Assembly: GCA_030530315.1 (NCBI GenBank)
Contig: JAUMVG010000020.1
Location: forward strand, 1 to 50,742
From: Clostridia bacterium
Lineage (GTDB): Bacteria; Bacillota; Clostridia; Christensenellales; Aristaeellaceae
Length of the DNA: 50,742 nucleotides
Direction: 5' to 3'
Of this stretch, positions 1-50,742 are shown piece by piece (position 1 is the stretch's first letter; each line of letters begins with the position of its first letter). Position numbers and translations under genes: made by a program. The notes below the pieces were generated by a model. That model made no database searches and was not told the origin of the DNA. It was given only the letters and a program-made list of their open reading frames with translations.

Positions 1-42
1 GTGCTAAGTCAAGGGGAATCAACGCTGAAATGCAGTTCAAGA

Positions 43-63
43 CGCCGAAAATGCAGTTCGGCG
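43..63. repeat. Short perfect inverted repeat
   Basis: Arms CGCCGAA and TTCGGCG (7 bp each) flank a 7-nt loop. The stretch AATGCAGTTC also occurs just upstream as a near direct repeat. No U-tract follows on either strand, so it does not look like a terminator. Bases 1-35 share short runs (AAGTCAAGGGG, GCTGAAATG) with the 159-bp element found at 14115 and 40053, so this edge could be a decayed relic of it. That is a weak inference. Confidence 0.4.
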
Positions 64-100
64 AATTTAGAAACACACTCTAATGCACAGCTGTTGCAAT

Positions 101-179
101 TGCAGGGGCGCCGATGCGCTTCCCGCCTGCGTACACAATTCGTCTGTACTCAGGCGGGTGCCGCATCAGCGCCCCTGCA
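101..179. repeat. Long 79-bp hairpin downstream of deacetylase gene
   Basis: The outer arms (101-118 and 162-179) match at 17 of 18 positions. The inner arms (122-135 and 145-158) match at 13 of 14, around a 9-nt loop. The structure starts 36 bp past the stop codon of the minus-strand deacetylase gene. It is far longer than a normal intrinsic terminator and no U-run follows on the minus strand. A repeat-type palindromic element or a 3' mRNA-stabilising structure are both possible. Bases 1-214 hold no convincing gene. Confidence 0.6.
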
Positions 180-214
180 GGTGTTTATATGGCGTCTTGC
201 CTCCTGGGATGACC

Positions 215-1729
215 CTACTCCAGCACGACCTCGCCGCCCAGGATCGAGCGCTGGGTCGCCTCGTCGGCTTCGCCGGTGGCCTCCAGGCCGTGGTCCCGCT
301 GCCAGGCGGCAACGGCCTTGACGGTCTGCGGGCCGTAGTAGCCGGTGGAGAGGCCCGTCATCTGCAAATAGCCCTGGGACCGCAGCACCTCCTGCATCAT
401 CAGCGCGACCCAGGTGTACTCCTCACGCTTGATGGTGCGGTAATCGTAGGCAAAGGGGCGCGGCGCGGGCATCGCGGAGTCGGTCAACGGCGCGGTGGCG
501 TTCTCCGACAGGCCAAACAGCTCGTTCATCGTCACCAGCATGTAGCCCTTGGAGACCGCGTAGGGAATGAACTCCTTCAGCTTCTTCGTGTCCGGGTCCG
601 TGGTGTGGAACAGGTAGATCTGCCCGGGGCCGAGGCCGCTCTTGATGTGGGCCATGTCCGAATCCGAGCCGGAGATGCTCCACTTGGCGATGGCCAGGTA
701 GTTCATCTGGGACAGGTAGTTGTGGATCCGCTGGTCGGTGTCGCCGTCGCCGCCCATCAGCCGCAGGAAGTGCTCCTGGTAGTTCACGCCCAGGGCCCGG
801 CTGACCGCGGCATTCTGCTTCCAGATCTCCGCCGCCATCTCGGCCTGGGGCAGTCGGAAGATGCGGGCGTGGCTCCAGGTGTGGTTTTCGATCTCAAAGT
901 TCAAATCGAACACCGCGCGCTTCAGGATGTCCGACATGCCTGACCGGACCACGTTCTCCCCCACCGGGAACAGCGTCAGCCTCGCCCCGTTGTCATTCGC
1001 CAGCTTGATGATGGTCTTCAGGTTGTCCATCTGATAGCAGTCGTCCACCGTCACGGCGATCTTCTTCGCCTCGGTGTCCGCCTTGAGGATCACCGGCAGG
1101 TAGCTGAAGGGCTCGGGCGCCTGCGTGGGCTCCGGGGTGGGTGTGGGCGTGGGCGAAGGAGTCGGCGTCGGCGCCGCCGTGGGCACTGCCGTCGGCGCCG
1201 CCGTGGGCGCTTCCGCCTGCTCCGAGGCCTGCGGCTGCTGAGACTGGGGTTCCAACGTCATGGCCGGGAGCGGCGCGCCGTCCTGGCCCGCCGGGCCGTT
1301 GACCGCGTAGGCGGCCTCGTACTCCCGCACGGCGTCGACGTTCTGCCGCACCGCGGAAGCCAGCCTCCACAGGCCGAACGCCGCCAGCGCGCACAGCAGG
1401 ACCAGCACTGCCGCCGGCGTCCCCCTTCCCTGCCTGCGCCCGCGCTTCCCGGCGGCGTGGGCGGCGCGAGTGGTGTGCGCAGCATGGGCGGTGTGGTTTG
1501 CGCCATGCGCGGCGTGCGTGGAATGCTTCACGGTGTGTGCGCCCTGCGCCGCGCGCGTGGTGTGGTTCGCGGTGTGCGCACCCTGCGCTGTATGCGTAGT
1601 GTGCTTTGCGGTATGCGCGCCCTGCGCGGCGTGAGAGGTCTTTGCCCTGCCCGTCGCCGCCCGGGTCTCGGAAGTCCGCGTTGCCAAAGTCGTCCTGCGT
1701 GCCTTGTCCCTGTCGTTCTCGTGTGCCAT
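215..1729 (-). CDS. Membrane-anchored polysaccharide deacetylase with C-terminal peptidoglycan-binding domain
   Basis: The 504-aa protein belongs to the NodB/carbohydrate esterase 4 superfamily, which removes N-acetyl groups from cell-wall or other polysaccharides. In order it has a His/Ala/Thr-rich N-terminus (about 30-95), one membrane segment (104-122), a Pro/Thr linker (about 170-206), the NodB domain (about 215-420) and a peptidoglycan-binding type 1 domain (about 436-500). Family motifs are recognisable: TVDDC (227-231, metal and base aspartates), HTWSH (283-287, metal-binding histidines), an LRLMGG motif near 322 and LFHT near 372. Topology suggests the catalytic part is outside and the His-rich tail inside. 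The tail carries a 13-residue repeat beginning at residue 35, unusual for the family. Substrate is unknown. It is the last minus-strand gene here, 76 bp after the 209-aa gene. Confidence 0.85.
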   Translation of the reverse strand: MAHENDRDKARRTTLATRTSETRAATGRAKTSHAAQGAHTAKHTTHTAQGAHTANHTTRAAQGAHTVKHSTHAAHGANHTAHAAHTTRAAHAAGKRGRRQGRGTPAAVLVLLCALAAFGLWRLASAVRQNVDAVREYEAAYAVNGPAGQDGAPLPAMTLEPQSQQPQASEQAEAPTAAPTAVPTAAPTPTPSPTPTPTPEPTQAPEPFSYLPVILKADTEAKKIAVTVDDCYQMDNLKTIIKLANDNGARLTLFPVGENVVRSGMSDILKRAVFDLNFEIENHTWSHARIFRLPQAEMAAEIWKQNAAVSRALGVNYQEHFLRLMGGDGDTDQRIHNYLSQMNYLAIAKWSISGSDSDMAHIKSGLGPGQIYLFHTTDPDTKKLKEFIPYAVSKGYMLVTMNELFGLSENATAPLTDSAMPAPRPFAYDYRTIKREEYTWVALMMQEVLRSQGYLQMTGLSTGYYGPQTVKAVAAWQRDHGLEATGEADEATQRSILGGEVVLE

Positions 1730-1779
1730 CGTTGTGCTCTCTTCTCAGCGCTCACCGCGCCGTCGATGTAATATCAGTG

Positions 1780-1798
1780 GGTCCCTGCTGCCGGGACC
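1780..1798 (-). terminator. Weak terminator-like stem-loop
   Basis: GGTCCC and GGGACC form a 6-bp stem 7 bp past the stop of the 209-aa gene. No clear U-tract follows, so it may only partly separate that gene from the deacetylase gene. Confidence 0.3.
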
Positions 1799-1805
1799 GC
1801 CCGCC

Positions 1806-2435
1806 TCAGTGGCTGAAGTCCTTGGCGATCACCATCTCGATCCTGTCGCCCTTGACGCCGACGATCACGTCGTCGGCCAGGCTCGCCACGATGGACTTCT
1901 CCAGCTCGTCCCAGGCCGCCTCGGCCTCCAGGCTCTTCGCGCGGGCCCTGTCCAGTTCCTCGCGATAGGTCTCCAGGGTCCAGATCGGCACCAGGCCATC
2001 CGTGCTGAATCCCGCGCCGGTGTCGGTGTGGACGATGCCGTACCGGGAGGTCTCCCGGCCGTAGGCGTCGATCACCTGGCCGAAGCCGTGCAGCGCGCCG
2101 GAGATGACCTCGCCCAGCATGCGCATGAAGCCCTTTGCGGCGGCGTTTTTGCCGGTGCTGGAGACGGAGAGCAGCTCGCTCTTCTTGTCCGCGTCCATGT
2201 CCGAGGTGGCCTGCAGGTGCAGCTCGAAGTGCTGACCCTCGGCGACGAACCACAGCTGTCCGTAGAAGTCCTCCAACAGCGTCCGCACCATGCCCAGGGT
2301 CTCCTCCGCCAGCAGGGTGAGCCGCAGGGTGTTCCTGCCGCTCAGCGCCATCTCCCGTCCGAACGCCTCCGCGGCGCGCTTCGCCGCGTCCAGGCGCGCC
2401 TCGTCGCTGTTGATCATCAGTTTTTCAGATACCAT
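1806..2435 (-). CDS. Hypothetical protein, possibly GHKL/anti-sigma-like
   Basis: I do not recognise this 209-aa soluble protein with certainty. An early segment (about residues 35-75, containing LTLLAEETLGMV) resembles the first helix of the GHKL ATPase fold used by RsbW-type anti-sigma kinases, where a Glu and Asn bind ATP-Mg. The later G boxes are not obvious, so this is only a suggestion. The C-terminal third is charged and probably helical (about 150-185). No signal peptide or membrane segment is seen. Start chosen at ATG 2435, with GGAGGTGG a few bases upstream. It lies between the YdcF-like gene and the deacetylase gene on the same strand, with its own -10-like box upstream. Confidence 0.6.
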   Translation of the reverse strand: MVSEKLMINSDEARLDAAKRAAEAFGREMALSGRNTLRLTLLAEETLGMVRTLLEDFYGQLWFVAEGQHFELHLQATSDMDADKKSELLSVSSTGKNAAAKGFMRMLGEVISGALHGFGQVIDAYGRETSRYGIVHTDTGAGFSTDGLVPIWTLETYREELDRARAKSLEAEAAWDELEKSIVASLADDVIVGVKGDRIEMVIAKDFSH

Positions 2436-2491
2436 AAAGCCACCTCCGTGCGCGGCCCTCGATCGCCTTAAGCCGCTTGCTCTCTGCGTCC

Positions 2492-2518
2492 ATTATACAA
2501 CGGGCGTAATAAACCCGT
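2492..2518 (-). promoter_or_regulatory. Possible promoter -10 box with overlapping inverted repeat
   Basis: On the minus strand a TATAAT hexamer (2492-2497) lies 57 bp before the 209-aa gene. The -35 region is poor. An inverted repeat, ACGGG-8 nt-A-CCCGT (2500-2518), covers the spacer, where a repressor or activator might bind. Confidence 0.35.
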
Positions 2519-2609
2519 GTTACCCCATCGGTCACAATTCGGACAATATCCTGAAAAAAACGCGGTTCCCTCTGTGTTTAATCGACATTTAACAATCCAT
2601 CTCTCCCAC

Positions 2610-4055
2610 TCAGCCCAGCGCGATGGACAACAGGCCGAAGAAGCCGGTCATGGCCACCAGCAGCACGGCCTCCTGCCCGATCCGGTTGCGCAGCAGCCCC
2701 GCGCACTCCCGCATGAAGGCGTTGGGCCAGAACCACCACTTCGTATCGCTGCCCATGCCCTCCGCGGGCAGTCCTGCCAGCGCGGCCCACACGCCGCTGC
2801 GGAACACGTGGTAGTTCGTGGTGGCATAGGCCACCTTCGCGCCGGGCCTTTCGCCGTCGATCAGCCGCTTCGAGAACGCCATGTTCTGATAGGTGTTCCG
2901 GGACCGGTCCTCCACCCGGATCGACACCTCCGGCACGCCCTGTTCCACCAGGTAGCGGCGCATGGCCTCGGCCTCCGCCATGGACTCGTCCGGCCCCTGG
3001 CCGCCGGAGGGCACCAGCACGGCCTCCCGGCCCGTGGCGCGACGCTGCTCCCGCCAGAAGTCGATGGCCCGGTCCACCCGCCCCTGCAGCAGCGGCGGCA
3101 GGCTGCCGTCCCTGCGGAACCGGCACCCGAGGATCAGTATGTAGTCCACGTCCTGGGCGGGCACGTGCTTCGCCGCCTTCAGGCCGCAGACGATGGCGCC
3201 GATCAGCATGCATTCGAAGTAGGCGAAGCCCGCGGCATAGACGTTTTGCAGCGTGCTGCGCACCCGCCACTGCACCTCTGAGCCGGAGAAGTCTCGGGTG
3301 TACAAATAGAGGCCCAGCGCCTCCCCCGCCACCAGCAGCACGCTGACGGCGATGCCCAGCACGTTCTGCACCCGGAACCGCTCGTGCCGCAGCAGCGCCA
3401 CGTTGCTCACCGCCATGGCCACGGCAAAGACCAGCAGCAGCGGCAGCGTCACCAGCATGAACTGAAAGCTCGCCGACGCCAGCGCGGAGTAGGCCGATAA
3501 CATGACAAAGCCCGACATGTCGGCGAAGTGGCGCACGGTGACCACCAGCATCGTCAGCCCCGTGACCAGCGAGAACAGCGAAAAGCCCACGGCATAGATC
3601 GTCGAATAGGCATAGAAGGCCGGGCCCCTGGACTGGCGGTAGACCCGGAACATGATCGCCGCCACCGTCAGGAAGAACACAGTCAGGGACACCAGCACGA
3701 TGGAATCGCCGGTGAAGCCGCCGGTCCTGCTGTCGTACACGGTGTTGAACCGGCCGACGTGGAATTCGCTGAGCACCGAGTCCTCCGTCCCGTCGAAGCC
3801 GATGTCCACGAAGACCTCGCCGGGGCCCTGGGGGCGGATCGGCACGCGCATATATCTGCCCACGCGCGTCGCCTCGCCGGGATCGACGACGCCGGGCGTC
3901 TCCGCCTCGACGCGCACGCGCGCCTCCCCCTGCGCCGCGCTCTGGGGCACGGGATAGTATGCCATATAGGCATCCCTCGTCGTCAGCCTGTAGCCGACGC
4001 AGATGAGCAGCAAAATCCCCGCCAGCGCGGCGATCTGCAACGCAGCCTTCTTCAT
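2610..4055 (-). CDS. YdcF/ElyC/SanA (DUF218) family membrane protein
   Basis: The 481-aa protein has an N-terminal anchor (about 5-22), an extracytoplasmic segment to about 120, then about five more membrane helices (about 120-300), and a C-terminal DUF218 domain (about 300-450). DUF218 is recognised from ILGCRF, RVDRAI, VPSGGQG, the acidic run after it, and the NTYQN region. E. coli relatives (SanA, ElyC, YdcF) are linked to envelope integrity, but the reaction is not settled. The start at ATG 4055 follows AGGAGA. The multi-helix N-terminal half is longer than in the short E. coli members. It sits beyond the terminator of the tubulin/vWA operon, so it is probably a separate unit. Confidence 0.8.
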   Translation of the reverse strand: MKKAALQIAALAGILLLICVGYRLTTRDAYMAYYPVPQSAAQGEARVRVEAETPGVVDPGEATRVGRYMRVPIRPQGPGEVFVDIGFDGTEDSVLSEFHVGRFNTVYDSRTGGFTGDSIVLVSLTVFFLTVAAIMFRVYRQSRGPAFYAYSTIYAVGFSLFSLVTGLTMLVVTVRHFADMSGFVMLSAYSALASASFQFMLVTLPLLLVFAVAMAVSNVALLRHERFRVQNVLGIAVSVLLVAGEALGLYLYTRDFSGSEVQWRVRSTLQNVYAAGFAYFECMLIGAIVCGLKAAKHVPAQDVDYILILGCRFRRDGSLPPLLQGRVDRAIDFWREQRRATGREAVLVPSGGQGPDESMAEAEAMRRYLVEQGVPEVSIRVEDRSRNTYQNMAFSKRLIDGERPGAKVAYATTNYHVFRSGVWAALAGLPAEGMGSDTKWWFWPNAFMRECAGLLRNRIGQEAVLLVAMTGFFGLLSIALG

Positions 4056-4133
4056 AGCTTCTCCTCTGTAAGCGCGGCATCCGGCCCAGACCTTCGCCGC
4101 TGGATGGGATAAACGATCTTTTCAGACAGCGGA

Positions 4134-4176
4134 AAACGGAGCCTCCCCGCGCCTGTGGGCGCGGCGGGCTCCGTTT
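4134..4176 (-). terminator. Bidirectional-looking intrinsic terminator
   Basis: AAACGGAGCC and GGCTCCGTTT form outer arms, with a GC-rich inner stem CCGCGCC/GGCGCGG. A short run of T follows on the minus strand. It is about 40 bp after the four-helix membrane protein gene and marks the likely end of the tubulin/vWA/GTPase operon. Confidence 0.75.
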
Positions 4177-4216
4177 GCGGTCGACGACGGCTCATCCGAG
4201 CGCCGCCGTTCCTTCA

Positions 4217-4762
4217 TCAATACTGGTTGTAGGACTTCGGCGCGCCGCCGCTGGAGGACTTCTTGCCGCTGCCGCCACCGGCTGAGAAGCCGATGTTCAG
4301 CAGGGTGCCGATGCCGCTGAGCACCGTGCCGCCGACGAACAGCAGGAAGCCCAGGCCCACGTGCATGAAGGGCGCGAGGGCCGTGGCCGCGGTCTGGAAG
4401 TCGCCGGCGTTGATGCCGGTGTTCACAAAGTTGGAGATCAGCGAATTGGCAGTGACAATGTAGCCGATGGCCTCACCGTTCAGTGGGTTGCGATAGGTCA
4501 CCAGGTACCACACGATCACCACCAGGCCCAGGACGGTCACGACCAGCTGGATCGGCCTGCTGTCGATCAGGCCGCTGACCAGCATCAGCACGCCCACTAT
4601 GGGCACGCCGTAGAGCACGTTGTTCAGGTAGCGCGCGCAGGTCGCCCAGCCGATGGGGAACCCCACCAGGCCGAGGATGCGGATGCTCAGGTAGCTGAAG
4701 ATCATCGAGACCAGGCAGAGCACGCCGCCCACCAGAACCACAGGATTCAACTTCGTCTTCAT
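4217..4762 (-). CDS. Small four-helix membrane protein, last gene of the tubulin/vWA operon
   Basis: The 181-aa protein has about four hydrophobic segments and a short Gly/Ser/Lys-rich tail ending in a Tyr residue. Start chosen at ATG 4762 because GAGAGGG lies at the right distance; an in-frame upstream start at 4801 lacks a good ribosome site. No catalytic motifs are visible and I do not recognise a family. It lies 91 bp after the 860-aa vWA-like gene and just before the terminator, so it is likely co-expressed with the tubulin/GTPase proteins and could be a small integral-membrane partner. That role is inferred only from position. Confidence 0.7.
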   Translation of the reverse strand: MKTKLNPVVLVGGVLCLVSMIFSYLSIRILGLVGFPIGWATCARYLNNVLYGVPIVGVLMLVSGLIDSRPIQLVVTVLGLVVIVWYLVTYRNPLNGEAIGYIVTANSLISNFVNTGINAGDFQTAATALAPFMHVGLGFLLFVGGTVLSGIGTLLNIGFSAGGGSGKKSSSGGAPKSYNQY

Positions 4763-4853
4763 GATATTACCCTCTCTCTCTTGACCGCGCGTCACGCGCA
4801 CGGGTATGCCATGATCATCCCCCGCCCGTCGATGGCGCCGGGCAGGCGGTGTA

Positions 4854-7436
4854 TCAGCGCTTGTAGACCAGCTCGATCCCGGTCTCCTTGATGGTGTAGC
4901 TGGCCGGGCTGCCCTCTTCGACGACCTGCTTCTCGGGACCGCGCAGCGCGTGGGCCTTGTTGACCACCAGCACGCCGTCCTTCGCGGGCTTGAACACGAG
5001 CTTCTCCGCCAGCTCGCCGGAGGTCAGGACGCTCATGGGCGGCAGGCCGCTCTGGCCGATCAGCGTGCCGAAGGCCACGGCCTTCTTGCCCCACTCCGCC
5101 AGGTCGATGGGCTTGCTGTTGTAGGTGCCGTCCTTCGTGGTCACGTTCACCCGCAGCATGCCGCTGAACCTCGGCGCGGCGCTCTTGCGGATCAGCAGCA
5201 CCAATGCCAGAATCAGCGCCACGATACCCGCGCCGATGCCGGCGAGCCCGCCCGTGCCCACCTTGTCCGTGAGCCGCTCCAGAGCGGTGGGCTCCGGCGT
5301 GGGCGTCGGGGTGGGCGTGGGCGTGGCCGTCGGCTCCGGAGACGGCGTGACCGGCGCCACGACCTCGAAGTTCACGGTGGCGGAGGGCTCCGCCTGCGCG
5401 TCAAGTTCCTCGGTATCCGCGATCACCCAGGCGTTCAGCGCATAGCTGCCCACCGCGGATTGCACATTGTAGTGCCAGCCGTCGATATTGCCCTCGGCGG
5501 GCACAGGCTCGCCGCCGTTCTCGGACACGTACACGGCGATGTGGTCCAGCCAGCTGTCGTCCACGCCCGCGGCGGTGAGCTCGCGCACCGTGGTGTTGCT
5601 CAGGCTGAACTCCACGTCGATGGGGTCGCCCTCGGTATACTGTGCCTCCGCGCCGGAGGCCTCCAGCTCGGCGCCGGCAATGATGGCCGGCACGCTGGTC
5701 AGCGTCACCTTCAGCGTTCCCTCGGCGGTCAGCCCCGCCTTGTTCGTCGCGGTCAGCGTCACTTCCACGGCGTGCTCGACGCCCTCGAAGCCGCCCTCCA
5801 GCGTCAGGCCCTTCTCGCTGGTATTGGCCAGGCCGTCGTCCGACAGCGCGACCTCCACCTTTTCGATGCCCTCGCCGTTGGGATCCTCGAACAGCGCGAA
5901 CCGGTCCCCGAGGACCTCATAGGTCCTCGGGCCGTCCACGGTGTCCTTCGCCGCGTAATCGGTCTGCTCCGCCGTGAACGCCGGCGCGCCCAGCACGCGG
6001 AAGCTCTGGCTCTCGGTCAGGTTGACGTCGTAGTCCGTCTTGGAGGCCGTCGCGGTCACCGTGCAGTCAGCCGCCTCGGCGAGCTTCGCGGCGGGAATCA
6101 CGCTGCCCTCCAGCGCCTCGTCGTTCAGCGCGAACGCCACCGACACCCGGTCGGTCTCCACTCCCCCGGCCAGCACCCGGGCGGTGAGCGGAACGTCCTC
6201 GCCGGCATCCGCCACCACGTCCTCGATGGGGTCCAGCTCCAGGCGCACCTCAAGCCTGCCGTTGGACAGCGCCTCGACGCTGTCGGCCGCCTCCGGCACG
6301 CTGTTGCTCAGCAGGTAACCGCCGAAGGCCGCCTTGAAGGGCTCCGCGACGGGTACCTCGGTCCCGGCTTCTTCGACTTCGGGTTCTTCGGCTTCGGAGG
6401 CCTCCGCGCCGTTATCACCCTCGTTATCCGCGAGGGGCGCCGCCTCGTCGACGGCTTCATCCCCGGCAGGCTCCTGCCCGGAAACCTCCGCAGCAGCGTC
6501 GTCGGTCACAGCCGCGGCGCTGGCCGCCTCGGTCTCCTCCGTCCTGCCTTCATCCGGCCGCAGGGCGGGCTCTCCCGGCATATCGCCGTCAACCGCCGAC
6601 CGCTCGATATCCTCGCCTTCCGCCGCCCGGGTCACCGCCTCGGGGTCGGGGTACAGGAACAGCGGGCGCTCCAGCAGCGCCGCCGCGTCCAGCATGTCGT
6701 CCCGGCGCGTCAGCTGGCGACTGTCATAGGAAGCCTCCCCCAGCTTCTCCAGCACCAGGTTCGCCAGGTTCATGGCCTTGGCCGTGGGCGTGTCGCCGGC
6801 CAGGGTGTGATAATCCTCTTCGGCATAGAGACCATTGGTCAGCTGGCCGACGATCTTTTGGTCCTTTTTGACGGCGTTCTCACTGTCGTCAAGGCCGACG
6901 AACAGCATCTCAAGCGCCTCGCTGCGGGTCTTGTCCCGGTTTTCCATGCGGGCAAAGGTGCTGTCCTGGTCGCCGTTCACGCCGTCCAGCAGCAGCACCA
7001 CCAGCCGGGGTTCCCCCTCCTGGCCAGCGATCTGGTCCACCCGTTCCCGCAGGTAGGTGGTTTCCTTGTTGCCCGTGCCCACGGGCATGCCCTCCAGCGC
7101 CGACACCGCCTGCTCCAGGCTGTCCGCCGCCGCGGGATCCGCCGTGGCGGGCGCGTCCGGCTCCTGGGGCACCGTCCCGACGAAGGACAGCTTCACGTCC
7201 GTGTCCGCAAGGGCGTTTGCGATCAGCGCCACGGAAAGCGTCAGCCCGGGGCGGTTGGCCTCGGTGAGCACCTTGTTGGGCTTTTCGTTGGGTATCAGCA
7301 GCACCACTTCCCGGAAGGAAGCGGCCTGCGCCGCAGCATCGCTCTGAACCGCGTCCACCGCGGGCTCCGCCACCGCGCCCGCGCACAGCGCGAGCGCCAC
7401 CAGCAGGGCCAGCAACAACCGATTGAATGCCTTCAA
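4854..7436 (-). CDS. Exported vWA-like protein with one membrane span and cytoplasmic C-terminal domain
   Basis: The 860-aa protein starts at TTG 7436, which has AAAGGAGG upstream; no ATG fits better. It has a signal peptide (about 1-20), a domain resembling von Willebrand A (about 30-230; LVVLLLDG near 145 matches the fourth strand), an acidic Ala/Glu-rich linker (about 270-370), beta-rich Ig-like regions (about 370-700), a Pro/Thr/Glu wall-spanning linker, one membrane helix (about 730-750) and a 110-residue basic cytoplasmic domain. The first vWA strand lacks the DxSxS metal site; LLIPNEKPN is found instead. It is 40 bp from the 1633-aa gene and mirrors the layout of the 1036-aa vWA protein at the other end of the operon, which suggests they work as a pair across the membrane. 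Confidence 0.75.
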   Translation of the reverse strand: MKAFNRLLLALLVALALCAGAVAEPAVDAVQSDAAAQAASFREVVLLIPNEKPNKVLTEANRPGLTLSVALIANALADTDVKLSFVGTVPQEPDAPATADPAAADSLEQAVSALEGMPVGTGNKETTYLRERVDQIAGQEGEPRLVVLLLDGVNGDQDSTFARMENRDKTRSEALEMLFVGLDDSENAVKKDQKIVGQLTNGLYAEEDYHTLAGDTPTAKAMNLANLVLEKLGEASYDSRQLTRRDDMLDAAALLERPLFLYPDPEAVTRAAEGEDIERSAVDGDMPGEPALRPDEGRTEETEAASAAAVTDDAAAEVSGQEPAGDEAVDEAAPLADNEGDNGAEASEAEEPEVEEAGTEVPVAEPFKAAFGGYLLSNSVPEAADSVEALSNGRLEVRLELDPIEDVVADAGEDVPLTARVLAGGVETDRVSVAFALNDEALEGSVIPAAKLAEAADCTVTATASKTDYDVNLTESQSFRVLGAPAFTAEQTDYAAKDTVDGPRTYEVLGDRFALFEDPNGEGIEKVEVALSDDGLANTSEKGLTLEGGFEGVEHAVEVTLTATNKAGLTAEGTLKVTLTSVPAIIAGAELEASGAEAQYTEGDPIDVEFSLSNTTVRELTAAGVDDSWLDHIAVYVSENGGEPVPAEGNIDGWHYNVQSAVGSYALNAWVIADTEELDAQAEPSATVNFEVVAPVTPSPEPTATPTPTPTPTPEPTALERLTDKVGTGGLAGIGAGIVALILALVLLIRKSAAPRFSGMLRVNVTTKDGTYNSKPIDLAEWGKKAVAFGTLIGQSGLPPMSVLTSGELAEKLVFKPAKDGVLVVNKAHALRGPEKQVVEEGSPASYTIKETGIELVYKR

Positions 7437-7476
7437 AGCGTCGTCCTCCTTTAAACTTTCATCGCGCAAGCATCTG

Positions 7477-10400
7477 TCAACGCCTCAGGAAGCCAAACAG
7501 GCCGCCCTTGTGTCCCCCCGTATACAGGGTGGATTTTTGGAGGATCGCCTTGAGCGCCGCGTTCTTTTGTCTCTTTTGCAGGTCGCTGAATCCGCTGTCC
7601 TTGGCGCAGAAATCCGCCAGAGACATCTGGGAAACCGCTTCGTCGTCGCCGTAGCCGGCGAGGGCGTCGTAGGTGAACACCACGATGGTGGAGATGTCCG
7701 TGTCGTGGCCGTCCTTCCAGATGGAGCCGTCGTCTCCCAGCTTCATGGCCAGGAGCAGATAGCGGTTCCACACGTCGTTGTAATCCCTGGCCTTCGCCGC
7801 GCACAGCAGCAGCAGCACGTCGATTTCCGAGCGGATCTCGCTGTGCGCCAGGCTGATCTGGTAGACCCGGCCGCAGAATTCCCTCAGGTTGCCCATGTCC
7901 CGGCGATCCCGGTGCAGGCTGCGGAGCACCTCCTCCGCCTTGCGGCGGTCCAGCGTCCCGCGCCCCAGCACCGCCGTGGCGTACTCGCCGCACCACGCGG
8001 CCGTGCTGACGGACAGGGGCTTGGAATCGTCGGCCTTCACCCGCTCCAGCAGCGCCTTCAGCTGGGCAAAGCCCTCGCAGGCCGCCCTGGACTGGCCGTC
8101 GTAGGCCTGGCAGCACTCATGGAACGCCTCCAGGCTCTTGTCCTGGATCAGCCTGTCCACGTGGGGTTCCAGTATCTCCGCGTACAGCCCGAACCGCTCG
8201 TCGCCCAGCAGCGCGGCGACCCGCGTCAGGCCGCATGCGACGGGCAGCTTTTCACCCGAGATGCGCAAATCGTCTATGCGCCTGTCGAAATCCCGGGCCA
8301 CCAGCTCGGTCAGGCGGCGCTGGCCGTCGGCGGTGGACGCCGCGCGGGCCAGGCTCTCGCGATCGATCCAGGCCATCGCGCTTCCGCGCTCGGTCATCTC
8401 ATTCAGCGTGGCGGCGTCCTGGATCAGCCCCAGGAAGCCGTCCAGCTCCAGGGCGTCCCGCATTGCCGCCACCCGGCTGTACTGGGCATCGATGTGAACC
8501 GGGCCCTTGCCCATGCGAGCGCGCAGCTCGTCGCGCATCTTGACGGAGAGGGCCTCGATGCCGTTCAGCAGCGGCATGGCCACCGCGTCGAAGTCCTCGC
8601 GGCCCTTCCAGAGGCCCGCCATCCATTCGTAGGTCTTCTCGGTCGCGCCGGAGAAGTCGTTCCTTCCGAGATAGGTCTTCAGCCCCTCGAGCAGGCTGTC
8701 CTTCAGCACGCCATCGACCTTGATTCCGATCCCCTTCACACATTCCGCCAGCGCGTTCAGCGTCTCCGGCGGCTGCTTTTCAGCAAAGGAGGTCCATTTC
8801 GCCAGCGCCTCAAGCAGCGCCTGCCGTGCCGGCTCGCCGGTGTTTTTGGCGTAGCTGCCCAGCGCGTCGACGCGCACCGGGCCCTTCGCCTTCTTCAGCG
8901 CCTCGGCGATCAGCGCGAGGCCCTTGTCGCCGGGCAGTCCCACCGCGTCGAAGGTCCTCGCCGCCTTGGGCAGCGCCTCGCCGTCGATGTCGTTCTCCTT
9001 GATGTATTTCTGAACTGTGCGCTCCAACAGCGCCTTCGTCTCATCGTCCGGATCGGGGCAATAGCGTTTGAAGCTGTTCAGATCCCCGTCGGCGAAGGCC
9101 GATTCAGCCAACTCCCCGGCCGCCTTTTCGTCGAGCTCCGGCAGCCGCTTCTCCAACTGCTTGTAGAGCGTCCTCAGATCGTCCAGCCGACAATGATCAT
9201 CATTCAGGCTCTCGCGGATCACGCGGCCCAGCCCGGCCTGGTCGGCCTTCAGGATCCCCTGCATGGCCGGATTCCCTGCCATCTCCCGCAGGGACGCGCG
9301 GGTCTCCGGCCTGATGGCCTGGGCGGACTTCGCCAGCGCGCTGAAGATATCCGTCACCGCGGGGGCGTTGTCGCCGTTGATCTCGTCCAGCCGCTCCTTC
9401 AGGCAGCGGACAAACCGGTCGAACGCCTCGCCGTCCTTGCACTTGGAGGCGTCCTCCAACAGGGCGATGTAGGCGTTTTTATAGTCCGTGCCGCCCAGTA
9501 GGCGGTGCAGCCGTTCGCCATATTCCTCATCCGAATAGACTTGGGCAACGGCCTTCTCCCGGTCGAGCAGGCGGCCCTCCAGGTCGTCCGCGCCCTGGAC
9601 CTTCATAAGCTCGTTCAGCAGCTCATAGCCGACCATGCCCGTGGACGTTCCGCACAGCGCTCCCGCCACATCGTCGGCCAATTTATCGCTCCCCTGACGC
9701 CGGAGATAGGCATAGTGCTCAACCCAGCGTTTCGCGCCGGCCGCGTTGACAAGGCCGGAGTTCTTCAGGGAATTATCGTATTCCGTTGTGACCAGCCTGA
9801 CCCGCATTTCGTCGTCCGCGCCGCTGTCCGTGGCCACGTCATAGGCGTAGACCGCCTCGCCTTCAGAGCGCAGGCGATACTGCCTGCAGAGCATTCCCTC
9901 GATGGTCTCGAGAACCTCCGCCGACGCGGCGGCATCGTTTGCCCGCAACGCCCTGTAGTAGCCGATCCAGTCGCGGAACTTGTCCACCGTCAGGACGGTA
10001 TCCCCCGACCCGCTCGCCCGGGACAAATCCCTCAGCAGCCGCCAATACTGCGCCTGCTGCGCAATGCGTTTGGCATCCGCGTCATCCAGCAGCTTGATCC
10101 GGGTCAGCATGGCGTAGATCCCATCGGCGAAGGGCTTCCCCGCTCCTTCGGCGTTCTGCTGGCGTCCGATCCACCAGCTGTAATCCTCGGCGGAGACGGA
10201 CTGGCGGGTGTTCACGTCCTCCAGCATGCCGCGCACCAGGGCGGCTTCCAGTTCGCCGAGCAGGCGGGCGGTTCCCGCCGGCACGCCAAGCTGGCGGGCG
10301 GAGGCGGTCTCCACGTACTGCTTCAGGTTCTCCTTCGGCGCGCGACCAACGATCATGGCGATGATGCCGCCGGCGCACTCCTCGCTGATCGACTCATTCT

Positions 10401-12378
10401 CCAGGCGGCGCACCCAGACGTCGAAGTGATCGGCGTCCAACTGCTGGGGGCTTGCGGCCAGCTGCTGCGCCTCGGAGGCGACCAGCCGGTTCCACAGCTC
10501 CGGCAGTTCCTGCTGCGCCAGCAGATCCGCTGCCGCGATCCCGGTGCCCTCGAAGGCGAACTGACCGCACAGCAGCTCCCGCGCGGGTTGCGCCGCCTCC
10601 TCCAGGCGATCGCCGTAGTTCCGCCTCGTATCGGTGTAGAACGCCAGCACCTGCCGGTATTCCTGCTCGCTGAGCCGGCCGGGCTTGCGGGCGTACAGGT
10701 CCTGTATGATCCCCCGGACGATGCGGATCGCCACGCCGTCCAGCCCGTGAACCTCGGCAATGCTCAGCGGCGACGGCGCCTCGGGGTCGTCGAAGCGAAG
10801 CTGCCTGGACAGCTCCCGCTCCAGGCGGAGACACAGCGCGTCCTCGCCGCCCCGGCTGAGGATGTCGTAGCGCTTGCACCAGTTTTCAAAATCCGCCGGC
10901 GAAAGTCCGCCGGTGCGCTCCAGCATCTGCAGCTCGCCCTCCACCAGCCTCAGGGACAGGGGATCCAGCTCCAGCTCGGCGCGCCCGTTCTTTTCATTCC
11001 AGAAATCGATGGCCGAGCCCTCGTAGTCCGGCACGCGGATCTGGCGGCCCAGCTGCCCCATCAGGCGGTCGGCCACGGCTTCGGCCCGCTCGCTGCCGGT
11101 GTTCTCCCGCAGCGCCCTGTAGGCCGTCGCGAGGATGTCGTACTCCGCCAGGCGCAGCTCCGGCATCCGCTCAACCATTCCGGCCAGCTCGTCAAAGGCG
11201 TCGACCAGCGCCAGGCACGCCTCGGCGCGGCTGACGCGGTGCATCTCCAGCAGCACGCACACGTTGTCCAGGGACTTGGCGGCGTACTGGATCGCCTTGT
11301 AGCGCTCGGCAACGCCGGCCTGGGCGAAGAAATCGATGTACAGCTCGGACATCGTGCACCAGCGAAGCAGCTCGAAGTCCGCCAGCACGTCCACGGCGCC
11401 AAAGCGGCGCCGGATCGCCTCGTAGAAGCGGGGATAGCGGCCCTCGCACAGATAGCCGATCAGCCGGTTCTCCCACGCGGCGTTGGGATTGGACGCGCCG
11501 AGGTTCGTCTGGGGCGTCCTGCGCTTGTCCTCCTGCCAGCCGCGGAAGTCGAACATGTTCGCCGCGTCCCGGCTTGTGAAGCGCCCGCCGTCCAGATAGA
11601 TGCGGCAGGCGGCGTCCGGCCAGTTTTCATCCCGGTTGTTCGGGGAGCAGCCGATGGCGACGCTCAGCATGGACATCACCTGCGGCGGCAAGGCCGGGGC
11701 CAGCTCCTCCCGGAAGAAGCGAACGCACTCCGAAAGGGCCTTGGTCTGGTCGGGCAGGTCGGCGGCATTGACCGCCAGGACCTCCACGTGGGGCGCAGTC
11801 CTGGGCGCGGTGGCGTTCCAGGCCACGCGCTTTTCCATCATCCAGCGCATGCGCATCCAGCAGACCTGCCACACGCGCATCACCAGCTCCGCCAGCTCCT
11901 GACTGAGGGGCTTGAGTTCGGCGGGCTCGTCCGGCAGGTACAGGGACATCTCCCCGCCCCGCAGCGTCTCGCCGTTTTCGGCGATGTTCACATACTGGTC
12001 CGCGCGAATGAAATAGGACTCGTTGTCCAGCACCTGGCCGATGGCGCGGCGCAACCGATCGCGATGCGCCTCGTCCCCCTCCACCAGGGTGCCGTCCAGC
12101 GCCATGGCGTGGGTGTAGTTGATGTCGCGCTTGTGGAAGATATAGTGGCTGTTTTCCACCGTCCAACGGTCAAAGGCATAGCTTTCAATTTCATAGACCG
12201 GCAGATAGACGACGCCGTTCGGCCCGGCGACTCCATACACGTTGTCGCGCCGCTTGAAGTTCGGGCTGACCAGGAACAGGTCCTGGAAATACTGGGGCTC
12301 GGAGCGGCGCTCGAAGCCATAGTTTTCCCGCAGCGAGGAGCCCCGCAGCAGCGATGAATACGGAATGTTGATTTGCAC
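7477..12378 (-). CDS. Giant (1633 aa) mostly helical cytoplasmic protein of the tubulin/GTPase operon
   Basis: I do not recognise a named family. The N-terminal part (about 1-270) looks alpha/beta, with short hydrophobic strands (VVYLPVYEIES, VEVLAVNAADL). The remaining 1350 residues are almost entirely amphipathic helices rich in Leu, Ala, Arg and Glu, as in a helical solenoid or scaffold. No signal peptide, membrane span or NTPase loop is seen. It starts at GTG 12378 with AAGGGTGAA upstream and lies 41 bp after the GTPase gene. By position it may be the partner of that GTPase, like the large GTPase-associated proteins of predicted bacterial GTPase systems; this is context inference. The C-terminus is a Gly-rich stretch ending LFGFLRR, similar in style to the end of the GTPase. 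Confidence 0.75.
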   Translation of the reverse strand: MQINIPYSSLLRGSSLRENYGFERRSEPQYFQDLFLVSPNFKRRDNVYGVAGPNGVVYLPVYEIESYAFDRWTVENSHYIFHKRDINYTHAMALDGTLVEGDEAHRDRLRRAIGQVLDNESYFIRADQYVNIAENGETLRGGEMSLYLPDEPAELKPLSQELAELVMRVWQVCWMRMRWMMEKRVAWNATAPRTAPHVEVLAVNAADLPDQTKALSECVRFFREELAPALPPQVMSMLSVAIGCSPNNRDENWPDAACRIYLDGGRFTSRDAANMFDFRGWQEDKRRTPQTNLGASNPNAAWENRLIGYLCEGRYPRFYEAIRRRFGAVDVLADFELLRWCTMSELYIDFFAQAGVAERYKAIQYAAKSLDNVCVLLEMHRVSRAEACLALVDAFDELAGMVERMPELRLAEYDILATAYRALRENTGSERAEAVADRLMGQLGRQIRVPDYEGSAIDFWNEKNGRAELELDPLSLRLVEGELQMLERTGGLSPADFENWCKRYDILSRGGEDALCLRLERELSRQLRFDDPEAPSPLSIAEVHGLDGVAIRIVRGIIQDLYARKPGRLSEQEYRQVLAFYTDTRRNYGDRLEEAAQPARELLCGQFAFEGTGIAAADLLAQQELPELWNRLVASEAQQLAASPQQLDADHFDVWVRRLENESISEECAGGIIAMIVGRAPKENLKQYVETASARQLGVPAGTARLLGELEAALVRGMLEDVNTRQSVSAEDYSWWIGRQQNAEGAGKPFADGIYAMLTRIKLLDDADAKRIAQQAQYWRLLRDLSRASGSGDTVLTVDKFRDWIGYYRALRANDAAASAEVLETIEGMLCRQYRLRSEGEAVYAYDVATDSGADDEMRVRLVTTEYDNSLKNSGLVNAAGAKRWVEHYAYLRRQGSDKLADDVAGALCGTSTGMVGYELLNELMKVQGADDLEGRLLDREKAVAQVYSDEEYGERLHRLLGGTDYKNAYIALLEDASKCKDGEAFDRFVRCLKERLDEINGDNAPAVTDIFSALAKSAQAIRPETRASLREMAGNPAMQGILKADQAGLGRVIRESLNDDHCRLDDLRTLYKQLEKRLPELDEKAAGELAESAFADGDLNSFKRYCPDPDDETKALLERTVQKYIKENDIDGEALPKAARTFDAVGLPGDKGLALIAEALKKAKGPVRVDALGSYAKNTGEPARQALLEALAKWTSFAEKQPPETLNALAECVKGIGIKVDGVLKDSLLEGLKTYLGRNDFSGATEKTYEWMAGLWKGREDFDAVAMPLLNGIEALSVKMRDELRARMGKGPVHIDAQYSRVAAMRDALELDGFLGLIQDAATLNEMTERGSAMAWIDRESLARAASTADGQRRLTELVARDFDRRIDDLRISGEKLPVACGLTRVAALLGDERFGLYAEILEPHVDRLIQDKSLEAFHECCQAYDGQSRAACEGFAQLKALLERVKADDSKPLSVSTAAWCGEYATAVLGRGTLDRRKAEEVLRSLHRDRRDMGNLREFCGRVYQISLAHSEIRSEIDVLLLLCAAKARDYNDVWNRYLLLAMKLGDDGSIWKDGHDTDISTIVVFTYDALAGYGDDEAVSQMSLADFCAKDSGFSDLQKRQKNAALKAILQKSTLYTGGHKGGLFGFLRR

Positions 12379-12419
12379 AGCACTTCACCCTTTACCTACG
12401 ATATGAAGCCTCCGAAAAC

Positions 12420-14069
12420 TCAGCGGTTCCCGCCAAACAGGCGTCTGAACCAGCCGCCGCCGGCCTTCCCGCCGCCGTTCCTGTCCTCGTCGTCATCATC
12501 GTCGTGCTCAACGGGGTTATCGGTCCTCTGGGCGGCGCCGGACTTGATCGGGTTGCGGGTGCCGGGGCCCCAGTTGTTGTTCTCGGACTCGACGACGTTC
12601 CACCGGGCCAGCAGGTACAGCAGCGGCTCCAAAATGCGGTGCCGGGGCAGGTGCGCCTGGTTGGACATCACGAACTGGGTGTCGTCCGGGTCGTCCGCGG
12701 AGACGCGGCGCAGCGTGGACACGGCAAAGGCGCGGATGTTCTCCGGCTTCAGAGCGTCGCCCGCCACCTTGCTGCAGATCTTCGCCTTCACGTCCTGCCA
12801 GTCATAGGCGGGGATCGCGTCGATCACGCGCATGACCTCATTGTCCACCGCGTTGATGATCTGGGGCTTCACCTTTCCGAAGTGGCCCTGATGGCTGCCC
12901 GGATCGGAGCTGGACTTCCAGTCGTCGTATTCCTTGGAATGGCACATCTTCAGCTGGCGCAGGTAGGCGCCCTTGAAGTAGTCGCCGCACTCGCCGGAGA
13001 ACATCAGGTCCGCCTTGGTGAGCACCAGCGCCATGTACTTCATCTGCTTGCCGATCTGGAATTCCTCCATGCGGGTCAGCGGCGCGGTGATGTCGGTGTC
13101 CGGGACCACGTACTGGATCTCCACTTCGTTGCCGTTCTTGTCCACCACGCTGCGCTCGTTCAGGTCGGCGTACAGCTGGACCGGGTCCACCAGCAGCATG
13201 GCGCCGTCGGAATTGAACAGGTCGTAGTTGCCCGCCAGCTTGGCCACGTACTTGGTGTCCTCGCGGTAGACCTCGCCGGGCAGGTCATAGACGCTGATCA
13301 GGAAGGACTGTTCGCCGCGCTTGATGGCGAACACCAGCGGGCACACTGTGGCGCCCGCCACGGTGGCCTCGATCTTGCCCTCCTCGTTCGCCTCGCCCTC
13401 GGTCAGCTCCTTGGCGTCCACGAAGACCGACACGCTGTCCACCAGGTTGTAGACGTTCACCAGGCGCTTGATCTCCTGGTTCAGCACGAACTTGTAGACG
13501 GTCTTGCCGCTGGAGGGATAGCCGATCAGCGCGATGGAGTGGCAGTTCTCATCCGGGATCTCCAGCAGCACCTTCGGGATCTCGAAGTGGCAGTGGGGGC
13601 AGATCATGTTGGTCAGCAGGTCGGTGGAGCCCGCCGACGCCTGGTCCGCCTCGCACAGCTGCACGGTCAGCGGGAAGTCCTTCGCGTTCTCGTCGTGCCA
13701 GAGGTCCGCCTTGGCCACGCCGGGGCTGGCGTTCTCGGGATCCCAATGGACGATGAAGCGCTCCTCGTTGCTGCCCCCGCCAGTGGAGAACCGGGCGCGG
13801 TTTTCATAGTACACGTTGTCCGGCGCCCACACGCCGATCTTCTCCGGGTTCTCCTCCTTTCTGGGCTCGCTGTCCGCCGCGGCAGGCACGTCGCCCAGGT
13901 CCATGCTGGGGTTCATGTCCAGGGACATGTCGAAGATGCTCCCGCCGACGCCGTCAAAGCGCTGCGCGCCCATGGTACTGCCCATCGAACCCGTAGTCAT
14001 CTCGCGGGTCATGTAGAACAGTATATCCTTGTATTCAAACTTCGCCTTGCAAAAGGGGCAGCTATGCAT
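12420..14069 (-). CDS. Zinc-ribbon TRAFAC-type GTPase of the tubulin/vWA operon
   Basis: The 549-aa protein has a complete set of GTPase signatures: GYPSSGKT (183-190, P-loop), DLPG (262-265, Mg-binding switch II) and TKAD (351-354, base recognition). Two CxxC knuckles, CPFC (4-7) and CPHC (157-160), probably form one split zinc ribbon around a long disordered insert. The C-terminus is an acidic run of Asp residues, then a Gly-rich segment and a basic-aromatic tip (GGGWFRRLFGG). No membrane helix is seen. A distinct GTPase is a hallmark partner of tubulin-like/vWA gene sets in comparative studies. The start ATG 14069 follows GGAG. A 159-bp repeat element lies immediately upstream, between it and the 832-aa gene. 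Confidence 0.85.
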   Translation of the reverse strand: MHSCPFCKAKFEYKDILFYMTREMTTGSMGSTMGAQRFDGVGGSIFDMSLDMNPSMDLGDVPAAADSEPRKEENPEKIGVWAPDNVYYENRARFSTGGGSNEERFIVHWDPENASPGVAKADLWHDENAKDFPLTVQLCEADQASAGSTDLLTNMICPHCHFEIPKVLLEIPDENCHSIALIGYPSSGKTVYKFVLNQEIKRLVNVYNLVDSVSVFVDAKELTEGEANEEGKIEATVAGATVCPLVFAIKRGEQSFLISVYDLPGEVYREDTKYVAKLAGNYDLFNSDGAMLLVDPVQLYADLNERSVVDKNGNEVEIQYVVPDTDITAPLTRMEEFQIGKQMKYMALVLTKADLMFSGECGDYFKGAYLRQLKMCHSKEYDDWKSSSDPGSHQGHFGKVKPQIINAVDNEVMRVIDAIPAYDWQDVKAKICSKVAGDALKPENIRAFAVSTLRRVSADDPDDTQFVMSNQAHLPRHRILEPLLYLLARWNVVESENNNWGPGTRNPIKSGAAQRTDNPVEHDDDDDEDRNGGGKAGGGWFRRLFGGNR

Positions 14070-14114
14070 ACTCTTTCACTCCATCCTGTTTGTTGCGCGT
14101 CGCGGGGCGGGCTC

Positions 14115-14273
14115 ATACTAAGACCTGATTAAAATGAGACTGAATCAGCGAGGGCTTTTTTGCGTTGGCAAGGCGAAGTCCCGCAGGCTTGCTGGCGGCA
14201 AGTCAAGGGGCTTCAACACCGTCAACGCGGATAAGAACCGCTGAAATGTCTTGTTTTAGTCAGGGATTAGTAT
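14115..14273 (+). repeat. 159-bp palindromic MITE-like element, copy 1
   Basis: The element runs from ATACTAA to TTAGTAT and matches the copy at 40053-40211 at 153 of 159 positions. Its ends are imperfect inverted repeats of about 36 bp (shared blocks ATACTAA, CCTGA, TAAAA, AGAC, CAGCG). Inside are nested arms: GCGTTGGC with GTCAACGC, GAAGTCCC with GGGGCTTC, and CTTGC with GCAAG. The whole element could fold into one long hairpin. It carries no coding region. Here it fills most of the gap between the GTPase gene and the 832-aa gene, and its last base is the last base of that gene's stop codon. Confidence 0.85.
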
Positions 14274-16771
14274 CATTCCTTTTCCCGCATGGTATAGAGC
14301 CTCGCCTCGCCGCCGTCGGCCAGGTAGAACTCGCCGGACAGGCTGTCCCGCGTCCAGATATCCCACTTGCCGGCCTCGCCGAGGGGATAGTACAGCGGCA
14401 CGCTGGCCTTCGATTGCAGCATCACCATCGCGTTGATGGAACGCACGTTCTTGTCCTCCAGCTTGCACACCCAGTGCTCGAAGGCCTGCCTGTCGTCGTC
14501 CAGGTTCACGTTCTTCTGTCGGCCGAGCAGCGGGCGCTTCTTGCTGTAGACGATCTCGTCCGGGGACTTGCGGCTCTCGAACTCGATCACCTCTTGGTAG
14601 TTCAGCGCCTTGCACGACAGCTCGATCCTGCTGTAGCCGTAGATCTGCTCCAGCGGGACGATCACCATCTCGCCGCTGATGTCCTTCTGGTGGTTCTTCG
14701 GGGCTATGCGTACCCCGTCCCGGCTGTAGCCGGAGAGCTTGTAGTGCAAAACCGGCCTGTTCACTTCCTGCCTCAGCAGCTCCTTCGGCAGCGTGATGAG
14801 CAGGTTGTCGCCCTGAACGGCGAGGGTGGCGTTCAGCATCGCCGGAGTCGGTCCCTCGGTCGACTCCTGGGCCTCTTCGACGTCATACGGCCCGTATTCC
14901 TCGTCCATGGCGCCGCCCATGTTGACGATGCGCCGGGTCTCCGGCAGCATGTCCAGCAGCTCCTTGACGCTGATCTGCTCGTTGTCCGAACGGCCCAGGC
15001 CGCACACGGTGAACTCCACCAGGTTGTCGAAGCGGCGCACCTCCACCACCCGGCTTCGCGGCCCCTGCTTGGGCAGCGGGTGATTGGCGTCTCCGGCGTG
15101 GAGCAGGTCGGAGCACATATAGATCACCTGGCGCTCCTGGGCGTAGATCCGGTTGGTATCGTACTGCAGGCGCTCCCGCAGATCCTGGAGCTGCTCGTTG
15201 ACGGTGGCGGTGAACTGCGCGGCCTCCACGTTCTTTGCCAGGTGGGTGACCATGCTCTGCTCGTTGTCATCGATCAGGCTCTGCTGCAGCCGGTCGACCA
15301 GCCTCACCCAGTTCTCCTCGACGAAGGGGTCATCCCCGAAATAGTCGGCGGCGGGCTTCAGGCTCAGCTCCGGCGAGATCAGGCGGCGGCTGTTGCTGCT
15401 GATCCTGTTGATGATCGACTCGGCGAACTGGATGTCCTCGCGCAATTCGCCTTCGCTCAGCAGCCACTTGTTCTGCGCGATGATCTCATCCCGGCGGTGG
15501 ATGGCTTCCTGGATGACTTCGATCTTCCTCTCCAGCAGGCGGGCCACGCCGGCCAGCAGTGCCCCGGCCGCGTGGTCATAGTAGGGCTCCAGCATGCGCT
15601 CGGTCTTGACGACGGCATAGGCGATGGGGTCCTTTTCCTCGCAGCTGACGCCGCTGGACTTGACCGCCCTCAGCCGCCTGCTCCGGTCCTCCAGCCAGGG
15701 GATCAGCCCCCGGCGCAGATACTCTATCACATCCCGGCAGTAGTACTCCGGGTGATCCTCCATCACCTGGTCGAAGTAGGCGCTCCAGTTCCCGAGGATC
15801 GCCGCCGGATTGTCCATCTGGCGCGTACTCACGGGCTCGTCATTGAACCGGGCCAGCAGCGCGCGCATCCAACCGCCCTTGAAGTTGACCTCGATGAAGC
15901 GATCGATGTTCTCGTCGGTGGTGTGGAAGATGGCATTGGCCATGATCGAGGCGTCCAGCCGGTTGGGGAACAGCGGCTCGACCATGCGCTTGAGCTCCCT
16001 GCCCAGGGTGGCGGCGTCGCTTTTGCGGTTGACGTTGCCGTTGGGCCAGCTCCCGAAGAAGCTGGTGAACAGCGTGTCCTCGTTCAGGCTCTGGTCCTCC
16101 CGGGCGCGGGTGGTCAGCGCCTTCACCGCGTAGTGGACGCGGATGCGCCGGAAGTCCTCCCGCATCAGGCTCAACTTGTTGAACGTGCCGGTATACACGC
16201 CGTAGGTGTCCGGCAGCATGCCGCAGGCGGCCAGTATGGCGTAGTTGGACAGCAGCTTGCGCTCCTCGTTGGCGCTGGCCAGCACCCAGCCGGCCCGGGT
16301 GCTCTGGGAGAACAGGTACACCGCCGCGTTGACGTTCTCCAGCGCCTCCACCAGCTCCGGATCGTTGATCCGAAGGCCGTCCTTTTGCACGATGGCGATG
16401 TGGCTGATCTGTGTGAAGGCCAGGTTTCGGACGCTGTCGGCGGTTTCGCGGATACAGCGGGCCCACTCCTGCTCGCTTCGCGCGCTGTTGATCAGGTAGA
16501 TCGCGTACAGCTGCGTCGCCTGTACCCCGGCGGTGATGGCCCTGGGGTTGGCGCGCACGCCGCCGATGGCCGCGTCCAGGCCGGGCTTGAACTGGCCGTC
16601 GAACACGGTAAAGCAGACGGCCTCCTCGCTGCCCAGCTCGCACAGCTGGCTCACACCGCCCTTGATGTCCTTCATCAATTCGGCGGCGGAATAGCGGACC
16701 CGCTTTCCCTCGTCCGCAAACTCCCCACCGTTGTATCCAAGGACAAACAGGCTGATTCGGCTGATCTTCAT
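14273..16771 (-). CDS. Unknown 832-aa protein between tubulin and GTPase genes
   Basis: I do not recognise this family. The first 230 residues look alpha/beta (strands such as ISLFVLGYNG, AVCFTVFDG, ISHIAIVQK, AAVYLF, arranged like a Rossmann-type fold) but show no P-loop. The middle (about 300-560) is helical and charged, and the end (about 640-830) is probably beta-rich. There is no signal peptide or membrane segment, so it should be cytoplasmic. ATG 16771 is preferred over the in-frame GTG 16783 because AGGTGGG lies upstream at good spacing. It follows the tubulin-like gene after an 87-bp gap with a strong hairpin. Its fixed place suggests a structural or regulatory subunit of the same machine; nothing in the sequence proves a reaction. 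Confidence 0.75.
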   Translation of the reverse strand: MKISRISLFVLGYNGGEFADEGKRVRYSAAELMKDIKGGVSQLCELGSEEAVCFTVFDGQFKPGLDAAIGGVRANPRAITAGVQATQLYAIYLINSARSEQEWARCIRETADSVRNLAFTQISHIAIVQKDGLRINDPELVEALENVNAAVYLFSQSTRAGWVLASANEERKLLSNYAILAACGMLPDTYGVYTGTFNKLSLMREDFRRIRVHYAVKALTTRAREDQSLNEDTLFTSFFGSWPNGNVNRKSDAATLGRELKRMVEPLFPNRLDASIMANAIFHTTDENIDRFIEVNFKGGWMRALLARFNDEPVSTRQMDNPAAILGNWSAYFDQVMEDHPEYYCRDVIEYLRRGLIPWLEDRSRRLRAVKSSGVSCEEKDPIAYAVVKTERMLEPYYDHAAGALLAGVARLLERKIEVIQEAIHRRDEIIAQNKWLLSEGELREDIQFAESIINRISSNSRRLISPELSLKPAADYFGDDPFVEENWVRLVDRLQQSLIDDNEQSMVTHLAKNVEAAQFTATVNEQLQDLRERLQYDTNRIYAQERQVIYMCSDLLHAGDANHPLPKQGPRSRVVEVRRFDNLVEFTVCGLGRSDNEQISVKELLDMLPETRRIVNMGGAMDEEYGPYDVEEAQESTEGPTPAMLNATLAVQGDNLLITLPKELLRQEVNRPVLHYKLSGYSRDGVRIAPKNHQKDISGEMVIVPLEQIYGYSRIELSCKALNYQEVIEFESRKSPDEIVYSKKRPLLGRQKNVNLDDDRQAFEHWVCKLEDKNVRSINAMVMLQSKASVPLYYPLGEAGKWDIWTRDSLSGEFYLADGGEARLYTMREKE

Positions 16772-16807
16772 GGTCTTTCCCACCTTCGCGTCTATTTGGC
16801 AAATCCG

Positions 16808-16841
16808 CCCGGGGCCGCGGCGAAATGCCGCCGGCCCCGGG
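16808..16841 (-). other. Very stable intercistronic stem-loop after the tubulin gene
   Basis: CCCGGGGCCG and CGGCCCCGGG form a 10-bp GC stem, continued by CGGC/GCCG around a GAAAT loop with one bulge. It lies 17 nt past the tubulin-like stop codon on the minus strand. Only ATTTG follows, so termination would be weak; mRNA stabilisation or attenuation is equally likely. Confidence 0.65.
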
Positions 16842-16858
16842 ATTCATAATAAGTATTG

Positions 16859-19800
16859 TTACCAGGTGCGGATGAACCGGCCGAGGGGCTGGCCCAGCAT
16901 CTCCAGCAGGCTGTTGCAGGTGTTGTAGGCCTGGCGGTCCAGCGCGTGGTCGGCGTAAGCCATCATCACGTTCTGCTTCAGGCCGTCCAGCTTGGTGCGC
17001 CATTCGGCGGCTCTGGCCTTGATCTCATCGGTCTGCGCGTCGCTGTCCTCCTTCTCGGACACCTCGCGCTGGATCCTCTCGGCCTTCTCCACCGCCAGCG
17101 CGATGGCGCCGGGCTCGTTCTTGCCGCCCGCGCTGTACCAGAGCGCAAACTGCAGCAGGATCGGGAACTCGTTGAAGCAGCCGTACATGCGCTCCAGCTC
17201 CACGTGCCGGTCCTCGGTGTTGTACACCTCAGCGCTGGGACCCTCGATCACCGTGGTGGCGATCTTCACGCGCATGACCTTCAGCAGGTCGAACATCAGC
17301 ATGCGGGCCACGTCGGCGCAGTCCGCGGTCAGGACGCTCTCGTCGGCCTGCTCGGGGATCTCGGCGATGCGGGCCTTGGCCTTGTCCACCAGGGCCTCCG
17401 CCTCGGCCAGGCGCTCCTTCACCAGGCTGCCCAGCTTCACGTGCTCGGCCATCTCCGCCACGACGTCCAGGCGGCGGCTCAGCGCCTCGCGGATCGCGCG
17501 GCCGTAGGCGCTGGACCACGCGTCCTTGATCTCCTCGGTCATGGTCGGGTTGAAGCTCGGCTTCAGCTCCATCAGCTTGTTGGAGACGCCCAGCTTGTTG
17601 CCCCAGTCGGTGGCGGCGTCATACAGGTGGCTGAAGGTCAGCGGGTCGCGGGTGCGGTTGTTGTCCAGCGCCACGATGGCGTCGCGATAGTCCTCCGCCA
17701 GCTTCTGCGCCTGCTGCAGCTGGGCCTTGTTGGCCTGGTTGGGCTCCAGCTTCAGAAGGTCGTCCAGCGCGGCCCGGTTGAAGGGGATGGCGTCCAGCGC
17801 GTTCCGGATGGTGGTCTCGGAGGGCGTCACGCCGTCGATCTTCTTGAACACGCACTTGTAGGCGTTCACGGCGGGCAGCTCGTTGTAGTTGAACTTGTAG
17901 TCCAGCTTCAGCACGCCCTGCTTCTCGGCTTCCTTCAGCTGCTCGGCGGCCTCGCCGGTCTCGCGGACCTCGCGCTCGATGAAGGGATCGGGGATGCGGG
18001 CGGTGTCGCCCCAGGGCTGCTTCATCTGGTCGAGCAGGCCCGCGTCGTTGATGGCGTCGGGATTCTCGTTCATGTACAGGTGATAGGCCTTGTGGGAGCG
18101 CTTGCTCTCGGTATAGACCCTGCGCAGCACGTCGAGGAACCCATAGAAGTACATCGGCAGGCCGCCCTTGTCGTTGACCCAGAAGATGCGGTCGCTGCTC
18201 TGGGTGTGCTTGATGATGGCCAGAAGGTTGTTGTTCTTGCAGTAGGCCTGGATGCCCTGCTCGATGTCCGTGGCGCCCTGGGGCAGCGTGATCATGCTGA
18301 CGTGCACCGCGATGTTGTTGGGCAGGTCCATGGACTCGGGGGACGGATAGAACATGACCTCCGCGCCGGTGCGCAGCTTGGCGCACAGCTGGTTGGTGAC
18401 GTAGTTCTGCAGCGCGGCGCCGTCGCCCACGTGCTGATAGGTCTGGATCTTCTGGGTCAGGGACAGGCCGCCCACGGCGACGAACATGTTCTCGCGCATG
18501 GCGTCCACGGTCTGGTTCACCAGCGCGGGCAGCTCGCTGGGCGCGAGCTTGGCGTCCATCATCCGCTCGGTCACGGCGATGGCGCTGTTGTAGATGCCCT
18601 GCACCAGGGTGTCCCGCTTGTCCTGATCCGCAAACTTCTGGGTCAGGTCATTGGCCATGGCGCTGGTGTCGAACAGCGTGGCGGTGGTGTTGGCGCGGGC
18701 CTTGCGCAGCTCCTCCTCGTAGGCGTTCTTCTGGGTGCGGATGGCGGTCACGATGTCGCCCAGCACCGCGGTGTACAGGGCCAGCCGCTTCTGGAAGTCG
18801 TTCAGCGCCTCCTTCAGCGCGGCGTAGTAGGCGTCGGCCTGGGTCGCGTTGTAGAGGGTCTGGACCTTGGCCATGTAGTCCTCGAAGTTCTGGCGGTTGC
18901 GCAGCAGGCCGCCCAGCACGCCCGGGTGCAGGAACTTCTCGAAGCTGCTCCTGCAGTGGTCCTTGTAGCTCTGCATATCGCTGGCGGCGGTCGCCTTCTT
19001 GCCGTCCAGCACCGCGCCGTAGTCCGCGACCTTCTTGCCCAGGCAGTTCTCGCCCTCGCTGAGCATCGCGTACAGGTACTCGGGGCCGCGCTTGATGTCC
19101 TGGCCGATCTGGCGGGCCTGGGTCAGGAACACGTTCCACACGTCCTCGGCCAGCTGGATCTCCTCGTTGCCCTTGCTGTGGCGCAGCGCGTCCGCGAAAT
19201 TGGTATAGGCGGTGCCGTGGGGCGCGGAGCTGCCGTCCTGGCTGCGCAGGGTGTCCACGTCGAAGCCGTCAAAGCTGGGAATGACGTGGCGCTGGTTGAA
19301 GCCCTGGCGCACGACCGCCGAGGCGGTGCCGGCCTGCATGGTGTCCAGGGACATCACGTTCTTCTTGAACTCCTCGATGTCCATGCCGTCCATGATGGCC
19401 TTGTGGGTATCGAAGCGGGTGATCGCCTCGTCGTAGATCATCGACCACTCCTGCAGCTCCATCAGCCGATCCTCGCCGGCGTTGCTGTAGGCGCCGAGGG
19501 AGTGATAGCGGGTGGGCATCGGATAGGGGTGATGCATCATGCTGATGATGGCGGACTGGTTGGAGTGGGCGCTCTGGAAGCCGTATGCGTTGGCGTCGCT
19601 GGTGGCGCCGCCGTCGCCCTTCCTCTCCTCATCCACGACCTCGAAGGTCTCGTTGCCGGCGGCGTCGCTGCTCTCGTAGCAGTGCACCAGGTACTCGGCG
19701 ACGGCGTCGGTGTTGTGCTCGTAGGCGTTCTCGATGTTCACGCCGTGGTCGTTCTGAGAGCACAGCAGGTACACGTCGTCAAAGGGCGCGCCGGTCCAGG

Positions 19801-20566
19801 TCAGCGTGTCGGTGTTGGTGTACTGCTGCCGCAGGGTGACGCCGGTGGTCTCCGCGTCCATCCAGAAGTCCAGCTCCTTCAGGAAGGCGTAGCTGTTGCT
19901 GCTGTACAGGCGGGTATTGGCCTCTGCGCCGCCGCCGTTGTGGGCGATGGTCACGTCGGGCATCATCAGGTAGGCCTCGATGTTGATCCTGTAGCCGCCC
20001 CGGCGGGCGATGTCCCGCAGGATGTAGGCGATGTCCAGGATGGTGCCGGAGCCCGTGCCGCCGGAGATGCCGGCCATCAGCTTGACGGAGATGCGGTTGT
20101 TCCTGGCCGCGTTCGCCGCGTTCACGGCGCCCAGGGAGTTCAGCTTGCCGGTCAGCGCCATGCGAATGCTGTTGAACTTGTCAAACAGCATCAGGCGGGA
20201 GACCTGGCGATAGCAGCCCGCGCCGTCGCGGGTGACATCGATGCCCTCCAGGCGGGGGTCCAGCCACTCGGTGACGTAGTTCTTCCTGCCGAGGGCGCCC
20301 TTGATCGTTTCGAAGTCGCCGCCGATATCCACGAACTCGCCGTTTTCCAGCTTCATGCCGTAGAGGCGCTTGTCGCCGATGCCGCTCTCGGTATCGATCT
20401 CCAGGTATTCCGTGCGCGGCGGCCGGTTGGCCTCGGTGCCATCCGGGAAGCGCTGGCCTTCAAAGCGCTTGTTGAATTCAGACTTGGTCCGCATCAGCAT
20501 GCTGAATCCGGTTCCGCCCAGTCCCAGGATCAGTACCGGCGCGTCGATCTTCTTAACCTTAGGCAT
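16859..20566 (-). CDS. Tubulin-like GTPase (Tubulin_2-type), 1235 aa
   Basis: The N-terminus has the glycine loop of the FtsZ/tubulin fold (LILGLGGTG, 12-20) and the signature GISGGTGSG at 166-174, which contacts GTP phosphates. After the N-terminal GTPase region (about 1-420) the protein extends another 800 residues, largely helical (about 500-700 and 850-1200), far longer than FtsZ (about 400 aa). No membrane segment is seen. Such long tubulin-superfamily proteins are known from diverse bacteria and archaea, often beside vWA and GTPase genes, and are predicted to act in membrane remodelling; no assay defines the role here. The start ATG 20566 follows AAGGGGG. It is the second gene of the operon, 156 bp after the vWA gene. 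Confidence 0.88.
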   Translation of the reverse strand: MPKVKKIDAPVLILGLGGTGFSMLMRTKSEFNKRFEGQRFPDGTEANRPPRTEYLEIDTESGIGDKRLYGMKLENGEFVDIGGDFETIKGALGRKNYVTEWLDPRLEGIDVTRDGAGCYRQVSRLMLFDKFNSIRMALTGKLNSLGAVNAANAARNNRISVKLMAGISGGTGSGTILDIAYILRDIARRGGYRINIEAYLMMPDVTIAHNGGGAEANTRLYSSNSYAFLKELDFWMDAETTGVTLRQQYTNTDTLTWTGAPFDDVYLLCSQNDHGVNIENAYEHNTDAVAEYLVHCYESSDAAGNETFEVVDEERKGDGGATSDANAYGFQSAHSNQSAIISMMHHPYPMPTRYHSLGAYSNAGEDRLMELQEWSMIYDEAITRFDTHKAIMDGMDIEEFKKNVMSLDTMQAGTASAVVRQGFNQRHVIPSFDGFDVDTLRSQDGSSAPHGTAYTNFADALRHSKGNEEIQLAEDVWNVFLTQARQIGQDIKRGPEYLYAMLSEGENCLGKKVADYGAVLDGKKATAASDMQSYKDHCRSSFEKFLHPGVLGGLLRNRQNFEDYMAKVQTLYNATQADAYYAALKEALNDFQKRLALYTAVLGDIVTAIRTQKNAYEEELRKARANTTATLFDTSAMANDLTQKFADQDKRDTLVQGIYNSAIAVTERMMDAKLAPSELPALVNQTVDAMRENMFVAVGGLSLTQKIQTYQHVGDGAALQNYVTNQLCAKLRTGAEVMFYPSPESMDLPNNIAVHVSMITLPQGATDIEQGIQAYCKNNNLLAIIKHTQSSDRIFWVNDKGGLPMYFYGFLDVLRRVYTESKRSHKAYHLYMNENPDAINDAGLLDQMKQPWGDTARIPDPFIEREVRETGEAAEQLKEAEKQGVLKLDYKFNYNELPAVNAYKCVFKKIDGVTPSETTIRNALDAIPFNRAALDDLLKLEPNQANKAQLQQAQKLAEDYRDAIVALDNNRTRDPLTFSHLYDAATDWGNKLGVSNKLMELKPSFNPTMTEEIKDAWSSAYGRAIREALSRRLDVVAEMAEHVKLGSLVKERLAEAEALVDKAKARIAEIPEQADESVLTADCADVARMLMFDLLKVMRVKIATTVIEGPSAEVYNTEDRHVELERMYGCFNEFPILLQFALWYSAGGKNEPGAIALAVEKAERIQREVSEKEDSDAQTDEIKARAAEWRTKLDGLKQNVMMAYADHALDRQAYNTCNSLLEMLGQPLGRFIRTW

Positions 20567-20619
20567 TGATGTATCCCCCTTACATGATCTTTAGGTGAAT
20601 GGGTCGCTATGCTCATCAA

Positions 20620-20645
20620 CTGAAGCCCGGCCCTCCGGGTTTCAG
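20620..20645 (-). other. Intercistronic stem-loop before the tubulin gene
   Basis: CTGAAGCCCGG and CCGGGTTTCAG pair around a 4-nt loop. A run of five A follows on the plus strand, so the minus-strand RNA has U before the stem rather than after it. It is the second of two hairpins in the 156-bp gap and could tune expression of the tubulin-like gene. Confidence 0.55.
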
Positions 20646-20683
20646 AAAAATGCGTATCGAACATCCCCGGGGCGGGGCAAACC

Positions 20684-20708
20684 GAAGGCCGCGACCGATG
20701 CGGCCTTC
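20684..20708 (-). terminator. Terminator-like stem-loop after the 1036-aa vWA gene
   Basis: GAAGGCCGC and GCGGCCTTC form a perfect 9-bp stem with a 7-nt loop, 14 nt past the stop codon. Only GGTTTG follows, so it is probably a partial terminator that lets some transcription pass into the tubulin-like gene. Confidence 0.5.
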
Positions 20709-20722
20709 AATTCGTATTGTCG

Positions 20723-23700
20723 TCAGTCCCTCTTGAACACGACGGTGTTCTCGTTGCCGGCGGTGTCGCGGAAGGCCACGGTGATGCGGCCGTTGCGGCA
20801 CCACTTGGCCTTGCGGCTGCGGGTGATGACCGTGCCGTCCACCTTCACGCTCGAGCCGTTGGGCAGCGCCGCGTTCTTCTTCAACTCCACCACCAGGCGG
20901 TTGCCGGTGGTCGGCCACAGCTGGATCTTGCTGAACACCTGGGCGCCGCTGCCGTCGTCCATGATGGTGAAGTGATCCGCCAGCACCTTCAGCGTGCAGG
21001 GCTTGCGGCGGGTGCGGCCGAACCTGCGGCTCTCCTTGCCCTCGTCGGAGAGCACGGCGAAGTCGTTCTGGGTCACGCGATACTCGTCGTTGTGCCTCGG
21101 CCACGGGCGGTGCACCACGTACTTGTTGATCAGCACCGCGGCGATGACAGCCAGGATCAGCAGGATCACCGCGTAGGTGATGATGCACATCAGCCGGTCG
21201 CGGGAGGAGGTGATGTTGTAGTCGATGGCGTAGGACACGGACTCGTCGTCCTCGTCGGTGGCGGTCACCGTCACGTGGGACCTGCCGAAGCGGGCGGCCG
21301 TCACGTTCAGGGTGTCGCCCTCCAGCGCGCCGCTGTCCACGTCGGCGTTGGTCTCCACCACGGGGCCCTCCTTGGCGATCAGGCCGAAGGTGCGCAGGAT
21401 GGCGCGGGCGGGGGTGAAGAGGTCCTTCTCCTCCTCCTGGTTCTCGGCGGAGGCGGTGAAGCTCAGGCTGTCGAAAGCGCCGTCGGCGTCGGTGAACCAG
21501 TCGTTCAGCGCGTGGCTCAGCTTGCCCAGCTCCGGGTTGTCCTTGTCCACGGTGAACACCACGCCGGCTTCGCCGGACTCGCCGCCATTTCCGGCCAGCA
21601 GGCCCTCCAGGTCCTCAACGACCACGGGGGCCACGTTGACCACCTCGAAGGTGTTGCTGCCCAGCGGTTTGCTCTCGCCGCCGTTGATGCTGTAGGTGGA
21701 ATCCACCTGCACCTTGCCGGTGTTGCGCTTGGCGCTGACGGTGTAGCCCAGGCCGAACTCGTCGTTTACGACCTCGGCGTCCTTGGGCTTCTCCACCGTC
21801 ACATGCTCCACGGCCAGCACGCCGTCCAGCTTGTCGCGCAGCTCCAGCGCGGCCAGCTCGGAGTACGGGAAGTCGGCGCTCGGCGGCACCAGGTCGTAGG
21901 CCACCTGCACCGTGGCGCTGCCGCCCTTGCCCAGCTGGCCCGGCTCAAGCCCGGTTCCCAGTTCGGCGATCTCAGGCTGGACGGGATCTGCGCTGATGGT
22001 CAGGCAGTCGTTCAGCAGGTCGCCGACGGAGATCACGTTGGCGGTGAAGCGCACGGATTCGGACTTGTTGCCCGCGCCGTCCTGGGCGTAGACGTCCACA
22101 TAGCCGTCCTTCAGGTTGTCGTCGCTCACCCGATGGACGACCAACTTCTCGTTGTCAACGATCTCGCCCTCCAGTCCGCTCCGGGAGGCGATCACATAGG
22201 TCAGCGGGTCGTCGTCTTCGTCCTTGAAGCAGCCGGACAGCGGCTTGGATTCCAGTTCGACGGGGGCATTTTCATCAAAGATGTCGTTGATGCGGATCGT
22301 GCCCAGGAACTGGGGCTCCGTCTCCGTCGCCACGGGCTTGTCGCCGAACACCACGAACACGTTGTTCTCGTTGTTCTCCGTCTCCCGGAACAGGTGGTCG
22401 CCGCTGGCGCTCACCCCATAGTGGAAGGTCTGCTGGTCGGCGGCGTTCTTGTTTACGAAGCTGGCGGTGTTCAGGTCGATGTCGCAGACGAAACGACTGT
22501 TGTCGTAATCGGCGGTCATCGGCGTCTCCAGCACGGGGTTGTTGTTGGCGTCGTAGACGGTCAGCACCGCCTCGATGCCAGTGCCGTCCGCCTGGCGGCC
22601 GCCGTACAGGCTGATGTCGCTGCTGGGGGCGCCCGTTGCGTCCACGAACCAGGACTCGATGGTCACGTGCTCGTTCTTCCTGAACGCGTTGTCATCCGCG
22701 CCGGTCAGGCCCGCCGCCAACTCGATCTGATAGTTGTACAGCAGGTCGATGGTCATCTGCTCGTCTGCGGAGACGTCGGCGGCCCGGCGCGCGCTCACCT
22801 TCCAGGTGCCCGGGTCCGGCTCGATGATCTTCAGGCTGACGAAGTCGTAGCGCTGATAGGCTTGTCCCTTCAGGCCGGAGCTGCCAGCCGATAGCGTGTG
22901 GTCGTTGGTGTACATGATCAGGTTCGGCCCGTCGCCGATCTGCTGACCGTTGTTGTCCTGCACGGATACGCCGCCCTCGATCTTGTTCCTGTCCACCACC
23001 ACGTTGACCTCGGTGATGGCCTTGTGGGGAATGCGGATGTCGAACACGATGTCGTCGCCGTCCCCGGCCTGGGCGGTGACCGTCTCCTGCTCGGTGCCGA
23101 TCAGCTCGGCAAAGACGCCGCTGAAGCGGTCCTTCAGCTCGGAGGGCTGCACGCCGGACCAGTAGGTCTCAGGGGAGGTGGCGATGCTGCGCAGCAGGTT
23201 CTGGCCATTGGGATCGTTGCCGAACTGCATGCAGTAGATGCGGCCGCCGAAGGCTTCGATCTGCCGCGCGCAGTCCACCGCCATCTGCTCATTCTCGGCG
23301 GAGGCCGGCTTGGAGATGCCGTCACCCAGCACCAGCACCAGCTTCTGGTTGCCGGTGTCGCTGCGGCTCATCAGGTCCAGCGCCTGCTGCATGCCCAGAG
23401 CGTAGTTGGTAAGACCCGTGTGGAGGTTCGCGCCGCTGGCATAGTCCACATCGTTCGCGTACAGCGAATCGCACAGCGCCCTGCGGCGGACCGGGTCGGA
23501 GACATCGATCCAGGTCTTCCACAGGCTGCCGTGGCTGGCGTTATAATCATCGATGAAGCGCTGCTCGTCCGTGAACGGCACGATGGCGGCCTTGGAGAAC
23601 TTCGCGTCGCACATGTTGATCAGCATGGTCGCCGCGTCCAGGCACATCGTCTCCGGGTCGGCAGGGTTGTTATTTCCCAAGCCCGGGAAGGTCGAGAAGG

Positions 23701-23833
23701 AAAAGTCGATCACGACCACGACGTCCAGCCCGGGGTTCTTGACCTCGGCCAGCGCGCCGGTCAGGCCGCCGAGCATGCCCAGCGCGAGCATCGCGGCCAT
23801 CATCAGAGCAAGCAGTTTCCTCATTTGCTTCAC
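20723..23833 (-). CDS. Exported vWA-domain protein with one membrane span; first gene of the tubulin operon
   Basis: The protein is about 1036 aa. It has a signal peptide (about 1-30) followed by a vWA domain (about 35-245) with an intact metal site: DFSFS at 43-47, a downstream Thr near 130 and VLGDG near 168. Long beta-rich Ig- or cadherin-like regions follow (about 250-870), then one membrane helix (about 880-905) and a basic cytoplasmic domain of about 130 residues rich in beta strands, possibly FHA-like. GTG 23833 is chosen because GGAG lies 8 bp upstream; GTG 23842 and ATG 23824 are alternatives. The domain order places a metal-dependent adhesion module outside and a small domain inside, near the cytoplasmic tubulin-like and GTPase proteins. 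Partner and ligand are unknown. Confidence 0.85.
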   Translation of the reverse strand: MKQMRKLLALMMAAMLALGMLGGLTGALAEVKNPGLDVVVVIDFSFSTFPGLGNNNPADPETMCLDAATMLINMCDAKFSKAAIVPFTDEQRFIDDYNASHGSLWKTWIDVSDPVRRRALCDSLYANDVDYASGANLHTGLTNYALGMQQALDLMSRSDTGNQKLVLVLGDGISKPASAENEQMAVDCARQIEAFGGRIYCMQFGNDPNGQNLLRSIATSPETYWSGVQPSELKDRFSGVFAELIGTEQETVTAQAGDGDDIVFDIRIPHKAITEVNVVVDRNKIEGGVSVQDNNGQQIGDGPNLIMYTNDHTLSAGSSGLKGQAYQRYDFVSLKIIEPDPGTWKVSARRAADVSADEQMTIDLLYNYQIELAAGLTGADDNAFRKNEHVTIESWFVDATGAPSSDISLYGGRQADGTGIEAVLTVYDANNNPVLETPMTADYDNSRFVCDIDLNTASFVNKNAADQQTFHYGVSASGDHLFRETENNENNVFVVFGDKPVATETEPQFLGTIRINDIFDENAPVELESKPLSGCFKDEDDDPLTYVIASRSGLEGEIVDNEKLVVHRVSDDNLKDGYVDVYAQDGAGNKSESVRFTANVISVGDLLNDCLTISADPVQPEIAELGTGLEPGQLGKGGSATVQVAYDLVPPSADFPYSELAALELRDKLDGVLAVEHVTVEKPKDAEVVNDEFGLGYTVSAKRNTGKVQVDSTYSINGGESKPLGSNTFEVVNVAPVVVEDLEGLLAGNGGESGEAGVVFTVDKDNPELGKLSHALNDWFTDADGAFDSLSFTASAENQEEEKDLFTPARAILRTFGLIAKEGPVVETNADVDSGALEGDTLNVTAARFGRSHVTVTATDEDDESVSYAIDYNITSSRDRLMCIITYAVILLILAVIAAVLINKYVVHRPWPRHNDEYRVTQNDFAVLSDEGKESRRFGRTRRKPCTLKVLADHFTIMDDGSGAQVFSKIQLWPTTGNRLVVELKKNAALPNGSSVKVDGTVITRSRKAKWCRNGRITVAFRDTAGNENTVVFKRD

Positions 23834-23904
23834 AATCTCCACTCCAATCTCATATGACGTTAAATAGTCTATTTTCCGTCATAATACATCATCATCCTCA
23901 TAAG

Positions 23905-23933
23905 ATTTTACATTAGGACCCTGTTATTGTCAA
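23905..23933 (-). promoter_or_regulatory. Sigma-70-type promoter of the tubulin/vWA operon
   Basis: On the minus strand TTGACA (23928-23933) and TAAAAT (23905-23910) are separated by exactly 17 bp. The predicted leader to the vWA gene is about 65 nt. It is divergent from the NAD operon promoter. Confidence 0.8.
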
Positions 23934-24030
23934 GCAAATATGGGAAATTGTGTGACGGAAATTGGGTGGATTTGTCTCCTGCGCTCCGTCAAACCCCATG
24001 CTTCATTATACCTCGCACCCTCCGTCCGCC

Positions 24031-24045
24031 GTAAAACGGTTTTAC
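24031..24045. promoter_or_regulatory. Perfect palindrome, candidate operator
   Basis: GTAAAACGGTTTTAC is a 15-bp perfect palindrome midway between the two divergent promoters. The adjacent gene encodes NrtR, which usually represses its own NAD operon through palindromic sites, so this is a candidate NrtR site. It is 66 bp upstream of the -35 box, so looping or another regulator cannot be excluded. Confidence 0.5.
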
Positions 24046-24110
24046 ACCACGTCATCACGCAAGGTTATTATTCCAAAATTAATTATTATGGTCAAATCGA
24101 CAATAAATAC

Positions 24111-24139
24111 TTGACATCCGCCCCGGAGGCGTGTATTAT
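24111..24139 (+). promoter_or_regulatory. Sigma-70-type promoter of the NAD salvage operon
   Basis: TTGACA (24111-24116) and TATTAT (24134-24139) are 17 bp apart. Transcription should start near 24146, about 73 nt before the nrtR start codon. Confidence 0.82.
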
Positions 24140-24147
24140 TTAATTAC

Positions 24148-24160
24148 GGTCAAGGTGACC
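24148..24160. promoter_or_regulatory. Inverted repeat over the NAD operon start site
   Basis: GGTCA-AGG-TGACC is a perfect 5-bp inverted repeat just downstream of the -10 box. A protein bound here would block transcription start, so it is an alternative candidate operator for NrtR. Confidence 0.45.
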
Positions 24161-24218
24161 ACAAAGCAATCGCGTGTTTCAACCGGAGCGCGTCCCAAAA
24201 ACCTGGAGGTGAGAACCC

Positions 24219-24938
24219 TTGCATGATTCCCTGGCGCAGGATCAGGTCTTCGTGACCGTGGACATACTGATCATGACGGTGCGCGAAGGACGGCTGAACC
24301 TGCTGCTCTCCCGCAGAACGAATCCCCCCTACCCGGGCCGCTGGGCGCTGCCGGGGCGGCTGGTGGCCACGGACGAGGCCGCCGAGGCCGCGGTGGACCG
24401 GCTGCTGGAGGAGATGCTGCCGGTGCGCGGCGCGTTCTGCGAGCAGCTCTACACCTTCACCGACGTGGACCGGGATCCCCGGGGCCGGGTCGTCTCCATT
24501 GCCTACCTGGTCATCGTGCCCTGGGCGGAGCTGGCGGCCATCCCTGAGGGCGAGTTCGGCAGGCTGCGCTGCTTCGACGCCTCGCTGGACGCCGAGGGCC
24601 TGCGCCTGACCGGCAAGGACGGCATGGTGCTCAAGGGCGACGCGCTGGCCTTCGACCACGGCCGCATCATCGCCACCGGCATCCAGCGGCTGCGGGGCAA
24701 GATCGACTACACCGACATCGCCTTCCGATTCCTGAACGACGCCTCGGCCTTTTACCTCAGCGAGCTGCAATCGGTGTTCGAGGCGGTGCTGGACAAGCCC
24801 GTGGACGGCAGCAACTTCCGCCGGGCCATCCAGAGCCGCTACGAGGACACCGGCCTCATCGCCCAGCGGGCCCCCTCCGAGCAGGCCCCGAAGCGCCGGG
24901 GACGCCCCGCCGCCCTCTATCGCTTGAACCAACCGTGA
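24219..24938 (+). CDS. nrtR: NrtR-type Nudix transcriptional regulator of NAD metabolism
   Basis: The 239-aa protein has a Nudix-like N-terminal domain (about 10-150) and a C-terminal winged helix (about 155-235). In NrtR regulators the Nudix fold senses ADP-ribose or related NAD products instead of hydrolysing them, and DNA binding is lost on ligand binding. Consistent with this, the Nudix box is degenerate: after GRWALPGR the catalytic REUxEE pattern reads RLLEEM. A short basic tail (KRRGRP) ends the protein. TTG 24219 is chosen because GGAGGTGAG lies 7-8 bp upstream; no ATG is in frame nearby. It heads an operon whose next four metabolic genes make NAD from nicotinamide, which strongly supports the assignment. 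Confidence 0.88.
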   Translation: MHDSLAQDQVFVTVDILIMTVREGRLNLLLSRRTNPPYPGRWALPGRLVATDEAAEAAVDRLLEEMLPVRGAFCEQLYTFTDVDRDPRGRVVSIAYLVIVPWAELAAIPEGEFGRLRCFDASLDAEGLRLTGKDGMVLKGDALAFDHGRIIATGIQRLRGKIDYTDIAFRFLNDASAFYLSELQSVFEAVLDKPVDGSNFRRAIQSRYEDTGLIAQRAPSEQAPKRRGRPAALYRLNQP

Positions 24939-24953
24939 ATGGAGGTCAAAACC

Positions 24954-25490
24954 ATGCGTGAAAAGAAACTGTTGATCGTGGTGGACATGCAGAACGACTT
25001 CATCGACGGCAGCCTCGGCACCGCCGAGGCCCAGGCCATCGTGCCCGCGGCGGCCGCCCGGATCCGCGCCGCCAAGGCGGCCGGCGAGACCGTCATCGCC
25101 ACGCTGGACACCCACGGCGAGGACTACCTGGAGAGCTCCGAGGGCAAAAAGCTGCCTGTGCGCCACTGCATCCGGGGCACCGAGGGCTGGCGCCTCAACC
25201 CCCAGATCCGGGAGGCGCTGGGCGACAGCCTGGTCCTCGAAAAGCCCACCTTCGGCAGCCTGCGCCTCCCCGGTGCCGTCGCCGAGGCGGCGAAGGACGC
25301 CGACCAGCTCTCCATCGAGCTGCTGGGCCTGTGCACCGACATCTGCGTGGTGTCCAACGCCCTGCTGCTGAAGGCCAACTTCCCGGAGGCGGCCATCTCC
25401 GTCAACCGGGCCTGCTGCGCCGGGGTGACCCCCGGGAAGCACGAGGCCGCCCTCGAGACCATGGCCAGCTGCCAGATCGACATCATCTGA
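24954..25490 (+). CDS. pncA: Nicotinamidase (isochorismatase superfamily)
   Basis: The 178-aa cysteine hydrolase has the family triad pattern: Asp in VVDMQNDF near residue 10, Lys in EKPTFGS near 100, and Cys in GLCTDICVVSN near 130. It should convert nicotinamide to nicotinate and ammonia, the first step of the salvage route that continues with PncB, NadD and NadE. The isochorismatase superfamily is broad, and a different amide substrate would be possible in another context, but NrtR and the NAD genes make nicotinamidase by far the best call. ATG 24954 follows GGAGG, and the gene begins 15 bp after nrtR. Cytoplasmic. Confidence 0.88.
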   Translation: MREKKLLIVVDMQNDFIDGSLGTAEAQAIVPAAAARIRAAKAAGETVIATLDTHGEDYLESSEGKKLPVRHCIRGTEGWRLNPQIREALGDSLVLEKPTFGSLRLPGAVAEAAKDADQLSIELLGLCTDICVVSNALLLKANFPEAAISVNRACCAGVTPGKHEAALETMASCQIDII

Positions 25491-25540
25491 CCGGCATCCC
25501 CCATTTCCTATCATATATTAAAGGCATCAAGGAGGCTACC

Positions 25541-26332
25541 ATGCGCGAATATGAATTCAACGCCGAGGCGGCCCGGGACGGCCTCGTGCGCGCCATCCGG
25601 GAGCTGGCCGAGCGCCAGGGCTTCGGCAGGGTGGTGCTGGGCATCTCCGGCGGCAAGGACTCCACCGTCTGCGCGGCGCTGTGCGCCCGAGCCCTGGGCC
25701 CGGAGAACGTCTACGGCGTCATGCTGCCCGACGGCGAGCAGAAGGACATCTCCGACAGCGTCCGCGTCTGCAAGGCCCTGGGCATCCAGCGGCGCACCAT
25801 CAACATCGGCAGCATCCACGCGGCCCTGAAGGCCGTCACCGACCAGCTGACGCCCGCCGCCCCCGAGGGCGAGTTCACCGTCCCCTTCAACCGGGAGAGC
25901 GACATCAACGTGGGCCCGCGGCTGCGGATGACCACCCTGCGCTACATCGGCCAGAGCCTCGGCGCGCGGCTGGTGGGCACCGGCAACCTGTCCGAGGCCA
26001 CCGTGGGCTACTGCACCAAGGACGGCGACACCTCCTGCGACTTCTCCCTGCTGGGAGCGGTCACCAGCGTGGAGGTGGTCCAGATCGGCCTGACGATGCC
26101 CGAGCTGCCCCGGGACCTGGTGGAAAAGCCCCCGGCCGACGGCCTGTCCGGCCAGTGCGACGAGGACCGCCTGGGCGTCACCTACCGGGACATCCACCGC
26201 TACATCCGCCTGGGCACCTGCGGCGACCCGGAGACCGACGCGCTGATCCACAAAAAGGAACAGGCCAACCTGCACAAGCGCGGCATGCCCGTGGTGCTCC
26301 AGCCCTTCCCGAAGGCAGGCGAGGCCCGGTGA
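25541..26332 (+). CDS. nadE: Ammonia-dependent NAD+ synthetase
   Basis: The 263-aa protein has the ATP-pyrophosphatase P-loop SGGKDS near residue 38, typical of NadE, which amidates nicotinate adenine dinucleotide to NAD with ATP. The length matches the ammonia-dependent form, with no N-terminal glutaminase (nitrilase) domain, so free ammonia is the likely nitrogen source. Other NadE-like stretches are GTGNLSEATVGY near 146 and the KKEQANLHKR region near 240. The start ATG 25541 follows AGGAGG. Its last codons overlap the GTG start of nadD by 4 bp, indicating translational coupling. Cytoplasmic enzyme, last step of the pathway. Confidence 0.93.
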   Translation: MREYEFNAEAARDGLVRAIRELAERQGFGRVVLGISGGKDSTVCAALCARALGPENVYGVMLPDGEQKDISDSVRVCKALGIQRRTINIGSIHAALKAVTDQLTPAAPEGEFTVPFNRESDINVGPRLRMTTLRYIGQSLGARLVGTGNLSEATVGYCTKDGDTSCDFSLLGAVTSVEVVQIGLTMPELPRDLVEKPPADGLSGQCDEDRLGVTYRDIHRYIRLGTCGDPETDALIHKKEQANLHKRGMPVVLQPFPKAGEAR

Positions 26333-26940
26333 GCGGCGCGCTGGCATTCTTCGGGGCCTTCAACCCGCCCACCGTCGCCCACCTGGAGCTGGCCCGCTTC
26401 GCCCTGGAGCAGACGGGCCGGGAGACGGCGATCTTCGTGCCCTCGAAGTCCGTCTACATCCGCGGCGAGCAGGGCAAGGACTTCGCCTACTCCGACGCCC
26501 GGCGCCTGGAAATGCTCCGGGCCGCGGCGGCGAGCCGCCCCTGGATGGCGGTGACGGACTGGGAGATCCGGCAGGCGGCCCAGCCCCGCACCTACGAGAC
26601 GCTGTGCCACCTGAGGTCCCTGGGCGACGCCCCGGCGCTGCTGATGGGCTCCGACAAGCTGCCGGAGCTGGAGCACGGCTGGCGGCACGTGGATGAGATC
26701 GCCCGGGAATTCGGCATCCTCTGCATGACCCGGGGCGGCGACGACTGCACCAGAATGCTGGCGGAGGACCCCTACCTGCGCGCCCTGTCCCCGTGGATCA
26801 CATTGCTGGAGACCCCCGCCGAGCTGCGGAACATCTCCTCCACCCAGGTGCGCCGCCGGGTGGCGGCGGGCGAGCCCGTCGAAGGCCTCGTGCCCGGGGA
26901 GATCCTCCCGCTGCTTTCCATCGACCTGCCCGGGGCATAG
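26329..26940 (+). CDS. nadD: Nicotinate-nucleotide adenylyltransferase
   Basis: The 203-aa nucleotidyltransferase has a variant of the class signature near the start (FFGAFNPPTVAHLELA, where GxFxPxxxxH binds ATP) and ISSTQVRRRV near 165, the C-terminal phosphate-binding motif of NadD. It adenylates nicotinate mononucleotide to the dinucleotide, the step before NadE. Translation begins at GTG 26329, overlapping the nadE stop by 4 bp. The stop codon is TAG, which shows that amber is a normal stop in this genome. The following 197 bp before pncB hold only GC-rich sequence without a convincing gene. Confidence 0.9.
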   Translation: MSGALAFFGAFNPPTVAHLELARFALEQTGRETAIFVPSKSVYIRGEQGKDFAYSDARRLEMLRAAAASRPWMAVTDWEIRQAAQPRTYETLCHLRSLGDAPALLMGSDKLPELEHGWRHVDEIAREFGILCMTRGGDDCTRMLAEDPYLRALSPWITLLETPAELRNISSTQVRRRVAAGEPVEGLVPGEILPLLSIDLPGA

Positions 26941-27137
26941 GCGCGCGGCGTTCCCGCCCCGCGCGGCCACTCCCCTCTGATCAAAAACCCATGCGCCGCC
27001 GGGGGGCTTGCAACGGCCCCTTCGTTCAGGGCGACGCGCGTTCACCCGCTCGCGATACCGCCGGGCGCCCCGCCCGACAGGCCCTTCCAACCATCCCGGC
27101 CCGAGCCGGACCGAATCCGCACAGGAGGCTGACAACG

Positions 27138-28337
27138 ATGAAGCTCGAACCCATTGTCCTTTCCCTGCTCGACACCGACCTGTACAAGTTCAACATGGAC
27201 CAGGTCATCTTTCACAAGCACACCGACCTGAGCGGCGAATACTACTTCCGCTGCCGCAACGAGGGCGTCGTATTCACCCGGGAGATGTTCGAGGAGATCA
27301 ACGCCCAGATCGACCACCTGTGCACACTGCGCTTCACCCGCGAGGAGCTGGACTACCTGCGCTCCATCCGCTTCATCAAGGGCGACTACGTGGAGTTCCT
27401 CCGGCTGTGGCACCCCATCCGGGACTACGTGGAAACCAGCCTGTCCGAGGACGGCGAGCTGGGCATCGTGGTGCGGGGCCCGCTGTTCTCCGCCATGCAG
27501 TTTGAGATCTACCTGCTGGAGATCGTCAACGAGGTCTACTTCCGCATGAAGTACGACTACGCCGAGCTGCTGTCCGCCGCCGAAAAGCGGCTGGACGCCA
27601 AGATCGCCGACTTCCGCTCCGGCAAGTACACCTTCCGCTTCGCCGAGTTCGGCTGCCGCCGCAGGCTCTCCCGCGAGTGGGAGGAGGTCGTGGTGCGCCG
27701 CCTGGCCACCGAGACTCAGAACTGCGCCGGCACCTCCAACGTGTGGCTGGCCTGGAAGTACAACCTGACGCCCATCGGCACCTACGCCCACGAGTTCGTG
27801 CAGATGTACCAGGGCATCGACTCCATCCCCCTGGCCTACACCAACCACTACGCCCTGGAGGACTGGTACGACGAGTACCGGGGCGACAACGGCACCGCGC
27901 TGACCGACACCGTCACCACCGACCTGTTCCTGCTGGACTTCAACCGGGCCATGGTGAACAACTTCAGCGGCGTGCGCCACGACAGCGGCGACCCCTACGA
28001 GTGGGGCGAGAAGCTGATCGCCCACTACAAGAGCTACGGCGTGGACCCGATGAGCAAGCAGCTGCTGTTCAGCGACAGCCTGGACTTCGACCGCGCCCAG
28101 GCCCTCTACGACCACTTCAAGGACCGCGTGAAGGTCTCCTTCGGCATCGGCACCTTCTGCTCCAACGACACCGACCAGACGCCGCTGAACATCGTCATCA
28201 AGCTGCAGACCGTGAACGGGCACGCGGTGGCCAAGCTGTCCGACACCCCCGGCAAGGCCATGTGCCGCGACATGGAATACCTGGAGTACCTGAAGCGCTC
28301 CGTGGCCTTCCGCATCAAGCGGGCCCATGAGCAGTGA
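27138..28337 (+). CDS. pncB: Nicotinate phosphoribosyltransferase
   Basis: The 399-aa protein matches PncB-type NAPRTase, which joins nicotinate and PRPP to give nicotinate mononucleotide with ATP stimulation. Family features are the N-terminal LLDTDLYKFNMDQ substrate-binding stretch, TNHYALEDW near 233 with the His position phosphorylated in relatives, GVRHDSGDPYEW near 280, and FGIGTFCSND near 336. Length is normal. The ATG at 27138 has AGGAGG upstream; the reading frame stays open further 5' but without a ribosome site. Together with pncA, nadD and nadE it completes the Preiss-Handler route. Its end overlaps the radical SAM gene by 11 bp. Confidence 0.93.
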   Translation: MKLEPIVLSLLDTDLYKFNMDQVIFHKHTDLSGEYYFRCRNEGVVFTREMFEEINAQIDHLCTLRFTREELDYLRSIRFIKGDYVEFLRLWHPIRDYVETSLSEDGELGIVVRGPLFSAMQFEIYLLEIVNEVYFRMKYDYAELLSAAEKRLDAKIADFRSGKYTFRFAEFGCRRRLSREWEEVVVRRLATETQNCAGTSNVWLAWKYNLTPIGTYAHEFVQMYQGIDSIPLAYTNHYALEDWYDEYRGDNGTALTDTVTTDLFLLDFNRAMVNNFSGVRHDSGDPYEWGEKLIAHYKSYGVDPMSKQLLFSDSLDFDRAQALYDHFKDRVKVSFGIGTFCSNDTDQTPLNIVIKLQTVNGHAVAKLSDTPGKAMCRDMEYLEYLKRSVAFRIKRAHEQ

Positions 28338-29277
28338 GCTCGAGCAGCGGCCCCAGTGGCGGCAGGTGGGCCCCTATCGGGTGACCAGCGAGCTGTTCAT
28401 CGACCTGGTGTTCACCTCTGCCTGCGACTGCGCCTGTCCCTGGTGCATCGCCCGGACCCGGACCTTCGCCAGGGAGGACCGGGCCCGGTGGCGGCGGGGG
28501 CTGGAGGACGCCTTCCGCCTGTTCGACATCAAGAGCGCCATCATCCTCGGCGGCGAGGCCACCATCGACCCCGACTTCTGGGAAAAGCTGGAGGCGGTGG
28601 CCCGGGTCGCCTCCCGCCGCCCGCTGGAGCACCTGATCCTGACCACCAACGGCAGCCGCCTGGGGGACGACGGCTTCGTCCGGCGGCTGCTGGAATCCCC
28701 CATCGACGCGGTCAACCTGTCCCGCATGCACGACGACCAACCCACAAACGACGCCATATTCGGCCGCCCGACCCTCACCCGCGAGGCCATCGCCGCGCTG
28801 TACCGCCGCCTGAAGGCCGGCGGGCGCACCCTTCGCCTGAACGTCAACGTCTGGCGCGGCAACCTGGATTCCGTGGAAGCGATGAACCGGTTCGTGGAGC
28901 GCTTCTCCGGCTGCTGCGACGCCATCAAATTCACCCCTCTCATGGACACCTCCATGTTCGACACCCTTCCCTCCGTCACCCGTTACACCGCTGAAAACGC
29001 CATACCGGAACCGGAAATCGCCGCGCTGTGGGACGCCTTCGCCGCAGGGCATGGACAAGTGCGCCGCGCTTCGAACGTGCTGGGCTTCGTGGACTACGCG
29101 GAGCTGTTCGCCGGGAGCCAGCGGGTCATCCTCAAGTACGCCCAGGTCGAGGACAAGTACGACCGGGACACCGTCATACCCACCCTCAAGCTGTACCCCA
29201 ACGGCTGCCTGAGCAACGAGTGGAGCTTTGGAAAGGACATACGCGCGCGCCTTTCGGAAGCTCCCGAGGCGCGATAA
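28327..29277 (+). CDS. Radical SAM protein in the NAD operon
   Basis: The 316-aa protein has the radical SAM cluster motif CxxxCxxC at Cys33, Cys37 and Cys40, which binds the [4Fe-4S] used to cleave S-adenosylmethionine. Other SAM-barrel features are GGEATIDP near 78 (the GGE motif), LTTNGS near 105 and LRLNVNVW near 170. A single late Cys near 297 is the only obvious candidate for an auxiliary site, so no full SPASM domain is seen. The substrate cannot be told. It overlaps pncB by 11 bp, so it is translated together with NAD salvage genes, which suggests a role in cofactor or nucleotide metabolism or in modifying a neighbouring protein. Confidence 0.85.
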   Translation: MSSELEQRPQWRQVGPYRVTSELFIDLVFTSACDCACPWCIARTRTFAREDRARWRRGLEDAFRLFDIKSAIILGGEATIDPDFWEKLEAVARVASRRPLEHLILTTNGSRLGDDGFVRRLLESPIDAVNLSRMHDDQPTNDAIFGRPTLTREAIAALYRRLKAGGRTLRLNVNVWRGNLDSVEAMNRFVERFSGCCDAIKFTPLMDTSMFDTLPSVTRYTAENAIPEPEIAALWDAFAAGHGQVRRASNVLGFVDYAELFAGSQRVILKYAQVEDKYDRDTVIPTLKLYPNGCLSNEWSFGKDIRARLSEAPEAR

Positions 29278-29308
29278 CCTTCCAACGCCATCACAAGGAG
29301 GGATTCGC

Positions 29309-29878
29309 ATGGCAAACTGGTTTGAGGGAATGTGCGGCAGGGTGGCCCCGGGGCTGTGCCGGCTGTCCGTGAACGGCGCCATCGCCGTCAGGACCCGCGC
29401 CGGCTACCGCGCCTACGACGTGGACACCGGCAGGCTGACCAACTGCGACAGCTTCGTGCTGGACGTGGGCGACGACTACTTCTTCGTCATGCCCACCAGC
29501 AAGGTCAGGAAGGGCGACATCATACTCTCCGGCGGCCTGCCGAAGTGCGTCGTCGCCACAGACGGAGACACCATCACCGCCATCAACTTCGAGGACGCCA
29601 CGGTGGAGACGCTCCTGCCGGAGCACCACCTGTTCATGGGCGGCACCTGCCTCTGCGGCAGGATCGTCTCCCTGTTCGGACGCAGCGGCGTCAAGGGCAA
29701 AAAGGGCGTCAACGGCATGATGAAGTACATGATCTTCTCCAGCCTGCTCAAGGGCAGGGAGGGCGGCCTGAACGGCCTGGCCCCGCTGATGCTGATGGGC
29801 GGCAAATCGGATTTCCTGGAGGGACTCTTCGACGAGGACGAGGACAGCGAAGACCGCGAAGACCGGAAGGAGGCCTGA
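29309..29878 (+). CDS. Hypothetical protein with acidic tail, upstream of vWA gene
   Basis: The 189-aa protein is not a family I recognise. The first 115 residues look beta-rich (repeated short strands such as AIAVRTR, FVLDVGDDYFFVMP, DIILSGG, KCVVATDGDTITAINF), like a small barrel or SH3/Hint-like fold. A Gly/Lys-rich stretch and a hydrophobic Met/Leu segment (about 133-160) follow, then an acidic tail of Asp and Glu. No signal peptide. ATG 29309 follows AAGGAGGG; an upstream in-frame ATG at 29228 lacks a site. The vWA gene starts 2 bp after the stop, so the two are tightly coupled and probably interact. Confidence 0.65.
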   Translation: MANWFEGMCGRVAPGLCRLSVNGAIAVRTRAGYRAYDVDTGRLTNCDSFVLDVGDDYFFVMPTSKVRKGDIILSGGLPKCVVATDGDTITAINFEDATVETLLPEHHLFMGGTCLCGRIVSLFGRSGVKGKKGVNGMMKYMIFSSLLKGREGGLNGLAPLMLMGGKSDFLEGLFDEDEDSEDREDRKEA

Positions 29879-29880
29879 AC

Positions 29881-30792
29881 ATGGGATACGGATATTGGAC
29901 GAAGGACAGCTTTGCCAGCTACAGCGCCGGCAAGGGACGGACCGTGGACGCCTCCGGGCGGCTTGACAGCCGGCTGACCGACCAGCAGATCTTCACCCAG
30001 CGCGTCATGAGCCCCCGGCTGGACCCGAAAAACGTGATGCGGGAGTGCTGCGACAGCGACGACCACCCGAACACCCTGCCCGTGATCCTCGCCCTGGACG
30101 TCACCGGCAGCATGGGCCCCGCCTCCGCCGAGGTGGCCAAGAAGATGAACGAGGTGATGACCCGCCTGTACGGCGAGATCCCGGACGTGGAGTTCATGGT
30201 CATGGGCATCGGCGACCTGGCCTACGACCGCGCGCCCATCCAGATCTCCCAGTTCGAGGCGGACATCCGCATCGCCGAGCAGCTGGACCTGGTCTACATG
30301 GAGCACGGCGGCGGCGGCAACAGCTACGAATCCTACACCGCGGCCTGGTACATGGGCCTCTACCACACCCGGCTGGACTGCTGGAAGCGGGGCCGCCGCG
30401 GCCTGCTCATCACCATGGGCGACGAGACCCTGAACCCCTACCTGCCCCATGAACCCCTGGCCCGCGCCACCGGCGACACCCTGCAGGCCGATGTGGACAC
30501 CGCCGCCCTCTACCGGGATGCCTCCCGGAAGTTCGACATCTACCACATGCACGTCAGGCACGGGCAGGCGGACCGCTACCTCGACGACATGAAGGCCTCC
30601 TTCGGCCGACAGCTGGAAAAGGGGCACCTGGAGATCGTGGACGTCGACGGCATCGCCGAGGCCATCGTCCGGGTGGTCAGGCGCCATGCCCAGAATAATG
30701 CCGACCCCGTGCTGCCCTTCGCCGTGCCGGAGGCGCCCGCCCCACAACCCGCCGGAGAGCGCCGCGGCCTGCTGCGCCTCATTCGCTGGTGA
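29881..30792 (+). CDS. Cytoplasmic vWA-domain protein
   Basis: The 303-aa protein contains a vWA domain (about 65-260) with the metal-site motif DVTGSM at 73-78 (DxTxS form) and an acidic fourth-strand motif GDET near 180. A conserved-looking N-terminus rich in Tyr and Ser (MGYGYWTKDSFASYS) and a Pro-rich C-terminus flank it. There is no signal peptide or membrane helix, unlike the two vWA proteins of the tubulin operon. Cytoplasmic vWA proteins often assemble with NTPases or chaperones. It is 2 bp after the 189-aa gene and followed by the PurA-like gene, all in the NrtR-led operon. Function unknown. Confidence 0.82.
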   Translation: MGYGYWTKDSFASYSAGKGRTVDASGRLDSRLTDQQIFTQRVMSPRLDPKNVMRECCDSDDHPNTLPVILALDVTGSMGPASAEVAKKMNEVMTRLYGEIPDVEFMVMGIGDLAYDRAPIQISQFEADIRIAEQLDLVYMEHGGGGNSYESYTAAWYMGLYHTRLDCWKRGRRGLLITMGDETLNPYLPHEPLARATGDTLQADVDTAALYRDASRKFDIYHMHVRHGQADRYLDDMKASFGRQLEKGHLEIVDVDGIAEAIVRVVRRHAQNNADPVLPFAVPEAPAPQPAGERRGLLRLIRW

Positions 30793-30850
30793 TCCCCGCC
30801 CCGCCTTCAACCCCAACAAACATCCGGACTTCATGAAGGGAGGCTCCGCC

Positions 30851-32038
30851 ATGCGCAGGGCGATCATCATCATCGGCGCGAACTACGGGGATGAGGGCAA
30901 GGGCCTCGCGACCATGCTGGCGGCCCGCCGGCTGGGCGCGCCCTGCCTGAACGTGCTGATCAACGGCGGCGCGCAGCGCGGCCACACCGTGGAGTATCCC
31001 GACGGCCGCCGCCACGTGTTCCACCACTTCGGCTCCGCGTCGTTTGAAGGCGCGGTCTCCTGCGCGGACGCGGATTTCATTGTCAACCCCATGCTGTTCA
31101 TGCAGGAGCGGGAGGAGCTGGCCGCTTTCGGCCTCTCCCCCCGGCTGCTGGTGTCGGCCCGATGCCGCGTCACCACCCCCTGGGACATGATGCTGGGCCA
31201 GATCATCGAGGAGAACCGGGGCGCGGCCCGCCACGGCTCCTGCGGCTGCGGCATCTTCGAGACCCGCCTCCGGTTTGAGCGCTCGGGCTTCGCCCTGGAC
31301 TACGGCCGGCTGGCGGAGCTGTCCCTCGACGGCTACCGGCGGTACTGCCGCCGCATCCTGAACGAATACCTGCCCGGGCGACTCGCCGCCCTGGGCATGC
31401 GGGCCGGCGCGGACTGGCTGCCGCTGCTGGCGGACGAGGGTATACTTGCCCACAGCTGGGAGGACCTGCAGGCCATGCTGGCCGCAACGGAGATCTATGA
31501 GCGCTGGGAGGACGCCGCCGCGCCCTGGGAAGCGCTGCTGTTCGAGGCGGGACAGGGGCTGGCGCTGGACGAGTTCAACGCCGCGGACGCCCCCCACCTG
31601 ACCCCCAGCCGCACCACCTCCCGGGTCAGCGCCGAGCGCGTCGCCGCGCTGCCCGGCAGCACCGACGCCCGGGTGGTCTACGTCACCCGGTCCTACCTGA
31701 CCCGCCACGGCGCGGGACCCCTGCCCGGAGAATGCCCCCGGGAGACGATCGATCCGGCCATCGTGGACCGCACCAACGTGCCCAACCCCCACCAGCAGTC
31801 CCTGCGCTTCGGCCGCTTCGACGCGAGGACGGTGCTGGCGCGGGTGGACGCCGACCTGAAAAGCTCCCGCAAGGTGTTGCCGAACCTGCGCAGCGCCGCG
31901 CTGATCACCCACCTGAACGAGACCGGCGGAAGGCTCTTCGGCGGCGGAGCGCTTGACGCCTTCGCCGACCGCTTCGACCGCGCCTTTGTCTCCGATTGCA
32001 GGTGGGACGCCGCTCCCCTCGGCGCTCCCAGGCGCTGA
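30851..32038 (+). CDS. Divergent adenylosuccinate-synthetase (PurA) homologue
   Basis: The 395-aa protein is shorter than typical PurA (about 425-430). The GTP/IMP loop reads GANYGDEGKGLAT (8-20), keeping the catalytic Asp of GDEGKG, and a GHT motif (about 45-47) keeps the catalytic His. Other regions are altered: the IMP-binding TTGRGIGP region reads SCGCGIFE, and the LDxxxGTYP region reads LDEFNAADAP. TRHGAGPLPGE matches the late TRVGxGPFPTE block. It is thus a PurA-fold GTP-dependent ligase whose nucleotide or amino-acid substrate may differ. ATG 30851 follows GGGAGG. Canonical AMP synthesis is possible, but its place at the end of an NAD operon and the changed loops suggest a specialised paralogue. 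Confidence 0.8.
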   Translation: MRRAIIIIGANYGDEGKGLATMLAARRLGAPCLNVLINGGAQRGHTVEYPDGRRHVFHHFGSASFEGAVSCADADFIVNPMLFMQEREELAAFGLSPRLLVSARCRVTTPWDMMLGQIIEENRGAARHGSCGCGIFETRLRFERSGFALDYGRLAELSLDGYRRYCRRILNEYLPGRLAALGMRAGADWLPLLADEGILAHSWEDLQAMLAATEIYERWEDAAAPWEALLFEAGQGLALDEFNAADAPHLTPSRTTSRVSAERVAALPGSTDARVVYVTRSYLTRHGAGPLPGECPRETIDPAIVDRTNVPNPHQQSLRFGRFDARTVLARVDADLKSSRKVLPNLRSAALITHLNETGGRLFGGGALDAFADRFDRAFVSDCRWDAAPLGAPRR

Positions 32039-32137
32039 CACCGTCGGCTTGCCCCGCGCGACGCCCGGCGCTCAAAAGCCCTCCGCCCTGCGCGGGCAAA
32101 CGGAAATGCCTGGCAATGCGTTGTCATTCCAACAGAC

Positions 32138-32186
32138 ACAGCCTCCGGCATCTGCTATAATAGCGGTGTCGAAGGCTGTCTTTTTT
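32138..32186 (+). terminator. Intrinsic terminator of the NAD operon
   Basis: ACAGCCT (32138-32144) pairs with AGGCTGT (32173-32179), and the stem extends inward with two mismatches. CTTTTTT follows directly. It lies 100 bp after the PurA-like gene and separates the NAD operon from the Rnf promoter. Confidence 0.78.
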
Positions 32187-32219
32187 CTGTCTTTGGTCAT
32201 TTTTTCAACGAAGTTCACA

Positions 32220-32248
32220 TTTACAATTCCTACAATATATGATAGAAT
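32220..32248 (+). promoter_or_regulatory. Promoter of the Rnf-Nrf operon
   Basis: TTTACA (32220-32225) and TAGAAT (32243-32248) are 17 bp apart in an AT-rich stretch, about 68 bp before the rnfC start. It follows the NAD operon terminator. Confidence 0.7.
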
Positions 32249-32316
32249 GTTTTTAACCACTGCGCAATGCGTGCGCATGTCGAGCATAAAACCAATTGAA
32301 GGGAGAGTTGAGGCCG

Positions 32317-33660
32317 GTGAAAGACACGTTTCGCGGCGGAGTCCATCCGAACGACCACAAGGATTTGAGTCGTGATATGCCGCTGCGCGATTTCCTGCCC
32401 AAGGGTGAGATGGTCTTCCCGCTGTCCCAGCACATCGGAAAGCCAGCCAAGCCCATCGTAAAGAAGAATGATCCCGTGCTGGTGGGCCAGCGCATCGCGG
32501 AGGCCGACGGCTTTGTCTCCGCGCACATCATCTGCTCCTGCTCGGGAACCGTCAAGGCCATCGAAAAGCGCCGGGTGCTCACCGGGGCCATGATGGACTG
32601 CATCGTCGTGGACAACGACGGCGCCTTCACCCCCGCGGAGGGCTTCGGCCAGCGGGAGGACGCCGCCGGCCTGACCAACGACGACATCCTCGCCCGGGTC
32701 CAGGAGGCCGCCATCGTCGGCCTGGGCGGCGCCGGCTTCCCCACCCACGTGAAGCTGCGCCCGAAGGACCCCGCCGCCATTCGCTACATCATCGCCAACG
32801 GCGCGGAGTGCGAGCCCTACCTGACCTGCAACGACCAGCTGATGCGCACCCGCGCGGCGGAGATCGTCGAGGGCCTGGAGCTGATGCTGCGCCTGTTCCC
32901 CAACGCGGAAGGCGTCATCGGCATCGAGCGCAACAAGCCCGAGGCTATCGCGGCCATGCAGGCGGCCGTCTCCGGCAAGAACCGCATGCGCGTGCTGCCG
33001 CTGAAGACCAAGTACCCCCAGGGCGGCGAGCGCAGCCTGATCCAGGTGGTGGCCGGGGCCAACTTCCCCATCACCAAGCTGCCGGCGGACGTGGGCTGCA
33101 TCGTGGAGAACGTGGGCACCATCTACGCCATCCAGCGGGCGGTGCTCTATCGCGAGCCCCTGTTCAGCCACTGCCTGACCCTCACCGGCGAGGCAGTCAA
33201 GAACCCCGGCAACTACATCATCCGGGACGGCACCAGCTTCAGCGAGCTGCTGGAGGCCTCCGGCGGCCTGAAGGAGGGCGTGACCCTCAAGAAGGCGCTG
33301 TGCGGCGGCCCGATGATGGGCATTCCCCTCGGCTCCCTGGACGTGCCCATCCAGAAGCAGAACAACGGATTGACCCTGCTGGCGGAGGATCCCTGCGAGG
33401 CCGCCGAGGCTCAGATGACGGCCTGCCTGCACTGCGGGCGCTGCACCACGGTCTGTCCCATGGGCCTGCTGCCCCAGCTGATGGCGGAGGCCGCTGACGA
33501 CGGCGACCTGGACCGCTACGAAAAGAAGCTCTACGGCCTTGAGTGCATCCAGTGCGGCTCCTGCACCTACATCTGCCCGGCCAAGCGGCCGCTGATGCAG
33601 ACCTTCAAGCAGGCCAAGGCGGAAATCATGGCGCGCAAGCGCGCGGCGGGAGGTAAGTAA
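32317..33660 (+). CDS. rnfC: Rnf complex subunit RnfC
   Basis: The 447-aa peripheral subunit takes part in NADH oxidation/reduction by the ferredoxin:NAD oxidoreductase Rnf. It has the flavin/NADH-binding glycine loop GLGGAGFPTHVK (about 133-144), a soluble-ligand-binding beta-grasp region, and two [4Fe-4S] motifs near the end (CLHCGRCTTVCP and CIQCGSCTYICP). The start is GTG 32317 with GGGAGA upstream; a TTG at 32296 is in frame but lacks a site. Subunits that follow are rnfDG, rnfE, rnfA and rnfB in the usual clostridial CDGEAB order. The complex couples ferredoxin/NAD electron flow to Na+ or H+ movement across the membrane. Confidence 0.95.
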   Translation: MKDTFRGGVHPNDHKDLSRDMPLRDFLPKGEMVFPLSQHIGKPAKPIVKKNDPVLVGQRIAEADGFVSAHIICSCSGTVKAIEKRRVLTGAMMDCIVVDNDGAFTPAEGFGQREDAAGLTNDDILARVQEAAIVGLGGAGFPTHVKLRPKDPAAIRYIIANGAECEPYLTCNDQLMRTRAAEIVEGLELMLRLFPNAEGVIGIERNKPEAIAAMQAAVSGKNRMRVLPLKTKYPQGGERSLIQVVAGANFPITKLPADVGCIVENVGTIYAIQRAVLYREPLFSHCLTLTGEAVKNPGNYIIRDGTSFSELLEASGGLKEGVTLKKALCGGPMMGIPLGSLDVPIQKQNNGLTLLAEDPCEAAEAQMTACLHCGRCTTVCPMGLLPQLMAEAADDGDLDRYEKKLYGLECIQCGSCTYICPAKRPLMQTFKQAKAEIMARKRAAGGK

Positions 33661-33663
33661 GGC

Positions 33664-35238
33664 ATGAATACGGCATTGAATATTTCCTCCAGCCCCCACA
33701 CGAGGGACAAATGGTCCACGGCGTTCATCATGCGCGTGGTCACGCTTTCACTGCTCCCGGCGTCCCTGGTGGGCGTCATCGTCTACGGCTGGAACGCGCT
33801 GCTGGTATTGGTGCTGAGCGTCGTCTCCGCCGTGGCCTCGGAGTTCCTGTTTGACAAGCTCACCCACAAGGGTGACACCTGGAAGGACGGCAGCGCCGTG
33901 GTCACCGGCCTGATGCTGGGCCTGTGCCTGTCCCCGTCGGTGCCGTGGTACATCCCGGTGCTGGGCAGCATGTTCGCCATACTGGTGGTCAAGTGCTGCT
34001 TCGGCGGCCTGGGCAAGAACTTCGTCAACCCGGCGCTGGCCGGCCGCTGCTTCCTGCTGATCTCCTTCGGCAAGGTCATGTCCGCCTACCATATCGTCGA
34101 CGGCGTGTCCATGGCGACGCCCATCGCGGCGCTGAAGGGCGGCAGCGCGGTGAACATCACCCAGATGTTCCTGGGCACGGCCAACGGCGTCATCGGCAGC
34201 TCCATACTGGCGCTGCTGGTGGGCGGCCTGGCGCTGTGGGCGCTGGACATCATCCACGGCCAGATCTGCTTCTCGGTGCTGATCAGCTTCACCGCGGCGA
34301 TGGGGCTGTTCGGCGGCCAGGGCTTCGACGTGAAGTTCCTGCTGGCCCACCTGTGCGGCGGCGGCGTGGTCATGGGCGCGTTCTTCATGGCCACCGACTA
34401 CGTCACCTCTCCCGTCAGCCGGCTGGGCCAGACGGTGTACGGCGTGCTGATCGGCCTGCTGGGCGCGGTGTTCCGCATCAAGGGCGGCGCGCCGGACTCC
34501 TTCAGCTATTCCGTCATCATCGCCAACCTGTTCGTGCCGATGATCGACACCTACATCCTCTCCAAGCCCTTCGCCTACAGGCGTCTGGCCCGCGGCAAGT
34601 GGGACGGCTCCGGCCCGCTCCTCAAGCGCGTGCCCCGTCCGGTGATCGTGCTCACCTCCATCGCCCTCATCGCGGGCGTGGCCCTCAGCGGCGTCTACGC
34701 GCTGACCAAGGGCACCATCGAGGAGCAGCACCGCGCCGCGGAGGCCGCCTCCTACAAGGTGGTCCTGCCCACCGCCGAGTCCTTTGAGGCCGACGCCGCG
34801 CTGGACCAGGCCGTGGCCGACCTGAACGGCCAAGTCTACGGCTCCGGCTTCGGTCGCAGCTACATCAACGAAATCTTCATTGGCCGCGACGCGGCGGGCG
34901 AGATCGCCGGCTACGCCATCAGCGCCACCAGCGCCGACGGCTTCGACGGCAGCATCACCCTGGCCGTGGGCGTGAGCCCCGACGGCACCCTGAACGGCAT
35001 CTCCTTCACCGAGCTCAACGAGACGCCCGGCATGGGCATGCGCGCGGACGAGCCGGAGTTCAAGGACCAGTTCAACGGCCGCACCGCCACCCGCTTCAAG
35101 CTGATCAAGGCGGGCAGCGCCATCGCGGAGGACGAGATCGACTCCGTCTCCGGCGCTTCCATCACCTCCAACGCGGTGGTCAACGCCGTCAACGCCGCCC
35201 TCGACTTCTTCCACACCACGGTGAAGGGGGGAAACTGA
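33664..35238 (+). CDS. RnfD-RnfG fusion subunit
   Basis: The 524-aa chain joins two normally separate Rnf subunits. Residues 1-320 are RnfD: multiple membrane helices, the DGVSMATP motif (146-153) whose Thr usually carries covalent FMN, and ATDYVTSP (243-250). Residues 325-524 are RnfG: one membrane helix (about 326-346) followed by an extracytoplasmic FMN-binding domain, with the flavinylation motif DSVSGAS (493-499), where the acceptor is Ser rather than the usual Thr. The reading frame is continuous, with no stop between the parts. The ApbE flavin transferase needed for this modification is not in the window. It starts 3 bp after rnfC and ends 1 bp before rnfE. Confidence 0.9.
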   Translation: MNTALNISSSPHTRDKWSTAFIMRVVTLSLLPASLVGVIVYGWNALLVLVLSVVSAVASEFLFDKLTHKGDTWKDGSAVVTGLMLGLCLSPSVPWYIPVLGSMFAILVVKCCFGGLGKNFVNPALAGRCFLLISFGKVMSAYHIVDGVSMATPIAALKGGSAVNITQMFLGTANGVIGSSILALLVGGLALWALDIIHGQICFSVLISFTAAMGLFGGQGFDVKFLLAHLCGGGVVMGAFFMATDYVTSPVSRLGQTVYGVLIGLLGAVFRIKGGAPDSFSYSVIIANLFVPMIDTYILSKPFAYRRLARGKWDGSGPLLKRVPRPVIVLTSIALIAGVALSGVYALTKGTIEEQHRAAEAASYKVVLPTAESFEADAALDQAVADLNGQVYGSGFGRSYINEIFIGRDAAGEIAGYAISATSADGFDGSITLAVGVSPDGTLNGISFTELNETPGMGMRADEPEFKDQFNGRTATRFKLIKAGSAIAEDEIDSVSGASITSNAVVNAVNAALDFFHTTVKGGN

Positions 35239-35239
35239 G

Positions 35240-35923
35240 ATGAATAAATACTTCGAACGCATCTACAACGGCATCATCAAGGAGAACCCCACGATGATCC
35301 TGATGCTGGGCATGTGCCCCACGCTGGCCGTGTCCACCCGGGCCATGAACGGCATCGGCATGGGCCTGTCCACCACGGCGGTGCTGATCCTCTCCAACCT
35401 GGTGATCAGCCTGCTGCGCAAGACCATCCCTGACGAGGTGCGCCTGCCCTCCTACATCGTGGTGGTGGCCTCCCTGGTCACGGTGACGGAGCTGCTGATC
35501 GAGGCCTACCTGCCCTCCCTGTATGAGGCGCTGGGCATCTACATCCCGCTGATCGTGGTCAACTGCATCATCCTCGGCCGCGCCGAGGCCTACGCCAACA
35601 AGCACACCCCGATGTTGTCCGTGATGGACGGCCTCGGCATGGGCCTGGGCTTCACCCTGGCCCTGACGCTGGCCGGCCTGCTGCGCGAGGTGCTGGGCAA
35701 CGGCACCGCCTTCGGCGCCCAGGTGATGCCCGCGGGCATGGAGCCCATGGCCATCTTCGTGCAGCCTCCGGGAGCGTTCCTGATCCTCGCGCTGATCATC
35801 GCCGTGATGAACGCCATCGGCATCAAGACACGCCAGCGCAAGCTGGTGGACGGCGGCTGCGACGGCGCGTGCTCCGGCTGCACCGCTGAATGCCCCACCA
35901 ATAAGGAGGTGGATGCCAAGTGA
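35240..35923 (+). CDS. rnfE: Rnf complex subunit RnfE
   Basis: The 227-aa integral membrane subunit has about six helices and the LGMCPTLAVS motif near 28-37, whose Cys helps bind the intramembrane iron-sulfur centre shared with RnfA. A second Cys lies in IVVNCIILGRAEAY near 116. After the last helix there is a short tail with a Cys cluster (CDGACSGCTAECP, about 207-219), which could hold an additional metal centre; family function of this tail is unknown to me. It overlaps rnfA by 4 bp (GTGA), indicating coupled translation. Confidence 0.93.
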   Translation: MNKYFERIYNGIIKENPTMILMLGMCPTLAVSTRAMNGIGMGLSTTAVLILSNLVISLLRKTIPDEVRLPSYIVVVASLVTVTELLIEAYLPSLYEALGIYIPLIVVNCIILGRAEAYANKHTPMLSVMDGLGMGLGFTLALTLAGLLREVLGNGTAFGAQVMPAGMEPMAIFVQPPGAFLILALIIAVMNAIGIKTRQRKLVDGGCDGACSGCTAECPTNKEVDAK

Positions 35924-36498
35924 AGAGCCTGATCCTGATCATCATCACCAGCGCCCTGATCAACAACGTGGTGCTGAACCAGTTCCTGGGCATTTGCTCC
36001 TTCCTGGGCGTCTCCAAGCAGCTGAAGGCCTCCGCCAGCCTGGGCGTGGCGGTCATCTTCGTCATCACCATCGCCTCCGCGGTGGCCAGCCTGCTGTACG
36101 ACTTTGTGCTCGCGCCCCTGGGCATGGACTTCATGAAGACCATCGTCTTCATACTGGTGATCGCAGCCCTGGTGCAGATCGTCGAAATGTTCCTCAAGAA
36201 GACAGCTCCGGCGATCTACAGAGCCCTGGGCATCTACCTGCCCCTGATCACCACCAACTGCGCGGTGCTGGGCGTGGCCCTGACCAACGTGCAGGACGGC
36301 TTCAACTTCATCGAGAGCGTGCTCTCCGGCTTCGGCACCGCGGTGGGCTACACCATCGCCATCGTGCTGTTGGCCACCATCCGCAGCCGCATTCACGAGG
36401 AGGACATCCCGGCCCCGCTGCGGGGCGCGCCGATCGTGCTGATCAGCGCCGCGCTGATGTCCATCGCCTTCATGGGCTTCTCGGGACTGTCGTTCTAA
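35920..36498 (+). CDS. rnfA: Rnf complex subunit RnfA
   Basis: The 192-aa integral membrane subunit has six predicted helices. It pairs with RnfE in an inverted arrangement and carries Cys in NQFLGICSFLG near 26 and TTNCAVLG near 107, matching the iron-sulfur ligands of the family. Translation starts at GTG 35920, overlapping the rnfE stop by 4 bp, with AAGGAGG upstream. It is followed 10 bp later by rnfB. The protein forms part of the membrane channel through which electron flow drives Na+ or H+ translocation. Confidence 0.94.
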   Translation: MKSLILIIITSALINNVVLNQFLGICSFLGVSKQLKASASLGVAVIFVITIASAVASLLYDFVLAPLGMDFMKTIVFILVIAALVQIVEMFLKKTAPAIYRALGIYLPLITTNCAVLGVALTNVQDGFNFIESVLSGFGTAVGYTIAIVLLATIRSRIHEEDIPAPLRGAPIVLISAALMSIAFMGFSGLSF

Positions 36499-36508
36499 GG
36501 AGGCCGAA

Positions 36509-37324
36509 ATGCTGATCATCATCATCACGACCGTCGTCATTGGCATCATTGGCATCGCCGTCGGTATGGGTCTGGTGGCCACCGGCAAAAAGTTTCACGT
36601 TGAAGTGGACGAGCGGGAGAGCGCCGTGCGCGAATGCCTGCCCGGAAACAACTGCGGCGCCTGCGGCTACGCCGGCTGCGACGCGATGGCCGCGGCCATC
36701 GCCGCCGGCGAGGCCCCGGCAAACGGCTGCCCGGTGGGCGGCACGCCCGTGGCCAGGCAGATCGGCGCCATCATGGGTGTCGACGCCGGCGCCGTCGAGC
36801 GGAAGGTCGCCTTCGTGCGCTGCAAGGGCACCTGCGACGTGACCCACAACCAGGGCAACTACGTCGGCATCCATGACTGCCGCAGCGCCGTGCTCTCCGG
36901 CATCAACCTGACGGAATGCGCCCACGGCTGCCTGGGCCTGGGCTCCTGCGCAACGGTATGCCCGCAGAACGCCATCACCATCCGTGACGGCGTGGCTACG
37001 GTCAACCGCGCCCGCTGCGTCGCCTGCGGCCTGTGCGTCAAGGCCTGCCCCAAGGGCCTGATCGAGCTGGTCCCCGCCACCGCGCGCGTGGCCGTGCAGT
37101 GCTCGAATAAGGATCGCGGCCCCGCCGTGAAGAAGGTTTGCACCGCGGGCTGCATCGGCTGCGGCATCTGCCAGCGCCAGTGCGAGCACGACGCCATCCA
37201 CGTGGAGGGCAACCTGGCCCACGTCACCTACAGCGCCTGCGTGCAGTGCGGCAAGTGCGTGGAGAAGTGCCCCGTGAAGGTCATCACGCCGCCCGTCGCA
37301 GCCAAAAAGGACCTATCGGCATAA
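36509..37324 (+). CDS. rnfB: Rnf complex subunit RnfB, polyferredoxin
   Basis: The 271-aa protein has one N-terminal membrane helix (about 2-22), then a NNCGACGYAGC cluster motif near 50-60 typical of RnfB, and several further [4Fe-4S] motifs: CATVCP, CVACGLCVKACP, CIGCGICQRQC and CVQCGKCVEKCP. RnfB is the entry point for electrons from reduced ferredoxin. The start ATG 36509 follows AAGGAGG. It ends 19 bp before nrfA with no terminator, so the nitrite reductase is likely on the same transcript. Confidence 0.95.
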   Translation: MLIIIITTVVIGIIGIAVGMGLVATGKKFHVEVDERESAVRECLPGNNCGACGYAGCDAMAAAIAAGEAPANGCPVGGTPVARQIGAIMGVDAGAVERKVAFVRCKGTCDVTHNQGNYVGIHDCRSAVLSGINLTECAHGCLGLGSCATVCPQNAITIRDGVATVNRARCVACGLCVKACPKGLIELVPATARVAVQCSNKDRGPAVKKVCTAGCIGCGICQRQCEHDAIHVEGNLAHVTYSACVQCGKCVEKCPVKVITPPVAAKKDLSA

Positions 37325-37343
37325 CTCAAAGGGGTTGAAGAAA

Positions 37344-38678
37344 ATGGACAAGAACAGGCTCTTCAAGCTGGTCTGCGGGGGCGTGATCGTGGTGCTCGCC
37401 ACGGTCTTCCTCAGCGGAATGGCCGGCGGCAGGGATATGACCTATCACCTGCGTGAACGGGGCGACCTGGGCCCGCTGACCCGCGCGGACATCGAGTATC
37501 TGGACGTGGAAGCGCCCGCGGCCACCAGCAACGACGGCACGGTGAGCGCCTCCGACTGGGCCGCCGTGTATCCCGACATCGTCGCCACCATGGGTGACAA
37601 CGCCAGCAACAGCTATGTCACCAGCTACCTGGAGCAGGATCCCTACCTGACCAACATCTACGAGGGCTACGGCTTTGCCATCGACTACGGCAGCGCCCGC
37701 GGCCACGAGTACACCCTGGAGGACGTGGCCAAGACCCAGCGCCCCCATCCCAAGGCCAACTGCCTGACCTGCAAGACCCCCAACTTCGCCAAGCTGGTCA
37801 ACGACCAGGGCGTGGGCGTCTACTCCATGCCCTTTGACGAGGTCATGGCCCTGATGGAGGAGAACATCAGCTGCTACACCTGCCACGGCAACGACGCGGG
37901 CAACGGCGGCGCGCTGGTGGTCACCCACTCCTACGTCAACAAGGCCCTGGGCGAGAACGCCGCCGCCATCAACGCGGCCACGCTGTCCTGCGGCCAGTGC
38001 CACATCGAGTACTACTTCACCGAGACCGACAGCGAGACCATGATGCCCTATGACAGCGTGCAGGCCATGACTCCCGAAGCCATACTGGCCTACTACGACG
38101 CCATGGACTACAAGGGCGACACCGGCTTCTACGACTGGATCCAGGAATCCACCGGCACCCACCTGATCAAGGCCCAGCACCCCGAGATGGAGACCTTCCT
38201 GGCCGGCAAGCACGCCTCGTTCCTGAGCTGCGCGGACTGCCACATGCCCATCGACATGGGCGGCGACGGCCGCGTGTTCCACAGCCACACGCTGGTGAGC
38301 CCGCTGGAGGACGAGACCCTGCTGCAGAGCTGCGCCACCTGCCACGGCGACACCGACATGGTCAGCCTGGTGCGCGGCATCCAGGAGCGCACCACCCAGC
38401 GTGAGACCGAGGTCGGCAACAAGCTGTCCACCCTCAAGAGCACCCTGGCCGCGGCGGTCGCCGGCGGCACGATGAGCGAGGACGCGCTGAACGCCGTCCG
38501 CAAGCTGCACCGCGAGGGCCAGTGGTTCTTCGACTTCTGCTATGTCGAGAACGCCGAGGGCGCCCACAACTCCAGCCTGGCGACCCGCTGCCTGGACACC
38601 GCCGAGGCGAAGATCGACGAGGCCATGGCCCTGCTGGCGGACGCCGGCATCCAGCCCGTGGAAGCGGCCGATATCTGA
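37344..38678 (+). CDS. nrfA: Ammonia-forming pentahaem cytochrome c nitrite reductase NrfA
   Basis: The 444-aa exported protein begins with a membrane/signal helix (about 6-28) that may stay as an anchor. It has five haem c motifs: CLTCK (140-144, the lysine-ligated active-site haem specific to NrfA), CYTCH (177-181), CGQCH (216-220), CADCH (296-300) and CATCH (330-334). IEYY after the third haem provides the conserved active-site Tyr region. NrfA reduces nitrite to ammonium with six electrons outside the membrane. No nrfH (NapC/NrfH-type quinol oxidase) is present; the gene lies 19 bp after rnfB and before the cytochrome c assembly genes. Start ATG 37344 follows AAGGGG. Confidence 0.94.
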   Translation: MDKNRLFKLVCGGVIVVLATVFLSGMAGGRDMTYHLRERGDLGPLTRADIEYLDVEAPAATSNDGTVSASDWAAVYPDIVATMGDNASNSYVTSYLEQDPYLTNIYEGYGFAIDYGSARGHEYTLEDVAKTQRPHPKANCLTCKTPNFAKLVNDQGVGVYSMPFDEVMALMEENISCYTCHGNDAGNGGALVVTHSYVNKALGENAAAINAATLSCGQCHIEYYFTETDSETMMPYDSVQAMTPEAILAYYDAMDYKGDTGFYDWIQESTGTHLIKAQHPEMETFLAGKHASFLSCADCHMPIDMGGDGRVFHSHTLVSPLEDETLLQSCATCHGDTDMVSLVRGIQERTTQRETEVGNKLSTLKSTLAAAVAGGTMSEDALNAVRKLHREGQWFFDFCYVENAEGAHNSSLATRCLDTAEAKIDEAMALLADAGIQPVEAADI

Positions 38679-38759
38679 CAGGTCAACCAACACCAATACC
38701 CCGCGCGGCAGAGGGCGTCAGTCATCGCCCCCTGCCGCGTTCCATGAGGCGGACAAGCC

Positions 38760-40049
38760 ATGAACACGATCAAGAAAATCTGGAGATTCATCTCCTCTAT
38801 GGGCTTCGCTATCGCGCTGCTGGTGGTGCTGGCCGCCGCCTGCTCGGTGGGCAGCCTGGTCACCCAGGGGCAGAGCTACGCCTGGTACGCCCAACGCTAT
38901 TCCGAGCGCACCGCGGCGCTGATCCTGGCGCTGGGCCTGGACGACGCCTTCCACAGCTGGTGGTTCATCGCCATCACGGCCTTCCTGTGCCTCAACCTGC
39001 TGCTGTGCAACGTGGTGCGGCTGCCCCAGCTGATTCGCCGTACCCAGGCCGCGGGCAGGCCGGAGGGCGCGCTGCGCCTCTCCGGCGACGTCCGAGCGGA
39101 GGGCATCGCCAACCCGCAGGCCCTGTTTGAGCGCCTGCGGATGCCCAGGCCCGCGGCCTGCGCGGCGGAGGACGGCAGGCCGGCGCTGTTCGCCTCCCGG
39201 AACCGCGCGGGCCTCTGGGGCGCCTGGGTGTGCCACCTGGGCATTCTGCTGCTGATCCTGGGCTTCGGCCTGGGCCAGATGACCCAGCGGCAGTACACCG
39301 CCTACGGCGTCCCCGGCGACCTGCGCCCCATCGGCGATACCGGCTATGTGGTCTCCATCGACGACTTCAATGTCGGCCTTCGGGAGGATGACACCGTGGA
39401 GCAGTACACGGCGGACATCACGGTGTACGACATGAACGCGAACGGCGCCCCCAGCCAGAGCGCGACCATCAGCGTCAACAACCCCGCCACGCTGTTCGGC
39501 ATGAAGTTCTACCAGAACTCCACCGGCTGGGCGGCGAAGGTGACCATCCTCAAGGACGGCGAGCCCCTCCAGGAGGCGGTCGTCTGCGCCGGGGACTACC
39601 TGGCGGTGGCCGACAAGCCGGAGCTGGTGATCTACCTCAACGCCTTCTACCCGGACTACGTGCTGGTCCCCGGCGTGGGCCCCTCCACCGCCACCGGCCA
39701 GCTGAACAACCCGGCCTACCTCTACTCGGTCTACTTCCAGGGCCAGCTGCTGGGCATGAACGCCCTGATGCAGGCGGAGGAGCTGACCATCGACGAGTAC
39801 ACTGTCACCTTCTCCGAGCCCCAGAGCTACACCCTGATCCAGATCAAGGTGGACCGCTTCACCTGGCTGGCCCTGATCGGCGGCCTGGTGACGCTTCTGG
39901 GCCTCATCCTGGCGTTCTACGTGCAGCCCGAGCGGGCCTGGGCGATCCAGGGCCCGGACGGCCTGTGGACCGTCTGCGCCCAGAGCCGCAAGGGCGGCCC
40001 GATCTTCAAGGACCGCTTCGAGAGGGCCGTCTCCGGCCTGAACGGCTGA
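38760..40049 (+). CDS. resB: Cytochrome c biogenesis protein ResB/CcsB
   Basis: The 429-aa membrane protein matches the ResB family of the system II cytochrome c synthase. It has about four membrane helices (near 10-30, 58-80, 155-175 and 360-380) and a large extracytoplasmic domain between the third and fourth. It works with CcsA/ResC to deliver haem and attach it to CxxCH motifs, here presumably those of NrfA. The ribosome site is weak (GAGGCGG) and the gap from nrfA is 81 bp. The CcsA-type partner gene follows, but a 159-bp repeat element sits between the two. Confidence 0.88.
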   Translation: MNTIKKIWRFISSMGFAIALLVVLAAACSVGSLVTQGQSYAWYAQRYSERTAALILALGLDDAFHSWWFIAITAFLCLNLLLCNVVRLPQLIRRTQAAGRPEGALRLSGDVRAEGIANPQALFERLRMPRPAACAAEDGRPALFASRNRAGLWGAWVCHLGILLLILGFGLGQMTQRQYTAYGVPGDLRPIGDTGYVVSIDDFNVGLREDDTVEQYTADITVYDMNANGAPSQSATISVNNPATLFGMKFYQNSTGWAAKVTILKDGEPLQEAVVCAGDYLAVADKPELVIYLNAFYPDYVLVPGVGPSTATGQLNNPAYLYSVYFQGQLLGMNALMQAEELTIDEYTVTFSEPQSYTLIQIKVDRFTWLALIGGLVTLLGLILAFYVQPERAWAIQGPDGLWTVCAQSRKGGPIFKDRFERAVSGLNG

Positions 40050-40052
40050 CTC

Positions 40053-40211
40053 ATACTAAGACCTGATTTAAATGAGACTGAATCAGCGAGGGTTTTTTTG
40101 CGTTGGCAAGGCGAAGTCCCGCAGGCTTGCTGGCGGCAAGTCAAGGGGCTTCAACATCGCCAACGCGGAAAAGATCCGCTGAAATGTCTTGTTTTAGTCA
40201 GGGATTAGTAT
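40053..40211 (+). repeat. 159-bp palindromic MITE-like element, copy 2
   Basis: It has the same length and ends (ATACTAA to TTAGTAT) as the copy at 14115, with six differences. The arms GCGTTGGC and GCCAACGC are perfect here, whereas copy 1 has one G-U type change, so pairing is kept. It begins 3 bp after the resB stop and ends 50 bp before ccsA. Relative to transcription it points the opposite way from copy 1. Confidence 0.85.
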
Positions 40212-40261
40212 AAACCCCTGATCCACCCCATTCCCAGGCGCGCCCCAAAGGAGGCTTCCCC

Positions 40262-41077
40262 ATGCTTCAAGTCGAAAACACGCTGTTCACCATCGTCATG
40301 CTGATCTACTTCGCCGCGATGATCCTGTACTTCACCTTCATCGCCGTCAAGCGGGACACCGCCGCGAAGATCGCCGTCTGCCTGCAGGGCGCGGGCCTCG
40401 TGCTGCACACCGCCGCCCTCGTCTGCCGGGGCATCGGCGCGGGCCGACTGCCGCTGACCAACCAGTACGAGTTCGCCACGGCCTTTGCCTGGGGGCTTTG
40501 CCTGGTCAGCCTGATCTTTGTGCTGCGGTTCAAGTTTCCCGTGCTGGGGGCTTTCTCCGCGCCGGTCACCTTCCTGGTCATCGGCTACGCCGCCATGCAG
40601 AGCAAGGAGGTGCGGGAGCTGATGCCCGCCCTGCGCAGCAACTGGCTGGGCTTCCACGTCTCCACGGCCATCATCGCCTACGGGGCCTTCGGCGTGTCCT
40701 TCGTGCTGTCCATTATCTTCCTGCTCCGCGACCGGATGAAGGCCAAGGGCTTCCTGGACCAGCACATCCCCAACCGGGAGAAGCTGGACGTGATCAGCTA
40801 CCGCAGCGTGTCCCTGGGGCTGCTGTTCTTGACCTTCACCATCATCACCGGCGCCATCTGGGCCGAGCGGGCCTGGGGCAGCTACTGGTCCTGGGACCCC
40901 AAGGAGACCTGGTCGCTGGTCACCTGGATCGTCTACGCCATCTACCTGCACCTGCGCATCCGCCGCGGCTGGCAGGGCCGCGCGGCGGCGATCTTCGCCG
41001 TGGCCGGGTTCATCTGCGTCATGTTCACCTACATCGGCGTGAACACCTTCCTGCCCGGCGTCCACAGCTACGCCTGA
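40262..41077 (+). CDS. ccsA: Cytochrome c biogenesis protein CcsA/ResC
   Basis: The 271-aa integral membrane protein has the WWD haem-handling motif (WGSYWSWDPKETWSLVTW, about 200-217) and several His residues in or near helices that ligate haem. It forms the system II synthase with ResB to attach haem to apocytochromes outside the membrane. About eight helices are predicted and the length is normal. The ATG at 40262 follows AGGAGG. It is the last gene of the Rnf-Nrf operon and is followed by an intrinsic terminator. Confidence 0.92.
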   Translation: MLQVENTLFTIVMLIYFAAMILYFTFIAVKRDTAAKIAVCLQGAGLVLHTAALVCRGIGAGRLPLTNQYEFATAFAWGLCLVSLIFVLRFKFPVLGAFSAPVTFLVIGYAAMQSKEVRELMPALRSNWLGFHVSTAIIAYGAFGVSFVLSIIFLLRDRMKAKGFLDQHIPNREKLDVISYRSVSLGLLFLTFTIITGAIWAERAWGSYWSWDPKETWSLVTWIVYAIYLHLRIRRGWQGRAAAIFAVAGFICVMFTYIGVNTFLPGVHSYA

Positions 41078-41087
41078 CGGCACGTTG

Positions 41088-41123
41088 AAGGGGCGGCTCC
41101 CAATCGAACAGGAGCCGCCCCTT
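41088..41123 (+). terminator. Terminator of the Rnf-Nrf operon
   Basis: AAGGGGCGGCTCC and GGAGCCGCCCCTT form a perfect 13-bp stem with a 10-nt loop, 10 bp after the ccsA stop; the strand continues with TTTGT. Confidence 0.85.
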
Positions 41124-41134
41124 TGTCATGCGAA

Positions 41135-41171
41135 AATTGCCGGGAAACGCATCGTGCGCTTCCCGGCAATT
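41135..41171 (-). terminator. Terminator of the minus-strand secreted protein gene
   Basis: AATTGCCGGGAA and TTCCCGGCAATT pair, with a further CGC/GCG, around a short loop. On the minus strand it ends in TTTTC, 25 bp after the stop at 41197. It faces the Rnf-Nrf terminator. Confidence 0.8.
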
Positions 41172-41196
41172 CCATTTATGCTTTGTTTTGGATCGA

Positions 41197-41967
41197 TCAA
41201 GCCTCTGCCGCGCGGACGAACACCACGGCCTCCTGGGCGCGGTCGCTGTCGTACCACTCCAGCGTCGGGTTCTCCTCGTCGCCCGCCACAGCGAAGCTGC
41301 CCAGCGTGCCGGCCATGGCGGCCTCGCCCAGCTCAGCGCCTTCCTCGTAGTCGCCGGAGATGTCCCAGAACTTGCCCTTGTTGTAAACCAGGCTGTTCAG
41401 CTCGCAGTCGAACAGGACGCTGGCCTTGAACACGTAGGCGCCGTGGCTCACGGGAGAGACGACCGTCAGGTCCCAGCCGCGGGTAGGGTTCTTCTCGATG
41501 GTCATGGTCGCGAACTGGGTCTCCTGCTCCACCCAGCTGCCGAGGAGGGCCGCGTCGATCTCTTCATCGGCGGGCGCCTTCGCGTGGGAGCCGCCCAGGA
41601 CCTCCTGGACCGCGCCGCCTTCCACGTGCAGGTCCCAGGTCATGTACTGGTCGCAGGCGGGGCCGGCCATGTGCCGGATGCCCACGGTGATGTCGCCGTC
41701 GCCCACAGGGCTGTAGCGCGCCACGAAGGTGTCCTCCAGGACATCCGCGTAGGCCAGCTGCACGACGGAATCGTCCTGCTCCATGTCATAGGCCTCCCAG
41801 GTCAGGTCGCCGTCGGAAACGTCCAGCTGGATGATGAACTCGCCGTCCTCGATCAGAGTGTTGACCTGCAGGCCGTCGGCCTCCATGGTCGAGGCCTCCT
41901 CGGCGAAGGCCGCCGCGCCGCACACCAGCAGTGCCAGGGTCATGATAACCGCGATAATCTTCTTCAT
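41197..41967 (-). CDS. Secreted hypothetical protein
   Basis: The 256-aa protein has a clear signal peptide (about 1-22, ending AAAFAEE) and a mature part that is acidic and beta-rich, with strands such as FIIQLDVSDGDLTWEAY and ATMTIEKNPTRGWDLTVV. No catalytic motif, lipobox or anchor is visible and I do not recognise a family. ATG 41967 is chosen because GGAGG lies 8 bp upstream; an upstream in-frame start at 41994 would spoil the signal peptide. It is separated from the upstream gene by 188 bp containing a long hairpin and probably has its own promoter. Confidence 0.7.
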   Translation of the reverse strand: MKKIIAVIMTLALLVCGAAAFAEEASTMEADGLQVNTLIEDGEFIIQLDVSDGDLTWEAYDMEQDDSVVQLAYADVLEDTFVARYSPVGDGDITVGIRHMAGPACDQYMTWDLHVEGGAVQEVLGGSHAKAPADEEIDAALLGSWVEQETQFATMTIEKNPTRGWDLTVVSPVSHGAYVFKASVLFDCELNSLVYNKGKFWDISGDYEEGAELGEAAMAGTLGSFAVAGDEENPTLEWYDSDRAQEAVVFVRAAEA

Positions 41968-42079
41968 AAGTATTGCCTCCGTTCTGTTGCTCATTGCTCG
42001 TTTGTTTGTGAGACCATGATAACACCCGGGCCATCACAAAAGTGTCACACCGCCGGGGCGCCTTCACGCCCCACAGTTG

Positions 42080-42122
42080 CGGGAAGGCTCGGCAACCCAT
42101 CGAGGGCCGCCGCGCCTTCCCG
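42080..42122 (-). terminator. Long stem-loop after the 750-aa secreted protein gene
   Basis: CGGGAAGGC and GCCTTCCCG pair, with a second inner stem CGGC/GCCG and a third GGCCC/GGGTT. It lies 33 bp past the stop at 42156 on the minus strand. No U-tract follows, so it may be a weak terminator or a protective 3' structure. Confidence 0.5.
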
Positions 42123-42155
42123 TTTCATTTTCTGATATAATCCTGTCGATACCGC

Positions 42156-44408
42156 TTACGGCACGTACACGCGGTTGATCTCGACGACCTTGCCGCCCTC
42201 GACGCGCACCGTGGTGTTGTAGGGCACGAAGTAATTGTTGCCGGAGGTCTGCAGCGCCTCGACGATGCCGTCGAAGTTCACCGTCACGGGATCGCTCTCG
42301 ATGTCCGAGGAATCCGTGTAGGTCGCCGCCGCGTCCACCACCAGCGTGGTCACGCCATGCTCGGTGTAGGTGGTCAAATCGTCCAGGCCGTGCACCGCGA
42401 AGCCGTTGGAGTCCTCCTCGCCCGCCAGGTAGAACGCACGGACATTTTCCTGATCCTCGTTCACCGCGATGCCGTACTCCGTCTCCTCAACGCTCAGCAC
42501 CGGCACTTCCTCGCCCTCGACGATGATCGTGTCGCCCACCTTCAGGCTGCTCACGTCCACCAGGTCGTACCAATCCTGGGTGTAGATGTGCACCGCGTTC
42601 ATGAAGATGCCAGACGCGCCACCCAGCACGTCGCCCTGGTTGAAGGACACCGGGTAGATGCCGTCGGCCAGGTTGTTCACGTCGATCTCATACGCCATCG
42701 GCGCGACCGTCTTCTCCGCCGGCTTCACGGCGTTGTCGTAGGTCACCGTGTTGCTCAGCCACTTCGCGCCGTCCGCCTGGGACACCGCCATCGCCGCAAA
42801 GTTCAGGTTGCCCTCGCCCCACTCGGCGTCCACGTTGAAGCTGCCGGACGCGCTGTTGTCCGCGTTCGCCTTCAGCTCAACGCCGTCCAGCACCATCACC
42901 AGGTCCTCGCTCTGGAAGTCCGGCTCGCCGAAGGTCAGCAGCAGCGCGTTGAATATCGCCTTCTCGCTGCCCAGGTTCGTCACGGACCACTTGTAGGTCT
43001 GGATGCCCGTCTCGTCCGCTTCGCCGGCCGGCTCCACGCTCAGCGCCAGGTTCACGGCGCTGTCCACGCTGCCCTCGCCCTTCCAGGCCTCGGCGGGCTG
43101 CATGTCCAGCCACGCGTTCACCACCGCGTCCACATCGGACGGGCGAACCTTGCCCTCTTCCACGATCATGCCGTTCGCCGCGGCAAAGCTCGCCAGCGCG
43201 GCGTCCAGCTTCTTGCCGTAGATGCCGTCGAAGCCGCCCGCGTCGTAGCCCACTTCCTTGATGATCTGCTGCAGGGCGCGCACGTCCTCGCCCCTGCGGC
43301 CGCGCTCGAACACGATGCCCGCGTCCAGCACCTCGCGTTGTTCAAACCCGCAGCCCTGGCATACGCGCACGCGCTCGCCGGACTCCGCGCGGGTCATCGG
43401 CTTCACCATCTCCCACGGGCCGAAATCGTGCTGCAGGTCCGCCAGCGTCTGCGGCCACGCGATGCCGTCCGGGTTCAGGTTGCGGTCCTGCTGGTACTTC
43501 ATCAGCGCCTTCTCGGAGCCGCCGCCGAAGATGCCGTCCGCGCCGCCCGCGTTCAGGTAGCCCTGCTCCACCAGCAGCTGCTGCATCGCGCGGACCTCCT
43601 CGCCGCGGTCGCCGCGACGCAGGGTACCCTCCGGATCAAAGCTCTCCTCGGCCGTGCTCGCGCCGCAGTTCTTGCAGACCTTCGCGCGGACGCCCGCGGA
43701 GTGGTCCGTGGCCTCGACGGTGATCTCATACTCGTACTCGTGGGGCAGCGTGTCCAGCGTCTGCGTCTTCACGGTGCCGCACACCTTGCAGGTGTGCTGC
43801 CGCTCGCCGGTCGCCGTGCAGGTCGGCTCCTTGGTCAGCTCCCAGGCGCCGAAGGTGTGCTCGTCGTAGTACTCTTCCTTCTCTTCCTTGCCGCAGACAT
43901 TGCACTTGCGCGTCCGCTCGCCCTTCTTGGAGCAGGTGGCCTCCTTGACGACCTTCCAGTTGCTCCAGTCGTGCTCCTTCTTCTTGGTCTCCTGCTCGTC
44001 GCGGATGCCGCACAGCGTGCACAGGCGCCAGCGGTAGCCCTTCTCCGTGCAGGTGGACTTCTTCTCCACCGTCCACTCGCCCCACTTGTGGTCGCAGTAG
44101 CTCTGCGGATAGTAGTCCACAACCGCTTCGGAACGGATCCAGCCCATCTTCTGGCCGCCGTGCTTGGTGTCCTCGATCAGCACGCCGTACCATTCGCCGT
44201 CGTCGCTGACCAGCTCGGGCAGCACCTTGCTGGCACCCTTCAGCGTCTTGAGCTTCTTGGACTCCTTGGTCTGCTCCTTGTATACATAGATCTTGTTGCG
44301 GTTCACGTACAGCGGATACGTGCCGGTGTACGGCTTATCCGCCAGCGCCGGCAGCGCCGTCAGCACCGCCAGAACCAGCGCGATCATCGCGATAAGCAGT
44401 TTCTTCAT
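42156..44408 (-). CDS. Secreted multi-domain protein: SH3-like, CxxC zinc repeats, peptidoglycan-binding domains
   Basis: The 750-aa protein has a signal peptide (about 1-23), an SH3-like domain (about 28-95), then four or five repeats of about 40 residues with the pattern W-x2-W, TC-x2-G-x2-R and C-x2-CG (about 105-260 and 330-362). Each repeat probably binds zinc through paired Cys with His. Two peptidoglycan-binding type 1 domains (about 265-320 and 365-420; GYLNAGGADGIFG and GYDAGGFDGIYG) interrupt or follow them. The C-terminal 300 residues are beta-rich and unrecognised. The layout suggests a wall-bound extracellular protein. The start ATG 44408 has AGGAGGAAGAG upstream, and a good promoter lies at 44518-44546. 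Confidence 0.8.
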   Translation of the reverse strand: MKKLLIAMIALVLAVLTALPALADKPYTGTYPLYVNRNKIYVYKEQTKESKKLKTLKGASKVLPELVSDDGEWYGVLIEDTKHGGQKMGWIRSEAVVDYYPQSYCDHKWGEWTVEKKSTCTEKGYRWRLCTLCGIRDEQETKKKEHDWSNWKVVKEATCSKKGERTRKCNVCGKEEKEEYYDEHTFGAWELTKEPTCTATGERQHTCKVCGTVKTQTLDTLPHEYEYEITVEATDHSAGVRAKVCKNCGASTAEESFDPEGTLRRGDRGEEVRAMQQLLVEQGYLNAGGADGIFGGGSEKALMKYQQDRNLNPDGIAWPQTLADLQHDFGPWEMVKPMTRAESGERVRVCQGCGFEQREVLDAGIVFERGRRGEDVRALQQIIKEVGYDAGGFDGIYGKKLDAALASFAAANGMIVEEGKVRPSDVDAVVNAWLDMQPAEAWKGEGSVDSAVNLALSVEPAGEADETGIQTYKWSVTNLGSEKAIFNALLLTFGEPDFQSEDLVMVLDGVELKANADNSASGSFNVDAEWGEGNLNFAAMAVSQADGAKWLSNTVTYDNAVKPAEKTVAPMAYEIDVNNLADGIYPVSFNQGDVLGGASGIFMNAVHIYTQDWYDLVDVSSLKVGDTIIVEGEEVPVLSVEETEYGIAVNEDQENVRAFYLAGEEDSNGFAVHGLDDLTTYTEHGVTTLVVDAAATYTDSSDIESDPVTVNFDGIVEALQTSGNNYFVPYNTTVRVEGGKVVEINRVYVP

Positions 44409-44517
44409 ACCCTCTCTTCCTCCTCATTCTTCCTCGATCATTCTCTGACACCAGCGGACTCTGCCGCCGGCTCAAGAACGGATCCGCCCATTTCCCACGG
44501 GCCTTTCCCGACAAATG

Positions 44518-44546
44518 ATTATACCATTATTAACCTCGGTTGGCAA
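44518..44546 (-). promoter_or_regulatory. Promoter of the 750-aa secreted protein gene
   Basis: On the minus strand TTGCCA (44541-44546) and TATAAT (44518-44523) are 17 bp apart. The leader is about 105 nt. Confidence 0.75.
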
Positions 44547-44576
44547 TCATCTGCGGATATCTTTTATGCATTGAAA

Positions 44577-45329
44577 TTACTTTTTCTTGGCGTACTTGGA
44601 GGACACCCAGCCGCTCCTTCCGTCGTAGAAGACGTGATACCACTTCACGCCGCGGTCGTCCTTCCGGGTCTCGTCATAGGACAGCGTGGTGCCCTTGGGG
44701 ATGGAGCACAGGCTGTTGTAGTCCAGTCCCGCGCCAGTGCGCAGGTTCACGCTGCCGGTGGTCTTGATCTTGCTGCCGGAGGCACTGCTGGAGCCGCCGG
44801 AGGCGCTGCCGCTGGAGGCGCTCTTGGAGGCGTACCTGGAGGAGATCCAGCCGGTGCGCTTCTTGTAGGTGACCCGGTACCAGGTCACCCCCCGATCGTC
44901 CTTCGCCGCCTTGTCGTAGGTCAGGCGCACGCCCTCGGGAACGGTCCTGATCACGCTGTAGTCCGTTCCCGCGCCCTTGCGCAGGTTCACGCTGGCCGTG
45001 GTCCACACCTGGCCGTCGGAGGACGAGGAGGAACCGGACCCGCCGGAATTCTTGCTGCCGGCGACATACTTGGAGGATATCCAGCCGGTGCGCCCCTTGT
45101 AGGAGACGCGGTACCACTTCACGCCGCGCTCGTCCTTCGCGGTCTTGTCGTACTCCAGCTTGTTGTCCGCGCTGATGGCGCGAATGGAGCTGTAGTCCAG
45201 CCCCGGGCCCTTGCGCATGTTGACGTTTCCGGTGGTATACACCGTGCCGCTCTCCGCCAGCGCGGCCACCATGGACAGGCAGATCGCCGCGATCAGCAGC
45301 GCCGCCAGGATTTTCTTCATCTGCTTCAT
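44577..45329 (-). CDS. Secreted protein with three bacterial SH3 domains
   Basis: The 250-aa protein has a signal peptide (about 1-26) and three SH3b repeats (about 30-88, 105-160 and 185-248) separated by Ser/Gly-rich linkers. Each repeat contains the typical VNxRxGxGxDYxxI and KWYxVxYxxRxGWxSSxY blocks. SH3b domains bind cell-wall peptide stems or proteins; no enzyme domain is attached, so it probably acts as a wall-binding or adaptor protein. ATG 45329 is chosen because AGGAGACG precedes it; an in-frame start 14 codons upstream lacks a site. It lies 38 bp after the broken gene at 45368 and may share its promoter. Confidence 0.85.
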   Translation of the reverse strand: MKQMKKILAALLIAAICLSMVAALAESGTVYTTGNVNMRKGPGLDYSSIRAISADNKLEYDKTAKDERGVKWYRVSYKGRTGWISSKYVAGSKNSGGSGSSSSSDGQVWTTASVNLRKGAGTDYSVIRTVPEGVRLTYDKAAKDDRGVTWYRVTYKKRTGWISSRYASKSASSGSASGGSSSASGSKIKTTGSVNLRTGAGLDYNSLCSIPKGTTLSYDETRKDDRGVKWYHVFYDGRSGWVSSKYAKKK

Positions 45330-45367
45330 ATCGTCGTCTCCTCTATGCTCTTTCCGCTTCTGCCCCG

Positions 45368-46347
45368 TCACGTCTGGGGCCCGGCTTCCGCCTCGGCCAG
45401 CGATTCATCGATCAGGTTGTGGATGATGAAATCGGCCTCCGCCTCCGCGGTCGGGCCGTCCAGCCAGAACACGACCTCAAGGTACTCGTCGCCGCCGTCG
45501 ATGATATAGGTGAGGGTGTCGTACTCGCCCTCCTCGCATTCCTCCACGGCGCGATACCAGGCCACCGGCGTCAGGTTGATCTCGTCGTCGGTCGCCAGCT
45601 CGGTCACGGCGGGATAGGCAGCGGACTCCTCCTCGGCATACTCCGCCAGCGTGGCGGGCAGGCCCTCCTTGCTGAACTGGTACACGTCGAAGTCCAGCAG
45701 GCTCGCGTCGCTGTACCAATAGGCCACCTGGTCGTCCGCGACATCCTCATCGCTGATCTCGCCCTGGCGGAAGTCGTCCGGCACGGTGAGGGTGAAGCTG
45801 GAATCGCCCAGGGGGATCTCCTTTAGCTCCATGTACTGGAGGGTGTCCATGATGTTCCAAACCTCCACGCCGGCCTCTTCGTCCGGCATCGTGAACACCA
45901 GCTGCACGTAGGTGTCGCCGCTGTCCATGATGAAGGTCGCGGTCTCGCGCGGCTCGCCGTTTTCCGGATTCGGCGTCCAGAACCAGCCCACGTCGATGTC
46001 GTTGACCTCGCTCGTCGGCCAGACCACCTCGACCTCCTCCAGCGCGTTGGCCTGCTCCAGCGTGAAGTGGGACAGCTCCTGCGCCGCGCCTTCCTTGCAA
46101 AACTGGTACACATCCAGGTCCAGGCCGGTCTCGTCGTTCTGGAAGCAGGCCACCTGGCCCCTGGCCAGGGCATCCTAGGTCACCTCGCCCCGCACAAAGT
46201 CGTCGTCGATCATCACGGTGTACACAGAGCTTCCCAGCCGCAGCCGGCGAAGGCTCTCCTCGGGGGTCTCCTCCTCGGCGAATGCGCCGACGAGGGACGC
46301 CAGCGCCAGCATCAGAGCCACAATCTGTTTGAACCGTCTCTTCATGT
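45368..46347 (-). pseudogene. Broken secreted two-repeat protein gene (2-bp insertion and amber codon)
   Basis: A good ribosome site (AGGAGGATAATGAC) precedes ATG 46347 and codes the first nine residues of a signal peptide (MKRRFKQIV). The frame then fails: reading TGTGG around 46317-46323 needs removal of 2 bp to continue as ALMLALASLVGAFAEEE. That restored frame runs about 45 residues to an in-frame TAG at 46175-46177, then continues open to 45368. The two halves are homologous: residues before and after the TAG (DDDFVRGEVT, then ALARGQVACF and LDVYQFCKEG) match DDFRQGEIS, VADDQVAYW and FDVYQFSKEG in the second half. The undamaged protein would have been about 325 aa, exported and acidic, with unknown function. 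A fragment starting at GTG 46153 could still be translated but lacks a signal peptide. Confidence 0.8.
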
Positions 46348-46389
46348 CATTATCCTCCTGAGTTAACCAATTACAGCGCCAGTTCCGTC

Positions 46390-46425
46390 ATTATACCGGC
46401 GCACATCCAACCAACATCCAACCAA
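46390..46425 (-). promoter_or_regulatory. Promoter with tandem 11-bp direct repeats (SARP-type layout)
   Basis: On the minus strand a TATAAT box (46390-46395) is preceded, 8 bp away, by two exact tandem copies of TTGGTTGGATG (46404-46414 and 46415-46425) covering the -35 region, where no good hexamer exists. Direct repeats with an 11-bp period, 8 bp from the -10, are the layout used by SARP-type activators. A response regulator with an OmpR/SARP-like DNA-binding domain is encoded 2.1 kb away. Confidence 0.55.
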
Positions 46426-46536
46426 ATCGGGTAAAAAGGGGTCAAAATTTCAATTGTTCCGTTTTTTCCATCTTTTCGTCGAAAACGCCCCGGAAAGGCT
46501 ACGCGCGCGCCGAAAAACGCCGCGATATTATACTGA

Positions 46537-46562
46537 GGAAGGCGCGATAAAGCGCGCCTTCC
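46537..46562 (-). terminator. Stem-loop after the dehydratase-HAD gene
   Basis: GGAAGGCGCG and CGCGCCTTCC form a perfect 10-bp stem around a 6-nt loop, 24 bp past the stop at 46587 on the minus strand. The following bases are A/T-rich but not a U-run. It is the probable end of the kinase-regulator-dehydratase transcript. Confidence 0.6.
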
Positions 46563-46586
46563 CCAACACCGATATGGCTCGACCGG

Positions 46587-48488
46587 TCACGCGGCGGGCT
46601 CCAGCGCCTCCGCCCCGGCCATGGCGACCCCATCGCCATAGATCGTCTCGAACTCGTCCCGCATGGACACCGTCTCAAAGCCCAGCGCCGCGCACTCCCC
46701 GGCGAAGGCGGCGGCCTCCTCCGCGTCGCCATAGTCGCGCTCCGTGTCGTCGCAGAGCAGCATGTAGGCCCGGCCGCCGTTCTGCAGCGCGTACTGGCCC
46801 ATGGCGAAGTCGCCGGAGCTGTTGCCGAACACCATCAGCGGCGGCACGCCGATCTCGTCGACGATGCTGACCACCTTGTTCATCTTCAGGTTCTTGAAGA
46901 TCATGTTGCCCTCCAGCAGCACCTGGTCCTCCGGGGCGTAGGTGTAGCTGCGCGGGGCCGTGTCCCCCTGGCCGGTGGCCGTCAGCGAGAAGCTGCTGCC
47001 GATCACCCGGTACGGCGGGATCCACTCGCCCAGCGTGTCCTCGATCATCGCCCGCAGGAACAGGCGCTCGGTGCCGCTGCAGATATAGACCTGGAAGTCG
47101 CGCTCCGCCAGCCACTGTACCAGGGATACCATCGGCGCGAACCAGCGCTCGCCGTAGGTCATTCCCTCAAAGCCGGGCACGGGCTGGTCCATGAAGGCGC
47201 GCACGTAGTCCTGGTATTCCTCCACGGTGAAGCCCGCAAAGGACTCCGCCGCCATCTGCGCGGTGGACCGGGGAGAGTCCGGCAGCGGCTCGTGGTTCAG
47301 ATACGCGGCCTCCAGGGCCTCGGCGAAGGCCACGTCCTCGGGATTTCCCTGACAGCTGTCGTCGTGGAGCAGGCGGTACATCAGCATGCACTGGTCGACA
47401 TAGGTGGGATACCGCTCCCCGACCAGCGTGCCGTCCGAGTCGAAGAGCACAATGCGCCGCTCCGGGGGCACGTAGTCCGGCGAGGACTCGTCCGTCACCG
47501 CCTCGACATAGGCGACAATGGAGGCCATGGCGGGAGAATCCACGCTCCAGAAGGGGATGGCCTCCGGGACCTTCTCCACCGCGTTGAACCGCCCGGCAAA
47601 GCGGACGCCCGCCGCTTCGCAGGCCGCGATCTGCGCGTCGGAGATGCCCTCGGCATCCTCCGTCTCGATCAGGTAGTGGTAGCTGCCGAGCCGACTGCCC
47701 TCGGGGCGGTCGTGGAGCGCCACGATCTCCAGGCCGGCTTCATGCATCGCCAGAAGGATGTCGTCGATCCCGCTGCCCTCGCAGGTCGCCACGAACACCG
47801 CCCGCGTCAGGCCCTCGCCCTCCAGCGGCTCGCCGGAGAGCACGTAGAAACGGGTCTTGTTGGCGCGGGAGATCTGCACGTTCTCCGCCAGCACTTCCAG
47901 CCCGTAGAGCGGTGCGGCCCCCGGGGCGGCGACGGCGGCGATGGCCACGTCCCCGGTCTGCGCCACGTAGCTCGCGGCGGCGGCGGTGCTGGCCATCTCC
48001 TCGGCGGTCGCGTCCGGCAGGTGCTCCGCGCGCCACTGGGCGCTCTGGGCCAGCCCCTGCGCGTGGGAGCAGACGGTCCGGATGTCCTGGAGCGTCGCGC
48101 CGGGCACGCCCATCAGGGTCTGGCTGATGGGCAGCACCACCTCGCCCACGACCCAGGCGTCCTTCGCCGCGATCAGCGCGTCCACATAGCCGACCACCGC
48201 GCCGCCCAGGGTGTTCTCCTGGGGGATGACGGCGTAATCCGCCGCGCCGTCCAGCACGTCCGCCACGGCGTCCTGGACGGTCCCCCGCGGGTTCAGGGAA
48301 GCCCCGTCCCCGAAAAAGAACTGGGTGGCCTCCTCCGTGTAGGTGCCCTGCGGACCGAGGTAGCTGACCCGGGCCGGCGCCTCGTCGGCCATGGCCGGGC
48401 AGCCCATCAGGCACAGCAGGCCCACGAGCAGCAGCGACAGCGCGGCGATCCCGCGGCTTCCGAAAGCGCGTTTGAACATTCTGGTCAT
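46587..48488 (-). CDS. Exported prephenate dehydratase-like / ACT / HAD phosphatase fusion, probable lipoprotein
   Basis: The 633-aa protein starts with a signal sequence ending in a lipobox (LMGC, Cys30). Residues 41-216 match prephenate dehydratase: VSYLGPQGTYTEEA, IPQENTLGG (88-96) and the catalytic-type KTRF (211-214). Residues about 228-300 look like the ACT domain with a DRPEGSRLGSYHYLIE block, a variant of the Phe-sensing ESRP motif. From about 345 a HAD phosphatase follows: DSDGT (350-354), ICSGT and a late GNSSGDFAMG. Prephenate dehydratase is normally cytoplasmic, so export and the HAD fusion are unusual; the domains could bind a ligand rather than catalyse. Start ATG 48488 follows GGGAGG. 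It is 56 bp after the response regulator gene. Confidence 0.83.
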   Translation of the reverse strand: MTRMFKRAFGSRGIAALSLLLVGLLCLMGCPAMADEAPARVSYLGPQGTYTEEATQFFFGDGASLNPRGTVQDAVADVLDGAADYAVIPQENTLGGAVVGYVDALIAAKDAWVVGEVVLPISQTLMGVPGATLQDIRTVCSHAQGLAQSAQWRAEHLPDATAEEMASTAAAASYVAQTGDVAIAAVAAPGAAPLYGLEVLAENVQISRANKTRFYVLSGEPLEGEGLTRAVFVATCEGSGIDDILLAMHEAGLEIVALHDRPEGSRLGSYHYLIETEDAEGISDAQIAACEAAGVRFAGRFNAVEKVPEAIPFWSVDSPAMASIVAYVEAVTDESSPDYVPPERRIVLFDSDGTLVGERYPTYVDQCMLMYRLLHDDSCQGNPEDVAFAEALEAAYLNHEPLPDSPRSTAQMAAESFAGFTVEEYQDYVRAFMDQPVPGFEGMTYGERWFAPMVSLVQWLAERDFQVYICSGTERLFLRAMIEDTLGEWIPPYRVIGSSFSLTATGQGDTAPRSYTYAPEDQVLLEGNMIFKNLKMNKVVSIVDEIGVPPLMVFGNSSGDFAMGQYALQNGGRAYMLLCDDTERDYGDAEEAAAFAGECAALGFETVSMRDEFETIYGDGVAMAGAEALEPAA

Positions 48489-48544
48489 GTGTCTTTCCTC
48501 CCGTATTTTCGTGATATGGCGTCCTCCGTGCAAGCCTCTCCGGC

Positions 48545-49348
48545 TCACTGCCGGTTCTTCTGGATCTGTGAAAGCTGTGCCTCCCGCTCGACAGCCCAGG
48601 TGTACTGGGACATGTATTCGCCGAAATAGCTGTTGAGGGCCTCTTCATCGCCCTCCAGGAAGCGATAGACGTCGCAGTCGATCAGCTCCGGCAGTATGCG
48701 CAGGTTGCGGTTCTTCAGCTCGAACAGGTCGCCGATGCCATACTTTTGAAGCGTATCCCGGAGCGACCGGATCACCACGTCCATCTGCTTCTGCATGGAG
48801 ATATCGTACAGCCGGTCCTCCCACAGCGCCGCGAAGGCGTCCTGCCGGGTGACGCCCGCGCCCCGGCGGTCCACCAGGTAGGCCAGCAGTTCCTTGGACT
48901 TGGAGCGCCGGAAGTCCAGCGTCTTGCCGTCCACCAGGATCTCGAAGTGGCCGAAGGTCTGCACGACGATGTGGGCGGGCTTGTCGGCGGCCTGTATGGA
49001 CAGGGCGTATTCGATCTCCTTGCGCAGCCGCGCCTGATCGAAGGGCTTGAGCAGGTAGCTGGTGGGGAGCACGCTGTAGGCGTCCAGCGCGTACTGGCTG
49101 AAGGCCGTGATGAATATGACGCAGACCCGGGGGTTGAGCCGCCTGAGGCGCTCCGCCAGCTCCAGGCCGCTCATGTTCGGCATGTCGATGTCCAGCAGCG
49201 CCAGGTCCACCGGGTTGTCCTCCGCCCAGGCCAGGGCCTCCCGGGGCCGGGTAAAGCCGCGCACGTCCTCCAGCAGCCGCATCTTCTGACAGGAGGAGAC
49301 GGTGTGCTTCAGCACCTGGGCCTCGTCGTCCACGCAAATGGCGTTCAT
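48545..49348 (-). CDS. Response regulator with SARP-like winged-helix output domain
   Basis: The 267-aa protein has a receiver domain (about 1-120) with acidic residues near 7-8, phospho-acceptor Asp53 in LLDIDMP, a Thr in FITAFS and Lys in YLLKPFD. A winged-helix domain (about 128-220; FGHFEILVDGKTL and RSKSKELLAYLVDR) follows, then a short acidic helical end. The output domain resembles the DNA-binding part of SARP/OmpR activators rather than LytTR, although LytS-like kinases usually pair with LytTR regulators. It overlaps the kinase gene by 4 bp. The likely targets are its own operon and nearby secreted proteins; a candidate direct-repeat site is present at 46404-46425. Confidence 0.88.
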   Translation of the reverse strand: MNAICVDDEAQVLKHTVSSCQKMRLLEDVRGFTRPREALAWAEDNPVDLALLDIDMPNMSGLELAERLRRLNPRVCVIFITAFSQYALDAYSVLPTSYLLKPFDQARLRKEIEYALSIQAADKPAHIVVQTFGHFEILVDGKTLDFRRSKSKELLAYLVDRRGAGVTRQDAFAALWEDRLYDISMQKQMDVVIRSLRDTLQKYGIGDLFELKNRNLRILPELIDCDVYRFLEGDEEALNSYFGEYMSQYTWAVEREAQLSQIQKNRQ

Positions 49349-50625
49349 AGGCTCTCCTTTCCCCGGGGGATCCGGATGATCACGCGGGTGCCCCGCCCCG
49401 CCTCGCTCTCAATGGCCATCGTGGCGCCGCACAGCCTTTGCAGGCGCTCCCGCACATTTTGCAGGCCGATGTGCAGGCCCTCCTTCCCTGGCGTCTCCCT
49501 CTGGGAGAAGCCCTTGCCGTTGTCGCGAATGACGATCTCGTGGCAGTCCGGCAGCAGGTTTGTGATGATGTCCACCTGGCCCCGCTGCATCCCCCGCACG
49601 CCGTGGCGGATCGCGTTTTCCACCAGGGGCTGCACCGTCAGGGCTGGCAGCAGGAAGTCCTCGTCCTCGATCTCGTAATCCAGGTGGATGTTGGGGAAGC
49701 GCTCCATCTCGATCTGGGCGTACACCAGCGCGTGGTCCAGCTCCTTGCGGAAGGGGATCAGCCGCGCCTCGTTCAGCGACTCGAGGTTCTGCCGCAGGTA
49801 AGTGGCGAAGCGCTCGGTGATGGCAGCGGCCTTTCTGGGGTTCTCCAGGCACAGCGCCTGGATGGTGGTGAGGGTGTTGTAGAGGAAGTGGGGCTGGATC
49901 TGGGACATCATAATCTGGATGCGCTGCTCCGACACCAGGGCCCGCTCGTGCTCCCGGACGAATTGCAGGTGCAGCCAGATGTAATAGAACACGCAGCAGA
50001 ACACGGCGGCGATTTCCGTGAAGGTGATCGTGCCGTTGGTGGGGCACCGGGCGTCCATCAGCCCGCCCAGCGCGGCCAGGGCGGCGTTGGCGATGGGGAT
50101 CATCTTCTCCAGGCCCTTGACCCTCCTGTACTTCACCAGCGTGACAGCCAGCAGGCAGAGGAGCATCGCGAGGCAGGTCCAGTGGGCGGCGTAGCCCAGC
50201 GGCCCGCGGTAGAAGTAGCCGTCCTCCGAAATGCGAAAGGTCCAAGGCGCAAACAGGGAGGTCAGGTACACGGCGGTGTTCAGGACCGGCGGGATCCAGA
50301 GCCAGCGCCTCCTGGGGCCGTCCCAGAGGATGCAGATGAACAGCATGATGACCACGGGCCGCATGATGTAAGTGTACGCGGACATGGTGGTCTTGACCGT
50401 GACGAAGGACGGGTCCCAGGCGGCGGCCATCGCGTTGGCGGCGATGTTTTCCACGATCAGCGACAGCACGATGGCGTCGATCGACAGCATGATCCCCTTG
50501 ATCCGCTTTTCGACATACGAATCGACCATCACGGCGAAGGCCAGGCCGACCAGCGCCAGGATGGGCAGCATCAGCGTATTGACCTGCTCCTGAAGCTCGA
50601 CTGAGAAGTATCCCACAAAATCCAT
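49345..50625 (-). CDS. LytS-like membrane sensor histidine kinase
   Basis: The 426-aa protein has about six or seven membrane helices (residues 10-225) and then a His_kinase (PF06580-type) domain with the phosphorylated His in QIQPHFLYNTL (about 246-256). A HATPase domain follows with the N box VQPLVENAIRHG, G1 box DNGKGF and GLQNVRERL. The membrane part has no large external domain, so the signal is probably sensed in or near the membrane. The start ATG 50625 follows GGGGAG. It is the first gene of a three-gene unit with the response regulator (4-bp overlap) and the exported dehydratase-HAD protein. Confidence 0.9.
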   Translation of the reverse strand: MDFVGYFSVELQEQVNTLMLPILALVGLAFAVMVDSYVEKRIKGIMLSIDAIVLSLIVENIAANAMAAAWDPSFVTVKTTMSAYTYIMRPVVIMLFICILWDGPRRRWLWIPPVLNTAVYLTSLFAPWTFRISEDGYFYRGPLGYAAHWTCLAMLLCLLAVTLVKYRRVKGLEKMIPIANAALAALGGLMDARCPTNGTITFTEIAAVFCCVFYYIWLHLQFVREHERALVSEQRIQIMMSQIQPHFLYNTLTTIQALCLENPRKAAAITERFATYLRQNLESLNEARLIPFRKELDHALVYAQIEMERFPNIHLDYEIEDEDFLLPALTVQPLVENAIRHGVRGMQRGQVDIITNLLPDCHEIVIRDNGKGFSQRETPGKEGLHIGLQNVRERLQRLCGATMAIESEAGRGTRVIIRIPRGKESL

Positions 50626-50657
50626 CTCCCCGGAGGCGCGGCGCGCGCCGCAATACC

Positions 50658-50686
50658 ATCATACCCGAAAACGGGGGCGACTTCAA
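50658..50686 (-). promoter_or_regulatory. Promoter of the kinase-regulator operon
   Basis: On the minus strand TTGAAG (50681-50686) and TATGAT (50658-50663) are 17 bp apart, giving a leader of about 25 nt. Confidence 0.65.
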
Positions 50687-50693
50687 GCCACAA

Positions 50694-50712
50694 TGTCACT
50701 AAAATAGCGACA
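50694..50712. promoter_or_regulatory. Inverted repeat upstream of the kinase promoter
   Basis: TGTCACTA-AAA-TAGCGACA has 8-bp arms with one mismatch and lies just upstream of the -35 box. It may be an activator site, perhaps autoregulatory. Confidence 0.5.
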
Positions 50713-50742
50713 AGGTAAAAGGACTGATGAAGGAGCCGGCAA

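What the first reader, a model, noticed from the sequence alone, without database searches (positions are those of the whole stretch)
4217..23833. Tubulin-like / GTPase / double-vWA operon in a monoderm genome
Seven minus-strand genes between one good promoter (23905-23933) and one terminator (4134-4176) encode a vWA membrane protein, a 1235-aa tubulin-like GTPase with GISGGTGSG, an unknown 832-aa protein, a zinc-ribbon GTPase with complete GTP motifs, a 1633-aa helical protein, a second vWA-like membrane protein and a small membrane protein. Comparative genomics (Makarova and Koonin 2010, from memory) predicted a membrane-remodelling system of tubulin-like protein + vWA + distinct GTPase + OmpA protein. 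Here OmpA is absent, and two single-span vWA proteins reaching outward could replace it. Inference: a cytoplasmic tubulin/GTPase machine coupled to cell-surface modules.
Basis: partly seen in the sequence, partly recalled or inferred. Interest (0 to 1): 0.92.

Follow-up and report, generated by a model that had tools for sequence, protein, structure and literature searches.

The report
Membrane-anchored bacterial tubulin–GTPase operon
A rumen bacterium carries a seven-gene operon that pairs a tubulin-like GTPase and a probable dead tubulin copy with a switch GTPase, a fast-changing partner protein and two outward-facing membrane proteins; it is a new variant of a system so far predicted from genome comparison, and its function is untested here.

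Summary
Seven minus-strand genes (4217-23842) lie between an 11/12 promoter match and a strong terminator. The 1235-aa protein belongs to Tubulin_2 (144.6 bits); the GTPase is a borderline DO-GTPase2; the first vWA protein keeps its MIDAS motif.

The gene set recurs in other genera of the host's family. It matches, with differences, the Firmicutes tubulin theme of the DO-GTPase/GAP1-N2 systems (Kaur et al. 2020), a closer precedent than the OmpA-containing system of Makarova and Koonin 2010.

New here: (1) The 832-aa 'unknown' belongs to a family that follows the tubulin gene in 15 of 18 fetched loci and is probably a GTP-site-less tubulin paralogue; the link runs through intermediates. (2) The second vWA-like protein is a full-length MIDAS-less relative of the first. 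(3) The 1633-aa protein sits where GAP1 sits and probably is a divergent GAP1. Between two sister species its ends are 92-99% identical, residues 601-1400 only 49-74%, with raised dS, 132 aa length difference and internal repeats. (4) This subtype lacks the usual multi-span vWA protein.

Best reading: a GTP-switched, membrane-tethered tubulin assembly with a variable recognition arm, perhaps a conflict system. No structure prediction was obtained.

The parts
23905..23933 (-). promoter-like site TTGACA-17-TAAAAT
   Evidence: 11/12 consensus match; a divergent + strand site lies at 24111-24139
20723..23842 (-). P0007, vWA1: signal peptide, vWA-type N-terminus with MIDAS pattern DFSFS, long ectodomain, one C-terminal hydrophobic span (about residue 885-905, read from the sequence), cytosolic tail of about 130 aa
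   Evidence: group comparison vWA1_close/vWA1_fam P=7.6e-70
16859..20566 (-). P0006, Tubulin_2 (FtsZl1) protein, T1 GLGGTG at 15, T4 GISGGTGSG at 166, long C-terminal region
   Evidence: Pfam PF13809 144.6 bits
14273..16783 (-). P0005 (ATG at residue 5 gives 832 aa): 'M' family, probable GTP-site-less tubulin paralogue
   Evidence: P0005 group vs wider M family P=9.5e-11; M proteins of genome family f129 vs 24 tubulins P=1.7e-6, 0 of 40 column shuffles reach the score; P0005 group vs tubulins directly P=0.029-0.31
14090..14262 (-). dispersed ~150-bp repeat between P0005 and P0004; absent at this junction in G023
   Evidence: 34 matches in own genome
12420..14069 (-). P0004, DO-GTPase2-like GTPase: P-loop GYPSSGKT (183), DLPGE, TKAD; CxxC at 4 and at 157 (split zinc ribbon)
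   Evidence: Pfam PF19993 26.6 bits, 30.3; motifs
7477..12378 (-). P0003, probable divergent GAP1 (N2 type): conserved N-terminal ~500 aa, hypervariable repeat-bearing middle (about residues 600-1400), conserved C-terminal ~230 aa
4854..7469 (-). P0002, MP2: MIDAS-less full-length relative of vWA1; signal peptide, acidic and proline-rich stretches, one hydrophobic span (about residue 745, read from the sequence), cytosolic tail about 110 aa
   Evidence: MP2 group vs vWA1 family P=1.4e-15
4217..4801 (-). P0001, small membrane protein (likely start MKTKL, 180 aa), 4 hydrophobic spans in its G023 counterpart
   Evidence: sMP groups P=6.2e-6
4134..4176 (-). intrinsic terminator
   Evidence: fold z -4.3

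Best explanation
This belongs with the Firmicutes branch of the tubulin-bearing DO-GTPase/GAP1 systems, in a seven-gene form without the multi-span vWA protein. Proposed mechanism: the zinc-ribbon DO-GTPase and the GAP1-like protein form a GTP switch (inferred). The variable repeat-bearing middle of the GAP1-like protein recognises a changing ligand or invader (inferred from its divergence). When triggered, the switch controls assembly of a cytoplasmic polymer or complex made of the GTP-binding tubulin-like protein and its GTP-site-less paralogue (paralogy partly shown, assembly inferred). The assembly docks on the short cytosolic tails of two related single-pass proteins whose large ectodomains, one with and one without a metal-binding MIDAS, face the cell wall (topology read from sequence, docking inferred). 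The result would be local membrane or envelope remodelling, most likely as a defence or other conflict response.
For: Gene set and order recur. I fetched 18 of the tubulin loci found in the family (from 17 of the 21 genomes with a match among 308). The M gene follows the tubulin gene in 15 and a GTPase gene of the P0004 family follows M in the same 15 (cut by the contig end in G1230 and G1204; M in G1041 found by profile; M in G1192 and G1093 by position). The other 3: G1105 ends at the tubulin gene, G1241 just after it, G1169:C11 is a solitary broken copy. In three loci of genome family f129 the same core is seen, with a multi-span vWA and a small protein between M and GTPase; in the one scanned with Pfam (G627) the gene after the GTPase is GAP1-N2 (148.6 bits) and GAP1-M (89.7 bits), the GTPase is DO-GTPase2 (28.0), both vWA proteins pass the vWA cut-off. 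Profile comparisons (single pairs, not corrected for 190 pairs): P0003 group vs family GAP P=6.9e-16; P0005 group vs family M P=9.5e-11; P0002 group vs vWA1 family P=1.4e-15; f129 M vs 24 tubulins P=1.7e-6, score 64.5 against at most 23.2 in 40 column shuffles. N-termini of 10 GAP1 proteins (5 with a direct GAP1-N2 match) vs family GAP N-termini: collinear, P=0.01-0.018, 0 of 40 shuffles. T1 in 21 of 21 tubulins, strict T4 pattern in 17 of 21, no full T4 in any of 17 M proteins; strict MIDAS pattern in 10 of 13 vWA1 and 0 of 9 MP2. Conflict-type signs: 2 of 28 genomes of the genus have the operon; P0003 residues 601-1400 are 49-74% identical between sisters, dS 0.30-0.68, 143 gap columns in one block, against 95-99% and dS 0.11-0.26 for residues 1-500; internal repeats in that middle (84 against at most 54 in 20 shuffles; 189 against 62 in the sister) but not in the N-terminus (39 against 51).
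Against: Pfam GAP1 models do not hit P0003; GAP1 vs family GAP over full length is neither significant nor collinear (P=0.22); family GAP N-termini vs the bridging G527 protein give nothing (P=0.53, 22 of 40 shuffles as good); one unrelated control pair reached P=0.017. P0005 group vs tubulins directly P=0.029-0.31, and vs the f129 M proteins P=0.68-0.88. The G1192 and G1093 GAP, M and MP2 genes were assigned by position before they were put into the groups. No vWA1 was recognised before the tubulin gene in G1230, and only weakly in G1093 (E=3e-4). No PADLOC match, no recognised effector, no defence gene noted in the flanks, no phage match and one weak plasmid match for P0006. Nothing shows polymerisation, GTP hydrolysis or co-transcription.
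Confidence: 0.6

Rival explanations
1. A housekeeping or niche-specific membrane-remodelling/envelope machine (vesicle budding, surface display), as Makarova and Koonin proposed, with no role in defence. The tubulin complex bends or organises membrane around the vWA proteins.
For: Two single-span outward proteins, small membrane protein, no toxin-like effector, no PADLOC match; flanks look like ordinary metabolic genes (names mostly by eye); prior prediction in PMC2875224.
Against: Patchy presence (2 of 28 in the genus, 21 of 308 in the family) and the fast-changing GAP1-like middle fit an accessory, contested function better.
Confidence: 0.3
2. Two adjacent units rather than one machine: vWA1-tubulin-M and GTPase-GAP-sMP-MP2, split by the 203-bp gap with the inserted repeat.
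For: 203-bp gap holding a dispersed repeat; in the f129 loci two other genes lie between M and GTPase.
Against: G023 has 43 bp there and no insert; M and GTPase genes are neighbours in 15 of 18 fetched family loci; no terminator-like site listed in the gap on the minus strand; the repeat folds no better than shuffles (z -0.85).
Confidence: 0.08
3. P0005 is not a tubulin paralogue but an unrelated adaptor whose profile similarity to tubulin, seen only through intermediates, is spurious.
For: Direct P0005-group vs tubulin comparisons give P=0.029-0.31 among 190 pairs, and P0005 group vs f129 M P=0.68-0.88; no Pfam match over a cut-off.
Against: f129 M vs tubulins is collinear over about 700 columns and far above shuffles; f129 M vs merged M P=0.0011; P0005 group vs family M P=2e-12; merged M vs tubulins scores 27.7 against at most 20.6 in 40 shuffles. 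Kaur et al. state that Firmicutes versions have two tubulin-domain genes.
Confidence: 0.3

Closest known systems
Firmicutes tubulin theme of the GAP1-N2-type DO-GTPase systems (Kaur et al. 2020, eLife, PMC7159879; passages read)
   Same: DO-GTPase with N-terminal zinc ribbon, tubulin gene(s), vWA proteins, a GAP1 encoded after the GTPase; two tubulin-domain genes reported there, which tubulin plus M here may correspond to
   Different: No multi-span vWA protein here; the second surface protein is a MIDAS-less relative of vWA1 (which relatives such as G287 and G254 carry in addition to the multi-span vWA); the GAP1 candidate is too divergent for the Pfam models and has a hypervariable repeat-bearing middle, where Kaur et al. 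describe a polar C-terminal extension; the second tubulin-like gene lacks the GTP site
FtsZl1/Tubulin_2 membrane-remodelling system (Makarova and Koonin 2010, PMC2875224; parts 1-2 of 5 read)
   Same: N-terminal Tubulin_2 domain with intact T1/T4 and long C-terminal region; vWA and distinct GTPase neighbours
   Different: No OmpA protein and no protein kinase in the operon; active/inactive paralogue pairs not described in the parts read
Type B Tubulin_2 operons seen here (G288, G392, G362; G452 and G397 on short contigs)
   Same: Tubulin_2 protein preceded by a signal-peptide membrane protein
   Different: Followed by a 2-TM and a large multi-TM protein; no DO-GTPase or GAP1 found by our queries in the four loci long enough to tell

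Membership tests
Tubulin_2 / FtsZl1 | Pfam PF13809 above cut-off | tested here: met
   144.6 bits, cut-off 27
Tubulin_2 / FtsZl1 | GTP-binding loops T1 and T4 | tested here: met
   GLGGTG at 15, GISGGTGSG at 166
Tubulin_2 / FtsZl1 | tubulin fold and GTP-dependent assembly | not testable with these tools
DO-GTPase/GAP1-N2 system, tubulin theme | DO-GTPase with zinc ribbon and Walker B glutamate (DxxGE) | tested here: met
   DO-GTPase2 26.6 bits (cut-off 27), 30.3 in six-frame search; DLPGE, CxxC at 4 and 157. Borderline score
DO-GTPase/GAP1-N2 system, tubulin theme | GAP1 with GAP1-N2 and GAP1-M domains | tested here: inconclusive
   Pfam models do not hit P0003; collinear weak profile match of N-termini, P=0.01-0.018, 0 of 40 shuffles; full length not significant; gene position as in the confirmed locus G627
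DO-GTPase/GAP1-N2 system, tubulin theme | two tubulin-domain genes (Firmicutes) | tested here: inconclusive
   P0005 linked to tubulins mainly through intermediates
DO-GTPase/GAP1-N2 system, tubulin theme | two vWA proteins, one multi-span | tested here: not met
   no multi-span vWA in the operon; the only genome match is a vWA domain in a protein with one hydrophobic span, lipoprotein-like by eye; genome 94% complete
Makarova-Koonin system with OmpA | OmpA-domain protein (reported in several genomes only) | tested here: not met
   no such Pfam match among the seven proteins
Known anti-phage defence systems | match to PADLOC-DB 2.0.0 models | tested here: not met
   0 of 7 proteins at E up to 0.1

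The most novel reading that the evidence does not exclude
The operon builds a two-subunit tubulin polymer from one GTP-binding and one GTP-site-less subunit, tethered to a matching pair of metal-binding and metal-site-less surface receptors, and switched by a GTPase/GAP1 pair whose repeat arm is expanded and exchanged between close relatives as a recognition module: an inducible, membrane-anchored bacterial tubulin cytoskeleton used in conflict.
Probability: 0.3. Interest if true: 0.85.

Novelty: new variant of a known kind. Interest (0 to 1): 0.55.

Why it matters
The tubulin-bearing systems have been predicted twice (2010, 2020) by genome comparison, with different guessed functions; my five literature searches listed no paper that, from its title and the start of its abstract, tests one (one search listed 20 of 127 papers). 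Recognising the recurrent order, the probable dead-tubulin partner, the vWA/pseudo-vWA pair and the hypervariable GAP1-like middle turns 'an operon of unknowns' into stated pairwise predictions: which proteins should form heteromers, which should vary, which face the outside. Corynebacterium glutamicum, a control genome with Tubulin_2 over the cut-off and GAP1-N2, could serve for tests.

Tried and rejected
Rejected or unresolved: (1) OmpA replacement: not needed, two-vWA Firmicutes operons are known. (2) Mobile element: P0006 has no match among phage records and 1 weak match among plasmid records; flanks hold genus-wide genes. (3) The stretch 4-32 kb as one island: in 8 of 8 sampled congeners the block from 32.3 kb on has other left neighbours (tblastn, E up to 1e-15), but MP481 (2610-4055) lies next to the 42-46 kb genes in 6 of 15 fetched congener loci, so the order differs more widely and no clean empty site was found. 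(4) Minus-strand ORFs at 24-32 kb and a Pfam DUF6031 match there are probably shadow ORFs. My query was a wrong-frame ORF over MP481 (hence the stops it lists); its matches still located the gene (confirmed). (5) BLAST self-comparison of P0003 printed no repeats; a gapped self-alignment against shuffles did find them. (6) A faster-changing GAP middle was not clear in the more distant pairs G287/G1006 (one block at 21%, the rest 39-71%) and G1169/G1122. Raised dS is not confined to P0003: P0002 has blocks at 0.49 and 0.32, P0007 one at 0.31, P0003 501-600 0.34. (7) Solved-structure searches with tubulin, M and GAP alignments: 0, 3 chance-level and 0 matches. (8) A full-length GAP1 vs family GAP comparison was not collinear and is not counted as support.

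Limits: gene calls in fetched loci are longest-ORF picks by script, not curated; 4 of 21 family genomes (G1114, G1116, G1121, G1131, weak partial matches) and second matches in G1093 and G1105 were not fetched; hhalign values are single-pair and uncorrected. Labels Rnf, purA, nicotinamidase and FN3-like are by eye. Makarova 2010 was read in parts 1-2 of 5; Kaur 2020 and PMC9871819 as passages; other papers only as search listings.
Full report
1. Observation. A promoter-like site with 11 of 12 consensus bases precedes them and a strong hairpin followed by U residues ends them (z -4.3). The sister genome G023 (CADCHI010000016.1, 'uncultured Clostridiales bacterium isolate RUG14645') has the same seven genes in the same order, with dN/dS 0.14-0.48. 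These are real genes.

2. What the proteins are. P0006 is a Tubulin_2 protein (144.6 bits) with intact T1 and T4 loops. P0004 is a DO-GTPase2 at the edge of the curated cut-off (26.6 bits against 27; 30.3 in the six-frame search) with P-loop, DxxGE, TKxD and two CxxC pairs. P0007 has a signal peptide, a vWA-type N-terminus with the MIDAS pattern and one C-terminal span. P0001 is a small multi-span protein. P0002, P0003 and P0005 have no Pfam match over a cut-off.

3. Relatives. A profile of six tubulins found a match in 21 of 308 genomes of the family, four of them weak and partial. Tubulin_2 itself, at E up to 0.001, occurs in 7 of 297 genomes of the order sample (5 over the cut-off), 11 of 291 of the class sample (9 over) and 14 of 398 of the phylum sample (11 over). 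In the genus, 2 of 28 genomes have the operon. I fetched 18 of the family loci, from 17 of the 21 genomes. In 15 the M gene (P0005 position) follows the tubulin gene and a GTPase gene of the P0004 family follows M, as far as the contig reaches. A vWA1 gene is recognised before the tubulin gene in 14 of these 15 (weakly in G1093, with a multi-span vWA in between in G287), not in G1230. The GAP position is filled in all 13 whose contig goes on past the GTPase gene; in G1192 and G1093 that is by position. The other three loci are two contigs that end at or just after the tubulin gene and one solitary broken tubulin gene.

4. The three unknowns. (a) P0003: the gene after the DO-GTPase in G627 of f129 is a clear GAP1 (GAP1-N2 148.6 bits, GAP1-M 89.7 bits). 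P0003 belongs to the family that fills this position in the host's family (P=6.9e-16). N-termini of 10 GAP1 proteins, 5 of them with a direct GAP1-N2 match, align with that family collinearly but weakly (P=0.01-0.018, 0 of 40 column shuffles). Over full length they do not (P=0.22), one bridging protein (G527, GAP1-M 21.8 bits against a cut-off of 24) gives no link to the family N-termini (P=0.53), and one unrelated control pair reached P=0.017. So 'probable GAP1', not shown. (b) P0005: its group matches the wider M family (P=9.5e-11). The f129 M proteins match 24 tubulins over about 700 collinear columns (P=1.7e-6; score 64.5 against at most 23.2 in 40 shuffles) and match the merged M family at P=0.0011; the merged M family against tubulins scores 27.7 against at most 20.6 in 40 shuffles, P=0.067. 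In a plain HMM search of 4476 ORFs the three best non-members for the f129 M profile were tubulins, though with E 0.16-0.25. The P0005 group compared directly gives P=0.029-0.31 with tubulin groups and P=0.68-0.88 with f129 M. None of 17 M proteins has the full T4 motif. So P0005 is probably a GTP-site-less tubulin paralogue. Kaur et al. reported two tubulin-domain genes in Firmicutes, which this would explain. (c) P0002: its group is a full-length relative of the vWA1 family (P=1.4e-15), and a profile of the MP2 proteins finds P0007 at E=3.1e-8; the strict MIDAS pattern is found in 0 of 9 MP2 proteins and 10 of 13 vWA1 proteins (by eye at least one more vWA1, G1192, has it).

5. Hypervariable middle. 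Between window and G023, P0003 is 95-99% identical at residues 1-500 and 92-96% at 1401-1600, but 49-74% at 601-1400, with dS 0.30-0.68 there against 0.11-0.26 in the first 500 residues, and 143 gap columns in block 801-900. Raised dS as well as dN points to exchange with a diverged copy or repeat turnover, not selection on a few residues alone. Gapped self-alignment shows internal repeats in this part (84 against at most 54 in 20 shuffles; 189 against 62 in G023) and none in the N-terminus (39 against 51). Other blocks with raised dS are P0002 301-400 (0.49, a gapped stretch) and 601-700 (0.32), P0007 1-100 (0.31) and P0003 501-600 (0.34). The pattern was not clear in the more distant pairs G287/G1006 and G1169/G1122.

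6. Subtype. The multi-span vWA2 protein is found in G287, G254, G1006, G1169, G1224 and, cut by the contig end, G1122, and beyond the family in the three f129 loci and, by similarity to those, G579. It is missing from the loci of the window, G023, G1192, G1093 and G1041; five further loci are too short to tell (G035, G1044, G1230, G1204, G1105). The rest of the window's genome gave only a vWA domain in a lipoprotein-like protein. In the tubulin tree the window and G023 group with G1105, G1192 and G1093 (support 0.986); joining G1041/G1204 to them has no support (0.069). The tubulin pairs of G254 and of G527 are each other's closest relatives (support 1.000).

7. Mechanism. Shown: gene content, order, motifs, recurrence, divergence pattern. 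Inferred: a GTP switch (DO-GTPase plus GAP1-like), a tubulin/pseudo-tubulin assembly, docking to the tails of two related surface proteins, and recognition by the GAP1 repeat arm. I favour a conflict role because of patchy presence and the variable arm; a non-defence envelope role is the main rival. No tool result decides between them. Structure prediction could not be obtained.

8. Novelty. The kind is known by prediction. New here, as far as I saw, are the vWA2-less subtype, the paired active/inactive relatives and the hypervariable GAP1-like middle. That no functional test turned up rests on five searches of one open-access library, judged from titles and abstract beginnings of the listed papers, and may be incomplete.

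Noticed in passing
window 14090-14262 and 40044-40200: Two copies of a ~150-bp dispersed repeat with 34 matches in the genome. Six copies are split at position 63/66, with 112 bp (four) or 194 bp (two) between the halves, as if hosting an insert. The first copy sits inside the operon and is absent in the sister genome.
   Followed up: partly
window 24219-32040: The right flank reads on the + strand (an isochorismatase/nicotinamidase-like start at 24939 and a purA-like gene ending near 32.04 kb, names by eye); it is shared with G023 but not found next to the 32.3-kb block in 8 of 8 sampled congeners.
   Followed up: partly
window 27042-28328 (-): Pfam DUF6031 passes its cut-off (28 against 25 bits) on an ORF whose substitutions against the sister genome do not concentrate on the third codon position; probably a shadow ORF, so the model may describe shadows of high-GC genes.
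   Followed up: no
L029, L030, L031, L032: A different neighbourhood in four genomes: a 547-712 aa open frame that weakly matches Tubulin_2, followed by a 1069-1407 aa ORF. In the three whose start was printed (G265, G254:C3, G084) it begins with a T1-like GG(C/T/S)G loop.
   Followed up: no
L021-L024, L057, L059-L062: Type B Tubulin_2 operons: signal-peptide membrane protein, tubulin, 625-679 aa 2-TM protein, 996-1498 aa multi-TM protein (three small ORFs or more intervene before the tubulin in G392); no DO-GTPase seen.
   Followed up: partly
L127:6910-8709 (-): A 599-aa protein with LIGLGGAG near its start, directly after a Tubulin_2 gene; weak profile match to tubulins (P=0.0022), perhaps another second tubulin subunit.
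   Followed up: no
L175 (G1169:C11): A solitary 735-aa tubulin-like gene, apparently broken (a further 140-aa matching ORF in another frame), without the operon, in a genome that also has an operon on C20.
   Followed up: no
L055:349-3096 (-): A HerA-like ATPase (DUF87, 43.7 bits) lies at the end of the tubulin/GTPase gene run of G579.
   Followed up: no
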